From NCBI GenBank assembly GCA_029261835.1, contig JAJDAO010000047.1:62001-126000 (forward strand): a stretch of DNA of 64,000 nt, written 5' to 3'. Source of the DNA: Deltaproteobacteria bacterium (GTDB lineage Bacteria > Myxococcota_A > UBA9160 > UBA4427). How positions within the stretch are numbered: the stretch's first letter is position 1; every line of letters begins with the position of its first letter. This document shows, one piece after another, positions 1-64,000 of this stretch. The translations under genes and the position numbers were made by a program. The notes below the pieces were generated by a model. The model ran no database searches. It worked only from the letters and a program-made list of their open reading frames with translations, and was not told the origin of the DNA.

Positions 1-1
1 C

Positions 2-1408
2 GACAACCCGCGGCGCGGAAAGAACGTCTGGGTCGTCGGAATGCTCTGCGCCATCTACAACCGCGATGTCGCATTGGCCAAGGAGGAGATTCGCCAGCTC
101 TTCGAGCGCAAGCGCAAGGGCGAGAAGGTCATCGAGACCAACTACCGGCTGCTCGAGGCCGGGCACGCCTGGGCGATGGAACACCTCGACATGCGGCTCG
201 ACATCCGCAGCCAAGCCAGTGACGAGCCGCGCGTGGTCATGAGCGGCAACGCGGCGATCGCGCTGGGAACCATGGCGGCTGGCATCGAGGTCTGCTCGAT
301 GTATCCCATCACGCCCGCCACCTCGGCTTCGCACTTCCTGGCCGCGGACTTCCACAAGGCGGGTGGCGTGATTCATCAGGCCGAGGACGAGATCGCCGCA
401 GCCGGCTTCGCCATCGGTGCCTCCTACGCGGGCAAGACAGCGGTCACCATCACGTCGGGACCAGGCATGGCTCTCAAGACCGAGCTGCTCGGGCTGGCGG
501 TGATGGCCGAAGTGCCGCTGGTCGTGGTCGACGTGCAGCGCGGTGGCCCCTCGACCGGCCTGCCGACGAAGGTCGAGCAGGGCGACCTGCTGTCGTCTCT
601 CTTCGGACAGCCGGGGGACACGCCGAATATCGTGATCGCCCCCTCGGACCACCAGGAGTGCTTCGAGTTCGTGATCACGGCGCGCAAGCTCGCCGAGAGC
701 TTCCGCATGCCGGTCTTCGTGCTGAGCGACGCCAACCTCGCCACGGCCCAGGCCTGTTTCGAGTGTCCCGAGCCGAGCGAAGACTGGCTCTCGCCGCCGG
801 TCGATCAGTCGGAATGGCAGGAGGGAATTCCGCCCTTCGACTGGGATGCCGAAACCGGACTCTCGCAACGACCGATCCCGGGCCAGCCCGGGGGCCAGTT
901 CGTGCTCACCGGTCTCGCGCACGACGAGGAAAGTCACATCGCCTACGAATCGGCGATCAACCAGTACGCCATGCGCATGCGAAGCCACAAGCTGGCTGCC
1001 CTGCAGAAGACGCTGAAGCCGCCCGCCGTCTACGGTGACGAAGAGGGGGACCTGCTCGTCGTGGGCTGGGGCTCGACGCGCGGCGCCATCGAGGAGGCGA
1101 TCGATCGCATTCGGGCCGATGGCATCCGGGCGGGAGCGCTCTGCCTGCGCTTCATCTCACCGATGGAGCCGGGACTGAGCGCGATCTTCGCCCGTTACCG
1201 GAAGGTGATGACCATCGAGATCAACTACAGCGATGATCCGAGCGACTCGTTGATCAACGACGACTCGCGACGCTATTCACAGCTCGCGATGCTGCTGCGG
1301 GCCGGCACCCTGACGGACGTCGACTGTTGGTCTCGCGTACCGGGTCAGCCGTTGTCGCCACAGATGATCGAAGAGGCACTTCGCGGCCGGCTGGAGGCAC
1401 TGAAGTAA
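2..1408 (+). CDS. korA: 2-oxoacid:ferredoxin oxidoreductase, fused gamma-alpha subunit (5' partial)
   Basis: Alpha subunit of a 2-oxoacid:ferredoxin oxidoreductase, which with KorB oxidatively decarboxylates a 2-oxoacid (2-oxoglutarate or pyruvate) to the acyl-CoA and reduces ferredoxin. The frame is open to the first base of the window, so the start is missing. The visible N-terminus (VWVVGMLCAIYNRD, then a basic helix) is the end of the gamma domain, showing the gamma-alpha fusion typical of KorA. The alpha domain follows, with YPITPAT and GGPSTGLPTKVEQGDL, both hallmarks of the family, and a C-terminal transketolase-like domain. The stop overlaps the korB start (TAATG at 1406-1410), so the two are translationally coupled. 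The true substrate cannot be read from the sequence. I see no frameshift or missing motif in the part present. Confidence 0.93.
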   Translation, partial: DNPRRGKNVWVVGMLCAIYNRDVALAKEEIRQLFERKRKGEKVIETNYRLLEAGHAWAMEHLDMRLDIRSQASDEPRVVMSGNAAIALGTMAAGIEVCSMYPITPATSASHFLAADFHKAGGVIHQAEDEIAAAGFAIGASYAGKTAVTITSGPGMALKTELLGLAVMAEVPLVVVDVQRGGPSTGLPTKVEQGDLLSSLFGQPGDTPNIVIAPSDHQECFEFVITARKLAESFRMPVFVLSDANLATAQACFECPEPSEDWLSPPVDQSEWQEGIPPFDWDAETGLSQRPIPGQPGGQFVLTGLAHDEESHIAYESAINQYAMRMRSHKLAALQKTLKPPAVYGDEEGDLLVVGWGSTRGAIEEAIDRIRADGIRAGALCLRFISPMEPGLSAIFARYRKVMTIEINYSDDPSDSLINDDSRRYSQLAMLLRAGTLTDVDCWSRVPGQPLSPQMIEEALRGRLEALK

Positions 1409-2361
1409 TGTACGGACTCAAGACCGATTGGCTGGAAGAAGCCAGCCCACGCTACTACAGCGTCCAGGACTACGAGGGCGCCCCCGCGCGCTGGTGTCCG
1501 GGCTGTGGCGATCACGCGGTGCTGACAGCCGTGCAACGCCTCTGCCGCGACGAGCAGCTCGCGCCCGAGAAGACGGTGATGGTCTCCGGCATTGGCTGTG
1601 CCAGCCGCTTCCCCCACTACATGAAGACCTACGGCTTCCACGGGCTGCATGGCCGCGCTCTGCCCGTGGCCTGCGGCATCCGCTCGCGGCGACCCGACCT
1701 GCACGTCTTCGTGGCCACGGGCGATGGCGACTGCTGCTCGATCGGGGCCGGCCACTGGATCCACGCCATCCGATACAACATGAAGATGGTCGTGATGCTG
1801 CTGGACAACAATGTCTACGGCCTGACGAAGAATCAGACCTCACCCACCTCGGCCAAGGGCTCCTGCACGAATACGCATCCCACTGGCTCCTTTCTCCGCC
1901 CGCTGAATCCGATCCAGACCACGCTCGGTGTCACCAATGCGTCCTTCGTCGCACAGACCGTCGATTGGAACCCACCGCACCTGCTCGCCACTCTGCAGGC
2001 CGCGCACGCGCACCCGGGCTTCGCCTTCGTACGCATCATGCAGCGATGTCCGCATTTCCAGCCGGGGCTCTTCGACTCTGCTCAGAACGATCCGAACGAG
2101 TTGCTGCTGCTGACACATACCGACGGCATCGAAGTCGAGGATTCCATCAAGCGCGTGCTGAAGAATCAGCACGAGCACGACCCGTCCAACCTCGACGGGG
2201 CGCGAGAGCTGGCAGACCGCGAGGACGCCATCCCGATCGGGCTGCTCTACCAGAACGGAAATGCGGATCGCTACGACCAGTTCACCGCCTTGGGCATCGC
2301 GACATCGCGGGACGAGAAGATGACGGCGATCCGAGCCGAGCTCGGCCGCTACCGAATCTGA
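1408..2361 (+). CDS. korB: 2-oxoacid:ferredoxin oxidoreductase beta subunit
   Basis: Thiamine-diphosphate-binding beta subunit, 317 residues, the normal size for KorB. The N-terminal WCPGCGDH supplies cysteines for a [4Fe-4S] cluster, a further conserved Cys lies in SGIGCASRFP, and the ThDP/Mg motif is seen as ATGDGD followed about 30 residues later by NNVYGLTKNQTSPTS. The ATG at 1408 is chosen because it overlaps the korA stop and gives the family N-terminus; an open frame extends upstream but lies inside korA. This is the only intact ThDP site in the cluster: the two giant PFOR-like proteins downstream lack it, so KorAB is probably the catalytic core of the operon. The next gene starts 22 bases after the stop. 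Oxoacid specificity is not decidable here. Confidence 0.95.
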   Translation: MYGLKTDWLEEASPRYYSVQDYEGAPARWCPGCGDHAVLTAVQRLCRDEQLAPEKTVMVSGIGCASRFPHYMKTYGFHGLHGRALPVACGIRSRRPDLHVFVATGDGDCCSIGAGHWIHAIRYNMKMVVMLLDNNVYGLTKNQTSPTSAKGSCTNTHPTGSFLRPLNPIQTTLGVTNASFVAQTVDWNPPHLLATLQAAHAHPGFAFVRIMQRCPHFQPGLFDSAQNDPNELLLLTHTDGIEVEDSIKRVLKNQHEHDPSNLDGARELADREDAIPIGLLYQNGNADRYDQFTALGIATSRDEKMTAIRAELGRYRI

Positions 2362-2382
2362 GCAGAATGGAGGTCGTGAGTC

Positions 2383-5300
2383 GTGGGGGGCATGCTCGCT
2401 GAGCAGTCGGCCCGGCGTGCCGCCGGGCGTTCGAACGCGGAGGCCGGACCGGCTCCGGAGCTGCTGTCCGGTGGCGAGGCCATCGAGCGGCTCGAGCGGA
2501 CGCTCGTCGGCAACGCGCTGACGCGCGATCCCGCGGTGGCCGATGGGCTGGCCCTGGCCGGCGTGCGAGCCGCCAGCATCAGCGCGGGGGATGCGACCGC
2601 AAGCGCTCTCGCGCAGCACGAGCCGGGCGCCGTCTCCTGTGTCCACCACGTCTGGGCGCCACCGGCGCAGACCTCCATCGGCGCCGTCGAGTTCGCCGCT
2701 GCCTCGCTCCAGCAAGCGATCGACCACACCCTGGCGGCGCACCGGCTGAGTCAGCAGATCGGACGCTCAGCGTGCTGTTCACTGACACGAGAGCTGGCGG
2801 AGGATCTCACGCTGGTCAGCCTGCCCGCGCAGCCGGACATCGCCGTCGAGCCGCAGGTCGAGTCAAAGAAAGAGTCAAAGAGAAAGAGAGAAGAGCCCGC
2901 TGCGAGCGATGACCTGTTCGCGCTGGCGGCGCAGACGCTGCGCGCCGTGGGCAAGCGCACCGGGCGCAGCGCCGACATCGTCGGCTACCGCGGCGATGAA
3001 GACGCACAGATCACCCTGGTGGCCGCCGGTTCCTCGGCTGCACTCGCCGCGGAGCTGGTCGAGCTGCTTCGCGCTGCGGGAACGCGGGCCGGTGTGCTGT
3101 CGCTCGAGCTGGTACGCCCCTTCCCCGCGGCGCGCGTTCGCGAGGCACTGGCGGACGCGGGCGAGACCTTTCTGCTGCATGCCCCCGACGAGCCCTGTGT
3201 GTTGCTCGAGGCGCTGCGGCAGGCATCGCCAGAGGCAACCGATGTTCGCCCTCTCCCCTGTTCCAGCCTCTCGACGGCGATCGAAGCGCTGGCCCGTCTC
3301 GGCGCGATCGACGCGAAGGGCGTTTCGGCACCCGACGCCGCACCGCTGCGTCAGCAATTGATCGTGGCACCCGACGGCCCCTGGGGCCGCGCCCTCGCGC
3401 ACCGCGTGCTCGCCGGCCTGGCCGCCCGCGTTCCGCTTCAGATCGGTCGGCGCAGCTCGAGCCAGCTCGGCGCAACCCTGCTGGCTTGGGATGACGCCAC
3501 GCCGGAGCGAGAGCAAGGCGATCTGCTGCTCGCCCCCGACCCCGCCGTGCTGGGCTCAGCGGGTGTCCTCGAGCTGATGCGACCGGGCGGCGCCGTGCTG
3601 CTGCTCAGCCGAGCGAGCTCCGCGCAGCGCCTGGCCAGGCGTCTGTCGCGAGATGTCCGCAAGACGCTGTGCGAACGCGCGATCCGCCTCTACTGGAGCG
3701 AGCCAGCCGAGGACGATTCCGCCGCGGACAGCCTGTATCAGGCAGCGCTCCAGCTACTCACCGGCTCCGAGGATGCCGGCGTCACGTCACCGGTTCAGAG
3801 CGTTTCCGCCGAGGAGATCTCGAGCGCCACCGCCGTCGAGGAGGTCGACTTTCGCCGGGCAACCGCGCTGCCTCGAATGCCCGACACCAGCGATCAGAAC
3901 GCGCCTGCCGGCGACGAAAGCCGCTGGATCGAGCACTTCCATCACGCTGGAGTAACGGCCTGCGCGCCGGTGCCGCAGCCACCACTGAGACCACTGGTCT
4001 TCGAGGGGCTGATCCAGGAGGGGCGAGACATCCCGCATCCCTTCGTGCTGATGCCAGCGGCCGAGGAAGCTTCCGGCGCGGTGGCAGCACGCGGGCTCGC
4101 CCGCGTGCTGCGTGACGGCATCGAGTCGGCGGCCGCCGAGGGACGCGATGCCAACACGCTCGCGAGCAACCTGGATGCGCTGCAGGCCATCGCCGCTCAG
4201 CTCGCCAATCGCGATGACTCGGCCGCTCAGCTCGCACCGCTCCTCAGCGCCGTCGGCGAAGAGCTGGTGCGCCGCCTCGGCCTGCCCGAGCACGACGAGC
4301 AGGCGCTACGCGACGATCTCGCCGCTGTCGGCCGGGTACTGCCCGGCGACGCCCGCGTGCTGCGTCTCGACCGCGACACGCCGTTGCGTCTCTATTGCGC
4401 CGTGCAGAGCGCGACGCGCGCCCCACTCGAGCGGGCCTTCGCCGAACGCCTGACGCAGCTGTGCGAGCAGCTGCGCGATCTGCTGCAGCTCGATCGCATG
4501 GAGTCCGATCAAGGCCGCAGCCCGGACGCGCTGGCCGCTTCTTTGGGGGGCGCGGTCGAGGAGTACCTCGACCCGGCGGCCCTGGCACGCACGCTGCCCG
4601 CCAAGGCGGCGTCGGCCGTACTGGACCCGGCGCGCCGCCAGCGCATCGAACGAGCGCTCGCGACCCTCGAGCAGCACCTCGAGCAGGGCGCACGGGCGAG
4701 TCGGCCCGTTCTGCTGCATCCACCCGGCCTCGAGCTTCCCGAGCTCGAGACCGAGCGATGCGAGCATCCAGACCCGCTGGCGGCCGCCGTCGGCTACTAC
4801 GACGGTCTGGCGCAGCGGCACGCGACACTCTTGCGCGCCGTGCGCACTGCGGAGCTCGAGGCCGCGGGGCGCTACGAGGCGGTGCGCCACGACGACGCCC
4901 TGGCCGCGCTCGACTGGCAGGGATTCAGCGCCGAGGAGATCGCCCTGGTGCCGCCGCTGGCGGTCGTCACCAGCGGGCGTCGGCTACGCGGCCGTGAGCA
5001 GGCATCGCTGTCCGAGCTGCTGCGGTCGAGCCGTCCCGTCCAGGTGCTCGTCAACGACGCGGTCGGGGCGGCGGACGAGGCCGAGGACCTGTCGCTCTTC
5101 CATCTCGATCTCGGCCATCTGGTGATGGCTCATCGCGAGGCATTCGCGGTGAGTTCCACGCTGGCGCGACCCGAACGGCTGACCGAGGGACTGGCGCGCA
5201 TGGCCCGTGCCCCGCGGCCGGGTGTGGCCTTCGTCCGCCTGCCCAGTCCCGAGCTGTTGCCCCACTATTCGCTGCTCGCCGAGGCCGCGCTGCGGGGCCG

Positions 5301-6288
5301 CGCCTGCCCGGAGTTCATCTATGACCCGGATGCCGGCGAGAGCTGGGCAGACCGCTTCGACTTCGAGGGGAATCCCGAGCCCGACGGCGCCTGGCCGGCA
5401 CAGCCCGTCCGCTGCCTCGAGAACGCAGAGGAACGCGAGCTCGTGGCCCCCTTCACCTTCGCGGATGCGGTGGCGCTCGAGCCCGCCTACCTGCCCCATC
5501 TGCGCCTGATTCCGCCCGAAGCCTGCGACGACGACAGACAGATTCCGCTGGCGAGCTACCTGGAGCGCTTCGACCCCGAGGCCGGCGGGCGAGCCGTGCC
5601 CTACATCTGGCTGCTGGACCAGGCGGGAAACGTGCAGCGCGCCGTGGTCACACGCGAACTCGCCCTGGCCTGCCGCGACCGGCTGCGGGCCTGGCGCGTG
5701 GTCCAGGAGCTGGCGGGCTACGAGAATGCCTACGCCGAGCGAGCGGCCGCGACCGCTCGCGAGCAGGCACTGGCCGAAGCGGCCCAGGAGCGAGCGGCGC
5801 TCGAAGAGGCCCACGCCGAAGCGCTGGCCAACGCCCGCGGCGAGGGGGCACGCGAATCGCTCGAACAGCTCGCCACCGTCCTACTGAGCCCTGACGGTTT
5901 GGCGGCTGCGGCGCCGACCCACATCGGGCACGCACCCGCGATCGGCGCCGCACCCGGGGTCGGCGGTGTGCCGGCCGAGATTGACGGCGAAGCGGGCGAA
6001 GAGCCTGCACCTGCCGAAGAGGAGGAAGAGGCCCTCTCTTTCGACGAGGCCTACATCGACACACCGCTGTGCACCTCGTGCAACGAGTGCACGAACATCA
6101 ATCCCCGCCTGTTCCAATACAACGCCGATAAGCAGGCCTTCATCGGAGACCCGGCCGCCGGCAGCTTCGCCGAACTCGTCAGCGCCGCGGTTCTCTGTCC
6201 GGCCCACTGTATCCACCCCGGCAAGCCGCGCAGCGACGACAGCAGCGCCACGCCGGTGCTGATCGAGCAGGCGGCGAAGTTCAACTAG
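2383..6288 (+). CDS. Giant PFOR-like protein A with degenerate ThDP domain and C-terminal ferredoxin domain
   Basis: A 1301-residue cytoplasmic protein built like a pyruvate:ferredoxin oxidoreductase but catalytically altered. Start: GTG at 2383, with GGAGG nine bases upstream. Residues ~1-150 resemble PFOR domain I. Residues ~205-260 match domain II (a glycine-rich TLVAAGSSAAL strand and a VRPFP turn). Residues ~365-470 resemble the gamma-type domain. A long unassigned middle follows. Residues ~855-1010 align in layout with the ThDP domain, but the GDG...N motif is replaced (VVTSGRRLRG), so ThDP binding looks lost. A Gln/Glu/Ala-rich helical stretch precedes a C-terminal ferredoxin-like domain with Cys1230, 1233, 1236 and later Cys1272/1276. 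It is a paralogue of giant B at 7456. Its place between korB and rnfB suggests electron transfer from KorAB toward Rnf (inference). Family and domain calls are from pattern recognition only. Confidence 0.8.
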   Translation: MGGMLAEQSARRAAGRSNAEAGPAPELLSGGEAIERLERTLVGNALTRDPAVADGLALAGVRAASISAGDATASALAQHEPGAVSCVHHVWAPPAQTSIGAVEFAAASLQQAIDHTLAAHRLSQQIGRSACCSLTRELAEDLTLVSLPAQPDIAVEPQVESKKESKRKREEPAASDDLFALAAQTLRAVGKRTGRSADIVGYRGDEDAQITLVAAGSSAALAAELVELLRAAGTRAGVLSLELVRPFPAARVREALADAGETFLLHAPDEPCVLLEALRQASPEATDVRPLPCSSLSTAIEALARLGAIDAKGVSAPDAAPLRQQLIVAPDGPWGRALAHRVLAGLAARVPLQIGRRSSSQLGATLLAWDDATPEREQGDLLLAPDPAVLGSAGVLELMRPGGAVLLLSRASSAQRLARRLSRDVRKTLCERAIRLYWSEPAEDDSAADSLYQAALQLLTGSEDAGVTSPVQSVSAEEISSATAVEEVDFRRATALPRMPDTSDQNAPAGDESRWIEHFHHAGVTACAPVPQPPLRPLVFEGLIQEGRDIPHPFVLMPAAEEASGAVAARGLARVLRDGIESAAAEGRDANTLASNLDALQAIAAQLANRDDSAAQLAPLLSAVGEELVRRLGLPEHDEQALRDDLAAVGRVLPGDARVLRLDRDTPLRLYCAVQSATRAPLERAFAERLTQLCEQLRDLLQLDRMESDQGRSPDALAASLGGAVEEYLDPAALARTLPAKAASAVLDPARRQRIERALATLEQHLEQGARASRPVLLHPPGLELPELETERCEHPDPLAAAVGYYDGLAQRHATLLRAVRTAELEAAGRYEAVRHDDALAALDWQGFSAEEIALVPPLAVVTSGRRLRGREQASLSELLRSSRPVQVLVNDAVGAADEAEDLSLFHLDLGHLVMAHREAFAVSSTLARPERLTEGLARMARAPRPGVAFVRLPSPELLPHYSLLAEAALRGRACPEFIYDPDAGESWADRFDFEGNPEPDGAWPAQPVRCLENAEERELVAPFTFADAVALEPAYLPHLRLIPPEACDDDRQIPLASYLERFDPEAGGRAVPYIWLLDQAGNVQRAVVTRELALACRDRLRAWRVVQELAGYENAYAERAAATAREQALAEAAQERAALEEAHAEALANARGEGARESLEQLATVLLSPDGLAAAAPTHIGHAPAIGAAPGVGGVPAEIDGEAGEEPAPAEEEEEALSFDEAYIDTPLCTSCNECTNINPRLFQYNADKQAFIGDPAAGSFAELVSAAVLCPAHCIHPGKPRSDDSSATPVLIEQAAKFN

Positions 6289-6447
6289 CTCGCTGCGCCG
6301 TGGGGTCGTCGAAATGCTCGCCTTTGGGTCATACATGCTCGCCGTGGAGCCTCGCAGTCGGAGGTTCGCTCTGGCTATGAGCCGGGCGTCGCTGCTGTCG
6401 AGCCGCCCTGCCCGCCGCCCGCGGCAATCCCGACGGAGCCCGCACCC

Positions 6448-7302
6448 GTGATCGGCGAGATTCTCACAGCGCTCGGCATCATGACGGGAATGGGGCTGGC
6501 ATTCGCCGCCGTGCTCGCCATGGCGTACCGCTTCCTGCGTGTCGAGGAGGACCCGCGCCTCGAAGTCATCGAGGAGCTACTGCCGGGCAACAACTGCGGC
6601 GCGTGCGGAGAGCCGGGCTGCACCGCCTTCGCCGAGCAACTCCTGGCCGAGACGGTGGCACCGGGCAAGTGCACCGTATCCGATGGCGACACGTTGGTGC
6701 GCCTGGCCGACTTGCTCGGTGTGGGTGTCGGGGCCGAGGAGAAGCGTATCGCCCGACTCAAGTGCGCGGGCGGGCGCAGCAACGTGAAGGCACTGGCGCA
6801 GTACCGGGGCATGAGTTCGTGCCGCGCGGCCAGCGTGGTGGACGGCGGGGGCCACGGCTGTAGCTGGGGCTGCCTAGGTCTGGCCGACTGCGAACGCGCC
6901 TGCACCTTCGACGCCATTCGTATGAACGAGGACTGGCTGCCGGTGGTCTCGCCGGAGCCCTGCACGGCCTGTGGCGACTGCGTCGAAGTCTGCCCCCAGG
7001 ATCTCTTCGTGCTCGTCGCCGAGTCCCACAAGCTCTTCGTGCAGTGCAACGCACCGCTCAGCGGTGAAGACGCCGTCGCCCGCTGTCGCGTCGCCTGCGA
7101 TGCCTGCGGGCGCTGCGCGGCAGACGCACCGGAGGGCTGCGTAGAAATGGTGAACAATCTGCCGATCGTGCACTACGACACACCCTGCCAGCCGTCGCCA
7201 GAGGCGACCTGGCGCTGTCCGACCGGTGCCATTCAATGGCTGGAGGGCGAGCAGTTCGCCGAGCCCGAAGAAGACGCACCGCCCTGGAGGACCTACGGCT
7301 GA
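6448..7302 (+). CDS. rnfB: Rnf complex iron-sulfur subunit RnfB
   Basis: Ferredoxin-accepting subunit of the Rnf (ferredoxin:NAD+) ion-translocating complex, 284 residues. Residues ~5-28 are the membrane anchor. Cys50, 53, 58 and 75 form the Fe-S motif in LPGNNCGACGEPGC. Three more cysteine groups follow: Cys138/142/148/152 (CSWGCLGLADCERAC), Cys172/175/178/182 and Cys213-231, so several [4Fe-4S] clusters are expected. The start is GTG 6448, with only a modest CGGAG upstream. The gene lies 159 bases after giant A and 153 before giant B. In known Rnf operons rnfB sits next to rnfA or rnfC; here a 1430-residue gene separates it from rnfC. Direct copies of ATGCTCGCC at 6314 and 6335 in the upstream gap have no evident role. 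Confidence 0.95.
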   Translation: MIGEILTALGIMTGMGLAFAAVLAMAYRFLRVEEDPRLEVIEELLPGNNCGACGEPGCTAFAEQLLAETVAPGKCTVSDGDTLVRLADLLGVGVGAEEKRIARLKCAGGRSNVKALAQYRGMSSCRAASVVDGGGHGCSWGCLGLADCERACTFDAIRMNEDWLPVVSPEPCTACGDCVEVCPQDLFVLVAESHKLFVQCNAPLSGEDAVARCRVACDACGRCAADAPEGCVEMVNNLPIVHYDTPCQPSPEATWRCPTGAIQWLEGEQFAEPEEDAPPWRTYG

Positions 7303-7397
7303 GCTGCGTGGCGCGATCGCCCACCTCGAGCCCCCCAGAGCTCGGAATACAACGAGACTGGCCTGCCCTCTCGACCGGCTCGAGGCTGTGAACTCAG

Positions 7398-7439
7398 AGC
7401 TCCAAAATCGGAGCTGCGAAATCGAAGCTCCAGAATCGA
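7398..7439 (+). repeat. Three tandem 14-bp units before giant gene B
   Basis: Three adjacent 14-base units (7398-7411, 7412-7425, 7426-7439) share the pattern AGCTSC-R-AATCGR and end 16 bases before the ATG of giant B. The first unit also forms an AGCTCC/GGAGCT hairpin with the start of the second (7398-7415). No good Shine-Dalgarno precedes the gene, so the element may influence translation or mark a processing point in the operon mRNA; that is conjecture. Confidence 0.6.
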
Positions 7440-7455
7440 AGAAAGTAGTTGAACG

Positions 7456-10400
7456 ATGCCTTCCAACTCATTGACCGGCGGTGGAATTATCTGGCTTCGG
7501 CGCCTCTGGCGCCGCACGGCGGACGGAGTTGGACCGAGCTCGGGCCCGCAGCCGACGCTGCTCGCCGGACCGGCCACCGCCGCGCTCGAGAGCCAGCTCT
7601 GTGAGGGGTTCGTCGAGCGCGACGCCGGAGGCATCTGCGCCGAGCAGACTCGCAAGATGAATCTCCCGGGCGCTCCCGGCGACAACCTCTTCGGGCGACC
7701 GCTGCAAATCGAGCGGGCGCACTCGGCGGCCGAGGCCGTCGCGCTGCTGAGCGGCATGACGATGGCCGGGCTGCGGAGCACCAGCTTCGTCTCGGGCCGC
7801 GAGCTGCCGGCGGTGCATGCCGGGCTGCGGGGCTGTGCCGAGCGACTGCTCCCGCTGGTGCTGCACGCCGAGCTGGGCGATAGCGGCCACGCCGGCTACC
7901 ACGCCGTGGCCGATGCCGGCGCCTTCCAGCTGATGGCGAGCTCCCTGCAAGAGACACTCGACCTGACGCTGCTGGCGCGCTGGATCGCCGAGCGCTCGCT
8001 CTGCCCGGGCCTGCTCGCCAGCGACGGCGCACAGCTCGAGAGCGTCGCGCTGCCCGACCCCAAGCTGGTGCGCAGCTTTCTCGGCGCCCCCGGCGCAGCG
8101 CTGACGAGCCCCGGCGAGGGGCAACGGCTGCTCTTCGGCGCTGAGCGCGCGCGCCTCTTCGCCTGGTTCGATGCGGATCGCCCCGTGGCGACCGGCGGCC
8201 TGCGTTCGCTCGACGCCGAGACGCGCGCCGCTGCCGGTCGCGAGGCGTTCTTCCAGTCCGAGCTGTGCGCACTGGCTCGCGAGGGCATGCAGACGCTCGG
8301 GCAGCTGACCGGCCGCCCCCTCAGCTTCGTCTCGGCACACGGCATGGCGGATGCCGAGCTGGTGTGGCTGGCGCAGGGCGCGGTCGCCCAGACGGCGCGA
8401 GCCACGGCAGACGAGCTGAGGAGACAGGGGCGCGCGCGGATCGGCGTGTTGACCATCCACTGGCTGCGACCGTGGCCCGCAGAGCAGATCACAGCGGCCC
8501 TTGGCGCGCTGCGCTGCCCGGTCGCGGTCATCGAGGCACTCGACCCGGGTGCCGGCGAGCCTCCGCTGCTGCGAGAGCTCGCGGCGACGGCTGCCGGCAG
8601 CGGCTGGACGTCGGCGATCTGTGCCCGAAACGGTCCGACACCCGCCGCGCTGGAATGGCTCTGCCAGCTGATGGGTCGCGCCGATCGGTCAAGTCGCGTG
8701 AATCTCGAAGGCGCAGCGGCGCCCGACGCGAGCAGCGAGTTTCCGCGACGAGAGGCACTGATCCAATCGGTGGCTCATGCCTACCCGAGCTTGAGCGAAG
8801 CCGGCCCATCCGCGCCCCAGATCGCCGTGACGCCATCGCGCGACAGGCGCTCTCTCGGGCTGCTGGCGCACGAGGCCACACTGCCGGCCTCCGCTCTGGA
8901 ACGATTCACGGAGCTCGCCGAGAGCGAGCTTCGGGGCTGCTTGCGCGGCGGCGTCACGCGGCCCGAGCCCGGCTGTCTCGCGGTGCGGCTGCACGCCGCG
9001 GCCGAGAGCTTCGCCGGGCCCGGTGTGCGCGCGGCGGTCTCGCTCTTGCTGGTGGCCGGAGAACCGCGGTCGCTGGGAGATGCGCTGGCGTCGGTCACGG
9101 AGAAGGGCCTCGCGCTGCTGGCCAGCGACGCCGCGCCCGAACGCGTCTGGAGCGAGGCGCCCGTCCTCTGGCGACGGCGCGTGCGAGACAAGGGGCTGCG
9201 CGTGTTGCTGGTCGGCAGCGACTTCGACCAAGCCCTTGAAGCGCTCCGAGAGACTCTGCGCGGCGAACTCGAGGTGCTCCTGAGCGAGGGTCGGGCGAGC
9301 GAGATTCCGTGGCGGGAGATGTCCGGCGAAGACAGCCCGGATCGCGCGCTGCCCGCGGTGGTGGAGCGGATCGAGCGCATCCGGCCGACCCATGACAGCC
9401 TGCCGCGCTTCTGGGGCGAGGTGGAGCAGCCGCGTCAGGGCGGCGAGGTCGACTCGCTGCCCGAGCCGATCTCGACCGTCGCGGCCGTACCCGCCGGCGC
9501 CTCCGCTTTGGCACCGTCGGCGCAGAGCGATCTCCTGCCGCAACTCGACGTCCAGGCCTGCACGGGCTGTGGGCGCTGCTGGTCGGCCTGCCCCGACTCG
9601 GCCATCGGCGTGACGGCGCTCTCCCTCGAACCCCTGCTGACGGCGGCCAGCCACCAAGCCGGCTGCCAGGGCCAGGCCGCCAACGCGCTGCGACGTGCCC
9701 ACAAACACCTGGCTGGACGTCTGGCGGGCGCATTGCGCAAGAGCGAGTCGGCCACACTCGATGGCGCGCTCATGCGCGACGCTTGGGATTGGCTGCTGGG
9801 CCAGCTCGATCCGCCGGAGGAGCAGCGACCCGACTATGAAGCGGCCTTCGAGGCAACCGTCGAAGCGCTGAGCCAGCTCGAGCCGGTCGTCTGCAAGCCG
9901 TTCTTCGATCAGCCGGAGGCAGCTCGCAAGGGCGCCGGGGCGCTCTTGGTACTCGCGGTGGACCCGAGGGCTTGCCTCGGCTGTGGCCTGTGCGCGGCGG
10001 TCTGTCCCGAGCAGGCGCTCCCGCTGGTGGCCTGTGAAGCCGAAGATCGCCGTGCGTACGCCGAGCACTGGCGCCTCTGGGAGGCACTGCCCGACACACC
10101 TGGGGAGATCATCGCGCAGGCGGCCGAACACGCGGACGTCGGCCGGCTGGCGGCGGTACTGCTCTCTCGTCACTGTGCTCAGGCTCAGGTGGCGAGCGCC
10201 TCGGGCGAGCCGGGCTCCGGCGAGCGCCTGGCCACGCGCCTGCTGGCGGCGTTGCTGGAGGAGCGCGGCCAGCGGCGGGCGAGCGAGACGCTCGGACAGC
10301 TCGACGAGCGCCGCATCAAGCTCGACCAGGCGGTGCGGGAGCAGCTCGCAGCCGGTCTCTCGAAGACGGATCTCACTACGCTCGAGCACGCGCTGTCCGA

Positions 10401-11748
10401 GAGCGGGCGAGGTCCGGCAGACCTCGCACAGCTCGGGACGCGACTCGAAGAGCTGGGAAGTCGCGCTGAGATCGATCGCGCCAACGTGCTTCGCATGACT
10501 CATGCGGCCGGCGAGCTGGACGACTGGAGCGCTCGCCTGGCGAGCGGACAGGACGGGCTGGGGCGGGCCCGCTTCGGCGCCGTGATCACGCGCGGCAGCC
10601 TCAGCGACTGGGCGGCCCGCTTCCCCCTGCACCCGTTCTATGCCCCGCTCACGCTGGCCCCCAGCACTGAGGGCATCGAGCTGGCGCGTGGGCTGGCGCG
10701 CGGACTGGTGGCGCAGCACTTGGCCCTCGTCCGCAGCCTGCGAGTCGCCGAGCTCGAGCTCGAGCAACCGCCGGATCGCGCGCAGCGACTCGAGGCCATC
10801 CAACGGCTGAGCTGGCGTGACCTCGAGCCGGGCGAGCAGCAGGCCTGTCCGCCGCTGCTCCTGCTGGCCGATGATCACGCGCTGCTCGACTCGGGCCTGG
10901 GGGCGCTGACACGCCTGCTCGAGGCCGAGCTGCCCATCAAGCTGGTGCTGCTCGACGGCATCGGGCGGCTCGCGCGGGCCGGCGATGCGGCGCTGCTCGC
11001 CATGGCACACCAGGGCGCCTTCGTGCTCTCGACCTCGATCGCACACGCCGATCACCTGGCCGCCGGTGTAACGGACGCGCTGGCCCACGCCGGCCCGGCG
11101 CTGATCCACATTCACGCACCGAGCCCCGGTCGCCACGGCTTCGCGGCAGACGCGGCGCTCGAGCGCGCGCGGCTGGCGGTCGAAGCCCGTGCCCACGTGC
11201 TGCTTCGCTACGACCCCGCCGCCGAGGGCTCCTTTGGGCTGCGCGCCAGCCTGGCGGGCAATCCCGCCCCGCAGCAGGACTGGGGCGAAGTCGATTATCT
11301 CGGCTGGGCGGCCGGCGAGCAGCGCTTCGACGATCACCTCACAACGCGTGAGGAAACGCATGCGGCCCTGCCGCTGGACGCCTGGCTCGCACAGCCCGAG
11401 AGTGGCCGCCGCGGCAATCTGCCGGGCGTCGAGATCGGGGAGCGCGCGCTGATCGCGAGTCGCGAGCTCGCGGATGCGGCCGCGACTCGGCTGGCGCGCT
11501 GGCGCACACTGCAAGAGCTGACGGGCGGCCGGAGCCCCTTCAGCGAGCGAATTCGCGAAACGCTCTCGGCGGAGATCGAGAGCGAGCAGAGTGCGAAGCG
11601 CGAAGCGCTGCAAGCGAGTCATGCCGCTGAACTCGCCAGCCTCAAGGCCAGCGCAGAGCAGGACTCGCGCGAGCGGCTCACGCAGCGGCTGCTCGAACTC
11701 TCCGGCTTCGACTCGCCTCCTGAGACCAGCGGGAACGGCACCTCATGA
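7456..11748 (+). CDS. Giant PFOR-like protein B with two [4Fe-4S] clusters and degenerate ThDP domain
   Basis: A 1430-residue relative of pyruvate:ferredoxin oxidoreductase inserted between rnfB and rnfC. Residues ~60-200 resemble PFOR domain I, and ~295-345 domain II (LAQGAVAQTARATADEL, then LRPWP). A gamma-like region follows. A bacterial-type dicluster ferredoxin module has Cys702/705/708/712 (CTGCGRCWSACP) and Cys840/843/846/850 (CLGCGLCAAVCP). Residues ~1130-1230 occupy the ThDP domain position, but the expected GDG and downstream Asn motif are absent (LLADDHALLDSGLG), so ThDP catalysis is unlikely. The C-terminus is a charged helical tail. Giant A and B share the module with RELA..RL..WR..QEL and the pseudo-ThDP region, so they are paralogues. 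The stop overlaps the rnfC start (ATGA at 11745). I infer an electron-wiring or scaffold role with Rnf. The start ATG has only a weak ribosome site. Confidence 0.8.
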   Translation: MPSNSLTGGGIIWLRRLWRRTADGVGPSSGPQPTLLAGPATAALESQLCEGFVERDAGGICAEQTRKMNLPGAPGDNLFGRPLQIERAHSAAEAVALLSGMTMAGLRSTSFVSGRELPAVHAGLRGCAERLLPLVLHAELGDSGHAGYHAVADAGAFQLMASSLQETLDLTLLARWIAERSLCPGLLASDGAQLESVALPDPKLVRSFLGAPGAALTSPGEGQRLLFGAERARLFAWFDADRPVATGGLRSLDAETRAAAGREAFFQSELCALAREGMQTLGQLTGRPLSFVSAHGMADAELVWLAQGAVAQTARATADELRRQGRARIGVLTIHWLRPWPAEQITAALGALRCPVAVIEALDPGAGEPPLLRELAATAAGSGWTSAICARNGPTPAALEWLCQLMGRADRSSRVNLEGAAAPDASSEFPRREALIQSVAHAYPSLSEAGPSAPQIAVTPSRDRRSLGLLAHEATLPASALERFTELAESELRGCLRGGVTRPEPGCLAVRLHAAAESFAGPGVRAAVSLLLVAGEPRSLGDALASVTEKGLALLASDAAPERVWSEAPVLWRRRVRDKGLRVLLVGSDFDQALEALRETLRGELEVLLSEGRASEIPWREMSGEDSPDRALPAVVERIERIRPTHDSLPRFWGEVEQPRQGGEVDSLPEPISTVAAVPAGASALAPSAQSDLLPQLDVQACTGCGRCWSACPDSAIGVTALSLEPLLTAASHQAGCQGQAANALRRAHKHLAGRLAGALRKSESATLDGALMRDAWDWLLGQLDPPEEQRPDYEAAFEATVEALSQLEPVVCKPFFDQPEAARKGAGALLVLAVDPRACLGCGLCAAVCPEQALPLVACEAEDRRAYAEHWRLWEALPDTPGEIIAQAAEHADVGRLAAVLLSRHCAQAQVASASGEPGSGERLATRLLAALLEERGQRRASETLGQLDERRIKLDQAVREQLAAGLSKTDLTTLEHALSESGRGPADLAQLGTRLEELGSRAEIDRANVLRMTHAAGELDDWSARLASGQDGLGRARFGAVITRGSLSDWAARFPLHPFYAPLTLAPSTEGIELARGLARGLVAQHLALVRSLRVAELELEQPPDRAQRLEAIQRLSWRDLEPGEQQACPPLLLLADDHALLDSGLGALTRLLEAELPIKLVLLDGIGRLARAGDAALLAMAHQGAFVLSTSIAHADHLAAGVTDALAHAGPALIHIHAPSPGRHGFAADAALERARLAVEARAHVLLRYDPAAEGSFGLRASLAGNPAPQQDWGEVDYLGWAAGEQRFDDHLTTREETHAALPLDAWLAQPESGRRGNLPGVEIGERALIASRELADAAATRLARWRTLQELTGGRSPFSERIRETLSAEIESEQSAKREALQASHAAELASLKASAEQDSRERLTQRLLELSGFDSPPETSGNGTS

Positions 11749-13085
11749 GCACCGCTGCAGCCGCCGAGGCCCGACCGCGCAGCTTCCGTGGGGGCGTCCA
11801 CCCCGACGACAACAAGCGCGCCACCGACGCGCTCGCCATCGAGCGCATGCCTTTCGTCGATGAGTACGTGATGCCCCTGTCGCAACACATCGGCGCGCCC
11901 GCCAAGGCGGTCGTGATGGTGGGTGAGCGCGTGGTACGAGGCATGCCGATCGCCGAGCCCGGCGCCTTCATCTCGACATCGCTGCACTCACCGGTGACCG
12001 GGCGGGTCAAGGCGATCGAGCTGCGCCTGCACCCGAACGGCAAGATGATGCCCGCCATCGTGATCGAGACCGACGCCTACGACAGTCAGCGGCTGCCGGC
12101 CGCCGAGCCGGTCGACGTGGCGGCGCTCTGCGCCGACGAAATGGTGGCGCTCGTGCAGCAGAGCGGCCTGGTGGGCCTCGGCGGTGCGGCCTTTCCCAGC
12201 CACGTCAAATTCAAGGTGCCCGACGACCGGTGCGTGCAAGCCGTCGTCGTCAATGGTTGCGAATGCGAGCCGTTTCTGACTTGCGACCACCGCCTGATGC
12301 TCGAGCAACCGCAGGGGGTCGTGAGAGGCACGAAGCTCATCATGTCGCAGGTGGGCTGCGAGCGCGGCTACATCGGCGTGGAGCTCAACAAGCGCGATGC
12401 CATCGCCGCGCTGCGCGCCGCCGCGCCGCCCGAAATCGAGATCGTGCCGCTGCAGGTCAAGTATCCGCAGGGCGCGGAGAAGCTGCTGATCGATGCCATC
12501 TTCAAGCGTGAGGTACCGGCCGGCGGACTGCCGCTCGACATCGAGATGCTGGTCAACAGCGTCGGAACGACGCTGGCGCTCTCCGACTGGCTCGACCGCG
12601 GCGTACCGCTGATCGAACGCGTGGTGACCGTGACCGGGCCGGGGGTGGCTCATCCCCGCAACCTGCTCGTGCCGCTCGGCACACCGCTGTCGGCCGTACT
12701 CGAGCACTGTGGCGGGCTGGTGCCGGGCGCCCATCAGGTGGTGCTGGGTGGACCGATGATGGGCATGGCCCAGAAGAGTCTCGGCGTGCCGGTACTGAAG
12801 GGGACCTCGGGCATTCTGTGCCTGGACCGCACCGCGGCCGCACCCGTGCGCGAGTATGCCTGTATCCGCTGCGGACGCTGCGCGGAAGCCTGCCCGATGT
12901 TCCTGAATCCCACGCGACTGGCCCAGCTCGCGCGCTTCGAGCATGTGGAGGAGCTCGAGGCCAACAGTCTGCTCAACTGCTTCGAGTGCGCCGCGTGCTC
13001 GTTCGTGTGCCCGTCACACATACCGCTGGTGCAGTGGATGCGCGTCGGCAAGGGCATGCTGCGCACCTGGAAGGCCTCGTCGTGA
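11745..13085 (+). CDS. rnfC: Rnf complex NADH/FMN subunit RnfC
   Basis: NAD(H)- and FMN-binding peripheral subunit of Rnf, 446 residues. The N-terminal FRGGVHP is the usual RnfC opening. The nucleotide-binding part has GLGGAAFPSHVK and NGCECEPFLTCDH. Two C-terminal cysteine motifs, CIRCGRCAEACP and CFECAACSFVCP, bind two [4Fe-4S] clusters. The length fits the short RnfC type without the long Ala/Lys-rich tail seen in many gammaproteobacteria. Its ATG overlaps the stop of giant B by four bases (ATGA), so translation of the two is coupled; this is the firmest physical sign that giant B belongs to the Rnf unit. It is followed 31 bases later by rnfD. Confidence 0.96.
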   Translation: MSTAAAAEARPRSFRGGVHPDDNKRATDALAIERMPFVDEYVMPLSQHIGAPAKAVVMVGERVVRGMPIAEPGAFISTSLHSPVTGRVKAIELRLHPNGKMMPAIVIETDAYDSQRLPAAEPVDVAALCADEMVALVQQSGLVGLGGAAFPSHVKFKVPDDRCVQAVVVNGCECEPFLTCDHRLMLEQPQGVVRGTKLIMSQVGCERGYIGVELNKRDAIAALRAAAPPEIEIVPLQVKYPQGAEKLLIDAIFKREVPAGGLPLDIEMLVNSVGTTLALSDWLDRGVPLIERVVTVTGPGVAHPRNLLVPLGTPLSAVLEHCGGLVPGAHQVVLGGPMMGMAQKSLGVPVLKGTSGILCLDRTAAAPVREYACIRCGRCAEACPMFLNPTRLAQLARFEHVEELEANSLLNCFECAACSFVCPSHIPLVQWMRVGKGMLRTWKASS

Positions 13086-13116
13086 TGCCTGGCAGCGCCA
13101 CAGCGGGGCGATCCGC

Positions 13117-14118
13117 ATGACGAAGCAGGCACCGGAGCTGGTGATCTCAACCGCCCCCTTCGTGCGCGAGGGCGTCACGACGCCACGCATCATGCGAGAG
13201 GTGCTGCTCGCGGCGCTGCTGGTCCTCGTGATGGCGTGCTGGAACTTCGGGCTGGGCGCACTGCTCGTCGTGCTTGCCGCGGCGGCCGGTGCGGCCGGCT
13301 GTGAATGGCTCTTTACGCGCAACCAGTCGCCGAACCCGCTGCTCGACTACAGCGCCGTCACGACCGGCGTGCTGCTCGGATTGACGCTTCCGCCCGCCAT
13401 GCCGCTCTGGATGGCCTTCCTCGGCGGCGCGGCGGGAATCGGCCTCGGCAAGCTGATCTGGGGCGGCCTCGGCCAGAATCTCTTCAACCCCGCGCTGGTC
13501 GGGCGCGCCTTCCTGCAGGCGGCCTTCCCCACCGTCATTACGACGTGGTCCAAGCCCGTGGCCGGCGGCGATCTCTTCGCGCTGCCCACGAGCCTGTTCG
13601 CCGCGCCGCTGATGCACGGCGCCCCGGATGGACTCTCTGCCGCCACGCCACTCGGACTGGCCAAGTTCGAGGGGCAGGTCACCGGACTGGGCTCGCTGAT
13701 GATCGGCGATACCAGCGGCTCACTCGGGGAGACCAGCGCCGCACTCCTGATCGCGATTGGTCTCTGGCTCGCCGCCCGTCGCATCTTCGACTGGCGTCTC
13801 CCCGTGGCCACGCTCGCCTCGGTCGGGATCCTCTCGGGTCTGCTCTACCTGCTGAATTCGAGCAGCTACCCGCCGCCGAGCTTCATGCTGTGCTCGGGCG
13901 GACTGCTGTTCGGCGCCATCTTCATGGTGACGGATCCCGTCAGTACCCCCACGACACCCCGTGGCGCCTGGATCTTCGGTGCCGGTGTCGGCGCGCTGGT
14001 CGTGCTGATCCGCCTGTTCGGCGGTCTTCCCGAGGGCGTGATGTACGCCATCCTGCTGATGAACGCCGTCACCCCCCACATCAACCGCCACACTCAGCGG
14101 CGCCCGTTCGGAGCCTGA
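13117..14118 (+). CDS. rnfD: Rnf complex membrane subunit RnfD
   Basis: Integral membrane subunit of Rnf, 333 residues with about nine or ten hydrophobic segments; homologous to NqrB. The sequence SAAT around Thr177 (D-G-L-S-A-A-T-P-L) matches the place of the covalent FMN-threonine of the family. NQSPNPLLDYSAVTTG and GGLGQNLFNPALVGRAFL are typical RnfD blocks, and DPVSTPTTPRG lies near the C-terminal helices. The ATG at 13117 is chosen since it gives the family N-terminus; the frame is open upstream inside rnfC. It is followed by rnfG after three bases. Confidence 0.94.
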   Translation: MTKQAPELVISTAPFVREGVTTPRIMREVLLAALLVLVMACWNFGLGALLVVLAAAAGAAGCEWLFTRNQSPNPLLDYSAVTTGVLLGLTLPPAMPLWMAFLGGAAGIGLGKLIWGGLGQNLFNPALVGRAFLQAAFPTVITTWSKPVAGGDLFALPTSLFAAPLMHGAPDGLSAATPLGLAKFEGQVTGLGSLMIGDTSGSLGETSAALLIAIGLWLAARRIFDWRLPVATLASVGILSGLLYLLNSSSYPPPSFMLCSGGLLFGAIFMVTDPVSTPTTPRGAWIFGAGVGALVVLIRLFGGLPEGVMYAILLMNAVTPHINRHTQRRPFGA

Positions 14119-14121
14119 CCC

Positions 14122-14799
14122 ATGGCGAGCCCCGAGGCCGGTCCCCTGCGCATGATGGTCACCCTCGGCATCGCCGGGCTGTGCTCCGGCATTGCGGTCG
14201 TGGGGATCTTCTTGGTGACCAAGCCGCGGATCGAGCGCAACCGCGCCGAGGCGCTCGAAGCCGCCATCTTCCGCGTGCTCGAGGGAGCCAAGACGCGGGT
14301 GGCCCTGGTGCTGCGCGAGGGCGAGCTGGTGCGCTACGAGGCGGAGGATGGCGCGATTCCCAAGGAAGAGGCGATCTACGCCGGCTACGACGAGAGCGGC
14401 GCGCTCGTCGGCCACGCCATTCCCGCCGAGGGCGCGGGCTTCCAGGACACCATCAAGCTGCTCTACGGCTATCGCGCCGCCAGCGCGCGCGTCGTGGGCA
14501 TCGAGGTGCTGGAGAGTCGCGAGACACCGGGCCTCGGCGACAAGATCATCAAGGACGACCACTTCGTGGCCAACTTCCGCGATCTGGCCGTGGAGCCCGA
14601 GATCGTGCTGACCAAGACCGCTCGCAGCCGCGAGAACGAGGTCGAGGCAATCAGCGGGGCGACGATCTCATCGCGCGCCGTCGTGCGCATCATCAACGAA
14701 TCGAACGCACGCTGGCTCGCGCGTCTGGGGGGCGATCAGGCACGCCACGGGACCGCGGATGCCGACGAGCGGGTGCTGGCCCGAGGAGGAGTGGAGTAG
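14122..14799 (+). CDS. rnfG: Rnf complex FMN-binding subunit RnfG
   Basis: Single-span membrane subunit of Rnf, 225 residues, with an N-terminal anchor (residues ~10-32) and an extracytoplasmic FMN domain. The flavinylation motif SGATISS is present with Thr181 as the expected covalent FMN site, which would need an ApbE flavin transferase; none is encoded in the window. ETPGLGDKI is the conserved block before it. The stop TAG (14797-14799) overlaps the GTG start of rnfE. Length and motif order are normal for the family. Confidence 0.94.
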   Translation: MASPEAGPLRMMVTLGIAGLCSGIAVVGIFLVTKPRIERNRAEALEAAIFRVLEGAKTRVALVLREGELVRYEAEDGAIPKEEAIYAGYDESGALVGHAIPAEGAGFQDTIKLLYGYRAASARVVGIEVLESRETPGLGDKIIKDDHFVANFRDLAVEPEIVLTKTARSRENEVEAISGATISSRAVVRIINESNARWLARLGGDQARHGTADADERVLARGGVE

Positions 14800-15452
14800 T
14801 GGCGTCCGAGCAGCCGACCTACGAAGAGCTCATCAAGGGGCTGTGGCGAGAGAATCCGGTCTTCATCCAGCTTCTCGGTCTGTGCCCCGCATTGGCGGTC
14901 ACCAATTCCGCCATCAATGCACTCGCCATGGGGGCGGCGACGACCTTCGTTCTCGTTGGCTCGAGTCTGCTGGTCTCCAGTCTGCGCTCGCTGATTCCCA
15001 AGCAAGTCCGCATCACCACCTTCATCATCGTCATCGCCACCTTCGTCACGGTGGCCGACTTCACGCTGCAGGCCCTGGCGCCGGTCGTCCACAAGGAGCT
15101 CGGCGCCTTCATCGCGCTCATCGTCGTCAACTGTCTGATTCTGGGACGTCAGGAGGCATTCGCCTCGCGCCACTCGCAGCGGCCGGCACTGGCCGATGCG
15201 CTGGGGATGTCGTTGGGCTTCAGCTTCGCCCTCTTCCTGCTGGGCGCCATCCGCGAGATTCTCGGCAGTGGCTCGCTGTTCGGCGTATCGCTCTTCGGGC
15301 CCGACTTCGAGCCCTGGGTGATCATGATCCTGCCGCCGGGTGGATTCATCACCCTCGGACTCCTGCTCGGCGTCTTCGCCTGGTTCAAGGAGCACCGCGA
15401 GCGGGCCAGCCAACAGGCCGCCCTCGACACCGGCGAGCGGAGGGCCGCCTGA
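14799..15452 (+). CDS. rnfE: Rnf complex membrane subunit RnfE
   Basis: Polytopic membrane subunit of Rnf, homologous to NqrD and paralogous to RnfA; 217 residues, about six membrane segments. Cys29 (LLGLCPALAVT) and Cys112 (VVNCLILGRQEA) are the two cysteines expected to share the intramembrane iron-sulfur centre with RnfA. The start is GTG 14799, overlapping the last base of the rnfG stop and preceded by GAGGAGG; the frame is open far upstream but that part lies inside rnfD/rnfG. The stop overlaps the rnfA ATG (TGATG). Confidence 0.95.
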   Translation: MASEQPTYEELIKGLWRENPVFIQLLGLCPALAVTNSAINALAMGAATTFVLVGSSLLVSSLRSLIPKQVRITTFIIVIATFVTVADFTLQALAPVVHKELGAFIALIVVNCLILGRQEAFASRHSQRPALADALGMSLGFSFALFLLGAIREILGSGSLFGVSLFGPDFEPWVIMILPPGGFITLGLLLGVFAWFKEHRERASQQAALDTGERRAA

Positions 15453-16051
15453 TGCTGCCCGAAATCGATTTCGCCGGGCTGCTGTGGATCTTCGTCGCCG
15501 CCAGTGTGGTGAACAACTTCACGCTGTCGTACTTCCTGGGCCTCTGCCCGTTCCTCGGCGTCAGCGGCCGGATCGAGACGGCGCTTCGCATGGGCATGGC
15601 GAACATCTTCGTGCTGCTCGTGACCTCCCTGTGCGCCTCTCTGCTCAACACCTTCGTGCTGCCCCACGCCCCCTACCTGCGCCTGCTCGCCTTCATCGTG
15701 GTGATCGCCAGCACGGTTCAGTTCGTCGAGATGGCGATCAAGAAGCTCAGCCCGGCGCTGTTCCGTGCACTCGGGATCTTCCTTCCGTTGATCACGACGA
15801 ACTGCGCCATCCTCGGCCTGGCGCTCTTTCAGACCAACAAGCAGTATGGCTTCATCGAGGGGATCGTCTTCGCGCTGGGCGCCGGCTGTGGGCTCACGCT
15901 GGCGCTGGTGCTGATGGCGGGCATCCGCGAGGAGAACGAGCTCGCCACGATCCCCGAGGCACTCAAGGGCGCCGCGATGAGCTTCCTGGTCGCGGGCATT
16001 CTCAGCATGGCGTTCATGGGCTTCGCAGGCCTCTTCAGCGCCACGTCCTGA
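15452..16051 (+). CDS. rnfA: Rnf complex membrane subunit RnfA
   Basis: Polytopic membrane subunit of Rnf, homologous to NqrE; 199 residues with about six membrane segments. It has the family opening VVNNFTLSYFLGLCPFLG with Cys32, and TTNCAILG with Cys118; these two Cys with RnfE Cys29 and Cys112 complete the intramembrane metal site. The ATG overlaps the rnfE stop. Gene order B-(giant)-C-D-G-E-A matches neither the common proteobacterial A-B-C-D-G-E order nor a plain C-D-G-E-A-B order, because rnfB lies upstream and is split from rnfC. Confidence 0.95.
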   Translation: MLPEIDFAGLLWIFVAASVVNNFTLSYFLGLCPFLGVSGRIETALRMGMANIFVLLVTSLCASLLNTFVLPHAPYLRLLAFIVVIASTVQFVEMAIKKLSPALFRALGIFLPLITTNCAILGLALFQTNKQYGFIEGIVFALGAGCGLTLALVLMAGIREENELATIPEALKGAAMSFLVAGILSMAFMGFAGLFSATS

Positions 16052-16068
16052 GCCGTCGGGAGATCCGC

Positions 16069-16221
16069 ATGGACTATCTCATCGCAATCGTCGGCCTGGC
16101 GGGCGCCTGCGTGCTCTGGTTCGGGGTGCAGCACTGGGCCGGCGTCTCGGACGAGCTGCCCTGCGACAAGCACGGCGGCGACTGCGAGGGCTGCAAGCTC
16201 GAGCACGACGGCTGCGAGTGA
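16069..16221 (+). CDS. NqrM-like small membrane protein with four C-terminal cysteines
   Basis: A 50-residue protein 17 bases after rnfA, with GGGAG six bases before the ATG. Residues ~3-21 form one membrane helix, then a short polar region with Cys32, Cys39, Cys42 and Cys49 (C-x6-C-x2-C-x6-C) among Asp, Glu and His. In layout it resembles NqrM, the short one-helix, four-Cys protein needed to mature Na+-NQR, thought to deliver iron to the (Cys)4 site of NqrD/NqrE. RnfE and RnfA are the homologues of NqrD/NqrE and carry those cysteines here. I infer an Rnf maturation factor. The spacing of the cysteines differs from what I recall of NqrM, so it may be an analogue; a FeoB-associated Cys-rich protein is the other small family of this shape. 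Confidence 0.7.
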   Translation: MDYLIAIVGLAGACVLWFGVQHWAGVSDELPCDKHGGDCEGCKLEHDGCE

Positions 16222-16259
16222 CGCCAAGAGCCGGCGCACGTCAACGGGGCGGCCGATAT

Positions 16260-16288
16260 TTGTCAGGCAGTCGCTTCTGAGATATCCC
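16260..16288 (+). promoter_or_regulatory. Candidate promoter for the SDR gene
   Basis: TTGTCA at 16260-16265 (five of six matches to the -35 consensus) is followed after 17 bases by TATCCC at 16283-16288 (three of six). It lies in the 166-base gap after the Rnf operon and about 100 bases before the SDR start. Weak -10, so a candidate only. Confidence 0.3.
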
Positions 16289-16387
16289 AGGAGAGCGGCC
16301 CGCAGCGCAGTGGGTCGCTTTCATGAGATCGTCGACCCGTTTGCCAAGCTCACGGACGAAGCTCTCGCAGGAAGAGAGGAAACCACC

Positions 16388-17209
16388 ATGACATCGAATC
16401 TCTCTGTCGCCGGACGCACCGCCATCGTGACCGGAGCCTCCAGCGGCATCGGTCGCGCCATCGCCGAAACGCTGGGAAGCGCCGGTGCCCACGTCTTCCT
16501 GGCCGGGCGCACCGCGAGTGCCATGGAGGCCTCCAAGAAGAAGATCGAGCAAGCGGGCGGGCAGGCAGACTGCGTCACGCTCGACGTGCGCAACCCCGCT
16601 GAGGTGCGAGCCCTGGTCGAGAGCGCCGTGAGCGCGAGCGGGCGCCTCGACATCATGGTGAACAACGCCGGCGTTTCCTTTCCCGCGCCGATTCTCGAGG
16701 GTGAGCCCGAGGAGTGGCGGACGATGCTCGAGACCAACATTCTCGCCTTGCTCGTCGGCTGCCAGGCCGCGGTCCAGGCCATGCGGGCCTGCTCGGCCGA
16801 GGGCCACATCGTGAACATCTCGTCGATTGCGGCCCAGCGGCGCGACTCGGGCGTCTACGGCTCCACCAAGCACGCCGTGAATGCCATCTCGGCGACTCTT
16901 CGCGGCGAGCTCGAAGACGACACGATCCGCGTGGTCAATGTCATGCCCGGTGCCATTGCCACGAACTTCGCCCGGAATTTCGACCCGGCCTTCGTCGACG
17001 CGATCGTGAAGATGACGGGGCTGGATGTCGACGTCGTGAAGGGGGATCGGCTACCGGACGAAGTCTTCGAGAAGCTCACCGGAAGCCTCAGACAGACGCT
17101 GGGCGACCCGGTGGACGTCGCCAACGCCGTGCTCTACGCCGTCACGCAGCCGATCGACGTGAACCTGGCGGACATTGTCGTGCGTCCACCGAAGCAGATG
17201 AACCTCTGA
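16388..17209 (+). CDS. Short-chain dehydrogenase/reductase (SDR)
   Basis: Cytosolic NAD(P)-dependent oxidoreductase of the classical SDR family, 273 residues. The Rossmann motif TGASSGIG lies near residue 16, NNAG follows the fourth strand, the Ser of the catalytic set is in NISSIA, and the catalytic pair is in YGSTKHA (Y-x3-K). The ATG at 16388 follows AGAGAGGA at a good distance; an upstream GTG at 16310 would add 26 residues that do not look like SDR. The substrate cannot be told. It stands alone between the Rnf operon and a convergent gene. Confidence 0.9.
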   Translation: MTSNLSVAGRTAIVTGASSGIGRAIAETLGSAGAHVFLAGRTASAMEASKKKIEQAGGQADCVTLDVRNPAEVRALVESAVSASGRLDIMVNNAGVSFPAPILEGEPEEWRTMLETNILALLVGCQAAVQAMRACSAEGHIVNISSIAAQRRDSGVYGSTKHAVNAISATLRGELEDDTIRVVNVMPGAIATNFARNFDPAFVDAIVKMTGLDVDVVKGDRLPDEVFEKLTGSLRQTLGDPVDVANAVLYAVTQPIDVNLADIVVRPPKQMNL

Positions 17210-17217
17210 TACGCGCA

Positions 17218-17282
17218 GCCTCGCCTGCACCACGTTCGTGCTGGGGACGATGGACGATCCCCTTGGCACTCACCTGCGAGGC
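17218..17282. terminator. Inverted repeats between convergent genes
   Basis: GCCTCGC (17218-17224) and GCGAGGC (17276-17282) are perfect 7-base complements flanking the gap between two convergent stop codons, with GGGGA/TCCCC (17243-17247, 17258-17262) nested inside. This could act as a bidirectional terminator; there is no T-run, so confidence is low. Confidence 0.3.
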
Positions 17283-18775
17283 GTGAGCTTCTTGATGTTC
17301 TGGTTGCCGAACCGCTTGTAGAGCTTCGGATGCTGTATCTGCCAGCCCACCACACCGCCGAGCAGGATCGAGACGCGCCGGTAGCCTCGCTTGTGAAGCG
17401 AGTAGGCGATGGGGGTCGCGTCAATGCCCGTCGAACAGACGACGATCACGTTCTTGTCTTTCGGAATCTGGTGAACATATCGGCCGAATGAAACGACGGA
17501 AGCGTTGTACGAATTGGGCAGCCCCTTCATGAGCTTCCGCTCGATCTCGAATCGTATGTCCAGCAGGTAGTTCTGCTCGTCACACAGGAACGCCTCGTCG
17601 ACACAAGAGGGGCGTAGCAGCGGAATCGAGGCTGTCCGATGCTCGAAGTAGTCGCGAAAGGCCCGAGTGGCGTGCCGCAGATCTCGCTCGGATGTCTCAT
17701 CCGACAGGCTGATGCGAATCGTCTCGCCCGCCTCCTCGTCCGTCAGGCCGATCGCCAGCAATACGTGGGATGCGGTGTTTTCCTTCGTACCGCAGGCCGA
17801 GCCGGCGGCGACCGCAACGCCATTCATGTCGAGCGCGGCCATCAGATCGGCATTGCGGGCGCCGGGAAATCGCAGGCTGAGCGTATTGGGCAGGCAGCGC
17901 TCCGCCGGTGAATGAACGACCAGATCGGGGCGCATCTCGCGCAGCGCCGCCAGCAGAGAATCCCGGCGGGCCGAGATCGTGTCGCTCCTCGCCAGCAGCT
18001 CGGGCAGCTGGCGGCAGGCCTCTGCGAAGCCCGCGATGCTGTGCAGGCCCTCCGTGCCGGCCCGCATGCCCGCTTCCTGGCCCCCGCCGTGCAGCAAAGG
18101 CAGCATCGGGGATTCGCACCGCACGTAGAGCGCGCCCACGCCCTTCGGGCCGTGAAGCTTGTGGGCCGAAAAAGTGGCGTAGTCGACGCCCAGCGCTCGC
18201 ACGTCGACCGGGATCTTGCCGAGCGCCTGAACACAATCGGAGAGAACCGGAATCTGCCGCCGTCTGCCCAGTGCCGCGACGGCCCTCACGTCCTGAATCG
18301 TGCCGACCTCGTTATTCGCGAGCATGCAGCAAATCAAGAAGGTGCGCTCATCGATCAGCACCTCCAGCCCCTCGACCGACACCCGCCCCCGATCGTCGAC
18401 GGGAGCGGTCACGACCTCGACGCCGCCTTCTGCAAGGTACTCGAGCGTGTGCATGATCGACGGATGCTCGATCGGCGTCGTGAGGATGCGATTGCTGCCG
18501 GGCGGCCGCAGCTCGCACGACGCCTTCAGCACCTGATTGTTCGCCTCACTGGCGCTGCCCGTGAAGTAGACCTCGTCGGACTCGGCGCCGATCGCGCTCG
18601 CGACCAACTCGCGGGAGTCCTGCAGCACGGTCGCGGCGGCACGCGCGAGCCCGTAGGCGGCCGAGGGATTGCCGTGGCATCGGCGCAGCACTCCGTCGAC
18701 CCGCTTCCGGACCGGCCGGGATACGTCCGTCGTCGCATTGTTGTCGAGATTGACGAAGCGCTGGTAGCGAAACAT
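17270..18775 (-). CDS. Cysteine desulfurase (NifS/IscS-like) fused to a rhodanese domain
   Basis: A 501-residue two-domain sulfur-transfer protein. Residues ~1-380 are a class V aminotransferase-fold cysteine desulfurase: DNNATT near the N-terminus, His104 in the PLP-stacking position, Lys206 in SAHKLHGPKG as the PLP lysine, and Cys328 in GSACGT as the persulfide cysteine. Residues ~395-495 are a rhodanese domain with Cys447 in VVCSTGIDATPIAY. The fusion would pass sulfur from cysteine to the desulfurase Cys and on to the rhodanese Cys. GGGGAGA lies five bases before the ATG. It is divergent from a molybdopterin oxidoreductase 240 bases away; FDH/NAR-type enzymes need sulfur loaded on their Mo, so service of that enzyme is a reasonable inference, as is a role in Fe-S, thio-tRNA or selenium supply. 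Confidence 0.92.
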   Translation of the reverse strand: MFRYQRFVNLDNNATTDVSRPVRKRVDGVLRRCHGNPSAAYGLARAAATVLQDSRELVASAIGAESDEVYFTGSASEANNQVLKASCELRPPGSNRILTTPIEHPSIMHTLEYLAEGGVEVVTAPVDDRGRVSVEGLEVLIDERTFLICCMLANNEVGTIQDVRAVAALGRRRQIPVLSDCVQALGKIPVDVRALGVDYATFSAHKLHGPKGVGALYVRCESPMLPLLHGGGQEAGMRAGTEGLHSIAGFAEACRQLPELLARSDTISARRDSLLAALREMRPDLVVHSPAERCLPNTLSLRFPGARNADLMAALDMNGVAVAAGSACGTKENTASHVLLAIGLTDEEAGETIRISLSDETSERDLRHATRAFRDYFEHRTASIPLLRPSCVDEAFLCDEQNYLLDIRFEIERKLMKGLPNSYNASVVSFGRYVHQIPKDKNVIVVCSTGIDATPIAYSLHKRGYRRVSILLGGVVGWQIQHPKLYKRFGNQNIKKLTPRR

Positions 18776-19015
18776 TCGTGTCTCCCCAGGCGAGTCTAGT
18801 GATATACCCTCGCTGGCCGCCAGAACCCGGGACCCAATCTAGAGCGGGGTTCCGACTGATTGCTCGCTTCAGACAATCACATCGGCCATCTTTTCGATTG
18901 ATGCCGCTGGCCATTATTGCGACACTGGGCCAATCGATTGGCGGCAGCGGCTCTCCAGGCCCAATGCCGAGGGCGCGGGAGTTCCTCAACGGAGAGCAGC
19001 GATCGGAGGGACTCC

Positions 19016-21223
19016 GTGTCACTTCCGCCTCGCAACGGAAATGCCCGCCCGGCTGGAGTCGCGACGCCCACCTCGTCTCTCGCTTCAGAGCGCGACCCGG
19101 AGGCACGGCTCCAGTGGCACAGCTCAGTCTGCCCCCTGTGTGGACTCGGATGTGGCCTGCTGGTCGGACTGGAGCCGGCAAGGATAGTCGCCATCCGCGG
19201 GAACGAGGGCCACCCGACCAATCGGGGAGATTGCTGTCCGCTTGCCGCTGGCCTCCCGTCGACATTCACGGCACAGCGGCGGCTGACTCGGCCCATGATT
19301 CGGCGGGAAGGAAAGCTGGTGCCCGCCAGCTGGGACGAGGCGATCGGGCGCGTGGCCGAAGGGCTCGAACGCATCATCGAGAGCCACGGCCCCTCCGCGA
19401 TCGCATTCTACGGCGGCGCAGGCTCATACTGCGAGGAGAGCTACCTCGCCAACAAGCTCATGAGGGGATCCATCGGTACCAGTAACGTGGAGTGCAGCAC
19501 TCGCCTGTGCATGGCGAGCACGGCCGCCGGATTCTTCTCCACGCTCGGAGCCGACGCACCCCCGACCTGCTACGCCGACATCGAAGAGGCCGACCTGTTC
19601 TTCGTCGCCGGTTTCAACATGGCGGTGTCGGCACCTGTCTTGTTCCGCCGCCTCATGCATGCAAGGCGAACAAGCGGTGCGAAGCTCGTCGTCGTGGACC
19701 CACGACGCACCCCGACCGCCGAATCTGCAGACATTCATCTGCGGATTCGGCCGGGAACGGACATCGCCCTCAACAACGCGCTGGCGCACGTGCTTCTCGA
19801 AGAAGGCTTCGTCGACGACGATGCGGTTGAACGCACCGCATCCGGCCTGGACGACCTGAAGGAGCTGGCGAAGGAGTTTCCGCCTTCGCGTGGCGCCGAG
19901 TTGACCGGATGCCCGGAAGAGAAGATCCGTGAGGCCGCCCGCGTCATTGGCAACGCTGAGTCGATGCTCACCTTCTGGTTCCAGGGCTACAACCACTCGA
20001 CCCAGGCAGTCTTCAAGAACAACACGCTTCACAATCTGTGGTTGCTCACCGGGAATTTCGGCCGCCCAGGCGCGGGACCCGTCTCGATCACCGGGGAGGC
20101 CAATGCTCTGGGAAACCGCTGGGTCGGGGTGATGTCGCACCTCCTGCCGGGCGGGCGTCTGGTGTCCAATGCACAGCACCGCCAGGAGATGGCTGACTTC
20201 TGGGGCATTCCAGTCGAGATGATCCACGCCGTGCCCGGCCGGTCGATCATGGAGATCCTGCAGGGGCTCCATTCCGGCGAGGTGCGCGCGCTGTGGACCC
20301 TCGCGGTCAACCCGGCCGCGTCACTACCGCACACGCGCTGGGTCGAGCAAGCGTTGGCCAGAGCCGAGCTGCTCGTGGTCCAGGATGTCCTTCACCCGAC
20401 CGAGACCACGCGCCTGGCCGATGTGGTTCTGGCCGGCGCACAGTGGTGTGAGAAGACCGGGACGGTGATCTCATCTGAGCGCCGAATCGAGCTGATGGAG
20501 AAGCTGATCGACCCGCCGGGTGAAGCCAAATCCGACTGCGAGATCATCTGGTCGGTCGCACGCGCCATGGGGCTCGAGAAGGCATTCCCCTACAGCTCTC
20601 CCGAGCAGATCTTCGAGGAGTGGAAGCAGATCACGCGAGGGCGAATCTGTGACATGAGCGGCGTGAGCTACGACCGCCTGCGCGGCAAAGTGGGGCTGCA
20701 ATTGCCCTGTCGAGACGGTGACGACCCCGGCACGCCCCGGCTGTTTCTCGATCGGGTCTTCCCGCGCCATGACGGCCGGGCCGCACTGCTGCCACGCGAC
20801 CACAAGGGACCGGCCGAGACCCCCGATCAGGAGTACCCGTTCGTCCTTATGACCGGCCGGACACACGGGCAGTTCAACACGCGCACCCCCGATGAATCCG
20901 CTCAACAGCGCGATGCCGGCGGATTCGTCGAGATCCAGCCTGAAGACGCTGAGTCCCTGGGTATCGCGGACGGAGATCCCGTCGCGCTCAGCTCACGCCG
21001 GGGCAGCGTTCGCGCGACAGCCCGCTTCTCCAGCCGGGTCCTCATCGGCAATCTCTACATGGATATGCACCACGGCAGATCGCCCTCGGCCGGATCGGAC
21101 AGGCTGGTCAACCTCGTGTCGAACCCCAGTTGGGATATCCACTCCAAGCAGCCGGAATTCAAGATCAGTGCGGTGAGTATTTCGAGGATTCCGATGGATC
21201 GCGAGAGTAGTTCTCGTGGCTGA
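19016..21223 (+). CDS. Molybdopterin oxidoreductase, Cys-ligand type (nitrate reductase/formate dehydrogenase-like)
   Basis: Catalytic subunit of the DMSO-reductase superfamily, 735 residues. Cys39/42/46 (CPLCGLGC) and a Cys in NRGDCCP bind the N-terminal [4Fe-4S] cluster. Cys165 in CSTRLCMAS is the Mo ligand; CMAS is the form seen in Nas/Nap nitrate reductases, and formate dehydrogenases with Cys look similar. FNTRTPDE and MDMHHGRSPSAGSDRLVN lie in the C-terminal pterin-binding domain. GTG 19016 with GGAGGG five bases before it is preferred to an ATG at 18917, because the extra 33 residues are low-complexity. No electron-transfer partner, FdhD or cofactor gene adjoins it, and there is no Tat signal, so it is cytoplasmic. 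Its stop overlaps a histidine kinase start by eight bases. The substrate is undecided between nitrate and formate. Confidence 0.88.
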   Translation: MSLPPRNGNARPAGVATPTSSLASERDPEARLQWHSSVCPLCGLGCGLLVGLEPARIVAIRGNEGHPTNRGDCCPLAAGLPSTFTAQRRLTRPMIRREGKLVPASWDEAIGRVAEGLERIIESHGPSAIAFYGGAGSYCEESYLANKLMRGSIGTSNVECSTRLCMASTAAGFFSTLGADAPPTCYADIEEADLFFVAGFNMAVSAPVLFRRLMHARRTSGAKLVVVDPRRTPTAESADIHLRIRPGTDIALNNALAHVLLEEGFVDDDAVERTASGLDDLKELAKEFPPSRGAELTGCPEEKIREAARVIGNAESMLTFWFQGYNHSTQAVFKNNTLHNLWLLTGNFGRPGAGPVSITGEANALGNRWVGVMSHLLPGGRLVSNAQHRQEMADFWGIPVEMIHAVPGRSIMEILQGLHSGEVRALWTLAVNPAASLPHTRWVEQALARAELLVVQDVLHPTETTRLADVVLAGAQWCEKTGTVISSERRIELMEKLIDPPGEAKSDCEIIWSVARAMGLEKAFPYSSPEQIFEEWKQITRGRICDMSGVSYDRLRGKVGLQLPCRDGDDPGTPRLFLDRVFPRHDGRAALLPRDHKGPAETPDQEYPFVLMTGRTHGQFNTRTPDESAQQRDAGGFVEIQPEDAESLGIADGDPVALSSRRGSVRATARFSSRVLIGNLYMDMHHGRSPSAGSDRLVNLVSNPSWDIHSKQPEFKISAVSISRIPMDRESSSRG

Positions 21224-22364
21224 CGGGGGCGCAGTTCACCAGATCGGGAGTGCACCGCCACCGGCCAAGTTCTTCGAGGGGCTGCTACGGGCATCGCCCG
21301 ACGGCATTGCAGTAACCGATGCGGCACAGACCATCGTTCTGGTCAACGAGGCGTTTTGCGAGCTTCTCTTCGCACCGTGGCGAGAGGTGGTGGAGACGAG
21401 CGCTCTCGTGTGGATGCAGCAACTCGCTGGTGACGCCCCGCAACGCTGGGCCGAGCTGGAAAGGGAAGCTCGCCTGAAGGGGACTTGCCGCGGTGTCGAG
21501 CTCCGGATCACGAAGAACGGCGAGACGCGGTACCTGGCCGTGAACGCTTCCCGCTTGAGAACGCCTGCCGAAGCGGAGACCGGCATGCTCAGCATCTGGC
21601 GTGACGTCACCGATCAGATCGCAGCGGAGAAGGCCCTGCTTGCGTCGCAGACGCGGTTGTGGCGAGCCGAGCGACTGGCCTCTGTCGCCACGCTAGCCGG
21701 AGGAATCGCGCATGAGATCAACAACCCCGCCGGCTCGATCCTCGCCGCCGCCGAGTTCGCTCAGCTTGTGAAGGATGAACCAGAGGGCCCTCAACAGGCC
21801 GAGACGGCCTTCAAAACCATCATCGAAGAAGCGCACCGCTGTGGCAGGATCGTCAAGAGTGTGCTCGCCCTGACGCCCGGGTGGCAGTCGGACAGGGCGA
21901 TCGGTGACCTGAACAATGTGCTGCGCGACAGCTGTGATCTTCTCATCGAGCACGCGAATGAGCGTGGGGCCCGCATCGAATGGGATCTGGGAACAGACCT
22001 TCCCGCGATCTTGTTGAGCCCGCAGGAGATTGAGCAGCTTCTCTCGAACCTCGTGCGAAACTCCGTGGAGTCGGGCGCAGATCGGATCGTGGTGATCACT
22101 CGGGCGCACCAAACCGTTCGCTTGACGGTGGAGGACAATGGGCCCGGAATACCGGCGGAGATACGCGAGCGTATTTTCGACCCCTTCTTCACGACCCGAA
22201 GACAACGTGGCGGCACAGGTCTGGGCCTGAGCCTGGTTTGGGGCATCGTCCTCGACCACGGCGGAACCCTTCACGTCGAGAGTGCGTCTGGCGGTGGCGC
22301 GAGGCTGGTCGCCGAATTTCCGCGCGCGGTGCTGCCCGGATCCGCAACGCGAGAGGGGGCATGA
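21216..22364 (+). CDS. PAS-domain sensor histidine kinase (NtrB-like)
   Basis: A 382-residue soluble histidine kinase. Residues ~18-130 are a PAS domain ([25 protein letters not shown]). Residues ~155-225 are the dimerisation domain with phospho-acceptor His166 in [12 protein letters not shown]. Residues ~255-375 are the ATPase domain with the N box ([12 protein letters not shown]), [15 protein letters not shown] and GTGLGLS. No membrane segment, so it senses a cytoplasmic signal. The GTG start lies eight bases inside the oxidoreductase gene, so the two are translationally coupled. No response regulator is nearby. A redox or substrate signal connected with the oxidoreductase is a possible input (inference). 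Confidence 0.9.
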
Positions 22365-22490
22365 TCGCTCGTGCGCGCCAGCGCTGCAGATTGAACAGCG
22401 TTGGCCAGAGGAGGTCCGGCACGCCCAAATCCCCGCTCGCCGGCTGCCAGAAACCCGGGCCCAGAATAAAGTTCGAAATAAGCATCATGG

Positions 22491-22522
22491 GGTTTGAAAT
22501 ACAAACCATTGGGTGATAGCCT
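22491..22522 (+). promoter_or_regulatory. hxlR promoter with overlapping palindromic operator
   Basis: GGTTTG-AAATA-CAAACC (22491-22507) is a perfect palindrome with 6-base arms. It covers the -35 box TTGAAA (22494-22499), which is followed after 17 bases by TAGCCT (22517-22522) as -10. Transcription would start near 22529, the GTG of the regulator, giving a leaderless or nearly leaderless message. Autoregulation by the HxlR protein is inferred. Confidence 0.55.
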
Positions 22523-22528
22523 GCTCGC

Positions 22529-23212
22529 GTGGACAGCTTTCGCTACGCCCAGTTCTGCCCGCTGGCACGTACCACCGAGATCCTCGGCCATCGCTGGGTT
22601 CTGCTGATCCTGCGCGAGCTGCTGGTGGCGCCGCAACGCTTCAGCGACCTGAAGCGCCGACTGAGGGGTGTGAGCAGCAGCGTCCTGGCCGAGCGCCTCG
22701 GCCTCCTCGAATCGCATGGCGTGGTCGCGCGCCGCCTCTTGCCGCCCCCTGCCGCCGCGACCGTCTATGAGCTGACGCAGAGTGGTCGCGAGCTGCGACC
22801 CGCCCTGCTCGAGCTGGCCCGTTGGGGCGTGCGCCACCTGCTACCGCCGAGGGCCGATGATCACGTCGAGCCCGACTGGCTGCGGGTCGGCATGCAGGCC
22901 TTCGCCTGCCCGGGCCCGACACCGGCGCGCCGCTTCGAGCTGCGCGTGCAGGGTCCCGAATCCGACGCCGTGGTACGCGTGGCCGGCGGGCCCGATGGAA
23001 CCCACCCAATCGACGACGAGCTGCCCGTAGACGCCTGCATCCAAGCGCCGTTCATGGTGTTGATCGGTCTGGCGAGCGGACTGCTGCCCGTTTCCGACGC
23101 CCTGGCCAGCGACGATGTCCACGTCACCGGAGACATCGAGGCGTTGTCAGACTTCTGCCAGCTATTCGAGATGAACTTCGAACCCCAGAGCCAGAAAGGA
23201 GCCTCCCCATGA
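22529..23212 (+). CDS. HxlR-family transcriptional regulator with C-terminal extension
   Basis: A 227-residue DNA-binding regulator. Residues ~1-110 are the HxlR winged helix: CPLARTTEILGHRWVLLILREL, then RFSDLKRRLRGVSSSVLAERL and a basic wing. The C-terminal ~110 residues (FELRVQGPESDAVVRVAGG...) resemble the sterol-carrier-like ligand domain found in longer HxlR proteins, suggesting binding of a hydrophobic effector. The GTG at 22529 has no Shine-Dalgarno but sits at the predicted transcription start. The stop overlaps the ATG of the glutathione transferase that follows (ATGA), so it probably controls one or both transferases. Confidence 0.88.
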   Translation: MDSFRYAQFCPLARTTEILGHRWVLLILRELLVAPQRFSDLKRRLRGVSSSVLAERLGLLESHGVVARRLLPPPAAATVYELTQSGRELRPALLELARWGVRHLLPPRADDHVEPDWLRVGMQAFACPGPTPARRFELRVQGPESDAVVRVAGGPDGTHPIDDELPVDACIQAPFMVLIGLASGLLPVSDALASDDVHVTGDIEALSDFCQLFEMNFEPQSQKGASP

Positions 23213-23862
23213 GCCTCAAGCTAGTCGGTGCCGGCCTCTCCCCCTTCGTCCGCAAGGTGCGCGTCACACTGCTGGAGAAGGGTCTCTCGTACGAACACGA
23301 TCCCATGGTGCCGTTCGGCGTGTCGGACGAGTACAAGCGGATGCATCCGCAGGGCAAGATCCCGACCCTGCTCGACGGAGACCGCGTGATCCCGGACTCG
23401 TCGGCCATCTGCCAGTATCTGGAGAAGATCCAGCCCGAACCCGCGCTCTATCCCTCTGATGCCTACGACTACGCCCGTGCGATCTGGTACGAAGAGTTCG
23501 CCGATGGGGGCTTTCTCGAAGGCACCATCGTGCCGTTCCAGGAACGCGTGATGGGCCCCCTCTTCTTCAAGCGCGAGGGCGACGTGGCCAAGGTGGAGCG
23601 CGCACTGAACGAAGTCCTGCCGCCCTACTTCGACTATCTCGAGGATGCGCTCGGTGAGAGCGACTATCTGGTGGCCAATCGCTTCAGCATTGCGGACGTC
23701 GCAACGATGACGCAGTTCGTGAACTTCGCTCATGGCCAAGGCGAGGTCGACGCCTCGCGCTGGTCGCGCCTGGCCGCGTACGTCGAGCGCATTGCGTCGC
23801 GACCCTCGTTCAAGTCGCTCATCGAAGAGGACAGAGCCATGTTGAAGGCCGCGGGCGCCTGA
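23209..23862 (+). CDS. Glutathione S-transferase family protein
   Basis: A 217-residue cytosolic GST-fold protein. The N-terminal thioredoxin-like domain has SPFVRKVRVTLLEKGL, the cis-Pro block GKIPTLLDGD and the glutathione gamma-Glu contact DSSAICQYLE. The C-terminal helical domain contains the N-capping box FSIADVATMTQF. A Ser (SPF) takes the place of a catalytic Cys or Ser. AGGAG before the ATG lies inside the overlapping hxlR gene. Likely detoxification by glutathione addition; substrate unknown. Confidence 0.9.
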   Translation: MSLKLVGAGLSPFVRKVRVTLLEKGLSYEHDPMVPFGVSDEYKRMHPQGKIPTLLDGDRVIPDSSAICQYLEKIQPEPALYPSDAYDYARAIWYEEFADGGFLEGTIVPFQERVMGPLFFKREGDVAKVERALNEVLPPYFDYLEDALGESDYLVANRFSIADVATMTQFVNFAHGQGEVDASRWSRLAAYVERIASRPSFKSLIEEDRAMLKAAGA

Positions 23863-23903
23863 TCCGCATCGCTTCACACACTTGGCTTCACAGGAGGATG
23901 TCG

Positions 23904-24593
23904 ATGACGATCAAGGTCTACGGAACCCGGCTGTCACCCTTCGTCGAGAAGGTGGTGCGGGGACTTCAGCTCAAGAAGCTGGACTACCAGCTCATCGAGC
24001 CCAAGACCCCGATGGACCTGGCGAAGGCCAACCCCACCACCGGCAAGATGCCGGTGGTGGAGATCGATGGTGAGAGAATCTACGACTCCACATTCATCCT
24101 GCGCCGACTCGACGAGCTGGAGCCGAATCCGCCCCTGCTCTCGGACGACGCCATGACGGCCGCCAACCAGCGACAGCTCGAGGATTGGGCGGACGAGGCC
24201 CTCTACTGGTACACGATGGCCTTTCGCTGGACCGAGAGGAACGGGCGTCGCACGGCCAACCAGATCCTCGCAAGCGCGCCCGCGATCCTGCGCACACTCC
24301 TGGTGCCGCTGGTGAAGCGCAAGATCGGCGGCATGGCGAAGGCACAGGGAATGGGACGACTCCCCGAGGACGTGCTCGAGCGCGAGTACGCGGGGCGCCT
24401 GGAAGACCTGGAGCGGCTGCTCGGAAACAGGGACTTCTTCTATGGCGACCGTCCGAGTGTCGCGGACCTCGCGGTCTACGGTCAGCTCTCCATGGGCGAC
24501 AACGACGTCACGCCGGAGACTCGCCAGGCGATTCGCGCTCGGCCCAAGCTCGTCGAATACTTGAAGCGGGTGGAGCAGGCGACCGGCGGGTAG
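23904..24593 (+). CDS. Glutathione S-transferase family protein
   Basis: A 229-residue GST-fold protein 41 bases after the previous one. The N-terminal domain has the same SPFVEKVVRGLQ helix start, GKMPVVEIDGERIYDSTFI for glutathione contact, and a C-terminal domain with RPSVADLAVYGQL. ATG 23904 is preferred to ATG 23898, since GGAGG (23893-23897) abuts the latter and sits six bases from the former. The pair shares only the fold pattern and is not a recent duplication. Probably co-transcribed with hxlR. Confidence 0.88.
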   Translation: MTIKVYGTRLSPFVEKVVRGLQLKKLDYQLIEPKTPMDLAKANPTTGKMPVVEIDGERIYDSTFILRRLDELEPNPPLLSDDAMTAANQRQLEDWADEALYWYTMAFRWTERNGRRTANQILASAPAILRTLLVPLVKRKIGGMAKAQGMGRLPEDVLEREYAGRLEDLERLLGNRDFFYGDRPSVADLAVYGQLSMGDNDVTPETRQAIRARPKLVEYLKRVEQATGG

Positions 24594-24613
24594 CCGTATC
24601 CTCGCCGTCCGCG

Positions 24614-25564
24614 TTACGCGGGCGCCACTTCGTCCCAGGGCCCGGGTCGCTTGGCGGCTGTCGCGAAGACGCCCCACGATCCGCAGCGATCGCAGTCGAC
24701 ATCGTTGCCGTAGCAGCAGAGCGGCGAGCTGAACCGCTTGCCCTCCATGTAGAGCGGCAGCGTGATCTCCATCAGCGGACACGCGTCGGTCACGACCTTC
24801 GAGACGGCGGGACGCATCAGATCGAGGCTGCGGGCAGAGTTCCAGACGAAGCGGGGATGGCGGCGCTTCAGCTCCATCACGATGTCGACCGCGGCCTCTC
24901 GCTCTTCGACATCCCGCCAGGCTCGTCCCGACACCTCACCGGCCTGGGGCACGAGAAAGGTGAAGGTGATGCCTCGCACCGGGGTCGGCAGCAAGGCGGC
25001 GACGAGCTCGTCGAGGTGGTTCTGGTTCTCCCGGTGCAGAACGCACTGCACCATCACGAGTGAGCGAAAGCCCTCCGGAACGGACTCGATCGTGGCCATG
25101 GTTCGCTCGAAGGCCCCCTCCCCCCGAATCTCGTCGTGAAGCGCGACCGGGCCGTCGAGTGAGATGACATACGTGACGTTCTCGCCGAAGTCCTTCAGCG
25201 GGATCGATCCGTTGGTCGCGATGATGTTGTCCTCGAAGAGCGTGACGCCGCGGGCGAGCAGACGCCAACGAAGCATCGGCTCGCCACCCATCCAGACCAC
25301 ACGCTGCAGGCCATGGCGGTCGCGCAGCCGCTCGACCTCGGCCAGGACCTCGTCAGAGGTCATCTCGCCCTCTGGGCTATTCGGATTGCCGTCGCGAAAC
25401 ACGAAGCAGTGTTTGCAGGAGAGATTGCAGTGATTCGTGACGTTGACGATGGCCAGCGAGTACTGCGGAGGCGGCTCCAGCGTCAGGCGGCTGTCGCCGA
25501 GCGAGCCGCGAATCGCCACGAAAGGAGAGTCGGCGGCGGACGAATCGATTCGTGTCATGGCCAT
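24614..25564 (-). CDS. Radical SAM protein with C-terminal cysteine cluster
   Basis: A 316-residue radical S-adenosylmethionine enzyme. Cysteines in TNHCNLSCKHC (C-x3-C-x2-C) bind the SAM [4Fe-4S] cluster. WMGGEPML supplies the GGE-type SAM contact, and VISLDGPVALHDEIRG is typical of SPASM-type members. The C-terminus has further cysteines (ACPLMEI, then LCCYGNDVDCDRCGSW) that could hold an auxiliary cluster. The start is uncertain: ATG 25564, or ATG 25558, which has GAGG at a better distance. It is divergent from the MarR gene with a 60-base intergenic region. No precursor peptide or obvious substrate adjoins it. Confidence 0.85.
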   Translation of the reverse strand: MAMTRIDSSAADSPFVAIRGSLGDSRLTLEPPPQYSLAIVNVTNHCNLSCKHCFVFRDGNPNSPEGEMTSDEVLAEVERLRDRHGLQRVVWMGGEPMLRWRLLARGVTLFEDNIIATNGSIPLKDFGENVTYVISLDGPVALHDEIRGEGAFERTMATIESVPEGFRSLVMVQCVLHRENQNHLDELVAALLPTPVRGITFTFLVPQAGEVSGRAWRDVEEREAAVDIVMELKRRHPRFVWNSARSLDLMRPAVSKVVTDACPLMEITLPLYMEGKRFSSPLCCYGNDVDCDRCGSWGVFATAAKRPGPWDEVAPA

Positions 25565-25588
25565 GCCTCGCTGCGAGGTCTCCGGGTA

Positions 25589-25617
25589 TTGACGCCGTCG
25601 GACGCAGGCGTCACAAT
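25589..25617 (+). promoter_or_regulatory. marR promoter with inverted-repeat operator
   Basis: TTGACG (25589-25594) and CACAAT (25612-25617) are spaced by 17 bases. TGACGCC (25590-25596) and GGCGTCA (25607-25613) form a 7-base inverted repeat that overlaps both boxes. Transcription would begin at about 25624, one base before the marR ATG, so the message is probably leaderless. The same site could control the divergent radical SAM gene. Confidence 0.55.
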
Positions 25618-25624
25618 ATCTCGT

Positions 25625-26092
25625 ATGCGAAATATCCGCAAGCGAGCTTCGCGGCCCGCCGCAGGAGACGGCGCGCTGCGACTCGAAGAGTCTGCCGCGT
25701 ACGAGCTCGGACGCACCTTCCGCCGACTCAACCGCGCATTCTCGGCCGCGCTTCGCCCACACGGGCTGTCCGCTGTTCAGGCCAACATCCTGATCACGCT
25801 CTGGCAGGGTGGCCCGCGCACGATCGGCGCGCTCCAGAAATACGTCGCGCAGAGCAGCTCGACCTTGACCGGCACCATCGATCGCATGGAGCGCGCGGAG
25901 CTCGTCCGCCGTGTTCCGGCACCACGCGACCGCCGCTCGATCCTGATCGAGCCGGCGGATTGGCCCGCAGCCCGCAGGGCGGAGGTTGTCGAGACGCTTC
26001 TCGCGACCGAGAAGACCTTCTTCGGCGCGCTCGACGACGGGGAGCGCAAGCGCCTCCTGACACTGCTACAGAAGGTCGATCCGGGCGATTGA
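25625..26092 (+). CDS. MarR-family transcriptional regulator
   Basis: A 155-residue winged-helix regulator. After a basic N-terminus, ELGRTFRRLNRAFSAAL is the dimer helix, LSAVQANILITLWQGGP and YVAQSSSTLTGTIDRMERAEL form the helix-turn-helix, and RRVPAPRDRRSILI is the wing with the conserved D-R-R. There is no Shine-Dalgarno at the ATG, in keeping with a leaderless start. The short divergent gap to the radical SAM gene makes that gene the likely target besides itself. Confidence 0.9.
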   Translation: MRNIRKRASRPAAGDGALRLEESAAYELGRTFRRLNRAFSAALRPHGLSAVQANILITLWQGGPRTIGALQKYVAQSSSTLTGTIDRMERAELVRRVPAPRDRRSILIEPADWPAARRAEVVETLLATEKTFFGALDDGERKRLLTLLQKVDPGD

Positions 26093-26117
26093 GCTCTGCC
26101 AGCGCATCATCGCGCGC

Positions 26118-27014
26118 CTAGCCCGCGTCCTCGAGCCTGGCTCTACGCTGTGATGCGCGACGCGCCTCACCCAAGCGCTGGAGCTGCTGGGCGTTGCCTG
26201 CCTCGACCTGGGCGTAGCGCGCGCGCCAGCTCTGGTCGTCGCTCCAGATGAAGGGCGTCTGAACGCTGGTCCGCGGCAGTGCAGCAGCCTCGAGCAGATC
26301 GAGCGCCATGCCGGCGATCTGCCGCTGCATCTCTGCGTCCCCCGGCTTACCGCACGGGTTGCCGAGCGGAAAGTCAGTGAACAAGAAGCGCGGTACGCCG
26401 CACTCTTCGACGATGTCGCGTGCGGAGCCCACGACCACGGTCGCGATGCCGTTCGCTTCGAGATGCCGGGCGACCAGACTCACGGTCTGGTGGCAGACCG
26501 GTCACAAGGGGACGAGCAGTGCGATATCGACGCCGTCTTCACGACAGCGGCGGAGGATCTCCGGCGCGTCGTCCTCTCGCGTACGGCGCTGGCTGTAGTC
26601 CGTGGGCACGCCATGAAAACGAGCCGCCAGCGAACCGATGCGCCCGCTGGCAACGAACTCCTCGAGACGAGCGATGGGGAGGAACGAGTGGATGTCCTCC
26701 GTGTGGGTGGCCCCCTTGTCCCAGGCGAGGTCGGCCGTGTAGAGGCTCTCCGGCCGCTTCTCCGTCGCACCCGACCACACCTGCTTGTCTCCGCGCAGCA
26801 CGCCCTCCACGAGAGGCTGCTCGGGAATCGGACTGGCGGTGGTGACCACCGTTGCACGGCACTGCGCCAGAGGCTTGGCCAGGCTCGCGAAGGGAACGTC
26901 GGCGAAGTGCGCCCACTGATACGCTCGACTGTACCCCTGCGCTTGATAGAACTCCCGCGTTCGGTCGATATAGCTCACGAAGGTTCTGTGGGTCGTGTCT
27001 GTCGCATCGGGCAT
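26118..27014 (-). CDS. Probable selenoprotein of the glycine/betaine/D-proline reductase selenoprotein B family (in-frame TGA = Sec171)
   Basis: Two open frames, 27014-26505 and 26501-26118, lie in the same frame, separated only by TGA at 26502-26504. Reading it as selenocysteine gives a 298-residue protein with U171-P-V-C174 after a beta-strand (DGVDIALLVPL) and before a helix (HQTVSLVARHLEANGI). A U-x-x-C redox motif at this point is the hallmark of the GrdB/PrdB family. The N-terminus (residues ~30-65, VPFASLAKPLAQCRATVVTTAS) and C-terminus (RFLFTDFPLGNPCGKPGD) also fit. The true stop is TAG. AGGGGG lies eight bases before the ATG. A hairpin right after the TGA fits a bacterial SECIS. No Grd/Prd partner genes adjoin it, so the substrate is unknown. 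The alternative is a nonsense mutation or base error. Confidence 0.8.
26473..26491 (-). promoter_or_regulatory. SECIS-like hairpin downstream of in-frame TGA
   Basis: On the minus strand ACCAGAC (26491-26485), loop CGTGA (26484-26480) and GTCTGGT (26479-26473) form a perfect 7-base stem. The loop begins 17 bases after the TGA and has G at its second position, as bacterial SECIS elements do. An alternative hairpin, GGTCTG/CAGACC (26499-26494 with 26489-26484), shares bases with it. Confidence 0.6.
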
Positions 27015-27123
27015 CGCGAACGCCCCCTTTCCTACAAGTCTCTCAGCATACAGCGTCGCGGCATCGGCGGCCCGACCGTTGAGTGACGCGGCGACTCTTG
27101 TTCCCCCGGCAAGAAATCCGGGC

Positions 27124-27129
27124 TAGCGT
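27124..27129 (+). promoter_or_regulatory. Candidate -10 element (TAGCGT)
   Basis: GGC-TAGCGT lies 12 bases before the ATG at 27141. It belongs to a set of T-A-G-Y-S-T hexamers found upstream of several genes in this window (see findings). No clear -35 at standard spacing. Confidence 0.3.
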
Positions 27130-27140
27130 ACGCCGTCACG

Positions 27141-29483
27141 ATGTCCGCGCGCCCTCGCATTCCCGCCCTGCTCGCACTCGGGCTCGCTACTGGCTGTACA
27201 CTGGCGCTGCAGGTCGTCCTCACACGGCTCTACTCAGCAGTCCTCGCCTATCACTTCAGCTTTCTCGCCATCTCGCTCTCATTGCTCGGCACCGGCAGCG
27301 GAGCACTCCTGTTGTACCTGCGCCCCGGCTGGTTCTCGGGTGCACCCGAGCGACTCCTCGCCCGCTGGTGCGCGGCGCTCGCGTTGCTGCTGGCCGTACT
27401 CCCCGTCGCCATGGTGCGGCTGGATCTCTCGGGCATCAACGAACTCGACCTGCACTTCGCCCTGAATCTGGCCGCATCGTGCGTAATCGCGGCGCTGCCG
27501 TCCTTCGCGTCCGGCGTCGTCGTAGCCTTGGCGATCGACCGCTACCGCTCGGCAATGGGCGCCGTCTACGCCTTCGATCTGCTCGGCGCAGGCATCGGAG
27601 CGCTCCTCATCGTGCCGGTGCTCTGGCTCGTCGATGCGCCGACGCTCGTCGCCTTGCTCGGCCTGATCGCGGCGGGGGCGGCCTTTCTCTTCGTGCTCGG
27701 TGTACAGGACGCGCGCCTGGAACGAGGTGTCGCTGCAGGGGTCGCGGCCGTCACGGCGGTGATCTGCATACTCGGGAGTACGACATCCCTGCTCTTCCTC
27801 GATCCGCGCTACGCCGCTGCCAAAGACACCGCGATGGTCGCTGATCGCTGGACTCCGATCGCGCGCGTTATCGGCTACGGGCCACTGGGCAATCGCACCT
27901 TCGCGAACCTCTTCTACGATCGCGTCTGGGCCCCGGTCCATGTGGTTCCGGCCGACGAGAGCCTGACCTGGCGCGATCTCCGCACCGGTCCGGCGAGTAT
28001 CGGCTACACCCTCAGCGGTCCGGGTCACGCGCTCATCATCGGCGGTGGCGGAGGTCGCGACATTTGGACAGCACTGTCGCTGGCGCAGAACCCCGTCGAT
28101 GTCGTTGAGCTCAGCGCGGGCAATCGGATCGTAGTCGACGAGGATCTGGCCAGCTTCTCACGATCACCCTACTCACACGAGCGCGTACGCACCGTGATCG
28201 GCGATGGCCGATCCGTGCTCTCGGCACGCGACACGTTGTATGACCAGATCCACATCGGCTTCACCGATACGTTGAGCGCGAACTCGGCGCAGGGCTTCGC
28301 ACTCACCGAGAACAACCTCTATACCGTCGAAGCTTTTCTGGAGTACTTCGACCACCTGAAGCCCAACGGCGTGTTGAACGTATCGCGGCTGCTGAAGCTC
28401 GTCGGTGACGAGGCGCTCCGCGTGACGGTGCTGGCACTGGCCGCGCTCGAAGAGGCGGGCGTGGAGAACCCGAAGCACAACGTCGTGGTGATCCTGGGAC
28501 GCGACTTGCTCGGGCCGTACACCGGTACCGTACTCGCTCGCAAACGCCCCTTCACGCCGCGCGAGGTCACGCTGATTCGCGCGCTCGCGAAGCAGCGTGC
28601 AGCGGGCGTACTCTACGCACCGGGGGGACCCTATCAGGGGGACTGGCAGCGCCTGGCCGAGGCCCCCGACTACCGCAGCTTCTGCCGGCAGCACGCGCTG
28701 AATGTCTGCCCGCCGACGGACGACCAACCCTTCTTCTTCAGCATGCACCGGCTCAGCCAGATGGGCGCGCGCGAGGGCGGCTACTTCTACGCTGCAGACC
28801 CGGTCTCGGTGCTGATGCTGACACTGCTGATTCTGATGATTCTCTCCGCCGTCGCGCTGGGCCTACCGATGGCCCTGCTGCGAGGCGAGGGTCGCCCAGC
28901 AGCCGGCTCCCTGAGCTACTTCGCCGCCATCGGTCTGGGCTTTCTGCTGCTCGAAATGACGTTGATCCAGCGACTCGTACTCTTTCTTGGCTATCCCACG
29001 TATGCGCTCTCAGTGGTGCTCTTCTCTCTGCTCGTCTTCTCCGGCGTCGGCTCTGCGCTCTCGGCTCGCTTCGCCAACCCACGACGGGCGCTGCTCGTCG
29101 ATCTAGCGTTGATCTCGCTCCTGACGGCGGCGATCGCCTTTGGGCTCCAGCCGCTCCTGCGCAGCATGATCAGTCTTCCCTTCGCCGCTCGCGTATGCGT
29201 CGCCATCTTGTTGCTGCTGCCAATCGGCACCGCGTTGGGCGTCGCCATGCCCATCGGTTTGCAGCGCCTCGCCGCACTCGCGCCGAGCGGCGTTCCGCTG
29301 GCCTGGGGTGTGAACGGCTTCATGTCCGTTCTCGCATCGGTGCTCGGCGTGGCGGCCGCGATCCACTTCGGTTTCACCGCCACTACGCTGCTGGCATGCG
29401 GTTGCTACGTATTCGCGTTCGCGCATGCGGCGGCTGGCCGTTGGGCGGAGCCCGACGAATCGCCGACGCTTCGCGGGCGGTAA
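27141..29483 (+). CDS. Polytopic membrane protein with central spermidine-synthase-like domain
   Basis: A 780-residue integral membrane protein. Residues ~1-210 and ~550-770 carry about six or seven hydrophobic helices each. Between them is a soluble spermidine-synthase/SAM-methyltransferase-like domain: ALIIGGGGGRDIWTAL (nucleotide loop), VDVVELSAGN (acidic strand end), VIGDGRSVL, and ENNLYTVEAFLEYFDHLKPNG. This layout is known in many bacteria but its reaction has not been settled to my knowledge, so polyamine synthesis should not be assumed. The start is ATG 27141 with no strong ribosome site. It stands alone; the selenoprotein gene is divergent, 126 bases away. Confidence 0.82.
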   Translation: MSARPRIPALLALGLATGCTLALQVVLTRLYSAVLAYHFSFLAISLSLLGTGSGALLLYLRPGWFSGAPERLLARWCAALALLLAVLPVAMVRLDLSGINELDLHFALNLAASCVIAALPSFASGVVVALAIDRYRSAMGAVYAFDLLGAGIGALLIVPVLWLVDAPTLVALLGLIAAGAAFLFVLGVQDARLERGVAAGVAAVTAVICILGSTTSLLFLDPRYAAAKDTAMVADRWTPIARVIGYGPLGNRTFANLFYDRVWAPVHVVPADESLTWRDLRTGPASIGYTLSGPGHALIIGGGGGRDIWTALSLAQNPVDVVELSAGNRIVVDEDLASFSRSPYSHERVRTVIGDGRSVLSARDTLYDQIHIGFTDTLSANSAQGFALTENNLYTVEAFLEYFDHLKPNGVLNVSRLLKLVGDEALRVTVLALAALEEAGVENPKHNVVVILGRDLLGPYTGTVLARKRPFTPREVTLIRALAKQRAAGVLYAPGGPYQGDWQRLAEAPDYRSFCRQHALNVCPPTDDQPFFFSMHRLSQMGAREGGYFYAADPVSVLMLTLLILMILSAVALGLPMALLRGEGRPAAGSLSYFAAIGLGFLLLEMTLIQRLVLFLGYPTYALSVVLFSLLVFSGVGSALSARFANPRRALLVDLALISLLTAAIAFGLQPLLRSMISLPFAARVCVAILLLLPIGTALGVAMPIGLQRLAALAPSGVPLAWGVNGFMSVLASVLGVAAAIHFGFTATTLLACGCYVFAFAHAAAGRWAEPDESPTLRGR

Positions 29484-29526
29484 CAGGCCCTCGCCCGAGG
29501 CCCCGACACCAACTTCTCTAATCGTC

Positions 29527-29544
29527 TTGAGGGTTCTTCCTCAA
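29527..29544 (+). terminator. Weak hairpin in AT-rich intergenic patch
   Basis: TTGAGG (29527-29532), a 6-base loop and CCTCAA (29539-29544) form a short stem followed by an AT-rich stretch ending near 29570. It is 44 bases after the stop of the membrane protein. TTGAGG with TGTTAT (29550-29555) at 17 bases could instead be a promoter for the next gene. Either reading is tentative. Confidence 0.25.
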
Positions 29545-29652
29545 ATATCTGTTATTTCAATGCAAATCGGCCATGCCACTGCGGCCCCACGTGGCGGCCG
29601 CGAGGGCCGGGCGAGGATCGCGTGCCCGGCTCGCCGTCGACGCGGCCGGTGG

Positions 29653-29658
29653 TAGTCT
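29653..29658 (+). promoter_or_regulatory. Candidate extended -10 element (TAGTCT)
   Basis: GTGG-TAGTCT lies 21 bases before the ATG at 29680, in the context GTGGTAGTCTTC that recurs before the gene at 36687. Confidence 0.35.
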
Positions 29659-29679
29659 TCGCCGTCGCGGGAGGCATTG

Positions 29680-31647
29680 ATGCGCGCACGAGTACTTGGA
29701 CCCGAACGACTGCAGGACCAGGGCGTCGGGCTCCAGCAAGAGGAGTCGGCGAACCGCGCCATTCACGCACTGCTCTGCGATCCCGAGGTGCGCGATCAGG
29801 TCGACCTCGTGCTGACGTGGCGGCAGGGTCCACAGCAGAGCGCGGACGATGGCGCCTACGAAGCGTGGTCCGCGCGCGGCATGGTGCGCTTCTCGCGCCG
29901 GCTCGACCACTCGGGGGGCCTCGCGTTCGAGCTGCTGGAGGTAGTCGGGGAGAATCCGCTGGCGTGTCAGGACCCGCACGCCCTACGCAGCATCGAGCAG
30001 GAGTCCCTGGCCGCTGCGGCATCCGGCTTCTCCGCCGAGGATGCGAGCCGACGCTTCATTGCGCCCGAGCATCAGAGCTATCCCTTCGCCTATGAACGCG
30101 TGGCCCAGCTCTTCGACTCGCCCCACGCACCGGACCTCGTCCTCTCGCTGCGTGACTGGACCTTTGGCACGCAGCCCGGCCAGCATGGCGCCCTGAACGT
30201 CCGCCAGTCCCGTACGCCGCTCTGGTTCAGCGGTCCGCGCGTTCGGCCCGGCGTCTACGCGCAGGCGGCGCGCGCAGTCGACATCGCACCGACGGCGCTG
30301 GCCGCCCTCGACTTCCCGCTGATCGACGGACGCGACGCCACGGGCCGGCTGGCGTCGGAGCGTGGCGTCGCGCCAGACGTCTACCTGCGTCGCCAGGACG
30401 GACGTGTGCTCGAGGAACTCCTCGATCGAGGCGCCACCCCGCCGCGCCATCTCTACATCGTCCTGCTCGACGGCCTGCACGCCAGCGAGCTCGACGATCG
30501 GCTCCAACGCGAGCCCGACGCGTTGCCCAATCTGCGCCGGCTGCGCGAGCACGCCGCGGTACTCGCCTCGGGCTCGATGGTGAATTTCCCGTCGATCACC
30601 TGGCCGAGCCACACGTGCATCGGCACCGGCAGCTGGTGTGGTCACCATGATGTCGTCAACCCGAGCTACTACCTGCGAGAGCAACGCGAGACGATCTCGC
30701 CACAGGGCCAGCAGATCCACACCGAGGGCTTCTCGAGCCGCGATGTCGAGTCGATCTACGAAGCCTTTGCACGCGTGCGGGGCGACGCCTGTCTGACCGC
30801 CGCCATCTTCGCGCCCTTCGGCCGCGGCGCCGACCACGCCGTGCTCGAGGGGCGCAACCTCTGCCACCGCGCCAACCTGCGCGCGCTACACGAGGAGCTC
30901 GCGCGCGACGAAGATCCCCGCTGGCGCGAGGACGGTGCGGAGGATGCGCTCAAGGAGTCGGGTCTCGACACGCGCGGTATCGCCCAGCTCTTCGACCTCT
31001 TTCGCAGCGACGACATTCGCTCGCCCGACCTCGTCTTCCATGAGCTGATGCTCACCGACGGTGTCGGCCACCACTACGGTCCGCACTCCGAGGGGCTGCG
31101 GGCGGCACTCGCCGAAAGCGACCGCCGCATCGGCCGCATCCTCGAGCTGCTCGAGGAGCAGGGCCGCCTCGAGCAGACACTCTTCATCGTGACCGCCGAT
31201 CACGGCATGGCGCCCCAGGACACGAGCCTGCGCGCCAACCCCGCACGCCATGTCGGCAGCGCGGGGATTGCGAGCGTGGTGGCGGACAACATGATCTGGC
31301 TGCTCGACCTCGCGGTCGAGGCGGAGCGTGCGCCCGACGGTCGAACCGGTCGCGTCTTCGTGTGGGAGAATGACCGCCTGCCATCGGGTGAGCGGCCGCC
31401 GCTCGAGGGGGCCGGCGTCCGGGTCCAAGCCCACCGCGTCGGTATGCCGCCGGAGGTCGTCGCGCAGGGGCACAGCGGTCCGGGCGGCGTCTTTGGCTTC
31501 TCCACACCGGCGGAGCTCGACTCTCGCGATCTGCTGGTCAGTGTCTCTCACGACGGATTCAACGACCGCCGCCTCAGGCTCGACGGCACGCCGCTCGCCC
31601 TCGATCTGCGGCGCGTGCTCTACGGGCCCGCAGTAGGAGCTTCATGA
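29680..31647 (+). CDS. Alkaline-phosphatase-superfamily phosphodiesterase with an extra N-terminal half-domain
   Basis: A 655-residue protein. The C-terminal ~400 residues (from ~255) are a type I phosphodiesterase/nucleotide pyrophosphatase-like domain: a metal Asp in YIVLLDGLHASEL, the nucleophile region NFPSITWPSHT (Thr or Ser), LTDGVGHHYG and TADHGMAP for the remaining metal ligands. The N-terminal ~230 residues look like the second half of a related domain (GTQPGQHGALNV, then RAVDIAPTALAALDFPLIDGRDATGRL), without the nucleophile half. So the protein appears to join a remnant and an intact module. No signal peptide is seen, so it seems cytoplasmic. ATG 29680 follows GGGAGG at five bases. 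The substrate is unknown. Confidence 0.8.
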   Translation: MRARVLGPERLQDQGVGLQQEESANRAIHALLCDPEVRDQVDLVLTWRQGPQQSADDGAYEAWSARGMVRFSRRLDHSGGLAFELLEVVGENPLACQDPHALRSIEQESLAAAASGFSAEDASRRFIAPEHQSYPFAYERVAQLFDSPHAPDLVLSLRDWTFGTQPGQHGALNVRQSRTPLWFSGPRVRPGVYAQAARAVDIAPTALAALDFPLIDGRDATGRLASERGVAPDVYLRRQDGRVLEELLDRGATPPRHLYIVLLDGLHASELDDRLQREPDALPNLRRLREHAAVLASGSMVNFPSITWPSHTCIGTGSWCGHHDVVNPSYYLREQRETISPQGQQIHTEGFSSRDVESIYEAFARVRGDACLTAAIFAPFGRGADHAVLEGRNLCHRANLRALHEELARDEDPRWREDGAEDALKESGLDTRGIAQLFDLFRSDDIRSPDLVFHELMLTDGVGHHYGPHSEGLRAALAESDRRIGRILELLEEQGRLEQTLFIVTADHGMAPQDTSLRANPARHVGSAGIASVVADNMIWLLDLAVEAERAPDGRTGRVFVWENDRLPSGERPPLEGAGVRVQAHRVGMPPEVVAQGHSGPGGVFGFSTPAELDSRDLLVSVSHDGFNDRRLRLDGTPLALDLRRVLYGPAVGAS

Positions 31648-31673
31648 ATAATCCGGGTTAGGATGGTGACTCG

Positions 31674-32837
31674 TCAGCGTGCTTTGTAGTGGCGGATGAG
31701 CGCAGCCGCTGCCTCGTCCGTCCCTCTGGCGGCGTGGTCACCGCCCTCGTTCGTAGCGACCAGCACGGCGAAATCCTGTTCGGGTGCGGCCCAGACCACA
31801 GCGTACCAGTACAGGTTGCTCCCGGCGTGGGTGACGACCCGGCCACCCCAGTCCCTCTCCACGGCACCCCACCCCATGGCGTAGCTGCCACCCGGCGTGG
31901 GGAAATGCATGCGAGCAAAGCTCTCGCGCGACAGCAGTTCGCTTCCGGCGGAAGGGCCTCTCAGGTGGAGAGCGACGAACTTCCCCCAGTCTTCGAGGCT
32001 CGCATGCACCGTGCCTGCGGGACCGAGCACGCGCGGATTGTCGGCACCCGGGCCAACGCCCAGCGGCAGTCGCCCCCGGTGGCCCTGAGGCTGTGGCAGC
32101 GGACGCGGAGGGCCGAAGCCAGCGCTCGCCATTCCGAGCGGCTCAAACAGCCGACGCCTCATGAGGTCCTCCCAGGAGACATCCGTTCGCATCTCGAGCA
32201 TCGAGCCTACGATCAAGTACCCCGCGTTCGCGTAGCTCATCGTGGTACCTGGGACAGATTCGGGTGCCTGAGCCAAGATCGCGCGAACGACGTGTCGCCG
32301 CTGTCTTGGTAGCGATCCTGAAAGCGGCTGGTTCCAAGGCGCGGCCGGTCGATGCCGATCTTCCGGCAAGCCCGAACGGTGGCGGAGTAGCTGTCGGACC
32401 GTCACTGGCCGCCACGCAGGTTGCGCGGCGGTCTCTTCGGGATACACATCGCCGAGCGTCGTCTCCCACGAAAGACGCCCCTCCTCGACCAGCAATGCAA
32501 CCAGTGTCGCGGTCATGGCCTTCGTGCACGAGCCCAAGTGCCAGCGATCGTGGACGGAAACGGGGTCGTTCACGCCTCGGGCGCGCTGTCCGGTGGCGCC
32601 GATTGCGACCGTCCGTCCCTTGGCCACAATGCTGCCCGCGAGCGCGGGAAGATCGTGGTTTGCTCTGATCGGCTCGAGCAGCGAGCTTACGTCTTCGACA
32701 GTAAAAGGCGTCGACAACTGCGCCGCGTCGGAGCCATCCAGCCCGCAGCCCGCCGAGCCAGCCGAAACGGCCAGACCAATGAGGGCGATCAACGCCTCGA
32801 CTCGAATGCCCGGTGCGTGCAAGAGCACACCCTCCAA
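31674..32837 (-). CDS. Serine hydrolase, class C beta-lactamase/PBP-like, lipoprotein
   Basis: A 387-residue extracytoplasmic serine hydrolase. The N-terminus has a hydrophobic helix ending in SAGSAGC, a lipobox-like site. SCTK (S-x-x-K) carries the nucleophile Ser and the Lys, YAN is the second motif, and THAGSN (H-x-G) the third. The family includes esterases, D-aminopeptidases and beta-lactamases; the short active-site spacing does not tell which. It is convergent with the phosphodiesterase (26 bases between stops). No regulator gene adjoins it. Confidence 0.88.
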   Translation of the reverse strand: MEGVLLHAPGIRVEALIALIGLAVSAGSAGCGLDGSDAAQLSTPFTVEDVSSLLEPIRANHDLPALAGSIVAKGRTVAIGATGQRARGVNDPVSVHDRWHLGSCTKAMTATLVALLVEEGRLSWETTLGDVYPEETAAQPAWRPVTVRQLLRHRSGLPEDRHRPAAPWNQPLSGSLPRQRRHVVRAILAQAPESVPGTTMSYANAGYLIVGSMLEMRTDVSWEDLMRRRLFEPLGMASAGFGPPRPLPQPQGHRGRLPLGVGPGADNPRVLGPAGTVHASLEDWGKFVALHLRGPSAGSELLSRESFARMHFPTPGGSYAMGWGAVERDWGGRVVTHAGSNLYWYAVVWAAPEQDFAVLVATNEGGDHAARGTDEAAAALIRHYKAR

Positions 32838-33384
32838 CGGTGGCGTCCGACCAAGAACCCACCCAATCTACCAGGCCCCGATCGAATGCCCCACCAAGCG
32901 CCTCGAGCGGATTGCGCGACGTATCGTCGTCGGCGCAGCTCGGTGAGCGTCCGTGCGTGTGAAAGCCGGCCCCTTCCCGCCACCCAAGGGCGTGCTGCTG
33001 GCGGCGAAGAGCTTGCTTCGACTGGTGTGCGGTGCCATTCTGGCCGCGAGAGTTTAAGCCGCACCGCCGACGCTCAGCGCTGTTCCTTGCAGCTGAGGGC
33101 CAATCAGTCATGCGGCGCCAACGGGGGTGCTGGACGATGTCGCAATCTGAGCCCTTCATCGTCCACGAGGAAGACTGCGAGTTCGAAGGATGGGGGGTCT
33201 CGTGAGCCGCGTCTGGACGGGGCTCACCGTCTGACGAGGCGCTGCAGCGGACAGTGCGGGCGGCGACCTCCTCGGAAGGGGGTACCCTCCTGGCGGCGGT
33301 GCTCAGGTGGCCGAGCGGCGACAGTCCGCGTCCGCGGTGCAGCCGAGCACACGGTCCGTCGGGCAGCCCGAAGGAGGCGGCGAC
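32838..33384. other. Intergenic region without a convincing gene
   Basis: 547 bases between divergent genes. Open frames cross it on both strands, but they overlap the neighbours out of frame, show no family pattern and have no ribosome site. It should contain promoters for both flanking genes; I could not pick one with good boxes. Confidence 0.5.
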
Positions 33385-34197
33385 GTGGGCGACTTCGAGA
33401 AGGACACGTGCGTCACTCCGCTAAGCGAACAGGCGTGGCGGTTTCATGCGAACATCTCGCCCGACTGGAAGATCTGGGGCCCGAATGGCGGCTACCTCGC
33501 GGCCATCGCGCTGCGAGCGGCTGGCCACGTGGCGAGAATCGGCCGCCCCGCTTCGCTCTCGTGTCACATGCTCAGCGTGCCGGAGTTCCGAGAGGTCCAG
33601 CTCGAGGTCGAGATCCTGCGATCGGGTCGAAGCGCAGAGTCGCTTCGGGTGGTCATGCGTCAGGGCGAGCGGCGAATCCTCGAGGCTCTCGTGCGCACGG
33701 CGCGCGAAGGCTCCGGCATCGCTCACGAAGCCAGCAAGATGCCCGCTGTCAAGCCGGCGGCCGAGCTTCCTGTCGCCTATGAACTCCACGGCCCGTATCC
33801 ATTTTGGGGAAACCTCGAGCCCCGCACGGTTTGGCCCGAACGCCTCTCCCGGGAGCGAGAGCCCCATGACCCCGTGTGGCTCGAGTGGCTGCGCTTCATC
33901 CCAACGCCGACCTTCAGCGACCCGTTCGTCGACGCGGGGCGACTCCTTGTCCTGATCGACTCCTTCTCCTTTCCAGCGGCAATTCAGCCGCATCCAGCCG
34001 CTGCCGTCCGTGCGCCCAACCTCGACGTAACGGCGTGGTTCCATCGGCTGGAGCCAGAGTCCGAGTGGCTCCTGATTCATCACGAGTCGCCTGTAGCCGC
34101 ACACGGATTGGTGGGCACGCGCGCTGACGTTTGGAGCCAAAGCGGGCAGCTCCTCGCGAGCGGAGGATCACAGCTGCTCTGTCAGCCGTCTGGCTGA
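33385..34197 (+). CDS. Acyl-CoA thioesterase-like protein (double hotdog)
   Basis: A 270-residue protein of the TesB-like or thioesterase-superfamily group. The N-terminal hotdog has the characteristic WGPNGGYLAAIALRAAG, followed by RPASLSCHMLSV and an RSAESLRVVMRQGER strand pair. The C-terminal hotdog has SFSFPAAIQPHP, LDVTAWFHRLEPESEWLLIHHESPVAAHGLVGTRADVWSQ in shortened form, with the final strand LLASGGSQLL. The GTG at 33385 is chosen because AAGGAGG lies seven bases before it; an upstream GTG at 33307 would add 26 low-complexity residues. Probably hydrolyses fatty acyl-CoA; chain length unknown. Confidence 0.8.
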   Translation: MGDFEKDTCVTPLSEQAWRFHANISPDWKIWGPNGGYLAAIALRAAGHVARIGRPASLSCHMLSVPEFREVQLEVEILRSGRSAESLRVVMRQGERRILEALVRTAREGSGIAHEASKMPAVKPAAELPVAYELHGPYPFWGNLEPRTVWPERLSREREPHDPVWLEWLRFIPTPTFSDPFVDAGRLLVLIDSFSFPAAIQPHPAAAVRAPNLDVTAWFHRLEPESEWLLIHHESPVAAHGLVGTRADVWSQSGQLLASGGSQLLCQPSG

Positions 34198-34493
34198 GAG
34201 CTGCCCAACAGGACCCTGCAGCTGAGTCGAACGGTCCATTGCATGGGGTTTCCTGCGCTTGGAGTGGGGCGCGGAGCGGCTTCAAGTCTGAACCGCGACT
34301 CTTGGTCACCTACTCGACAGGCAGCCGACTGCGAAGATGCCGCTGAACCAGGGCATGCACGGCGCCAGCCTGGGCTGTGGCGTTCCTGAATTCTGGTAAC
34401 ATGCGTCAGCAACGAGGCCTCCTGTGCCCGGCAGCATTTGGCCGTCCGGCCAGTGATGCCCGGTCAGGCGTCAGGCAACGTGAAGGAGAGGGC
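34198..34493. other. Intergenic region with a candidate extended -10 box
   Basis: 296 bases without a gene. TGG-TAACAT at 34394-34402 could be an extended -10 about 90 bases before the VOC gene. Searched for integron attC-type repeats because the neighbours are small independent genes; a GCCCAAC occurs at 34204 but no matching GTTRRRY partner follows. Confidence 0.3.
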
Positions 34494-34862
34494 ATGATTG
34501 GATACGTCACGCTTGGGACGAACGATATCGAACGCGCGGCACAGTTCTACGACCAGCTTCTCGGGACGCTCGGCGCCAAGCGCTTCCTGGAGACTGAAAC
34601 GTTCATCGCTTGGACCGCTGCCGCGCCGATGCCGGCCCTGTCAGTGGCCAAGCCCTTCGATGGAAACGCCGCCACCGTCGGCAACGGCGTGATGGTTGCG
34701 CTCGCGATGGATAGTCGCGAAAAGGTAGACGCACTCTACAACAAGGCGATCGAGCTCGGCGCCCAGGACGAGGGTCCGCCCGGTCCGCGAGGCGACAACT
34801 TCTATGCAGGGTACTTCCGCGACCTCGATGGCAATAAGCTCAACGCCTTCTTCATGGGTTGA
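34494..34862 (+). CDS. VOC (glyoxalase/bleomycin-resistance) family protein
   Basis: A 122-residue VOC-fold protein, one beta-alpha-beta-beta-beta pair. GYVTLGTNDIERAAQFYDQLL is the first module opening, and GYFRDLDGNKLNAFF the usual C-terminal strand, with D-L-D-G-N before it. Such proteins are metal-dependent lyases, dioxygenases or drug-binding proteins. GGAGAGGG lies shortly before the ATG. Substrate not predictable. Confidence 0.85.
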   Translation: MIGYVTLGTNDIERAAQFYDQLLGTLGAKRFLETETFIAWTAAAPMPALSVAKPFDGNAATVGNGVMVALAMDSREKVDALYNKAIELGAQDEGPPGPRGDNFYAGYFRDLDGNKLNAFFMG

Positions 34863-34932
34863 CAGGGTGCGAGGCTCACTATCCTTGCGCGGGCGCCGCT
34901 GAGCATCTGGTCCGTCGGGTCGAGGGATCGAG

Positions 34933-35709
34933 ATGAAGACGCAGCCATCGACGCTGAATGCAGTCGACTTCAATTACCTCGACGCAAGCCGGATCTTCGT
35001 CGTCTTCTCGGACACGGGCGAGTATGTCGAGCGCGGAGATGTGGCCATCGCTTCGTGCGGCCTACCGGTCGAAGAACTCAATTGGGGGTTCCTCAAGCCG
35101 CCATACACCGATCTTGGAGCAACGGCCGCTGCAGTCCAGAGCTACTTCGCCGATTCCAAGCTTCCGTTCAAACTGGCCTTCCGTGGCGATCAACGTCACG
35201 AAGTACGAACACTCGAAACCAAGGGTTGGAGCCGGAAGAGCGATCCGACACCATGCATGACCCTCGCGATGCCCGAATCGTTTCCGGCACCTCCCAGCCC
35301 CCTGACGATTCGTGAAGTGCACACTCACGGAGAACTCGTCGCCTTCCGGGAAGCTGCCTTCCGGGGATTCGGCTATCCAGTGGCCGCGGCTTTCATATTC
35401 CTCGGCGACCGGCTTCTCGCGTTGCCCCAGGTGCGCCTCTACGCGGGGCTCGCGGAAGGCGCGGTCGTCGCGACGTCGATGCTGGTCGCGACCGGCGCCG
35501 TTGCGGGGATCTACTGGGTCGCCACCGCCGAGGGACACCGGGGACGAGGCTATGGAGAGGCGCTTACATGGGCGGCCGTCGCTGGCGGTCGAGACTTCGG
35601 CTGTGACATCGCCAGCCTTCAAGCATCAACGCTGGGCCGTCCGGTCTATTCGCGCATGGGCTTCGAACACGTAGTCGACTATGAGTATCTGCATCCTCCG
35701 GAGCCGTGA
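34933..35709 (+). CDS. GNAT-family N-acetyltransferase
   Basis: A 258-residue protein whose C-terminal ~130 residues are a GNAT domain: VAGIYWVATAEGHRGRGYGEAL holds motif A, with the acetyl-CoA pyrophosphate loop E-G-H-R-G-R-G-Y-G, followed by a helix and the terminal block LGRPVYSRMGFEHVVDYEYL. The N-terminal ~120 residues are a second, weaker GNAT-like or substrate domain. GAGGG lies six bases before the ATG. The acceptor is unknown. Confidence 0.88.
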   Translation: MKTQPSTLNAVDFNYLDASRIFVVFSDTGEYVERGDVAIASCGLPVEELNWGFLKPPYTDLGATAAAVQSYFADSKLPFKLAFRGDQRHEVRTLETKGWSRKSDPTPCMTLAMPESFPAPPSPLTIREVHTHGELVAFREAAFRGFGYPVAAAFIFLGDRLLALPQVRLYAGLAEGAVVATSMLVATGAVAGIYWVATAEGHRGRGYGEALTWAAVAGGRDFGCDIASLQASTLGRPVYSRMGFEHVVDYEYLHPPEP

Positions 35710-35760
35710 CGCCCTCGTTGATCCGCTCCGCTCTGCGCACGAGGAGAGGGGCCGCAGGAA

Positions 35761-36333
35761 GTGAACACACCTGCCCACGTTGTGCTCAACGCGCTCGTGC
35801 TTGGGCGCGGCCGCTGGCGGGGCGCGTGGCTTCCGATCACGGCCGGCGCCCTGATGCCAGACCTTCCAATGTTCGCCTTCTACATCTATCAGCGCTGTGT
35901 CCTGGGCACACCGGAGGCCTTCATCTGGTCGGACGTCTACTTCCAGCCGAACTGGCAGCTCCTGTTCGACCTCTTCAACTCGCTGCCTCTTCTCTGCCTG
36001 GCGGCGCTGGTCTCATGGCGAGCTCGAGCGCCCCGCTTGCTGGCTCTCTTCGCGAGCATGGCTCTTCACTGCCTCGCAGATCTCCCGGTGCATCACGATG
36101 ACGCCCACGCGCACTTTCGACCGATCTCGGACTGGAAGTTCGAGAGTCCGGTCTCCTACTGGGACAGTGAGCACCACGGACGCCTCTTCGCCGCTGTCGA
36201 GATCCTCTTCGTCTTGGGAGGTGCGTGCCTGCTCGTGCTCCGCTCCCCTCTTCGAGCTTGGCGGCTCGTCGGCGCACTTACGCTGGTGTCCTACGCAGTC
36301 TTCATCGCATTCGCGGCTATGGTGTGGCTATGA
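35761..36333 (+). CDS. Integral membrane protein of unknown function
   Basis: A 190-residue protein with about four hydrophobic segments. The N-terminus MNTPAHVVLNALVLG and the histidine/aspartate-rich loop after the third helix (HCLADLPVHHDDAHAHFRP, then SYWDSEHHGR) resemble membrane-bound metal-dependent hydrolases of the YdjM/DUF457 kind, in which His and Asp near the helix ends bind metal. This is a resemblance only. GTG start at 35761. Its stop overlaps the ATG of the small lipoprotein that follows (ATGA at 36330). Confidence 0.7.
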   Translation: MNTPAHVVLNALVLGRGRWRGAWLPITAGALMPDLPMFAFYIYQRCVLGTPEAFIWSDVYFQPNWQLLFDLFNSLPLLCLAALVSWRARAPRLLALFASMALHCLADLPVHHDDAHAHFRPISDWKFESPVSYWDSEHHGRLFAAVEILFVLGGACLLVLRSPLRAWRLVGALTLVSYAVFIAFAAMVWL

Positions 36334-36545
36334 ATCTGATCGGGATGTTTCACATTGCGGGTGTGTTCTTGATGTTGCCGCTTGTCGCCTGTGATCCGGG
36401 AGCGATCTCCACGGCGCCTCCCGCACGCTGCAGCGAGCCGGGCATGCAGTGCCAGCTCCCGGAAGGCCCGCTCGGTGTGTGCGAGCGCTCTCCGTGCCCA
36501 CCGGGCAAGAGCGCGCCGTGCTTCCAGTGCATCTCCCAGCACTAG
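36330..36545 (+). CDS. Small cysteine-rich lipoprotein
   Basis: A 71-residue protein with a signal peptide ending in LPLVAC (lipobox, Cys24) and a mature part with seven more cysteines, several in short spacing (CSEPGMQC, CERSPCPPGKSAPCFQC). The many Cys and Pro suggest a disulfide-knotted, surface-exposed domain. It is translationally coupled to the upstream membrane protein, so the two probably act together. No family recognised. Confidence 0.7.
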   Translation: MNLIGMFHIAGVFLMLPLVACDPGAISTAPPARCSEPGMQCQLPEGPLGVCERSPCPPGKSAPCFQCISQH

Positions 36546-36645
36546 AAGCTCGAATTCGCCAGACACAGCGGGGCCTCACGGATTGGCGGCGATCAGGCTG
36601 GCGCCGGCTGGGGCCCGCCAAGGGCATCGCTCGAACGGGTTGTGG

Positions 36646-36651
36646 TAGTCT
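36646..36651 (+). promoter_or_regulatory. Candidate extended -10 element (TAGTCT)
   Basis: GTGG-TAGTCT lies 35 bases before the GTG at 36687. The surrounding GTGGTAGTCTTC is identical to that before the gene at 29680. Confidence 0.35.
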
Positions 36652-36686
36652 TCTCGCGTCAGTCAGGGGGCGGAGAGGGAGAGAGC

Positions 36687-37136
36687 GTGTCGGTCAACGG
36701 TGTAAACAGAGTGATTGTTGCGGCTCGAAACTTCGAAGAGTCGAAATCTTTCTACGCCGATCTTCTTGGTGCGGACTTCCACGATGCAAGCTGGACGGGT
36801 GAGCCGTTCGGGATCCAGGTCGCCATCAGCTGGAATGCCGGCATCGAGGTATGTGCTCCCATGCCTGGAAGAGAAAGCGACTGCGCCATCACGCCGTTCC
36901 TTGAAGAGCACGGCGAAGGCGTGATGAACGTTGTCTTCAACGTACAGAACGCCGACGAATCCCTGGCGAGGGCTCGCGCGGCGGGCACTGAGGCGTTGCA
37001 CCCGATCGACTACACCCAAGCGGAAATCGATCAACACCTGGGTGGCCTGTTCACGAAGTACAAGGAGTATTTCCTCGACACCGCACAGCAGTGCGGGTAC
37101 ACCATCACTCTCGGCCAGCTCGAAGAAGGAGCGTAG
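36687..37136 (+). CDS. VOC (glyoxalase/bleomycin-resistance) family protein
   Basis: A 149-residue VOC-fold protein. VNRVIVAARNFEESKSFYADLLGADFHD is the module opening (shown in short: N-R-V-I-V-A-A-R-N), then IEVCAPMP and a second beta module ending in FLDTAQQCGYTITLGQLEE. The start is taken as GTG 36687, which follows GGAGAGGGAGAG; a longer frame begins at 36642. It is not a close copy of the VOC protein at 34494. Confidence 0.75.
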   Translation: MSVNGVNRVIVAARNFEESKSFYADLLGADFHDASWTGEPFGIQVAISWNAGIEVCAPMPGRESDCAITPFLEEHGEGVMNVVFNVQNADESLARARAAGTEALHPIDYTQAEIDQHLGGLFTKYKEYFLDTAQQCGYTITLGQLEEGA

Positions 37137-37152
37137 TGGGGCCAGTCGCGGC

Positions 37153-37713
37153 ATGGCGGGGAATCAACGCGAGGACGAAAGCGAGTTCCCGATGAGACCG
37201 AAGGTCAGGCTCCGCGACAGATGGATGTGGGACTGGGTTCTCCTGCGACTATGGGTCATCACGCCGATCGTGCTTGCCCTTGTCTTGGCAGTCGCGCTGT
37301 ACCCCGCCCTTGGGATGCCGTCCCTCTACAGCCTGCTCTTGGCCCTCGTCGGTCTGCCTATTGGGGCCGCATACGGGATTGTCGGCGGAAAGGTGCGATC
37401 GCTGAAGAGATCGCTGTCCGCCGAAGGTGGAGAGACGGTCGAGAGTCTGATTGTCATCGATCGGTTGCAGTCCCCGGGCGTCGCCGTACTCAGAGAAACG
37501 GAGCTGGTTCTGGTCCCGATCGCCGGTACTCGCCGTGCCGTCGCGTTCGGGGACATCCGTTCCGTTCGCAGTGTCAGAGTCTTCAACGGCAAGACACTCG
37601 TGGGGAAGAGGTGGCTCGTTCTGAGCACCTCGCCCCGCCTTGGATTTGCGCTCCCCGAGCAGCTCGCGATGCTTTGGTTTGGCCGGCTCTCCAGCGCAGC
37701 AGAACAAAGGTAG
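37153..37713 (+). CDS. Small membrane protein of unknown function
   Basis: A 186-residue protein. After a polar start, two adjacent hydrophobic segments (LLRLWVITPIVLALVLAVAL and LYSLLLALVGLPIGAAYGIV) precede a soluble beta-rich C-terminal domain with VLVPIAGTRRAVAFGDIRSV, like a PH-like fold, which is a guess. The start could also be ATG 37192; neither has a good ribosome site. The lipase gene follows after five bases, so the two are likely co-transcribed. Confidence 0.6.
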   Translation: MAGNQREDESEFPMRPKVRLRDRWMWDWVLLRLWVITPIVLALVLAVALYPALGMPSLYSLLLALVGLPIGAAYGIVGGKVRSLKRSLSAEGGETVESLIVIDRLQSPGVAVLRETELVLVPIAGTRRAVAFGDIRSVRSVRVFNGKTLVGKRWLVLSTSPRLGFALPEQLAMLWFGRLSSAAEQR

Positions 37714-37718
37714 GTAGC

Positions 37719-38555
37719 ATGGGACCCGCTCGGTATTGGAATCGGAGTGGAGGATGTGCCCCGACCGTACCGCACAGCAAGCACTCTTTCGGGATGTGGG
37801 GGAACGTGGTGATCCAGGACTATCGAATATCCGAACAGCCGGCGTGGCACTTGATCGCACAAGAGGCTCTCGGCGTTGCCGCGGCAGCCGTGCTCTTTCC
37901 TTTCGGGATCAAACGGTCGCATCGCCGCACGCCTCGCCAGCCGGATCAGCGGACCGTCGTTCTGATACATGGCTACCTCGCAAATCGGTCGACGCTATTC
38001 CCGGTAGCTGCGTATCTTCGTCTTTGCGGCGTCAAGCAGGTTCTCTCGTTCAACTACGATTCCAGTGCCGGGATCGAGCAAGCTGCGCTTGCTCTGCGTG
38101 AGTATCTCCGGCGGCACGTTCGTGGTGGCCACATCGATCTCGTTTGCCACAGCCTTGGGGGGCTCGTTGCTCGGGTCTACATCCAGGAGCTGGGGGGCGC
38201 GCGGCGGGTCGATCGCTGTGTCACGCTTGCTACACCTCACCGCGGTACCTACAACTCCTATTGGCTCAATTCACGCGTGGGTAGCGAGCTCCGACCCGAT
38301 TCTCCTCTCCTCTCTCGTCTGCGCGGCTCCCGAGCAAGCGCTCGAGGCGTACGCTTTCTCTCGTTGGTCGCTGGCTCCGACAATCTCGTCGTTCCCCGTG
38401 TATTCGCGAGTCACGAGCGCGAGATTTGCCTCCCCGACCTCGGCCACGTCTCCATGCTCTTCTCGCCGCGGGTTCTGCGTATCGTCGCGGACTATCTCGT
38501 CACTTCCGAGGCAGCGAGAGGCGAGCTCGAGCAGTCACCGGGGTATGGGGTCTAG
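37719..38555 (+). CDS. Alpha/beta hydrolase, triacylglycerol lipase-like
   Basis: A 278-residue esterase/lipase. VVLIHGYLANRSTL carries the oxyanion HG block, VCHSLGGLVARVYIQ the nucleophile elbow with Ser, AGSDNLVVP the acid Asp region, and LPDLGHVSM the catalytic His. TLATPHRGT is typical of bacterial lipases. A hydrophobic stretch near residues 50-65 could be a membrane anchor or signal. The ATG at 37719 is used; ATG 37794 is an alternative. The end overlaps the next start by eleven bases. Confidence 0.85.
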   Translation: MGPARYWNRSGGCAPTVPHSKHSFGMWGNVVIQDYRISEQPAWHLIAQEALGVAAAAVLFPFGIKRSHRRTPRQPDQRTVVLIHGYLANRSTLFPVAAYLRLCGVKQVLSFNYDSSAGIEQAALALREYLRRHVRGGHIDLVCHSLGGLVARVYIQELGGARRVDRCVTLATPHRGTYNSYWLNSRVGSELRPDSPLLSRLRGSRASARGVRFLSLVAGSDNLVVPRVFASHEREICLPDLGHVSMLFSPRVLRIVADYLVTSEAARGELEQSPGYGV

Positions 38556-39732
38556 CGAACCGTCGAAGCGGTCCGTTGGGCCGTGGCGGCCGAGCGCGCT
38601 TGCGCGCGCCGCATCACACTGGAGCGTGTTCGCCTCCCTGCTGACGGCCCTGCTGTGCGGATGCAGCTCACCCGAGCAACGGGGCTCGCTGTCGGGATCG
38701 CCCGCCAGTGCTCTTCCACCGCATATCTCGCAGCTCCTCGCAGCCGGCTTGAGGCCCGACTGGTCGGCCGACGGCCGGCGCCTCCTCTTCCTCGATCACC
38801 TGGTGGGAAACGTCTTCGAGACCGACCTCGAGACGCGCGCCGTTCGCGCGCTCACGAGCCACTTCGACCACAGCGGCTTCACGCGAGCCCGCTACCTCGC
38901 CAACGGCGATGTGCTCCTCTGCGGACCGCGGAGCACCGCCGTGTCGAAGCCCGAGGGCGGGCGCTGGCATACGGAGCTGTGGTTGCTAGACGCCGACCTC
39001 TCGAGACCCGCCTGGCCGCTCGGCCAAGCCTGCTTCGAGGGTCCGGCCGTATCGCGTCGGAGCCTTCGTATCGCGTGGACGCGATCGGACTATCCGGATC
39101 GAGTCGTGCTGGGGCGTTCCGAGATCTGGACCGCGGAGATCGTCTTCGAGAGCGGGACGCCTCGCTTGGCCAAGCGAACCAAGCTGCTCGACCGGAGCGA
39201 CTTTCACTACCTGGCGTTCTTCGAGACCCAGGACTTCAGGCTCCCCGAGGAACGCGAGCTCATCTTCACAGCCTACGCCCACCGAGGCGGAGAAGTGATG
39301 GGCATCGACCTCGAGACTCGCGAGGTTCACAACTACTCGCAGAACTGGGGGTACGACGAGGCCGAGGGCGTCTTCCCGGACGGTCGCTTCGCAGCGGTCG
39401 AACGCGAGCCCGATACCTACACGCTGACGCCGCAGGGTCACATCGACATCTGGCGAACCGCGCTGGACGGAAGCGGTCGCAGCCAGCGGCTCACGTACTT
39501 CAGCGACTTCGCAGGCTTCGGCGCCAACAATCCGGTGGTGAGTCCCAACGGTCAGTGGATGGCGTTCCAGCTGCGCGCGGTGGACGGGCCTCATGGTAAC
39601 GGGCAGGGGATCTTCCTCTTCGACCTCCGACAAGTGCCTGACGAGCATGCGATGCCGAGACCGCATCGGGGCGCCGCCCGGCAAGGCGCTGCGGCGGACA
39701 CGCCGCAGCGCGACCCAATCGACCCGTGGTAG
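38545..39732 (+). CDS. TolB-like beta-propeller lipoprotein
   Basis: A 395-residue secreted protein. The signal peptide ends in LLTALLCGC, a lipobox. The mature part has repeated four-stranded blades of the WD40-like/PD40 kind seen in TolB (LRPDWSADGRRLLFLD, AAVEREP, NPVVSPNGQWMAFQL), with six or so blades. It may bind a partner in the periplasm or at the outer membrane. The C-terminus, after ~375, is a polar tail. It overlaps the lipase gene by eleven bases, so the pair is coupled. Confidence 0.75.
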   Translation: MGSSEPSKRSVGPWRPSALARAASHWSVFASLLTALLCGCSSPEQRGSLSGSPASALPPHISQLLAAGLRPDWSADGRRLLFLDHLVGNVFETDLETRAVRALTSHFDHSGFTRARYLANGDVLLCGPRSTAVSKPEGGRWHTELWLLDADLSRPAWPLGQACFEGPAVSRRSLRIAWTRSDYPDRVVLGRSEIWTAEIVFESGTPRLAKRTKLLDRSDFHYLAFFETQDFRLPEERELIFTAYAHRGGEVMGIDLETREVHNYSQNWGYDEAEGVFPDGRFAAVEREPDTYTLTPQGHIDIWRTALDGSGRSQRLTYFSDFAGFGANNPVVSPNGQWMAFQLRAVDGPHGNGQGIFLFDLRQVPDEHAMPRPHRGAARQGAAADTPQRDPIDPW

Positions 39733-39735
39733 TGT
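39730..39735 (+). promoter_or_regulatory. Candidate extended -10 element (TAGTGT)
   Basis: CGTGG-TAGTGT at the end of the previous gene lies about 94 bases before ATG 39829. Same motif class as at 29653 and 36646. Confidence 0.25.
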
Positions 39736-39828
39736 TTGCCGATCAGCCTCGGCGCTCCGGGCGGCCTGCGCAGCGCAGCTGGACGCCCATTGCGTGACGC
39801 GGCGAAAGTCAACCTCTTGGGGGGCCTT

Positions 39829-40314
39829 ATGCGAATACTCAAGATTCTCGGCGGTATCGTGGCGGTGCTACTTCTCGCGGTCGCGGCCACCTTCGTCGCA
39901 GCGCGGTTTCACGATGGCCCCATCTCCGCAATCCCGGGCGGCCCGCTCACCTCCGGTGAGCGCGTCTCCAGCCCGGTCGCTGACTGGGGCTTCGCGGCAT
40001 CGGTCGAGACGATCGAGCTCCAGCTCGCCGAGGACGATACATCTCGAACGACGTGGATCCTCGTCAGCGATGGGCGAGCGTATATTCCGTGCAGCCTCGG
40101 ACTCCCACCCGGAAAGACCTGGCACTTCCGCGCCGATCAGGACGGGCGAGCCGTCGTTCGCATCCTCGGCAAGCGCTATCAAGTCACTCTCACGCGGGTC
40201 AGCAACTCGACCCTCGAGTCGGAGCTGAGGACGGTCGTGTCGTCCAAGTACGGTGGCGATTCGCGAAGTGACACTGGTGTCTGGTTCTTCTTGCTCGACT
40301 CGCGGACATCATAG
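39829..40314 (+). CDS. Membrane-anchored protein of unknown function
   Basis: A 161-residue protein with one N-terminal hydrophobic segment (residues ~4-25, ILGGIVAVLLLAVAATFVA) and an extracytoplasmic beta-rich domain (TIELQLAEDDTSRTTWILVS, then GKTWHFRADQDGRAVVRILG). It looks like a small single-domain secreted protein. No family recognised. ATG 39829 follows a G-rich site. The PAP2 gene begins ten bases after its stop, so they are probably one unit. Confidence 0.65.
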   Translation: MRILKILGGIVAVLLLAVAATFVAARFHDGPISAIPGGPLTSGERVSSPVADWGFAASVETIELQLAEDDTSRTTWILVSDGRAYIPCSLGLPPGKTWHFRADQDGRAVVRILGKRYQVTLTRVSNSTLESELRTVVSSKYGGDSRSDTGVWFFLLDSRTS

Positions 40315-40323
40315 AAAGGGCAT

Positions 40324-41322
40324 ATGGCGGAGCTGCCGTTCAGTATCGATCTGATCCGATTCCTGGCAGATGCTCGAACTGACCTTCTCACGATGGTCTT
40401 CTCGTTCTTCACCTTCCTTGGCGAGGTAGAGGGGTACGTCCTCGTCGTTTCGCTGATCTACGTCACTTACGACAAGAAGCTGGCTGTTCGACTCTGTATC
40501 TTGACGCTGATCACGATGTCGCTCAACCACGTACTGAAGACGCTCATCGCGAATCCCAGGCCGTTCATCGCTGATGGGAGCTACTCAGAACAATGGGCCG
40601 TATCCCAGGCAAAGGCACAAGAACTCGCAACGGAGTACTCGACTCCGTCTGGTCATGCCATGAGCGGGGCCGCCTTCTACTCCTACTTCTACGCAAGCGT
40701 GAAGAATCGACATGTCAGAATCGCGTGCATCCTGCTGATTCTGCTCACGGGACTCTCACGTCCCTATCTCGGCGTTCACTATCTGGAGGATGTCCTGATG
40801 GGCTGGGTGCTGGGGATATCGATCACCCTCCTCTCGGCAAGGTACGCGGAGAGCATCGGGAATCTGTGGCGTGGCTTCTCACACAAGCGGCAGATCATGC
40901 TTGTTGGGGCGTTGAGCGTGCTGCTCTGGATCATCACTCGCACACTCAGCGATTCGAGTGTGGAGGACCAGCCCGTTGCCTTCGTGAGCTACACCGGATT
41001 CCTGATGGGCATCGTAGTTGCCTACCCTCTCGAAGCGAAGAAGGTCGATTTCGATCCGAGAAGCTCGACTCTAGCGAGGAAGGCGCTCAGGTACGTCCTC
41101 TCTGTCGCGATGATCATGGGTACATTGCTGCTTCTGGACGGAGCTTTTGAGGCCGTGAGCGATGACTACTCTCTGTTGGGGTACTTGCTGCGATACATTC
41201 GCTACGCCTTGGCGGGTGTCGCGGGCATCTTCCTTGGACCGCTGCTGTTCGTGAAGTTCGGATTGGCCGAGAGGATCCCGGCGAGCTCGGAAGCTCGCCA
41301 GCCAACAAGGCAGCAGAGCTGA
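40324..41322 (+). CDS. PAP2-superfamily membrane phosphatase
   Basis: A 332-residue polytopic membrane protein with the three PAP2 motifs: K-x6-R-P (KTLIANPRP), PSGH, and SR-x5-H-x3-D (SRPYLGVHYLEDVLMG), which supply the His nucleophile and phosphate-binding residues. About seven hydrophobic segments. Likely removes phosphate from a lipid such as phosphatidate or undecaprenyl pyrophosphate on the outer face of the membrane. AAAGGG lies close before the ATG. Confidence 0.9.
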   Translation: MAELPFSIDLIRFLADARTDLLTMVFSFFTFLGEVEGYVLVVSLIYVTYDKKLAVRLCILTLITMSLNHVLKTLIANPRPFIADGSYSEQWAVSQAKAQELATEYSTPSGHAMSGAAFYSYFYASVKNRHVRIACILLILLTGLSRPYLGVHYLEDVLMGWVLGISITLLSARYAESIGNLWRGFSHKRQIMLVGALSVLLWIITRTLSDSSVEDQPVAFVSYTGFLMGIVVAYPLEAKKVDFDPRSSTLARKALRYVLSVAMIMGTLLLLDGAFEAVSDDYSLLGYLLRYIRYALAGVAGIFLGPLLFVKFGLAERIPASSEARQPTRQQS

Positions 41323-41358
41323 GCGCCAAGTCCGCCGCGCGGCACCGGGGAGGTCGAA

Positions 41359-41796
41359 ATGTCGCATCGCTTCTGGGACGGATGGCTGATCGCGGTCACC
41401 GCAAGCGTGATCGCCTTCAGCGCCTCGCTGCTCGTCTTGCCGCAGCTCTCGCAGTCTCTGTTCGACAGCCTGTTCGCCCGGCAGCTGGCTGCCCATCAGC
41501 CGTTCGAGCCAAGCGCGGCGAACTACCTGAGGTTCGTCTACGGCGTTCTCGGCGCGGTGATGATCGGCTGGATGGTATCCCTGCTCTTTCTCATCGCAGG
41601 TCCATTCCGTGAGCGAACACGATTGGGCTGGTGCGCCGTCAGCCTCTCGGTCTTGCTGTGGTTCGCCGTCGACAGCGGCTTCTCGATCTGGGTGGGGTTT
41701 TGGGAGAACGCTGCCTTGAACACCGGATTCCTCGTTCTCTTCGCTCCGCCGATGATTGCCACGAGCCGACGCTGTCTGGCCGAGCGCGCTTCCTGA
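41359..41796 (+). CDS. Integral membrane protein of unknown function
   Basis: A 145-residue protein with four predicted hydrophobic segments (around residues 9-30, 50-73, 85-105 and 113-130). GGGGAGG lies shortly before the ATG. No motif recognised. It starts a run of genes (41359-43553) with short gaps that ends in the methionine sulfoxide reductases. Confidence 0.65.
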   Translation: MSHRFWDGWLIAVTASVIAFSASLLVLPQLSQSLFDSLFARQLAAHQPFEPSAANYLRFVYGVLGAVMIGWMVSLLFLIAGPFRERTRLGWCAVSLSVLLWFAVDSGFSIWVGFWENAALNTGFLVLFAPPMIATSRRCLAERAS

Positions 41797-41844
41797 CGAA
41801 ACGCTGCAGCGCTGAGCGCTTGCGGACACGAAGAGAGAGGTTCC

Positions 41845-42252
41845 ATGCTCCAGCTTCCCCAGCAACGCGCAAAGCAGCTCGCGCTCCTCGCCCTCGCCGC
41901 CTTCTTCGTCGCGGCGGGCGTCAACCACTTCCTGACGCCTGACTTCTACGTGGGGATCATGCCACCCTACCTGCCCGCGCATCTCGAGCTCGTCTATCTG
42001 AGCGGCTTCTTCGAAGTTCTCGGTGGGGTCGCTGTCCTGGTCCCCGGCGTCCGCGCCCTGGCGGGCTGGGGGCTCATCCTTCTCTTGCTGGCGGTCTATC
42101 CCGCGAACCTCCACATGGCCCTTCATCCCGAACTCTTCCCCGAAGTGCCCACCTTCGCGCTCTACGCGAGGCTGCCGCTGCAATTCGTGGTCATCGCCTG
42201 GGCGTACTGGGCAACCCGCCCCGGGGTCCCCATCGCTGCCAGGCCGCTGTAA
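41845..42252 (+). CDS. DoxX-like membrane protein
   Basis: A 135-residue protein with four hydrophobic helices. FFVAAGVNHFLTPDFYVGIMPPYLP and GFFEVLGGVAVLVPGVRALAGWGLI (given here in part: G-F-F-E-V-L-G-G) are the standard blocks of the DoxX/MauE-like family, with Asn-His in helix one and Asn-Leu-His-Met after helix three. Such proteins often sit with thiol-redox or sulfoxide-repair genes, as here with msrB and msrA. GAGAGAGG lies before the ATG. Confidence 0.82.
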   Translation: MLQLPQQRAKQLALLALAAFFVAAGVNHFLTPDFYVGIMPPYLPAHLELVYLSGFFEVLGGVAVLVPGVRALAGWGLILLLLAVYPANLHMALHPELFPEVPTFALYARLPLQFVVIAWAYWATRPGVPIAARPL

Positions 42253-42282
42253 CCGTGGTGCCGGTCTGGCGTACTTGAGAGT

Positions 42283-42840
42283 ATGAAGACGACCTCGCGA
42301 CGAAGGCTCCTTCTCAACGGCATCCGCACGTTCCTCGGTCTGGCGATCGGAGGCGTGACAGGCAGTCTCATGGCCCGCGCGGCCGATGAGAAGCCGATCT
42401 CCCGCGAGACTGGCGGAAGCGATGTCGAACCTCTGAGCAAGCCCCTGGCCGAGTGGCGGGATCTGCTGCCGACCCGCAGCTACGAGGTGCTCTTCGAAGA
42501 GGGCACCGAGCGCCCCTGGTCGAGCCCGCTCAACGGCGAGAAGCGCAAGGGCACCTTCGTCTGCGCCGCCTGTCTTCTGCCTCTCTTCGACTCGAAGACG
42601 AAATTCGACAGCGGCACCGGCTGGCCCAGCTTCTGGCAGCCGATCGCGGGGCGGGTCGACACAAAGACGGACATCAAGCTCCTGCTGCCCCGCACCGAGT
42701 ACCACTGCGTGCGTTGCGGGGGCCACCAGGGTCATGTCTTCGACGACGGTCCGCGCCCGACGGGTCAGCGCTGGTGCAACAACGGCGTCGCGCTGAAGTT
42801 CGTCCCCGCGGATCAGCCCCTTCCGGCGCTACGCACATGA
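42283..42840 (+). CDS. msrB: Peptide-methionine (R)-S-oxide reductase MsrB, exported
   Basis: A 185-residue MsrB with a twin-arginine-like leader (TSRRRLLLNG followed by a hydrophobic stretch to about residue 33), so it is probably exported. The zinc site is C-A-A-C (CAACLLP) and C-V-R-C (CVRCGGHQGHVF). SGTGWPSFW is the substrate loop. The catalytic Cys is in RWCNNGVAL. It reduces the R-sulfoxide of methionine in oxidised proteins. The stop overlaps the msrA ATG (ATGA). Confidence 0.94.
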   Translation: MKTTSRRRLLLNGIRTFLGLAIGGVTGSLMARAADEKPISRETGGSDVEPLSKPLAEWRDLLPTRSYEVLFEEGTERPWSSPLNGEKRKGTFVCAACLLPLFDSKTKFDSGTGWPSFWQPIAGRVDTKTDIKLLLPRTEYHCVRCGGHQGHVFDDGPRPTGQRWCNNGVALKFVPADQPLPALRT

Positions 42841-43553
42841 ATCGGAGCCCAAAGAGCCTGGGTCTCGCAGCGCTCTTCTTCTCGCTCTTCTTCTCGCCCT
42901 TCATCGCGACTTACGCCGGGTCTTCGAGCGAAGAAGAGACCGTGCCGCCGCGAGCCTCCCAAGAGCTCGCAGTGGCGACCTTCGCCGGGGGATGTTTCTG
43001 GTGCATGGAGCCTCCCTTCGACCGCATCGAGGGGGTCGTGTCCACGACATCCGGCTATAGCGGCGGCCACAAGGAGAACCCCACGTACCACGAGGTATCG
43101 AGTGGGGGAACGGGCCACGCCGAGGTCGTGCAGGTCGTCTACGATCCCAGCAAGGTCCGCTACGCGGAACTCCTCGACGTCTTCTGGCACAACATCGACC
43201 CGACGGCGCGCGATCGACAGTTCTGCGACGCCGGGCATCAGTACCGCAGCGGCGTCTTCTATCACACGCCGGAGCAGGAGCACCTGGCGGAGGAATCAAA
43301 GAGCAAGCTCGAAGCATCCGGACGCTTTGGTTCCGAGATCGCGACGCAGATCGAGGCGGCCAGCGCGTTCTGGCCGGCCGAGGAATACCACCAGGATTAC
43401 TACATGAAGAATCCCCTGCGGTACAAGTACTACCGCCACGGCTGCGGGCGCGACGCGCGACTCGAAAAACTATGGGGCGGTGCCCCCAGCGGCACGTCGT
43501 CTAGCGAAAGCGTCTCCGCAACACAGCCAGCGTCGCCAGAGCGCAGGCACTGA
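42837..43553 (+). CDS. msrA: Peptide-methionine (S)-S-oxide reductase MsrA, exported
   Basis: A 238-residue MsrA with a signal peptide (LGLAALFFSLFFSPFIATYA), so it should work in the periplasm beside MsrB. The catalytic motif is GGCFWCMEPPFDRIEGV, with the first Cys as nucleophile. GYSGGHKENPTYHEVSSGGTGHAE and HNIDPTARDRQFCDAGHQYRS are standard MsrA blocks in part. CGRDARLEKLWG near the end carries a recycling Cys candidate. ATG 42837 overlaps the msrB stop. Its last 53 bases lie over the convergent gene on the other strand, so both C-termini share DNA. Confidence 0.94.
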   Translation: MNRSPKSLGLAALFFSLFFSPFIATYAGSSSEEETVPPRASQELAVATFAGGCFWCMEPPFDRIEGVVSTTSGYSGGHKENPTYHEVSSGGTGHAEVVQVVYDPSKVRYAELLDVFWHNIDPTARDRQFCDAGHQYRSGVFYHTPEQEHLAEESKSKLEASGRFGSEIATQIEAASAFWPAEEYHQDYYMKNPLRYKYYRHGCGRDARLEKLWGGAPSGTSSSESVSATQPASPERRH

Positions 43554-45513
43554 GAAGGCTCGCGCTGGGCTCCGGCACGTTCAAGAGGCTCAGCGCGTGC
43601 CCCCCACCCGCCGAGATCGCGCTGGCCGTGCCGCTAGCGCCGTTGACCGAATCGGGCGGCGTCGCCTCGCCGCTGGCGTCCCAGCCCCAGCAGACGACGT
43701 TCCCAGTCGCGGCCTGAATGGCACAGCTGTGTGCCGCACCCGCCGAGATCGCGCTGGCCGTGCCGCTAGCGCCGTTCACCGAATCGGGCGGTGTCGCCTG
43801 ACCGGAGGAGTCGTCACCCCAGCAGACGACCTTCCCGGTCGCAGCCTGGATCGCGCAGCTGTGTGTGCCGCCCGTCGAGATCGCGCCGGCCGTGCCGTCG
43901 GTGCCGTCCACCGAGACGGGCGCTGTCGCCTGGCCGTAGGAGTCCCAACCCCAGCAGACGACGTTCCCTGTCTCGGCCTGGATGGCGCAGCCGTGCACAC
44001 CGCCCGCCGAGATCGCGCTGGCCATGCCGTCGACGCCGTTCACCGAGTCGGGCGGCGTCGCCTCGCCATAGAAGTCGCGGCCCCAGCAGACGACCTTCCC
44101 GCCCGCGGCCTGGAGGGCGCAGCTATGCGCGCCGCCCGCCGAGATCGCGCGGGCCGTGCCGTCGGTGCCATTCACCGAGTCGGGCGGTGTCGCCTGGCCG
44201 TAGGAGTCGTCGCCCCAACAGATGACCTTCCCGGTTGAGGCCTGTAGCGCACAGCCGTGTCCTCCACCCGACGAGATCGCGCTGGCTGTGCCGTTGCTGC
44301 CGTTCACCGAGTCGGGTGGCGTCGCCTGGCCGTTGGAGTCGTTGCCCCAGCAGACGACGTCCCCGCTCTCGGCCTGGACGGCGCAACTGAGCAACCCACC
44401 CGCCGAGATCGCGCTGGCCGTGCCCTCGATGCCGTTCACCGAGTCAGGTGGTATCGCCTGGCCGTACGAGCCCGAGCCCCAGCAGATGACCTTCCCGGTC
44501 GCGGCCTGGATGGCGCAGCTATGCACACCACCCGCCGAGACCGCGCTCGCCGTGTCGCTCGTGCCGTTTGTGCCGCTCACGGATTCGGGTGGCGTCGCCC
44601 GGCCGTCGTGGGAGTCGTCACCCCAGCAGATGGCGTTCCCGCCCTCGGCCCGGAGGGCGCAGCTATGCACACCACCCGCCGAGATCGCGCTGGCTGTGCC
44701 GTTGGTGCCGTTTACCGAATCGGGCGGCGTCGCCTGGCCGAAGGAGTCCCGGCCCCAGCAGACGACGTTTCCGGTTCCGGCCTGAATCGCGCAGCTGTGG
44801 AAATACCCGGCCGAGATCGCGCTGGCCGTACCGCTGGTGCCGTTCACCGAGTCGGGTGGTGTCACCTCGCCATAGGAGTCCTGCCCCCAGCAGACGACGT
44901 TCCCGGTCGCGTCCTGGATGGCGCAGCTGTGCTGGTATCCAGCCGAAATCGCGCCGGCCGTACCGCTGATGCCATTCACAGAGTCGGGTGGCGTCGCCTG
45001 GCCGAAGAAATCCCAACCCCAGCAGACGGCATTCCCGGTTTCGGCGTGGATGGCGCAGCTGTGTCTCCCACCCGCCGAGATCGCGCTGGCCGTACCGTTG
45101 CTGCCATCCAGCAAGGCCGGTCTCGCCACCCGGCCGTTGGAGTCGTTGCCCCAGCAGACGACGTTTCCGGTCCCGGCCTGAATGGCGCAGCTGTGCTCAT
45201 TGCCAGCCGAGATCGCGCTGGCGGTGTCGGTCGTGCCGTTTACCGAGTCGGGCGGCGTCGCCTGCCCGAAGGCGTCGTCGCCCCAGCAGACGACCTTCCC
45301 GCCCGCGGCCTGGAGGGCGCAGCTGTGCTGCTTGCCATCCGAGATCGCGCTGGCGGTGCCGCTGGTGCCGTTCACCGAGTCCGGAGGCCAGTGGGATCCG
45401 TTCGATCCCCAGCCGACTACGGCGGAGCCCCCTGAAATCGACTGCGCCTGCGCCGTCTCGCCAAGAGCAAGAGCCAGAAGCAAGAGCACACACACACGCA
45501 TCAGCAGCCGCAT
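43501..45513 (-). CDS. Secreted RCC1-like repeat protein with PEP-CTERM anchor
   Basis: A 670-residue exported protein. The signal peptide is MRLLMRVCVLLLLALALGE..AQAQ. Then come 14 units of about 44 residues with the pattern SAG..HSCA(I/L)QA.TG.VVCWG.DS.GQATPPDSVNG; the first lacks the CWG cysteine. Each unit is one blade of an RCC1-like propeller, so about two propellers may form, with paired Cys (HSCA and VCWG) possibly bridged. The C-terminus NVPEPSASLLSACALATLAVLRRRFR is a PEP-CTERM sorting signal (PEP, hydrophobic helix, basic end), so the protein should be handled by an exosortase encoded elsewhere. ATG 45513 is chosen for GGGGAG nine bases upstream. The repeats are very alike, suggesting recent expansion. 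Function probably surface display or binding. Confidence 0.9.
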   Translation of the reverse strand: MRLLMRVCVLLLLALALGETAQAQSISGGSAVVGWGSNGSHWPPDSVNGTSGTASAISDGKQHSCALQAAGGKVVCWGDDAFGQATPPDSVNGTTDTASAISAGNEHSCAIQAGTGNVVCWGNDSNGRVARPALLDGSNGTASAISAGGRHSCAIHAETGNAVCWGWDFFGQATPPDSVNGISGTAGAISAGYQHSCAIQDATGNVVCWGQDSYGEVTPPDSVNGTSGTASAISAGYFHSCAIQAGTGNVVCWGRDSFGQATPPDSVNGTNGTASAISAGGVHSCALRAEGGNAICWGDDSHDGRATPPESVSGTNGTSDTASAVSAGGVHSCAIQAATGKVICWGSGSYGQAIPPDSVNGIEGTASAISAGGLLSCAVQAESGDVVCWGNDSNGQATPPDSVNGSNGTASAISSGGGHGCALQASTGKVICWGDDSYGQATPPDSVNGTDGTARAISAGGAHSCALQAAGGKVVCWGRDFYGEATPPDSVNGVDGMASAISAGGVHGCAIQAETGNVVCWGWDSYGQATAPVSVDGTDGTAGAISTGGTHSCAIQAATGKVVCWGDDSSGQATPPDSVNGASGTASAISAGAAHSCAIQAATGNVVCWGWDASGEATPPDSVNGASGTASAISAGGGHALSLLNVPEPSASLLSACALATLAVLRRRFR
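43570..45450. repeat. Coding tandem repeat array, period about 130-140 bp
   Basis: Fourteen near-identical units, each about 132-141 bases, encode the RCC1-like blades. Units vary mainly by one or two residues before the CWG core and by small in-frame insertions (the unit with SHDGRATPPESVSG). This should be unstable by recombination and hard to assemble, so copy number may be wrong in short-read data. Confidence 0.85.
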
Positions 45514-45649
45514 CCACACATTCTCCCCGGTTGGGGGTATTCTCGCAGGCGCGGCGGATTCAAGCAAGAATCCATCTGCTCGATTGAATTCGCGAAGCAG
45601 CTGGAAGAGCCCAGAGCCGACACGCCGCTGCGGCGATGGCGAAGCTGCC

Positions 45650-46891
45650 CTAGCCGTAGCGCTCCTTCAGAAAGCGGGCAGCGTTCTCCGGGCCGTCCCA
45701 TTCTGCCAGTCTTCTCCGGAACGTCTCGACTGCTGTCTTCGCGGCTTCGTCGTGGAGCAATCTGTCGACGGCGGCCAAGACGTCGGATGCCGATGCCCGT
45801 CGCTTGTTCAGGCGAATGGCGAACCCCTTTCGCACGCAGGCATCCAGGTTGGCTTGCTGCTCCGGATGCATTCCTATCCCGACGATCGGTGTCCCCGACA
45901 AGCATGCGTTCATGACCGTATTCTGCCCGCCGTGGATGACGGAGATATCCGCCATCGAGTTCACCTGGTGTGCGGGCAGCAATCCAGTAACGACCACATT
46001 CTCCGGAATATCGACGGTCATCTGTTCGATGTGCGATCTCACAGGTGCGATCACGCGGTAAGGCTTGTTCCGGAAGCCCGCCAGAATCTCGGCAACGAGC
46101 GCCGGCTTGCCCGAACTCCCCATGGCGAAGTACACGATGGGCTTGTCGCGCGGCATGGAGGCCACTTCGTCGGGAATCGGTTGGTCGATTCTGGCAGGCA
46201 GCGGCCCAATATAGTGCAAGGTCGGACGGACCTCGTGGAAGCCAACCCACTCGGGAATGTCCGCAAGAAGCGTATGGTCGCCCTCGATTAGATCGATGAA
46301 GTTCTTGAACTTGGGCAGTCCATACGTTGGCCCGACCACGTTGTAGGCCTTTGCGGGAGCGGCCAGCTTGAGGACCAGTCTGCTCACCCAGCGGTTCATC
46401 CTCTCTTCGTCGTTTCGAAAGAGCCACCGCACAAAGGCGAAGTCGCGCCGATCGGGCCAGGACTGAAGCCCGGCCTCGTAGTACTCCCTGACGCTGGTGG
46501 AGTGGAGAACGTTGACGAAGGGAATACCTGCCGCACGAGTCGAGATCGTGACACTCAGGCACCAGCCCGTGAGCACAGCCGCGGGCTTCACGTCCTTGAA
46601 GAATGCAATCTCGTTCGGAACCCGCGCGGCAAGCTCCTTGGCTGACAGGTAGCCCACTGTATTGAGCGTCTCGCCGCTGAGAACGACCCGCAGGCGTGCG
46701 AGCTTTGCCTGGGTGAGCCTTGGCGACATCCTCTCCAGCGAGAAGCCCTCGTCCTGGATCAGTTGTTCGAACTGCCCGCCGTAGCTGGCGAAGATGACGT
46801 TGAAGTGCTTGCGCGCCGCCCTGGCGATTTCGATCATTCTTCCGGTTTCGGCCAGGTTGTAGCCGGCGACCGCGAATACAAGTGTCTTCAT
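45650..46891 (-). CDS. Glycosyltransferase family 1 (UGT/MGT-like)
   Basis: A 413-residue GT-B glycosyltransferase. The N-terminal domain begins TLVFAVAGYNLAETGRMIEIARAA and takes the acceptor. The C-terminal domain has the nucleotide-sugar signature VIHGGQNTVMNACLSGTPIVG with HPEQQANLD, as in macrolide and flavonoid glycosyltransferases. The start is set at ATG 46891, where the fold begins; the frame is open further upstream and ATG 46954 is possible. It is the last gene of a minus-strand run behind a thiolase, 91 bases away. Acceptor unknown: sterol, lipid or polyketide are all possible. Confidence 0.85.
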   Translation of the reverse strand: MKTLVFAVAGYNLAETGRMIEIARAARKHFNVIFASYGGQFEQLIQDEGFSLERMSPRLTQAKLARLRVVLSGETLNTVGYLSAKELAARVPNEIAFFKDVKPAAVLTGWCLSVTISTRAAGIPFVNVLHSTSVREYYEAGLQSWPDRRDFAFVRWLFRNDEERMNRWVSRLVLKLAAPAKAYNVVGPTYGLPKFKNFIDLIEGDHTLLADIPEWVGFHEVRPTLHYIGPLPARIDQPIPDEVASMPRDKPIVYFAMGSSGKPALVAEILAGFRNKPYRVIAPVRSHIEQMTVDIPENVVVTGLLPAHQVNSMADISVIHGGQNTVMNACLSGTPIVGIGMHPEQQANLDACVRKGFAIRLNKRRASASDVLAAVDRLLHDEAAKTAVETFRRRLAEWDGPENAARFLKERYG

Positions 46892-46982
46892 CGTGTCGAG
46901 GAATCCCTCCCTTCCGTCGACCCGACGCCTGAATTCGGCGGCGGCATCAGCCATCCGCTGCAATGTATCGGACTGAGCGGGC

Positions 46983-48206
46983 TCAGGCCTCGAAGATCGT
47001 GACCACCATGGCGGCGGCGTCGTTGCCCTTCTTGCCGCCACCGTTCTGTGCCAACGCGAGCTTCGCCCCCTCGACCTGCCGCTTGCCGGCGCGTCCCTGG
47101 AGCTGGAGCGTGATCTCCACCACCTGGGCGAGACCCGAAGCCCCGACCGGATGGCCCTTGCGCAGCAGCCCGCCGGAAGTATTGACCGGCAGTCGGCCGC
47201 CGAGCTTGGTGACGCCCTTCTCGATGAGTTCGCCGCCCCCTCCCTCTTGGCAGAGGCCCAGCGCGTCGTAGTTGATGATCTCCGCGGGCGCCGAGGCATC
47301 GTGAAGCTCGATCAGGTCGAGATCCTCGGGACCCAGGCCGGACTCCTCATAGGCATCTCGCGCGCACAGCTCAACGGTGTCCGGCTCGTCCTCCGTGTGG
47401 TGCCAGCCGGAGTGCATGACGCTCGACCTGATTCGCACGGGCTTGCTCACGCCGAGCTCACGCGCCTTGCGTTCGCTCATCACCACGGCCGCCGCGGCGC
47501 CATCGCCAATCGGCGAGCACATGGAGCGCGTCAGCGGCGGCACGATCGGACGGTCGTTCAGGACATCTTCGACGCTCAACACCTGATGGAACTGCGCGTT
47601 GGGGTTGAGGCTACCGTGAAATGAGTTCTTGGCCGAGACGCCTGCGAACTGCTCGATCGTGGTGCCATACTTCTCCATGTGCGCCCGAGCCGCGCTGGCG
47701 TACACATCCATGAACATGGAACGGCTCTGGCCGGCCCCCTCTTCACCGCCACCCTCCGCGGCCGCCTTGGCGAGGTCTGCCACCATCTGCGCCAGCTCGT
47801 CGACGTCCATCGCGCCAGCGAAAGCGGCGAAGCTCTTGGCCTTGTCCTTGTGGCTGAGCTTCTCGACGCCGAGCGCCAGCACCACGTCGAAGAGGCCGGC
47901 AGTCACCATCGAGCAGGCCTGAATGAGCGCCGTCGAGCCGCTCGCGCAGGCGTTCTCCACGTTGATGATGGGGATCTTGCCGACCCCGATGGTATCGAGG
48001 ATGACTTGCCCGCGGATCGATTCCTGACCCGTTACCAGGCCGGCCGCACAGTTGCCCACGTAGGCGGCTTCGATGTCCGCGAGCTCGAGACCCGCATCGG
48101 CCACGGCCTTCTGAACGGCTTCCGTGCCGAGCTCTTTGATGCCCTTGTCGGGGTACTTCATGAAACGCGTCATGCCGACGCCGGCGATGCGAGCGTTGAG
48201 CCGCAC
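46983..48206 (-). CDS. Thiolase family protein (SCP-x/acetyl-CoA acetyltransferase-like)
   Basis: A 407-residue thiolase. Cys in NVENACASGSTAL is the acyl-enzyme nucleophile, GLLRKGHPVGASGLAQ carries the His, and LHDASAPAEI takes the place of the usual second active-site block. No CxG-type second Cys near the end is obvious (LAQNGGGKKGNDAA), which points to the SCP2/SCP-x type rather than the classical biosynthetic thiolase. It probably cleaves 3-oxoacyl-CoA in side-chain or branched fatty-acid oxidation. It lies 30 bases after the nitroreductase gene in a beta-oxidation-like run. Confidence 0.9.
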   Translation of the reverse strand: MRLNARIAGVGMTRFMKYPDKGIKELGTEAVQKAVADAGLELADIEAAYVGNCAAGLVTGQESIRGQVILDTIGVGKIPIINVENACASGSTALIQACSMVTAGLFDVVLALGVEKLSHKDKAKSFAAFAGAMDVDELAQMVADLAKAAAEGGGEEGAGQSRSMFMDVYASAARAHMEKYGTTIEQFAGVSAKNSFHGSLNPNAQFHQVLSVEDVLNDRPIVPPLTRSMCSPIGDGAAAAVVMSERKARELGVSKPVRIRSSVMHSGWHHTEDEPDTVELCARDAYEESGLGPEDLDLIELHDASAPAEIINYDALGLCQEGGGGELIEKGVTKLGGRLPVNTSGGLLRKGHPVGASGLAQVVEITLQLQGRAGKRQVEGAKLALAQNGGGKKGNDAAAMVVTIFEA

Positions 48207-48236
48207 GATCTCTCCTCCTTCGCTGGGCCCGCGGGC

Positions 48237-49025
48237 CTACAGCAGCCCCTGCCCTGTGAGATCCAGCGCACGACGCAGATAGAGCAGCTCTGTTTCACGC
48301 CACGGCAGCGGAGCGGGCTGCTGAATCAGACCGTCCCGCTCGAGCTGCTCGACGACCGCGGCGTCGCGGGGGAAGGGATTGTCGTAGCCATTGAGCTGGA
48401 ACAGCTCTTCAAAAGGTCGGCGCGGACGCTGCCCACCCGCCTCTGGAGTCTCCGCCGGATAGCCCACTGTCTGGGTCACCAACAGACGGCAGGTATCGGG
48501 CAGGCCCAGCTTCTGGCGAACCGCTTCCGGGTTTCCCGTTCCGAGGCAGCAGGTGCCGAGGCCCAGCTCGAATGCCATGAGCGTCGCCTGCGCGATGCCC
48601 TGTCCGCAGTCGATCTCCCCGAGACCGGGCTGCTTCACGACGTCGCCCATCTGGGCGAACATCGGCACGAGCGTGTTCTCGAGCTCATCGCGCTTCTTGT
48701 CCCCGTACCCTACGGCGCCGCAGTCCACCAGCTGGCGCAGCCGCTCACCGGCGTGATCGGTCGCCTCGGTCTCGATGTACCAGGCGATCACCACCGGGGC
48801 GAGACGAATCTGGTACCCGCCCACCGGCGAAGGCAGCGCATCGAGCACGTCTTGCGGTGCCTGATCACGCTCGATCACGAGCGCGCGCAGGCTGTTCATG
48901 TTGCCCCAGTGCGAGGCGATGCGAGCCGCCTCGAGCATGCACTGAATCTTCTCTCGCTCCACCGGCTTGTGGGGCAGCAAGAAACGAATCGAGCGCCTGT
49001 TTCCGATCGCTTGTCGCAGTTCCAT
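48237..49025 (-). CDS. Nitroreductase-family flavoprotein
   Basis: A 262-residue FMN-dependent oxidoreductase. RRSIRFLLPHKPVEREKIQCMLEAA is the standard N-terminal block (R-R-S-I-R), HWGNMNSLRA the FMN contact, and AFELGLGTCCLGTGNPEAVRQKLGLPD the C-terminal block. Its neighbours (acyl-CoA dehydrogenase, thiolase) suggest reduction of an enone or aromatic CoA-type substrate, but the family is broad. About 56 bases separate it from the acyl-CoA dehydrogenase. Confidence 0.9.
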   Translation of the reverse strand: MELRQAIGNRRSIRFLLPHKPVEREKIQCMLEAARIASHWGNMNSLRALVIERDQAPQDVLDALPSPVGGYQIRLAPVVIAWYIETEATDHAGERLRQLVDCGAVGYGDKKRDELENTLVPMFAQMGDVVKQPGLGEIDCGQGIAQATLMAFELGLGTCCLGTGNPEAVRQKLGLPDTCRLLVTQTVGYPAETPEAGGQRPRRPFEELFQLNGYDNPFPRDAAVVEQLERDGLIQQPAPLPWRETELLYLRRALDLTGQGLL

Positions 49026-49081
49026 TCTTCAGTACTTCCTGTTCGTGTTGGATTCTCTTGGAGAAGACGATCGCCGCGGGC

Positions 49082-50284
49082 TCACAGTCGACCGGCCCCG
49101 ATGATACTCAGCAGCTCGTTGCAGCCATCCTCGATCATCGAGGCACGCGCATCGCGCAGCAGCTTCTCGATCGGGTACTCGCGCGACAGCCCGTTGCCAC
49201 CGTAGATCTGCAGCGCGTCGCTCGCGACCTCGAAGGCGCTGTTGGTGACGAATGTCTTGGCGGCGATGCAGTGGGCGATCTGGGGCATGTTGACGGCATT
49301 GTAGGTCGCCACGCGGCGAGCCAGGGCGCGGGCCGCCTCGACCTTGCTGAACATCTTGAAGAGCCGTGACTTCACGCTCTGGTGTTCGATGATCGGCACG
49401 CCTCCCTGCACGCGCTCCTTGGCGTAGGCCAGCGCGTGGTCGTAGGCCGCTCGAGCCACGCCCACGAAGAGCTGTGCCATGCCGCCGTTGCCGTGGCTGA
49501 GCATCGTCTCGAGCCCAATGCTGTACAGCTCGGGCCCGAGCACCATGTGAGACTCGGGAACCCGCACGCCGTCGAAGAAGATCTCGCCCTGGTTGAGCGA
49601 ACGCTGGCCCATCTTGTCGAGCGGATTCGGACGACCGACGCCCGGCAGGTCGAGGGGCACGAGAAAGACGCCACCGCCCTTGAAGCCCTGGCTCTGGTCG
49701 AGCGTGCAGAAGAGCACTGCGATGTCGGCAATGGTGCCGTTGGAGACCCAGGCCGCCTTCTGGCCCTGAATCACGTAGCTGTCGCCGTCCTTGCTCGCGA
49801 CGCAGTTGGCCTTGATGGCGGGATCGCTGAAGTGCTTCTCCGTAAAGGTCACGGTGTCGCTGCCGTGGTCCGGCTCGGTCAACGCCCAGCAGCCGATGGT
49901 GGCATTGTCGGCGTCGCAGAAGCGTTCGATCAGCGCGAGGTCGCCCGCCTGTTGCACCCAGGGCTGATGGAAATTCGAGAGCCCGCAGGTAATCGCCAGC
50001 CCGACATCCCCCCAGGCCAGCTCCTCATTGACGATGCAGCAGAGCCGCGCCTTGGCGATCGGCTCCATCTCGGCGTCGAGCATGAGCGCGCCGAAGCCGA
50101 GCTCGTAGTACTGCTTGAGGCAATCCCACAGCGGCGAGTCGGCGGCGATGACGTCGGCCGGGTCGGTCAGGCGATCGAGTGCCGTGCCGGCCGGGCGCAG
50201 CACCTCTTCGGCGAATTTGTGGGCCGTCGCGCGGACTTCGTTGTCCTCATCGCTGAGGCCGACCTCGATATCGATGGACGTCAT
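49082..50284 (-). CDS. Acyl-CoA dehydrogenase family protein
   Basis: A 400-residue FAD enzyme that introduces a trans-2 double bond into an acyl-CoA and passes electrons to ETF. CWALTEPDHGSDTVTF is the first acyl-CoA dehydrogenase signature; YGGNGLSREYPIEKLLRDARASMIEDGCNELL is the second (QIYGGNGL..E.P..KLLRDA). The start ATG 50284 follows AGGAG at eight bases; the open frame runs further upstream. The usual catalytic Glu near IEDGCNE fits. The nearby membrane FeS protein probably takes the electrons from ETF to quinone. Confidence 0.93.
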   Translation of the reverse strand: MTSIDIEVGLSDEDNEVRATAHKFAEEVLRPAGTALDRLTDPADVIAADSPLWDCLKQYYELGFGALMLDAEMEPIAKARLCCIVNEELAWGDVGLAITCGLSNFHQPWVQQAGDLALIERFCDADNATIGCWALTEPDHGSDTVTFTEKHFSDPAIKANCVASKDGDSYVIQGQKAAWVSNGTIADIAVLFCTLDQSQGFKGGGVFLVPLDLPGVGRPNPLDKMGQRSLNQGEIFFDGVRVPESHMVLGPELYSIGLETMLSHGNGGMAQLFVGVARAAYDHALAYAKERVQGGVPIIEHQSVKSRLFKMFSKVEAARALARRVATYNAVNMPQIAHCIAAKTFVTNSAFEVASDALQIYGGNGLSREYPIEKLLRDARASMIEDGCNELLSIIGAGRL

Positions 50285-50590
50285 GTCTGCTTCTCCTGGA
50301 TTCTGGGCGCCCGCCCACTGCCGCGACCGACTGGAGCCGGACTCGACGAACGCTCGGCACGCCACGCAGGCGGGAGGTCTCTCCGCTGAAACCGGTCCGG
50401 GCTGCCGGGAGTGACTGCCCAGCGATCACGAGCGAAACGCCGCGAGCCGTCGAGAATGCTCCTCGCCCGGGCTGCCGGGTATGACTCCTGTCATAGCGCC
50501 TCGCGCGGGGCGCCGAAACTCGCGTTTCACTGCGCCGCCCCGCCCACGTGCCGCATGAAGAACGTAGCGGTGCGAGGCACTCAGAAGCGT
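50285..50590. other. Intergenic region with direct repeat and palindrome
   Basis: 306 bases upstream of the acyl-CoA dehydrogenase gene without a gene. CCGGGCTGCCGGG occurs at 50398-50410 and again at 50468-50480, next to the palindrome at 50480-50495. This region probably holds the promoter and control sites of the minus-strand run. Confidence 0.45.
50480..50495. promoter_or_regulatory. Palindromic operator candidate TATGAC-N4-GTCATA
   Basis: TATGAC (50480-50485) and GTCATA (50490-50495) are perfect complements spaced by four bases, about 196 bases before the acyl-CoA dehydrogenase start. The TGAC-N4-GTCA core is of the size bound by TetR-family or FadR-like regulators of fatty-acid genes. 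No such regulator is encoded nearby. Confidence 0.4.
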
Positions 50591-51052
50591 TCAGTGTGGC
50601 TGCGACAAGCCGACGCCGGGCGCGACCTCGGCATCTCCGGCGGCCTCGCTGAACTCGCACATGTTGAGCTTGCGGGAGCGAAAGCGCCACTCGCCGTCCA
50701 GGCGGACGTACTCGTCGTCGTAGTAGCCAAAGCCGGTCATGCGCTTGCCCTCCAGCCTGGCGCGCAGATCGAGGTAGCAGGTGCCCGTGGCGGTGTCGCC
50801 CGCCAGCCGCAATACGTGATTGTGCACGAAGGGACATAGCTCGGCCTGTGTGAACATCTGCTGGTAGGCCTCTCGCATCTCCTCCCGGCCGCGCAGCGCC
50901 GGGCGGTCGCCGGTGTCCATTACGCCATCCTCGCAGAAGAGCTCGACAGCACCCTCGACATCCCTCTGCCAGACACAGTGCGCATAGCGACGCGCCAGGT
51001 CCCGGATCGCCTCGGCGTCCGCCAATCTGCGGATCGTCTCCTCATCACCCAT
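50591..51052 (-). CDS. SnoaL-like/NTF2-fold protein
   Basis: A 153-residue protein of the nuclear-transport-factor-2 fold (SnoaL_4 kind): IRDLARRYAHCVWQRDVEGAVELFCEDGVMDTG, with the conserved D/H set (R-R-Y-A-H, then D-G-V), and GFGYYDDEYVRLDGEWRFRSRKL as the terminal sheet. Members include hydratases, isomerases and lyases on steroid or polyketide substrates. ATG 51052 overlaps the stop of the upstream FeS gene by eight bases. Confidence 0.85.
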   Translation of the reverse strand: MGDEETIRRLADAEAIRDLARRYAHCVWQRDVEGAVELFCEDGVMDTGDRPALRGREEMREAYQQMFTQAELCPFVHNHVLRLAGDTATGTCYLDLRARLEGKRMTGFGYYDDEYVRLDGEWRFRSRKLNMCEFSEAAGDAEVAPGVGLSQPH

Positions 51053-53126
51053 CGCTTGAATTCTCCAGCGCCTCGGCCACGAGCTCGGCGATGTCCACGG
51101 CACGTACGCTCTGATCCGGATCGAGAGCGCCGATGGCGTCGTCGAACATCTGCATACAGAACGGGCAGGAGAGCGCCGCCGTCTTTGCGCCGCAGCCCTT
51201 CACCTGCTCGAAACGCGTGTGATTGATCCGCTTCTCTGGCTTGTCGTCCATCCAGGCATAGCCCCCCCCCGAGCCACAGCAGTCGGAGCGGGAGCGACTC
51301 CGATCGAGCTCGACGAAGCCACCCACCTTGGTCAAGTGGTCGATCACCTGGCGCGGCTCGTCGTAGATCTCGTTGTGCCGACCCAGGTAGCAGGGGTCGT
51401 GGTACGTCACGCTCTCGAGTCCCCCGGCGAGCTTCAGCCGGCCGCTCTGGATCATCTCGGCGATCAGCTGACTGTGATGCGTGACCTGGTAACGACCACC
51501 GTAGTCTGGGTACTCGTTCTGGAGCGTATTGAAGCAGTGGGGGCAGGTAACGATGATCTTCTCGATGCCATAGCGCTCGAAGGTTTCGATGTTCTCCTTG
51601 GCGCAGACCTGATACGTAAGCTCACCTCCGACACGACGTGCGGGATCACCGGTACACATCTCTTCGGCGCCGAGCAGCGCGAAGTCGACACCCGCCGCGT
51701 CGAGCACCTTCACCATGGCACGGCTCACCGCGATGTTCCGATCCACCATGGCGCCCGCACAGCCCACCCAGAAGAGGTACTCGGCGCTGTCACCGTTTGC
51801 GAAGATCTTCACGTCGAGACCCTGAAACCACTCCTCCCGGTCGTGGGCCGCCCCGACGAAGGGGTGCATGCGATCGTCCATGTTCTTGAGGAACGCCTGG
51901 GCGTCCTCGCCCATCTTGGATTCGGTCATCACCAGATAGCGACGCATGTCGACGATCTTGGGGACGTGCTCGATGAACATCGGACACTCGCGCTGGCAGG
52001 CGCCGCACGTGCGGCAGCCCCAGAGCTCCGCCTCGAGCACGGCCGGTGTGGGCGCGCCGTCGGCCGCGTCTCCGAAGAGCGGCGGACGCTCGCTCGCGCT
52101 GTCCTCCCCCCCGGCTTCGCCGCTCGCGGTGGCGAGGAGCGCCGGCCCCACCTCGTCGAGGTGAGCCTTCATGTCACGGATCAGCTTGCGCGGGCTCAGC
52201 GGCGAGCCGCTGGTGTGGGCCGGGCAGACCGACTCGCAGCGACCGCAGTTCACGCAGGCGTCGAGGTCGAGCAGCGCCTTCCAGCTGAGCTGCTCGATGT
52301 TTGCGACGCCGAGGCTGTCGAGCGCGTCCTCGTCCGTCTCCAGCAGCGCGTCGATGTCGGGATAGCTGAGCCGACCGGTCGGCCCGAGATCGCGCAAGAA
52401 GATACTCGCCAGGCCGTAGAGGACGTGATTCAGCTTGCCATAGGCGAAGTAGCCCAGGAAGCCGAAGGCCGTGACAGCGTGGAACCACCAGCTGAAGCGG
52501 TGCAGCGATGCGAGCGTCCCCGCCTCGAGGTCGCCGAGGGCCACTGCCACGAGTCTGCCGCCGGGCGACCAGGCCGCCAGAGCGGGCTGCTGAGACAGCT
52601 CGGTGGCCGCCATGCGGAGCCCCTCGACGAAGAAGCCCTGCAAGAATACGAGCAGGAGCAGGGCCAGCGCGATCCAGTCGTCCATCACCGAGTGCAGGCG
52701 CGCCGGACGAATCACCAGCCGCCACCAGAGCGCGATACACAGGCCGAGGATGGCGAGCAGGCCGAAGCAGTCGCTCAGTAGCGAATACCAGAGGTAGAAG
52801 GTGCCCTGGAGGAAGTGGACGCCGCTCCACTCCTGCAGGGAGATCAGGCCTGTGGCGATCATCTGCGCGATGAAGCCGTAGAAGATGAGCGCGTGTGCGT
52901 GGCCGGGTATCCGGTCGCGCAGATGCCGGCGGTGGGCAAAGACCTCGATCAGGAGCCCCTTGATGCGCTCGGGCAGCCGATCGAGGCGCTCTGCCGCGAC
53001 ACCGAGTCGCCACAGCCGCACTCGCCGGTACACCGCGTAGACGAGAGCGACCGCGGCCGCCATCGCGAGCACGTAGATCAGCGCACCGCTGCTGATATTC
53101 CAGTAGATCTCGCGCGTCGGGTCCAT
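51045..53126 (-). CDS. Membrane Fe-S oxidoreductase, ETF:quinone oxidoreductase-like (HdrD/NarI fusion)
   Basis: A 693-residue protein. Residues ~1-250 hold about six membrane helices with spaced His, like the NarI-type di-heme cytochrome b domain. Two ferredoxin motifs follow: CVNCGRCESVCP and CRTCGACQRECP. The C-terminal part has two CCG (cysteine-rich) domains like HdrD: WVGCAGAM...CTGDPARR...CPHCFNTL, and YHDPCYLGRHN...CCGSGGGYAW...CPFCMQM. This build is that of the membrane ETF:(methyl)menaquinone oxidoreductase known from Geobacter-type bacteria. It lies upstream of an acyl-CoA dehydrogenase, so it likely takes fatty-acid electrons via ETF to quinone. The ATG at 53126 follows AGGAG-like sequence. 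Confidence 0.88.
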   Translation of the reverse strand: MDPTREIYWNISSGALIYVLAMAAAVALVYAVYRRVRLWRLGVAAERLDRLPERIKGLLIEVFAHRRHLRDRIPGHAHALIFYGFIAQMIATGLISLQEWSGVHFLQGTFYLWYSLLSDCFGLLAILGLCIALWWRLVIRPARLHSVMDDWIALALLLLVFLQGFFVEGLRMAATELSQQPALAAWSPGGRLVAVALGDLEAGTLASLHRFSWWFHAVTAFGFLGYFAYGKLNHVLYGLASIFLRDLGPTGRLSYPDIDALLETDEDALDSLGVANIEQLSWKALLDLDACVNCGRCESVCPAHTSGSPLSPRKLIRDMKAHLDEVGPALLATASGEAGGEDSASERPPLFGDAADGAPTPAVLEAELWGCRTCGACQRECPMFIEHVPKIVDMRRYLVMTESKMGEDAQAFLKNMDDRMHPFVGAAHDREEWFQGLDVKIFANGDSAEYLFWVGCAGAMVDRNIAVSRAMVKVLDAAGVDFALLGAEEMCTGDPARRVGGELTYQVCAKENIETFERYGIEKIIVTCPHCFNTLQNEYPDYGGRYQVTHHSQLIAEMIQSGRLKLAGGLESVTYHDPCYLGRHNEIYDEPRQVIDHLTKVGGFVELDRSRSRSDCCGSGGGYAWMDDKPEKRINHTRFEQVKGCGAKTAALSCPFCMQMFDDAIGALDPDQSVRAVDIAELVAEALENSSDG

Positions 53127-53258
53127 GCGCTCGGCTTCTCCTGGCTCTGGGTCGGATTCTCTCGAGCATCAGCCCCGGCGCGGACTCGCGCCAGCCGGAA
53201 GGGCACGGCTTGGCGGGCGCGCTCGGGGCTTGCGCAAGCTACCAGCCCGCCGGCCGAT

Positions 53259-53287
53259 TTGACAAGCCCGTGCGACGACGCGATAAA
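53259..53287 (+). promoter_or_regulatory. Strong sigma70-type promoter for xdhC-mocA-coxG
   Basis: TTGACA at 53259-53264 is a perfect -35, followed after exactly 17 bases by GATAAA at 53282-53287 (four of six). Transcription should start near 53294, leaving a 66-base leader before ATG 53360. It is the best promoter match I found in the window. Confidence 0.6.
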
Positions 53288-53359
53288 CTGCCCTGCGACG
53301 TCGATCGCCACCCACGCCTACCACAGCCCAGACACCTCGGACGCTTCGGCCCCCCTCCC

Positions 53360-54454
53360 ATGCGAGAGATTCTCCGCGAGCTTGACCGATGGCTGGAGCA
53401 GGGCGAAGAGATCGCTCTAGCGACGCTGGTCCAGACGCACGGCGCCTCGCCGCGGCCGCCCGGAGCGCGCCTAGCTCTCACGCGCAGCGGTTCGATGATC
53501 GGATCGGTGAGCAACGGTTGCGTCGAGAGCGACGTCTTCGAGCGAGCGCTTCGCGTGCTGGACGAGGGGCGACCGGTGCTCCAGAGCTACGGCATCGACG
53601 ATGAGCTGGGCCCGGCCGTCGGGCTGAGCTGCGGGGGCAGCATCGACGTTCTGATTGAGCCCTTCCGACCCGGCGAAGCCTGGGCAGGCCTGCGCGCGGC
53701 GCTCGCGGCGCAGCGCCCGGCGGCCCTTTGCCTCGGCGTCTCGCCGGACGCGCTGGTCGGCCGTAGCATGGCGGTGCTGGGCCACCCTGCGGTCGCGGGC
53801 AGCCTGGATGCCGAGCTCGACGCGACGGTCGGAACGGAGGCGAGCCGCCTGCTGCGCGCCGGGGGCCATCGCACCCTCGCCCTCCCCTGGCGCGGCGCGC
53901 ACGCCACCGTGTTCATCGAGGCCTTCCCGCCTCAGCCGCGGCTCTTCATCGCCGGCGCGACCCACACCGCCATCCCGCTCTGCCGCATGGCCAGAGAGCT
54001 CGGCTTTCACGTCAGCGTGATCGATCCGCGCAGCGCCTTCACCCGCGCGGAGCGCTTCGCGCAAGCCGACGCGCTGCTGCGCGAGTGGCCCCACGAGGTG
54101 CTGGACCGCGCCGAGCTGGATTCGAATTGCTACGTGTTGACGTTGACCCACGATCTGAAGTTCGACATCCCCGCACTGGCGCGGGCACTCCGCTCGGAAG
54201 TTCGCTACATCGGGGCTCTCGGCAGCAGGCGCACGCACGAACGACGCAAGGCGAAGCTGCGAGAAGAGGGCTTCAGCGACCGCGAGCTGGCCCGTATCCA
54301 CACGCCGATCGGACTCGACATCGGGGCGCGGACCCCCGAGGAAGTCGCGCTGGCAATTCTGTCGGAGATCGTCGCGGTGCGGCACGGCAGAGAGGGTCGA
54401 CCGCTGGTGGAGCGACAGGCGCCGATTCATGCCGACGGCGACAGAGAGAAGTAG
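53360..54454 (+). CDS. xdhC: XdhC-family molybdenum cofactor maturation protein
   Basis: A 364-residue XdhC/CoxI-like protein that binds Moco and helps sulfurate and insert it into molybdenum hydroxylases. The N-terminal domain has ALATLVQTHGASPRPPGARL and GSVSNGCVESDVFERAL, with the conserved Cys. The C-terminal Rossmann domain has RLFIAGATHTAIPLCRMARELGF, then VIDPRSAFTRAERF and ALGSRRTHERRKAKL, with IGLDIGARTPEEVALAI at the end. ATG 53360 is the first residue of the family pattern; the frame is open further upstream. Its end overlaps mocA by 26 bases. No catalytic molybdenum hydroxylase gene is present in the window. Confidence 0.9.
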   Translation: MREILRELDRWLEQGEEIALATLVQTHGASPRPPGARLALTRSGSMIGSVSNGCVESDVFERALRVLDEGRPVLQSYGIDDELGPAVGLSCGGSIDVLIEPFRPGEAWAGLRAALAAQRPAALCLGVSPDALVGRSMAVLGHPAVAGSLDAELDATVGTEASRLLRAGGHRTLALPWRGAHATVFIEAFPPQPRLFIAGATHTAIPLCRMARELGFHVSVIDPRSAFTRAERFAQADALLREWPHEVLDRAELDSNCYVLTLTHDLKFDIPALARALRSEVRYIGALGSRRTHERRKAKLREEGFSDRELARIHTPIGLDIGARTPEEVALAILSEIVAVRHGREGRPLVERQAPIHADGDREK

Positions 54455-55106
54455 AAGCGAAGCAGAGCGAGGGGACGCTGGCGACCGCCCGTTTCTCTCC
54501 GGGGTGATCCTGGCGGCTGGCCGCTCGAGCCGCATGGGACGACCCAAGCAGCTGCTGCCGCTGGAGGACCGAGCTCTCTTGCAACACGTGGTAGACAACG
54601 CCTTGGCCTCGCGGCTCGACGAGGTGGTGCTCGTCCTCGGGAGCCATGCCGAGGAGGTACGGGCGGCGCTGGCGATCCCCGCCGATCGCGCGCTGCAGGT
54701 CGTGGTGAACCCGCGCGCGAACGCCGGGCAGAGCAGCTCGCTGCGCTGCGGTCTGCGAGCCGCCGACGATGCGGCCCAGGCGGCGGCGATCCTGCTCGGC
54801 GACCAGCCCGGCGTGAGCGCCCAGCTCATCGACCGCCTGATCGGGGCCTTCGTTGCCGGCGAAGCACCTGTCGTGCGTCCGAGCTATCGGGGAGCGGACG
54901 AGCAGCCGGTGCCGGGCCATCCGGTACTGATCGCGCGCCGCCTCTGGCCCGAGCTCGAGCGGCTCGAGGGCGATGAGGGCGCGCGCACGCTCCTGAAGCG
55001 ACATCCCGACTGGCTCGCGACGATCTGTCTGCCGGGCGAGCCACCCGCCGATGTCGACACCTGGCAGGATTACCAGCGACTGCGCGATGCGCGCAGTCAG
55101 CAATGA
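54429..55106 (+). CDS. mocA: Molybdenum cofactor nucleotidyltransferase (MocA-like)
   Basis: A 225-residue nucleotidyltransferase. GVILAAGRSSRMGRPKQLLPL is the nucleotide-binding signature (L-A-A-G-x-S-x-R-M-G), and AAILLGDQPGVSAQLIDRL carries the metal Asp. PSYRGADEQPVPGHPVL is the usual MocA strand. It adds CMP to Moco to form the cytosine-dinucleotide cofactor used by the xanthine oxidase family. The ATG overlaps xdhC by 26 bases. coxG follows 12 bases later. Confidence 0.9.
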   Translation: MPTATERSRSEAERGDAGDRPFLSGVILAAGRSSRMGRPKQLLPLEDRALLQHVVDNALASRLDEVVLVLGSHAEEVRAALAIPADRALQVVVNPRANAGQSSSLRCGLRAADDAAQAAAILLGDQPGVSAQLIDRLIGAFVAGEAPVVRPSYRGADEQPVPGHPVLIARRLWPELERLEGDEGARTLLKRHPDWLATICLPGEPPADVDTWQDYQRLRDARSQQ

Positions 55107-55118
55107 GGAACGACACTG

Positions 55119-55703
55119 ATGGCGATCGAGATCAAAGAGAAGTTCGCGGTGCAGGCTCCCATCGATGTGGTCTGGCGCTTCGTGATGGATCCGACCAAGG
55201 TGGTGACCTGCATGCCGGGCGCAGAGCTGGTGGAGCAGGTTGACGAGACGACCTACATCGGAGGCGTCAAGGTCAAGCTGGGCGCGATCACCACGAGCTA
55301 CAAGGGCCGCGTCACCTTCGCATCGGTCGACGAGCAGGCCCACGCCATCCAGCTCAGTGGCGAAGGCCGCGAAACCGGGGGCGGCACGGCGAAGGGCACC
55401 GTCGACATCCGCCTCGAAGCGCTACCCGACGGGCAGACCGAGATGCTGACGGAGGCCCGCGTCGACCTCACCGGCAAGGTGATGCAGGTCGGCCGCGGCA
55501 TGATCAAAGGCGTCTCCCACCAGCTCTTCAAGCAGTTTGCCGCGAGTGCGCGACAGCGGCTGGAGACCGCCGCCGAGTCCGACACACCGCTGCCGGCGGC
55601 CGAGCAGGACGCCGCACTCGCCGTGGCGCCGCTGTTGGCGAAGACACTCTGGGCGGCAATCGTCGGCTTCTTCCGACGACTCTTCGGTATGAAGGCGGAC
55701 TGA
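55119..55703 (+). CDS. coxG: CoxG-like SRPBCC protein with C-terminal hydrophobic tail
   Basis: A 194-residue SRPBCC-fold protein of the carbon monoxide dehydrogenase subunit G type: IEIKEKFAVQAPIDVVWRFVMDP, then VTCMPGAELVEQ, and GGVKVKLGAITTSYKGRV. CoxG anchors or helps mature the molybdenum CO dehydrogenase at the membrane. The final helix (LLAKTLWAAIVGFFRRLFGMK) is amphipathic and may bind the membrane. It follows mocA closely. Its partner enzyme must be encoded elsewhere. Confidence 0.88.
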   Translation: MAIEIKEKFAVQAPIDVVWRFVMDPTKVVTCMPGAELVEQVDETTYIGGVKVKLGAITTSYKGRVTFASVDEQAHAIQLSGEGRETGGGTAKGTVDIRLEALPDGQTEMLTEARVDLTGKVMQVGRGMIKGVSHQLFKQFAASARQRLETAAESDTPLPAAEQDAALAVAPLLAKTLWAAIVGFFRRLFGMKAD

Positions 55704-56050
55704 CGGACTGCAGGCGGGTCTGCTCGCTCACCTCGAGCTCTGACGCAACCTCGGACACCTTCCGACAGCCCCGGTGTAATTCAAGCGGAGATCTCGCTTC
55801 TCGGGACCGCTAGCGAATCAAGATTCGCCCGTCGAATCGCTCTCCAGGACGCGATCTCGACAACCTGACCCACTAGTGTGGCAGCGAGCCCCATTTCAAG
55901 TATTTCGCACCACCCCGCGCGAGATTCCCTGACACCCTTCTGCTCCATCGTCCACATCCGAGATGGAGTGTGGCAGTTGCCGACACCCTGTATTCGCCGC
56001 TGCCCGCCCCGAATCCGCAGGCCGTGGCGAATCGCTGGAGGAAGTGACCG
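55704..56050. other. Intergenic region without a convincing gene
   Basis: 347 bases. Only out-of-frame open stretches overlap it. A TAGTGT hexamer at 55874-55879 resembles the -10 class described in the findings but is 170 bases from the next gene. No clear terminator. Confidence 0.4.
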
Positions 56051-56563
56051 ATGTCTCGAATCCGAATGTTCCTATTGATTCTGCTGGTCGTCGCTCTGCC
56101 CGGCGGGGCCTTCGCGACCGCCAGCTCCGTAATCGTTCTGCCGCCCAACCCAGCCGAGACCGATTCCATCTTCCTCGAGACGAGGCTCTCCTGGGGTACC
56201 TCCGGCTACTGGGTGCTCGATACGTCGACCACCTTTCTCTCCCCGTTCGAGGTGTTTACCTCGATCTTCGTGAGCTCGCCCGGGCCCGACGATCTGGTCG
56301 CGGCTGTCATTACGGACGAGGATCACATCACTCCCCTGGGCTTCTTGCCCGCTGGGATCTACTCGTACACCGTCAAGGAGACCGACGTGCAGCGGGAAAC
56401 CAGCATCTGGTCGCTAGGCGGAAGTGTGTCCGGAACCTTCACCGTGGTACCCGAGCCATCCAGCTTCGCGCTGGTGCTGCTTGGCGTCAGCGGATTGGCA
56501 ATCCGGCTCCCCACCAAACGCCGGTGTCGGTCCGCAGCCCACGATGCGTGTACTCATCGGTGA
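56051..56563 (+). CDS. Small PEP-CTERM sorting-domain protein
   Basis: A 170-residue exported protein: signal peptide MFLLILLVVALPGGAFA after a short basic start, a beta-sandwich-like middle (TYVSP-type strands; LGFLPAGIYSYTVKETD), then VPEPSSFALVLLGVSGLAI followed by basic RLPTKRR, a PEP-CTERM signal. The tail continues for about 13 residues past the basic end (SAAHDACTHR), which is longer than usual and may reflect a lost stop. With the RCC1-like protein at 43501 this means at least two exosortase substrates lie in the window. Confidence 0.8.
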   Translation: MSRIRMFLLILLVVALPGGAFATASSVIVLPPNPAETDSIFLETRLSWGTSGYWVLDTSTTFLSPFEVFTSIFVSSPGPDDLVAAVITDEDHITPLGFLPAGIYSYTVKETDVQRETSIWSLGGSVSGTFTVVPEPSSFALVLLGVSGLAIRLPTKRRCRSAAHDACTHR

Positions 56564-56610
56564 CGGTCAAGAAGCGAAGCGTCCTCCCGTCCGTTGTCTG
56601 GAGCCCGGGC

Positions 56611-56616
56611 TAGTGT
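56611..56616 (+). promoter_or_regulatory. Candidate -10 element (TAGTGT)
   Basis: GGGC-TAGTGT lies 128 bases before ATG 56745. Same motif class as the other T-A-G-Y-S-T hexamers. Confidence 0.25.
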
Positions 56617-56744
56617 CCTCGAAACAGCCGGGCCCAGTTGCCCTCGAAGGCCGGTTCAGCTCGTAACGCGTCCCCGTTTCCGCATCTCCTCAAGCTGCCA
56701 ACCACGTTCTTCCGATAGACCGATCCAAATGATCGGAGGTGGCG

Positions 56745-57353
56745 ATGCAGCGACTCATCGCGATCGGCTATTGGAACGACGGAAGCGACGGATGCTCCCT
56801 CCATAACCCGCAGGAGTTCGTAGACTCGCGCGGGAGCGTGGCGCTGCGCGAGTCGATCTTCCACTATCTGCAGGGAGGCCGCTCCGGGGCCCAGTACCTG
56901 GGCTATTCATGGTGTCGCTTCGATTGCGGAATCGACGAGACCAAGATGGGCAGCGCCGATCTCACCGACGGCGTCTGGATCTGGCCCGAGGGACTCGCCC
57001 ACTACGTCGCATGCCATGACGTACGGTTACCCGCCGAGTTCATCGAGCACGCGCGCGCAAACGGCTTCCAGACACCGACACCCGTGTTCGAAGACGACGC
57101 GGTTGGCGATTTCGACTTCTGGATCGAGTGGTGCGACAGCAACACGAACGGGGACCCCGAAGCACAGAAGCTCTGGCGCCGCACCCAGGATGAAATCGAC
57201 TCTGCAGATCGCGCGATCGTCGAGAAACTCATCGAGAAACATGGCGGCCTCTCGGAGACGACCTGTGCATGGGCGGGCTGCGAAGACCTAGCGCTCCGCG
57301 AGCTGGCGTTCTGTCCGTCCTGCGCACACAACAAGATGAACTACTGGCCCTGA
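56745..57353 (+). CDS. Uncharacterised protein with C-terminal zinc-ribbon-like end
   Basis: A 202-residue protein without a recognised family. It begins RLIAIGYWNDGSDGCSLHNPQEFVD and has GYSWCRFDCGI, then a Trp-rich WIWPEGLAHYVACHDVRLP stretch and an acidic middle. The C-terminus has CAWAGCEDLALRELAFCPSCAHNKM, two Cys pairs (C-x4-C and C-x2-C) that could bind zinc. ATG 56745 is chosen since GGAGG lies five bases before it; GTG 56739 is an alternative. No signal peptide. Neighbours give no hint of a role. Confidence 0.65.
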   Translation: MQRLIAIGYWNDGSDGCSLHNPQEFVDSRGSVALRESIFHYLQGGRSGAQYLGYSWCRFDCGIDETKMGSADLTDGVWIWPEGLAHYVACHDVRLPAEFIEHARANGFQTPTPVFEDDAVGDFDFWIEWCDSNTNGDPEAQKLWRRTQDEIDSADRAIVEKLIEKHGGLSETTCAWAGCEDLALRELAFCPSCAHNKMNYWP

Positions 57354-57575
57354 CGGGTACGCGCTCAACCAAGCCATGTTTCCATTCGGCCCGGCGGGGC
57401 CACGGCGAGCGCTCGGCTGTACAGCCTGGTGGGGAGGGGAACGGCCAGCGGTCTCGAGCCCTGGCCGGACGGCGGCGATACCATCGTTGCCCGGAAACGC
57501 GGGTACCTCCTCGGCGAGGTCCAGGTTTTTGCGCTAAGTCTGCACTTTCACCTGTGATCCGAGAGGAGACACGCC

Positions 57576-58184
57576 ATGATCAAGCTCTACGGCATTCCCG
57601 CTTCCCGGGCCGGAAGGTGCCTGTGGATGCTCCAGGAGCTGGGGCTCGAGTACGAAAACGTCCCGGTGAGCTTCCTGGGAGACAGCCGGAAACCCGAGTA
57701 CCTCGCCATCAATCCGAACGGGCACATTCCCTGCCTCGACGACAATGGCCTCATCCTCTTCGAGTCGATGGCGATCAATCTCCACCTGGCGCGAACCTAT
57801 GGGGCGGGCGGAATCTGGCCGGCAGACGAGGCGGATCAGTCTCGCGTGATCCAGTGGAGCATCTGGGGCATGACCGAGGTCGAGCCCCCGCTGATGACCG
57901 TACTCATGAATCGCGCATTCCTGCCCGAGCCGCAGCGCGACGAGACCAAGGCGGAAGCCGGTGAAGCGGGCTTGAAGGCTCCGCTCCAGGTCCTGGAGGA
58001 CGTCCTCAAGGACCGCGACTACATCCTGGGATCGGAGTTCACCGCCGCGGACCTCAACGTGCATTCGATTCTCTCCTGGGGCCCCGCCCTCGGGCGAATG
58101 GATGTGAGCGACACCGCGAGGCTGGCGCGCTGGCTCACCCGCTGTGGCGAGCGCCCCTCCCTGGCGCGGGTCTATCCAAGCTGA
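57576..58184 (+). CDS. Glutathione S-transferase family protein
   Basis: A 202-residue GST-fold protein. IKLYGIPASRAGRCLWMLQELGLEYENV is the N-terminal beta-alpha unit with Ser near the active site, NPNGHIPCLDDNGLILFESMAI the cis-Pro and gamma-Glu contact, and FTAADLNVHSIL the C-terminal helix box. GAGAGGAG lies before the ATG. Different from the two GSTs at 23209 and 23904. No regulator adjoins it. Confidence 0.9.
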   Translation: MIKLYGIPASRAGRCLWMLQELGLEYENVPVSFLGDSRKPEYLAINPNGHIPCLDDNGLILFESMAINLHLARTYGAGGIWPADEADQSRVIQWSIWGMTEVEPPLMTVLMNRAFLPEPQRDETKAEAGEAGLKAPLQVLEDVLKDRDYILGSEFTAADLNVHSILSWGPALGRMDVSDTARLARWLTRCGERPSLARVYPS

Positions 58185-58349
58185 CCGACATCGCCGCCTC
58201 CCGGCGCATTTCCGACCGTGCGGTTCTCGGCGGAGGCCCCTTCTTCGGTGTTACGCTCTTCGACACAGTCGTCGACAGCAACCGGCCCCTCACGAACGGG
58301 CGGGCGTTTGCTGGCAGGGCGATCACGGGCCCCCCTGAATGATTCGGGC

Positions 58350-58355
58350 TAGCCT
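58350..58355 (+). promoter_or_regulatory. Candidate -10 element (TAGCCT)
   Basis: GGGC-TAGCCT lies 70 bases before ATG 58426 and matches the -10 of the hxlR gene base for base. Confidence 0.3.
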
Positions 58356-58425
58356 GCCCGACTGCGGCGACTCGTCGGCGGGCGACATCGCGCTCACTTC
58401 GGAACTTCATTGGAGGTAGGGAGAA

Positions 58426-60852
58426 ATGCCTGAAGGCGCCTTGGCAGGCACCAGGGTCATCGAACTCGGGCAGATGGTCTCAGCACCTTATTGCGGCAAG
58501 CTCTTCGCGGACTACGGTGCCGACGTCATCAAGGTCGAGCCGACACAGCACGGAGACGCATCCCGACAGTGGGGACCGTTTCCAGATGATCGCCCGAATC
58601 TCGAGACCAGCGGCCTCTTCCACTTCCTCAATACCAACAAGCGGTCGGTCGCGCTCGATGTCGACAGCGATTCGGGGCGAAGGGATCTTCTCGAACTCAT
58701 CGCTGGCGCCGACGTGCTGATCGAGAACGAGCATCCGCGCCGCATGCGCGAATGGCGACTCGACTACGAGACGCTCTCACAGCGCAACCCCGACCTCGTG
58801 ATGATCTCGGTCACACCGTTCGGACAGACGGGCCCCTACGCGGACTGGAACGGCTGCGACTTGAACGCCTTCCACCTCTCGGGCGCGAGCAGCCGCTATT
58901 GCGGTCGCCCAGGCGAATCGCCCCTCGAGCACGGCACCTTTGCAGCGGATTTCTTCGGCGCGGTCGCGGCCGCCGCCTGGGGGCTGGCGGCGACGCTCGG
59001 GCGGGGGCGGGTCGGTGGCGGGCAGCACGTCGATGTGTCGTGTGCCGAGGCCATCGCCGCGGCCTTCGTCGGCGGGCAGAACATCGGCGGCTACGCCCAG
59101 GACGGCAAGTTCGACAAGCGCACCGGTGTCGGCATGCCGCTCGGGGCCCCGGCCACCATCGTCCCGTGCAAGGACGGGCACGTCTGGATGCTGGCACTCG
59201 AGCCGGGCCAGTGGAACGGTCTCGCGCAGGTGATGGGCAACCCGGACTGGATGCAGCTCGAGATGTTCCAAGACATGTTCTCGCGCGCGGAGAACGCCGA
59301 CTTCATCTACCCCATGGTGCAGGAATGGACCATGGAACACGGCAAGATGGACATCATGCAGCAGTGCCAGGCGGCGGGCTGCCCCATCACAGCGGTGTTC
59401 ACAGTGCAGGAGGCGGCCGAGCATCCGCACCTCAAGGAGCGGGGGTATCTGGTCGAGCTCGAACATCCGGCTCTCGGACGCTTCCGCAGCTTGGGAGCGC
59501 CCTTCAAGCTCTCCCGTACCCCGGGTGGCCCCGAACGGGCCGCCCCGACTCTCGGCCAGCACAACCAAGAAGTGCTCGGCGAAGCTGCACCCGCGCGGCC
59601 GGTGACGAAGCGCGGGGCCTCGACTGGTGGCAACGGCGGCAAGCTTCCGCTCGACGGCGTGCGGGTGGCCAACTTCGGCTGGGTCTGGGCCGGGCCGGTC
59701 GTCGGCCAGACGCTCGGCTTTCTTGGGGCGGAGGTCTACAAGATCGAGTCGAGGGCTCGCGTCGACATGACGCGAACGCTCCCACCCTTTGCCGGCGGCG
59801 AGCGAGACCCCAACCGCAGTTTGTCGAATCACGCCTGCTGGGCGGGCAACGGCAGCGTGACGCTCAACCTGAAGAAGGAAGAGGCCCGCCAGCTCGCCCT
59901 CGAATTGATCGAGAAGTGCGACGTGGTCATCGAGAACTTCGGCCCCGGCGTGATGAATCAATTCGGGCTCAGCTACGAAGAGCTGGTGGCCGTCAAGCCG
60001 GACGTCGTGATGTTCTCGATGCCCGCGGCCGGCCTGTACGGACCGCTCAAGGATGTCCGCACCTACGGCTTGAGTCTCACCAGCACGACGGGACTCGACA
60101 GCCTGACGGGCTACATCGACGGCCCGCCCATCCCGGTAGAGAACGCCTTCTCCGACCCCTTCAATGGCATCTTCGGCGCCTACGCGATCCTCGCCGCGCT
60201 GGCGCATCGTGAGCGAACCGGCGAAGGCCAACACATCGATTTCTCGCAGCAGGAGGCGGTCATGCAGATGGTCGGCCCCGCCTTCATGGATTACGAGCTG
60301 AACGGCCGCGTGGCGGGCCCGATCGGAAACCGTCACCCACTGGCCGCCGCCGCTCCCCATGGTGTCTTCCCATGCGACGGCGATGATCGCTGGATCAGCA
60401 TCGCGGTCAGCAGCCAGAGCGAGTGGGACATGCTGCGAGAGGCAATGCAGCATCCGGGCTGGGCCAATGCTGCCGAGTTCGCAACAGCGGAGCAGCGTTT
60501 ACGCAATATCGAGTCACTTCACGAGAAGCTCGCCGCTTGGACCTCCGGCTTCGGCGACCGAGAGCTGGCGGAACGGCTGCAGAGCTTCGGCGTGGCCGCC
60601 GCACCGGTTCTCGACGTCTCCGACCTGCTGCACGATCCGCACTTCAAAGCACGCGGCACCTTCGTCGAGGTCGAGCACCCGCTCGGCTTTCGCGAGACCA
60701 TCTACGGCGCCTACGTGAAGACGAGCCGAAGCCAGGCGCGCGTGCGACCGGGTCCCTACATGGGCCAGGACAACGACCACGTATTCAAGGAGCTGCTCGG
60801 GCTCTCGCCGCAGCGCTACCAGGCACTGCAGGAGCAAGAGATCATCTACTGA
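58426..60852 (+). CDS. Tandem-fused family III CoA transferase (CaiB/BaiF x2)
   Basis: An 808-residue protein of two complete CaiB/BaiF-type CoA transferase units. Unit one (~5-385): GTRVIELGQMVSAPYCGKLFADYGADVIKVE, with the catalytic Asp expected in the ADFFGAV block. Unit two (~405-800): GVRVANFGWVWAGPVVGQTLGFLGAEVYKIE, with the Asp in SDPFNGIFGAY. Each normal family member is about 400 residues and forms an interlocked dimer, so the fusion may be a built-in dimer. A linker around residues 390-404 is Gly/Thr-rich. GGAGG lies before the ATG. It transfers CoA between carboxylic acids; the substrates are unknown. A thioesterase gene follows after 91 bases. Confidence 0.9.
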   Translation: MPEGALAGTRVIELGQMVSAPYCGKLFADYGADVIKVEPTQHGDASRQWGPFPDDRPNLETSGLFHFLNTNKRSVALDVDSDSGRRDLLELIAGADVLIENEHPRRMREWRLDYETLSQRNPDLVMISVTPFGQTGPYADWNGCDLNAFHLSGASSRYCGRPGESPLEHGTFAADFFGAVAAAAWGLAATLGRGRVGGGQHVDVSCAEAIAAAFVGGQNIGGYAQDGKFDKRTGVGMPLGAPATIVPCKDGHVWMLALEPGQWNGLAQVMGNPDWMQLEMFQDMFSRAENADFIYPMVQEWTMEHGKMDIMQQCQAAGCPITAVFTVQEAAEHPHLKERGYLVELEHPALGRFRSLGAPFKLSRTPGGPERAAPTLGQHNQEVLGEAAPARPVTKRGASTGGNGGKLPLDGVRVANFGWVWAGPVVGQTLGFLGAEVYKIESRARVDMTRTLPPFAGGERDPNRSLSNHACWAGNGSVTLNLKKEEARQLALELIEKCDVVIENFGPGVMNQFGLSYEELVAVKPDVVMFSMPAAGLYGPLKDVRTYGLSLTSTTGLDSLTGYIDGPPIPVENAFSDPFNGIFGAYAILAALAHRERTGEGQHIDFSQQEAVMQMVGPAFMDYELNGRVAGPIGNRHPLAAAAPHGVFPCDGDDRWISIAVSSQSEWDMLREAMQHPGWANAAEFATAEQRLRNIESLHEKLAAWTSGFGDRELAERLQSFGVAAAPVLDVSDLLHDPHFKARGTFVEVEHPLGFRETIYGAYVKTSRSQARVRPGPYMGQDNDHVFKELLGLSPQRYQALQEQEIIY

Positions 60853-60943
60853 AGCGTCTCACCGCCCGACGGGCGCCGCACCCGCCTCCCAGTCGAGCGA
60901 CCTCGCGTCGGCTCGGAAGCAAGACGAGCAACACGAGAAGAGA

Positions 60944-61660
60944 GTGACCAAGCAGAATCACATTCTGGAACGCATCAAGGGCTACCACGAGAAGCTCGAG
61001 CGGGCGCCCGGGACCTGGCCGGCGAAGCGGAAGCTGGCGGCGGCGGTACGAGAGCTGATGGACTGCCTCTGCGCCACCGACGCCTCCGAAGAGGAGCTGC
61101 TCACCATCGCCGCCCAGGTCGAGAGCAGCGCGCGTCGCTTCTCAGGCCAGCCCCGCATGACGAACCCCCCTGGCATCGCCGAGGGATCGTTGGCGGGCGG
61201 CATGGAGATGTTCATGGACCGGAGCCCGATGGTCGGCCTGGCCAACCCGATCGCCCCCCCCGTGACACTCGAGCCCGACCTTCAGGCCAAGGTCGTGCAC
61301 GGAAGCGTAACCTTCGGAAACGCCTACGAGGGGGCGCCGGGATGTGCGCATGGCGGCTACGTGGCGGCCGTCTTCGACGAGGCCCTGGGACTCGCCTGCA
61401 TCTTCTCCGGCGGCCCCGGCATGACGGGCGAGATCAAGATCAGCTACCGCAAGCCGACCCCGACCAGGCTGCCGCTCCGCATCGAGGCCCGCTTCGACCG
61501 CATGGAAGGCCGGAAAATCTACACCTCGGGCGAGCTCTACGCGGACGAACTGTTGGTCGCCGAGTCGTCGGGCCTCTTCATCTCGATAAACCGGGAGAAA
61601 TTCACCGCGCTGCGAGAGGCTCAGCTCAAACGCCAGCAGGCCGCCGATCCGGAGGGCTGA
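60944..61660 (+). CDS. Hotdog-fold thioesterase (PaaI-like)
   Basis: A 238-residue protein. The N-terminal ~85 residues are helical and of unknown role. Then PPVTLEPDLQAKVVHGSVTFG leads into the hotdog domain with GCAHGGYVAAVFDEALGLA (the hotdog helix with H-G-G and the acid D-E), and GEIKISYRKPTPTRLPLRIEARFD. The start is GTG 60944 following AGAGAG. It probably hydrolyses a CoA ester made or used by the preceding CoA transferase, as their order suggests. Confidence 0.85.
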   Translation: MTKQNHILERIKGYHEKLERAPGTWPAKRKLAAAVRELMDCLCATDASEEELLTIAAQVESSARRFSGQPRMTNPPGIAEGSLAGGMEMFMDRSPMVGLANPIAPPVTLEPDLQAKVVHGSVTFGNAYEGAPGCAHGGYVAAVFDEALGLACIFSGGPGMTGEIKISYRKPTPTRLPLRIEARFDRMEGRKIYTSGELYADELLVAESSGLFISINREKFTALREAQLKRQQAADPEG

Positions 61661-61778
61661 CGGGCTCCGCCGGACCCGGCTGAGAGACCTTCTCGCCGGC
61701 TGTTCCGGTGAGGCCCACATCCCGCTTTCTTTCTCCCCCACACCGGCGTACGCTGATGGCGGGAAGGAGGTACGCGCG

Positions 61779-62336
61779 ATGAAGATCCGCTCTCTACTCC
61801 TCTCGCTGGCTGTGCTCCCGCTGGCGATTTCCTGTGGCCCGGGCACACCACCCGAGGCAGCGACCGGTGACGTCACGGTCTCCGGACGCTACGACGTCAA
61901 GGGCACGACGGTCGCCGTCGGCGGCGGCGAGAAGCGAAAGATCGCCGGGACGGTTGTGCTGCTTCGCGATGGAGATCGCTACAACGCGACCTTCGAGCTC
62001 AAGACGACCTATCCCAGCCAGGGCATCGAGATGGACGCCGACGTGATCGGAACCGGCGAGGGAGCCGTCGACGGAAACAAACTCTCGGGCAGCGCCGAAA
62101 CGCAGCTCGTGATCTCTTCCGTCCCCGGCATCGATACGGGCTTCGCCTTCATGCCACGCGCCGTCACGACTCGCCTCATCTCGACTTCGGCCGCCGAGCT
62201 CGGGCCGGACGGTTCGATCGCGATCGAGATCAGCAACGAGGCAGCCGAGGACCAGGCCTATGCCCCGACGCGCACGCGCCTGACCGGCAGGTGGATCGGC
62301 GATGCCGGAGCGCCGGACGTCGCCGCGCAGGAGTAA
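61779..62336 (+). CDS. Lipoprotein of unknown function
   Basis: A 185-residue exported protein. The signal peptide LLLSLAVLPLAISC ends in a lipobox Cys. The mature part is beta-rich (VTVSGRYDVKGTTVAVGGGEKRKIAGTVVLLRDGDRY as successive strands) without helices of note; it looks like a single beta-barrel-like or immunoglobulin-like domain. GGAGG lies close before the ATG. The asnB gene follows after 48 bases and may share its mRNA. Confidence 0.75.
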   Translation: MKIRSLLLSLAVLPLAISCGPGTPPEAATGDVTVSGRYDVKGTTVAVGGGEKRKIAGTVVLLRDGDRYNATFELKTTYPSQGIEMDADVIGTGEGAVDGNKLSGSAETQLVISSVPGIDTGFAFMPRAVTTRLISTSAAELGPDGSIAIEISNEAAEDQAYAPTRTRLTGRWIGDAGAPDVAAQE

Positions 62337-62384
62337 CGGCGCGTAGACGGCGGCGAGTGCGGCGAACGGGGGAGTTGTATCCGG

Positions 62385-64000
62385 ATGTGTGGTATCGCCG
62401 GTCTGATGGGACTGCAGCGACGACCCATCGACGCCGAAATCGTCCGCCGGATGTGCGCGACTCTGATCCACCGCGGGCCCGATGACGAGGGACTGGAGCA
62501 GCCAAGCCCGCACATCGCGCTCGGACATCGCCGCCTCTCGATCATCGATATCGCCGGTGGACACCAGCCCATGTGCAACGAGGACCGCAGCGTCTGGGTC
62601 ACGTTCAACGGCGAGATATTCAACTATCGGGAGCTTCGCCAGGAGCTGAAGAGCAAGGGACACCGCTTCGAGACGAGCTCCGATACCGAAGTCATCGTCC
62701 ATCTCTACGAAGAGCACGGCACGCACTGCGTCGAGCGGCTGAACGGACAGTTCGCATTCGCCCTGTGGGACGGCGAACGTCTCTTCTGTGCCAGGGATCC
62801 GATCGGGATCAAGCCTCTCTACTACTGCGCGGCTGGCGACCACTTCGCATTCGCTTCCGAGCCTCGCGCGTTCTTCGCGATTCCGGGCTTCGATCCGTCC
62901 CCGGACACGAACGCGCTCTTACTGTACTTCCGCTACCACTACATCCCGTCGCCGCACAGCGCATACGAGAAGATCAGCAAGCTCCGCCCTGGCGAGCGCC
63001 TCACCATCGAACGAGACGGAAGGCTGCAGCTGGAGCGCTACTGGGACCTCGCGTCCGATCCGGTCGAAGACCTCGAGGATCTCGCAGCCTGCCGTGATGC
63101 GCTTCGCGAGAAGCTCGGCGCCGCAGTCGAGCGGCAGATGGTCGCCGATTTTCCGGTCGGTGCTTTTCTCAGCGGCGGAATCGATTCGTCCAGCATCGTC
63201 TCGCTGATGCAGCGCGGCTCGAACGATCGGATCAAGACGTTCACGATCGGTTTTCCCGAGAAGGACGAGCGACCCGAGGCTCGAGCGGTGGCGAGCTGGG
63301 TCGGCGTCGATCACCTCGACTCGCTCTTCGATCACGGGTCTGCGGCCGGCGTGCTTCCCGATCTACTCGACCAGATCGACGAGCCGCTCGGTGATTCCTC
63401 CCTCCTCGCCACCTATGCGGTCTCACTTCTCACACGACCGCATACCAAGGTGGCGCTCTCCGGCGACGGCGGTGACGAGCTCCATGCCGGCTACGATCGA
63501 CACCATCGAGTGGTGCAATCGCTGCGGGCTCCCTCCCTCCTGCGGCCGGCCTGGAGCTGGCTGGGCAGACATCTATACACGAACCCCAACCCAGCCGGCT
63601 GGCATGCACTCGATCCGCGCTCCGATCGCCGTTGGCCGGAGAGAATCCTCGAGGAGCTCGAGGATTCGAGGCACAGCGAACTCTGCGGGCCGGCGCTCAG
63701 GGAAGCGGCGTCCACGAGGAAGGCGGATCCCATCAGAGAGGAGATCGAGCGCTACGCGCATCTGCCGGCGCTTTCGCAAGTTCTGGCGGTCGACATGCAG
63801 ACGAACCTGTCGGATCGGCTCCTCGCCAAGGTCGACCGTGCCAGCATGCGTGCCTCTCTGGAGGTTCGCGTGCCGTTCCTGGACATCGAGTCCGTTCGCT
63901 TCGCGTTTCGACTGGCTCCAGCGCTTCGCCTTCACGGCCGCCAGACCAAAGGCCTGCTGCGAGACACCATGGCGGGGGCTCTGCCTCCGTCGGTCTTCGC
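62385..64000 (+). CDS. asnB: Asparagine synthetase (glutamine-hydrolysing) AsnB, 3' partial
   Basis: The frame runs from ATG 62385 to the window edge (538 codons, no stop seen). MCGIAGLM gives Cys2 as the class II glutamine amidotransferase nucleophile, and HRGPDDEG and NGEIFNYRELR are typical of that domain. The synthetase domain has FLSGGIDSS (around residue 260, the PP-loop) and LSGDGGDELHAGY. The end, GRQTKGLLRDTMAG, is near the C-terminal block of the family, so perhaps 50-120 residues are missing. It makes Asn from Asp, Gln and ATP, or amidates a carbohydrate or peptide as some members do in surface-polymer loci. GGGGAG lies ten bases before the ATG. Confidence 0.93.
   Translation, partial: MCGIAGLMGLQRRPIDAEIVRRMCATLIHRGPDDEGLEQPSPHIALGHRRLSIIDIAGGHQPMCNEDRSVWVTFNGEIFNYRELRQELKSKGHRFETSSDTEVIVHLYEEHGTHCVERLNGQFAFALWDGERLFCARDPIGIKPLYYCAAGDHFAFASEPRAFFAIPGFDPSPDTNALLLYFRYHYIPSPHSAYEKISKLRPGERLTIERDGRLQLERYWDLASDPVEDLEDLAACRDALREKLGAAVERQMVADFPVGAFLSGGIDSSSIVSLMQRGSNDRIKTFTIGFPEKDERPEARAVASWVGVDHLDSLFDHGSAAGVLPDLLDQIDEPLGDSSLLATYAVSLLTRPHTKVALSGDGGDELHAGYDRHHRVVQSLRAPSLLRPAWSWLGRHLYTNPNPAGWHALDPRSDRRWPERILEELEDSRHSELCGPALREAASTRKADPIREEIERYAHLPALSQVLAVDMQTNLSDRLLAKVDRASMRASLEVRVPFLDIESVRFAFRLAPALRLHGRQTKGLLRDTMAGALPPSVF

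Follow-up and report, generated by a model that had tools for sequence, protein, structure and literature searches.

The window analysed here (the whole stretch of 64,000 nucleotides) opens with an operon in which the genes for a 2-oxoacid oxidoreductase and for the Rnf complex share one strand with two genes for very large proteins, called giants A and B below. The question raised by this locus is what the two giants are, and whether they connect the oxidoreductase to Rnf.

Gene order

ORF and family searches recovered every gene of the order korA-korB-A-rnfB-B-rnfCDGEA claimed in the first-pass annotation, in sequence and all on the + strand:

2..1408, +, korA (3' part), gamma-alpha fusion 2-oxoacid:acceptor oxidoreductase (POR_N, PFOR_II)
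1408..2361, +, korB, thiamine-pyrophosphate (TPP) beta subunit (TPP_enzyme_C; alignment)
2383..6288, +, giant A, degenerate PFOR paralog, 1301 aa counted from GTG
6055..6216, +, C-terminal single [4Fe-4S] ferredoxin domain of A, Cys 1230, 1233, 1236, 1272 (Fer4_13, E 3.4e-6)
6448..7302, +, rnfB (family search)
7456..11748, +, giant B, degenerate PFOR paralog, 1430 aa (POR_N, PFOR_II remnants)
9559..9591, +, first CxxCxxCxxxC of B, Cys 702, 705, 708, 712 (in 9/9 B, 29/29 PFOR)
9973..10005, +, second CxxCxxCxxxC of B, Cys 840, 843, 846, 850 (in 9/9 B, 29/29 PFOR)
11745..13085, +, rnfC (TIGR01945, 494.9 bits, cut-off 245.95)
13117..14118, +, rnfD (TIGR01946, 286.6 bits, cut-off 207)
14122..14799, +, rnfG, FMN_bind PF04205, SGATIS motif (TIGR01947, 87 bits, below cut-off 102)
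14796..15452, +, rnfE (TIGR01948, 229.3 bits, cut-off 213.4)
15452..16051, +, rnfA (TIGR01943, 221.5 bits, slightly below cut-off 229.3)
16069..16221, +, small Cys-rich ORF (40% identical ORF in L022)

The four stop/start overlaps reported earlier are all present (korA/korB 1 bp, giant B/rnfC 4 bp, rnfG/rnfE 4 bp, rnfE/rnfA 1 bp), and gaps of 159 and 153 bp lie on the two sides of rnfB. The korA frame starts 524 bp 5' of the window edge; in full (643 aa, L005:9477-11408) it passes TIGR03710 with 519 bits (cut-off 482.75). Giant A may start at GTG 2383 or ATG 2392. We do not keep the label "NqrM-like" for the small ORF, as no Pfam or NCBIfam family matched it; one relative (G053) has a 40% identical small ORF at the equivalent place.

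KorAB and Rnf

KorB retains its TPP motifs and cluster cysteines (CPGC and GDGD are intact) and KorA is of the gamma-alpha type, while the KorB score of 225 bits is below the PorB_KorB cut-off of 262. The best PDB matches of KorA (6n2n_A, E 6.1e-84) and KorB (6n2n_B, E 1.6e-49) are to their closest solved relative, the 2-oxoglutarate:ferredoxin oxidoreductase of Magnetococcus marinus, in which the catalytic motifs are likewise intact. By analogy with this enzyme, which works in the reverse TCA cycle, 2-oxoglutarate is the putative substrate. Unlike that system, the window operon has no separate ferredoxin subunit gene, and A and B occupy its place. A second, ordinary KorAB is also present in the genome (G000, C73).

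All six subunits common to Rnf complexes (RnfA, B, C, D, E and G) are encoded in the one operon. RnfC, RnfD and RnfE exceed their NCBIfam cut-offs, and RnfB (68.6 bits, cut-off 68.7), RnfA and RnfG fall slightly below theirs. Read in translation, RnfC has two CxxCxxCxxxC clusters and RnfG a SGAT-type flavin motif. The RnfB proteins of these operons share 20 invariant cysteines (32/32). Some cysteines of the solved Acetobacterium woodii RnfB (9eri_B) are missing from the distal Fe-S region of window RnfB. The window-type operon also differs from known Rnf systems in that rnfB and rnfC are separated by a gene for a PFOR or pseudo-PFOR. In contrast, a Chromatiales MAG (L166) has a canonical rnfABCDGE operon without PFOR, and passages of PMC3534657 describe its organism's rnf operon without one.

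The giants as PFOR paralogs

The genome has another rnf operon, in which the gene for an intact PFOR of 1649 aa lies between rnfB and rnfC; both giants are paralogs of this PFOR. A aligns with it at 30.5% identity (544 columns, E 2.9e-57) and B at 36% and 30% identity, and the A and B profiles match each other (E 1.7e-71). Predicted folds agree: the model of A residues 640-1301 matched PFOR chains (best E 6e-8), as did that of B residues 601-1430 (best E 1.1e-11), although the whole-length TM against PFOR is only 0.2-0.4. The ferredoxin domain model of A matched ferredoxin I (1fxr) with a TMt of 0.82.

By TIGR02176, with its cut-off of 911 bits, neither giant qualifies as a PFOR: B reaches 85.9 bits and A 37. 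Compared with PFOR (TIGR02176; 6cin, 1b0p), both lack the TPP motifs and the proximal-cluster cysteines, and B retains the two-cluster domain V. The TPP-binding GDG and NTGG occur in 30/30 readable PFORs and 0/10 readable B, and YPITP in 28/28 and 0/10; in A, GDG is lost in 14/14. Cysteines were counted in an alignment of 29 rnf-linked PFORs and nine B. The eight of domain V, a two-cluster ferredoxin, are present in 29/29 PFORs and 9/9 B, whereas the four of the proximal cluster are each in 29/29 PFORs and in 0, 1, 0 and 0 of the nine B, and the C-terminal ferredoxin is in 29/29 PFORs and 0/9 B. A has no domain V, and its sole invariant cysteines are the four of its C-terminal ferredoxin (14/14 rows). 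The B of G030 was left out for the C-terminal motifs (its frame enters unrelated sequence) and for the N-terminal motif (that stretch is masked). The pattern CxxCGE was rejected as a strict PFOR marker: 17 of the 28 linked PFORs with that region have CxxCSE or CxxCAE, and the pattern also matched Gamma B through its domain V. We therefore counted the four proximal cysteines in the alignment instead.

At the level of sequence, these results establish homology to PFOR together with loss of the catalytic motifs. They rule out that giant B is a PFOR, and they narrow the earlier description of two giant PFOR-like proteins: the kinship stands, as that of paralogs without catalytic motifs.

The length of A is variable. 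The stretch from korB to the stop of A has room for 735-902 aa in eight loci; in three relatives, as in the window, it would hold ~1310-1330. A type-II stub of A (333-364 aa, without ferredoxin) matches A by profile (probability 98.3, E 1.8e-14). Where A is a stub, the C-terminal ferredoxin is on the PFOR; where B is without this domain, it is on A.

Linkage across genomes

As a single query against genome contigs, giant B found no relative, so relatives were gathered via a KorB alignment; linkage was counted in 90 genomes of the window's class. Directly 5' of rnfC lies PFOR (20) or B (6) in 26/26 readable cases, which bears out the proposal that giant B is part of the Rnf unit, and a motif-intact PFOR takes B's place in 20 of these 26. 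A adjoins or follows korAB in 11/11 loci. Among ten close relatives of KorB, nine have A or its stub next in line and the tenth is cut off by a contig end; A, B or Rnf genes were seen beside none of the remaining 70. KorB correlates with RnfB (r 0.88) and with RnfC (r 0.91; n=14; 0/2000 permutations).

The window's gene order recurs in many genomes, and units like it are also seen in MAGs whose names place them in other phyla. The existence of a dedicated korAB/giants/Rnf unit is supported. Within the class examined, the giants were not found equally often away from kor and rnf genes. In most linked operons the PFOR is intact, and korAB is missing from many of these operons. There are also five relatives of PFOR, three of which are split, with no adjoining rnf.

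The idea that both giants link kor to rnf needs adjustment: the tie between B and Rnf holds, but the partner of A is korAB and not Rnf. L119, L120, L122 and L030 have A with no Rnf in the vicinity (L121 ends after A), and no rnfC was found in G072, G082 and G061; A is therefore not Rnf-specific. Four korAB-A loci have a gene for a GltD-type flavoprotein directly upstream. Three of these have readable DNA after A with no rnf in it, and their genomes have no rnfC at all. With this flavoprotein instead of rnf, A looks like an output adaptor of KorAB. In G002, B directly follows A with no rnfB between, and the sole rnfC found sits in its other operon.

In a midpoint-rooted tree of RnfC+RnfD (34 loci), all type-III Rnf except that of Chromatiales form one clade (support 0.79). 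With this tree, the direction of change, presumably from an active PFOR to A and B, is inferred.

Proposed mechanism

Rnf is usually seen as taking its electrons from soluble ferredoxin. Here we propose, with a probability of roughly 0.6, that the operon encodes an Rnf-based unit for electron transfer from a 2-oxoacid to NAD+. KorAB, most like a 2-oxoglutarate:ferredoxin oxidoreductase, would oxidise a 2-oxoacid with CoA, the electrons going first to the [4Fe-4S] cluster of the enzyme itself. The two giants, which have a common origin with the PFOR of other rnf operons and have lost catalysis, probably form a pseudo-PFOR heterodimer that serves as docking scaffold and wire; A would contribute a single ferredoxin cluster and B two clusters. 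The pair may replace or funnel free ferredoxin, delivering the electrons to RnfB, and Rnf would then reduce NAD+ and pump Na+ or H+. Against this stand the loci with A but no Rnf nearby, the prevalence of intact PFORs and the frequent lack of korAB in linked operons, the arrangement in G002, the low whole-length TM values, the invariant residues of A beyond its ferredoxin, the second KorAB and the PFOR relatives apart from rnf.

A stronger version is plausible at somewhat less than even odds: KorAB, the A:B heterodimer and Rnf would be one membrane complex, an ion-pumping 2-oxoacid:NAD+ oxidoreductase without free ferredoxin. It would have arisen by duplication of an active PFOR embedded in Rnf: KorAB took over the catalysis, and the inactive copies were left to serve as an electron wire. 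Phenylglyoxylate:NAD oxidoreductase (PadEFGHI) and GltD/NfnB flavoproteins likewise tie a 2-oxoacid oxidoreductase to an NAD(P)-reducing module, but in the window that module is the ion-pumping Rnf.

Alternative explanations

The giants could instead be dedicated soluble carriers, co-encoded with their partners for co-expression, with electrons diffusing and no stable complex formed. We give this about one chance in four: a carrier would fit the occurrence of A next to Rnf at some loci and next to a GltD-type flavoprotein at others, but proteins of 1300-1430 aa that retain a PFOR scaffold are costly for that role, and the invariable position of PFOR or B directly 5' of readable rnfC in the class also argues against it.

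Electrons could also flow in reverse: Rnf, driven by NADH and the ion gradient, would feed B, then A and finally KorAB, which would carboxylate succinyl-CoA reductively. The reverse-TCA role of the closest solved KorAB favours this direction. PMC7414866 describes Rnf as working in both directions. However, no 2-oxoglutarate dehydrogenase E1 scored above cut-off in G000, so a KorAB is needed oxidatively, and the genome has three heme-copper terminal oxidases. An ATP-citrate lyase citrate-binding domain was also not found above cut-off, a search that gave no positive in 14 control genomes either. Reverse flow is improbable.

A new catalytic activity in remodelled PFOR pockets, with another substrate or CoA chemistry, is less probable still. 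Both giants keep a full-length scaffold, and in A some residues beyond the ferredoxin are invariant (including R115, H197, R334, W365, W465 and Q469, in modelled-fragment numbering), but the variable length of A and its reduction to a stub sit poorly with such a pocket. Decay of functionless PFOR duplicates would explain the lost catalytic motifs, but is ruled out for practical purposes because MAGs with names from several phyla retain open frames and every cluster cysteine.

Significance

Among the matches listed from open-licence PMC papers, mostly the starts of abstracts, such a unit is not described. In the window's class, every readable rnfC is preceded by a PFOR or a catalytically dead relative of one, and in the window operon the oxoacid oxidase is co-encoded. 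If the parts bind each other, oxidation of a 2-oxoacid would directly power an ion pump, and the giants would clearly exemplify how an enzyme can become an electron conduit, with the intermediate stages still preserved in present-day genomes. Given the terminal oxidases and the lack of a detected 2-oxoglutarate dehydrogenase E1, the unit may be an energy-conserving step of the TCA cycle.

Genes in and around the window operon

The first-pass annotation proposed that korA, korB, giant A, rnfB, giant B and rnfCDGEA form a single-strand operon with stop/start overlaps, and its gene list, order, strand and overlaps are all found in the window. Relevant features are as follows (window positions):

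from 524 bp 5' of the window, plus strand: korA, encoding a 643-aa gamma-alpha fusion
2383-6288, plus strand: giant A (hereafter A)
6448-7302, plus strand: rnfB
7456-11748, plus strand: giant B (hereafter B)
17270-18775, minus strand: fusion of a class V aminotransferase (cysteine desulfurase-like) and a rhodanese domain, close to the operon end
18917-22364: molybdopterin oxidoreductase, then an overlapping PAS histidine kinase
58426-60852: Family III CoA-transferase, 808 aa, with two matched stretches

KorA and KorB have intact catalytic motifs, and the nearest solved structure for both is 6n2n, the 2-oxoglutarate:ferredoxin oxidoreductase of Magnetococcus marinus. The aminotransferase-rhodanese fusion could have a role in Fe-S supply, and the CoA-transferase is probably a tandem fusion.

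The giants are related to PFOR

Contig C75 of the same genome (L026:8815-18899) carries another rnf operon, ordered rnfB, PFOR, rnfC, rnfD, rnfG, rnfE, rnfA. Its PFOR is intact (1649 aa; domains POR_N, POR, TPP and ferredoxin), with E 1.3e-88 against a solved PFOR. A aligns to this protein with 30.5% identity over 544 columns (E 2.9e-57), and B with 36% in its N-terminal and 30% in its C-terminal part. Profile comparison of A with B gives E 1.7e-71 and covers most of both lengths. Modelled with AlphaFold, A 640-1301 (mean pLDDT 81.5) and B 601-1430 (mean pLDDT 76.8) have PFOR chains as their top PDB matches, with low whole-length TM (0.2-0.4), and the C-terminus of the A model resembles ferredoxin I (TMt 0.82, E 5.6e-3). 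The C75-type operon, with its intact PFOR, is likely the parent type of the giants.

Both giants have lost PFOR motifs. Aligned together, 29 rnf-linked PFORs and nine B proteins all keep the eight domain V cysteines, whereas the four proximal-cluster cysteines, present in 29/29 PFORs, occur in 0, 1, 0 and 0 of the nine B proteins, and the four C-terminal ferredoxin cysteines in 29/29 PFORs and 0/9 B. A pattern search of 31 PFOR and 12 B frames, some ending at contig ends, found GDG plus NTGG in 30/30 readable PFORs vs 0/10 readable B, and YPITP in 28/28 vs 0/10. The B residue aligned with what we take to be the active-site Glu of PFOR is also altered. Among 14 aligned A proteins (that of L121 left out), none has the GDG motif, and no cysteine is invariant apart from the ferredoxin's four.

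Four operon types

Operon types and gene orders
Type I: rnfB-PFOR-rnfCDGEA
Type II: korA-korB-stub-rnfB-PFOR-rnfCDGEA (stub: a short A-like protein, 333-364 aa)
Type III: korA-korB-A-rnfB-B-rnfCDGEA
Type IV: gltD-korA-korB-A, no rnf nearby

Type II with a stub occurs in G003, G073, G014, G029 (contig C26) and MAGs named Gemmatimonadota (two) and Rokubacteria; G196 and G371 have a longer A-like match (about 430 aa). The stub matches the A core with probability 98.3. As far as contigs reach, type III is found in the window, G053 (two contigs), G078 (named Myxococcales), G029 (contig C43) and MAGs named Gammaproteobacteria, Saprospiraceae and Chromatiales, and partially in G060, G192, G247 and a Planctomycetota MAG. 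In the G002 variant, B follows A directly, with no rnfB between them. G030 has the type III genes spread over three places, probably a misassembly; its B frame (L018, contig C1) is about 2430 aa and continues into unrelated sequence. In G374 (contig C15, L151), the PFOR within the rnf operon is in two separate frames, which may reflect a frameshift or genuine subunits.

Type IV occurs in G082, G072 and G061, and in G084, whose contig stops after A. A GltD/NfnB-type flavoprotein gene lies directly 5' of korA-korB-A at:

L119:3289-4794
L121:3624-5138
L122:13726-15237
L120:3994-5496

The Kiritimatiellae locus L030 has korA-korB-A without gltD or rnf on a contig starting 371 bp before korA, and its genome has PFOR-rnfCDGE on a separate contig (L162).

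In types I and II, PFOR carries the C-terminal ferredoxin; in types III and IV, A does. We read this shift as the parts of one PFOR having been divided between A and B.

Linkage to Rnf and KorAB

This survey covers the Rnf of this phylum plus the named MAGs. In the class of the window genome, 24 of 90 genomes have rnfC (27 genes), and wherever the DNA 5' of it is readable it encodes PFOR (20) or B (6), i.e., 26/26, the 27th being cut by a contig end. All 11 loci in the class assigned to A have korA-korB before it.

KorB was compared across the 80 loci listed of 579 confirmed. Ten of these matches reach at least 55% over at least 290 residues of the window KorB; among the matches listed, A or the stub comes next in nine, and one is cut. 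All ten genomes have an rnfC match (one partial, below the cut-off), and one of them, G377, appears identical to G078. The remaining 70 listed loci showed no A, B or Rnf genes, several contigs being short and the stub not among the queries. Across 14 loci, pairwise KorB distances correlate with those of RnfB (r 0.88) and of RnfC (r 0.91); 0/2000 permutations were as high, and shared species history may contribute to the correlation.

The linkage is not rigid: besides G002, G071 has its rnf genes 5' of korAB. PFOR relatives lacking a nearby rnf are seen in G198 and G245 and, as split (two-gene) forms, at L159, L160 and L161 (G081, G047 and G075). A further rnfA-B-C-D-G-E in the Chromatiales MAG has no PFOR, and its RnfB is distant at 27.6% (L166); the Gammaproteobacteria MAG has a second rnfC at G381:C71.

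RnfB from types I-III (the window protein and 31 others) has 20 invariant cysteines in common. Unlike the solved RnfB 9eri_B, RnfB of these operons aligns without several distal-region cysteines and lacks a C-terminal stretch. The docking end of this RnfB may be an adaptation to PFOR or the giants.

Proposed function

Rnf, PFOR and KorAB are each already known. Searches of open-licence PMC papers, PMC3534657 included, showed no korAB/giants/Rnf arrangement among the matches listed.

We argue that A is the output adaptor of KorAB, because its type IV neighbour is a GltD-type flavoprotein; alongside this, no rnfC was found in the type IV genomes G072, G082 and G061. The gltD-korA-korB-A product is possibly a soluble 2-oxoacid:NAD(P) enzyme. 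RnfB and RnfC appear to have B or PFOR as a fixed partner. In the window operon, a 2-oxoacid oxidised by KorAB would supply electrons to the enzyme's own cluster; from there they would travel first to A's ferredoxin, next to B's two clusters and finally to RnfB, this cluster order being a guess.

In the window genome, no 2-oxoglutarate dehydrogenase E1 (two weak matches) and no ATP-citrate lyase citrate-binding domain (one weak match, no positive control genome) scored above the cut-off. As the genome is a 6.5-Mb draft rated 95% complete, such absences fall short of proof. Taken with its three heme-copper oxidases, they favour the oxidative direction.
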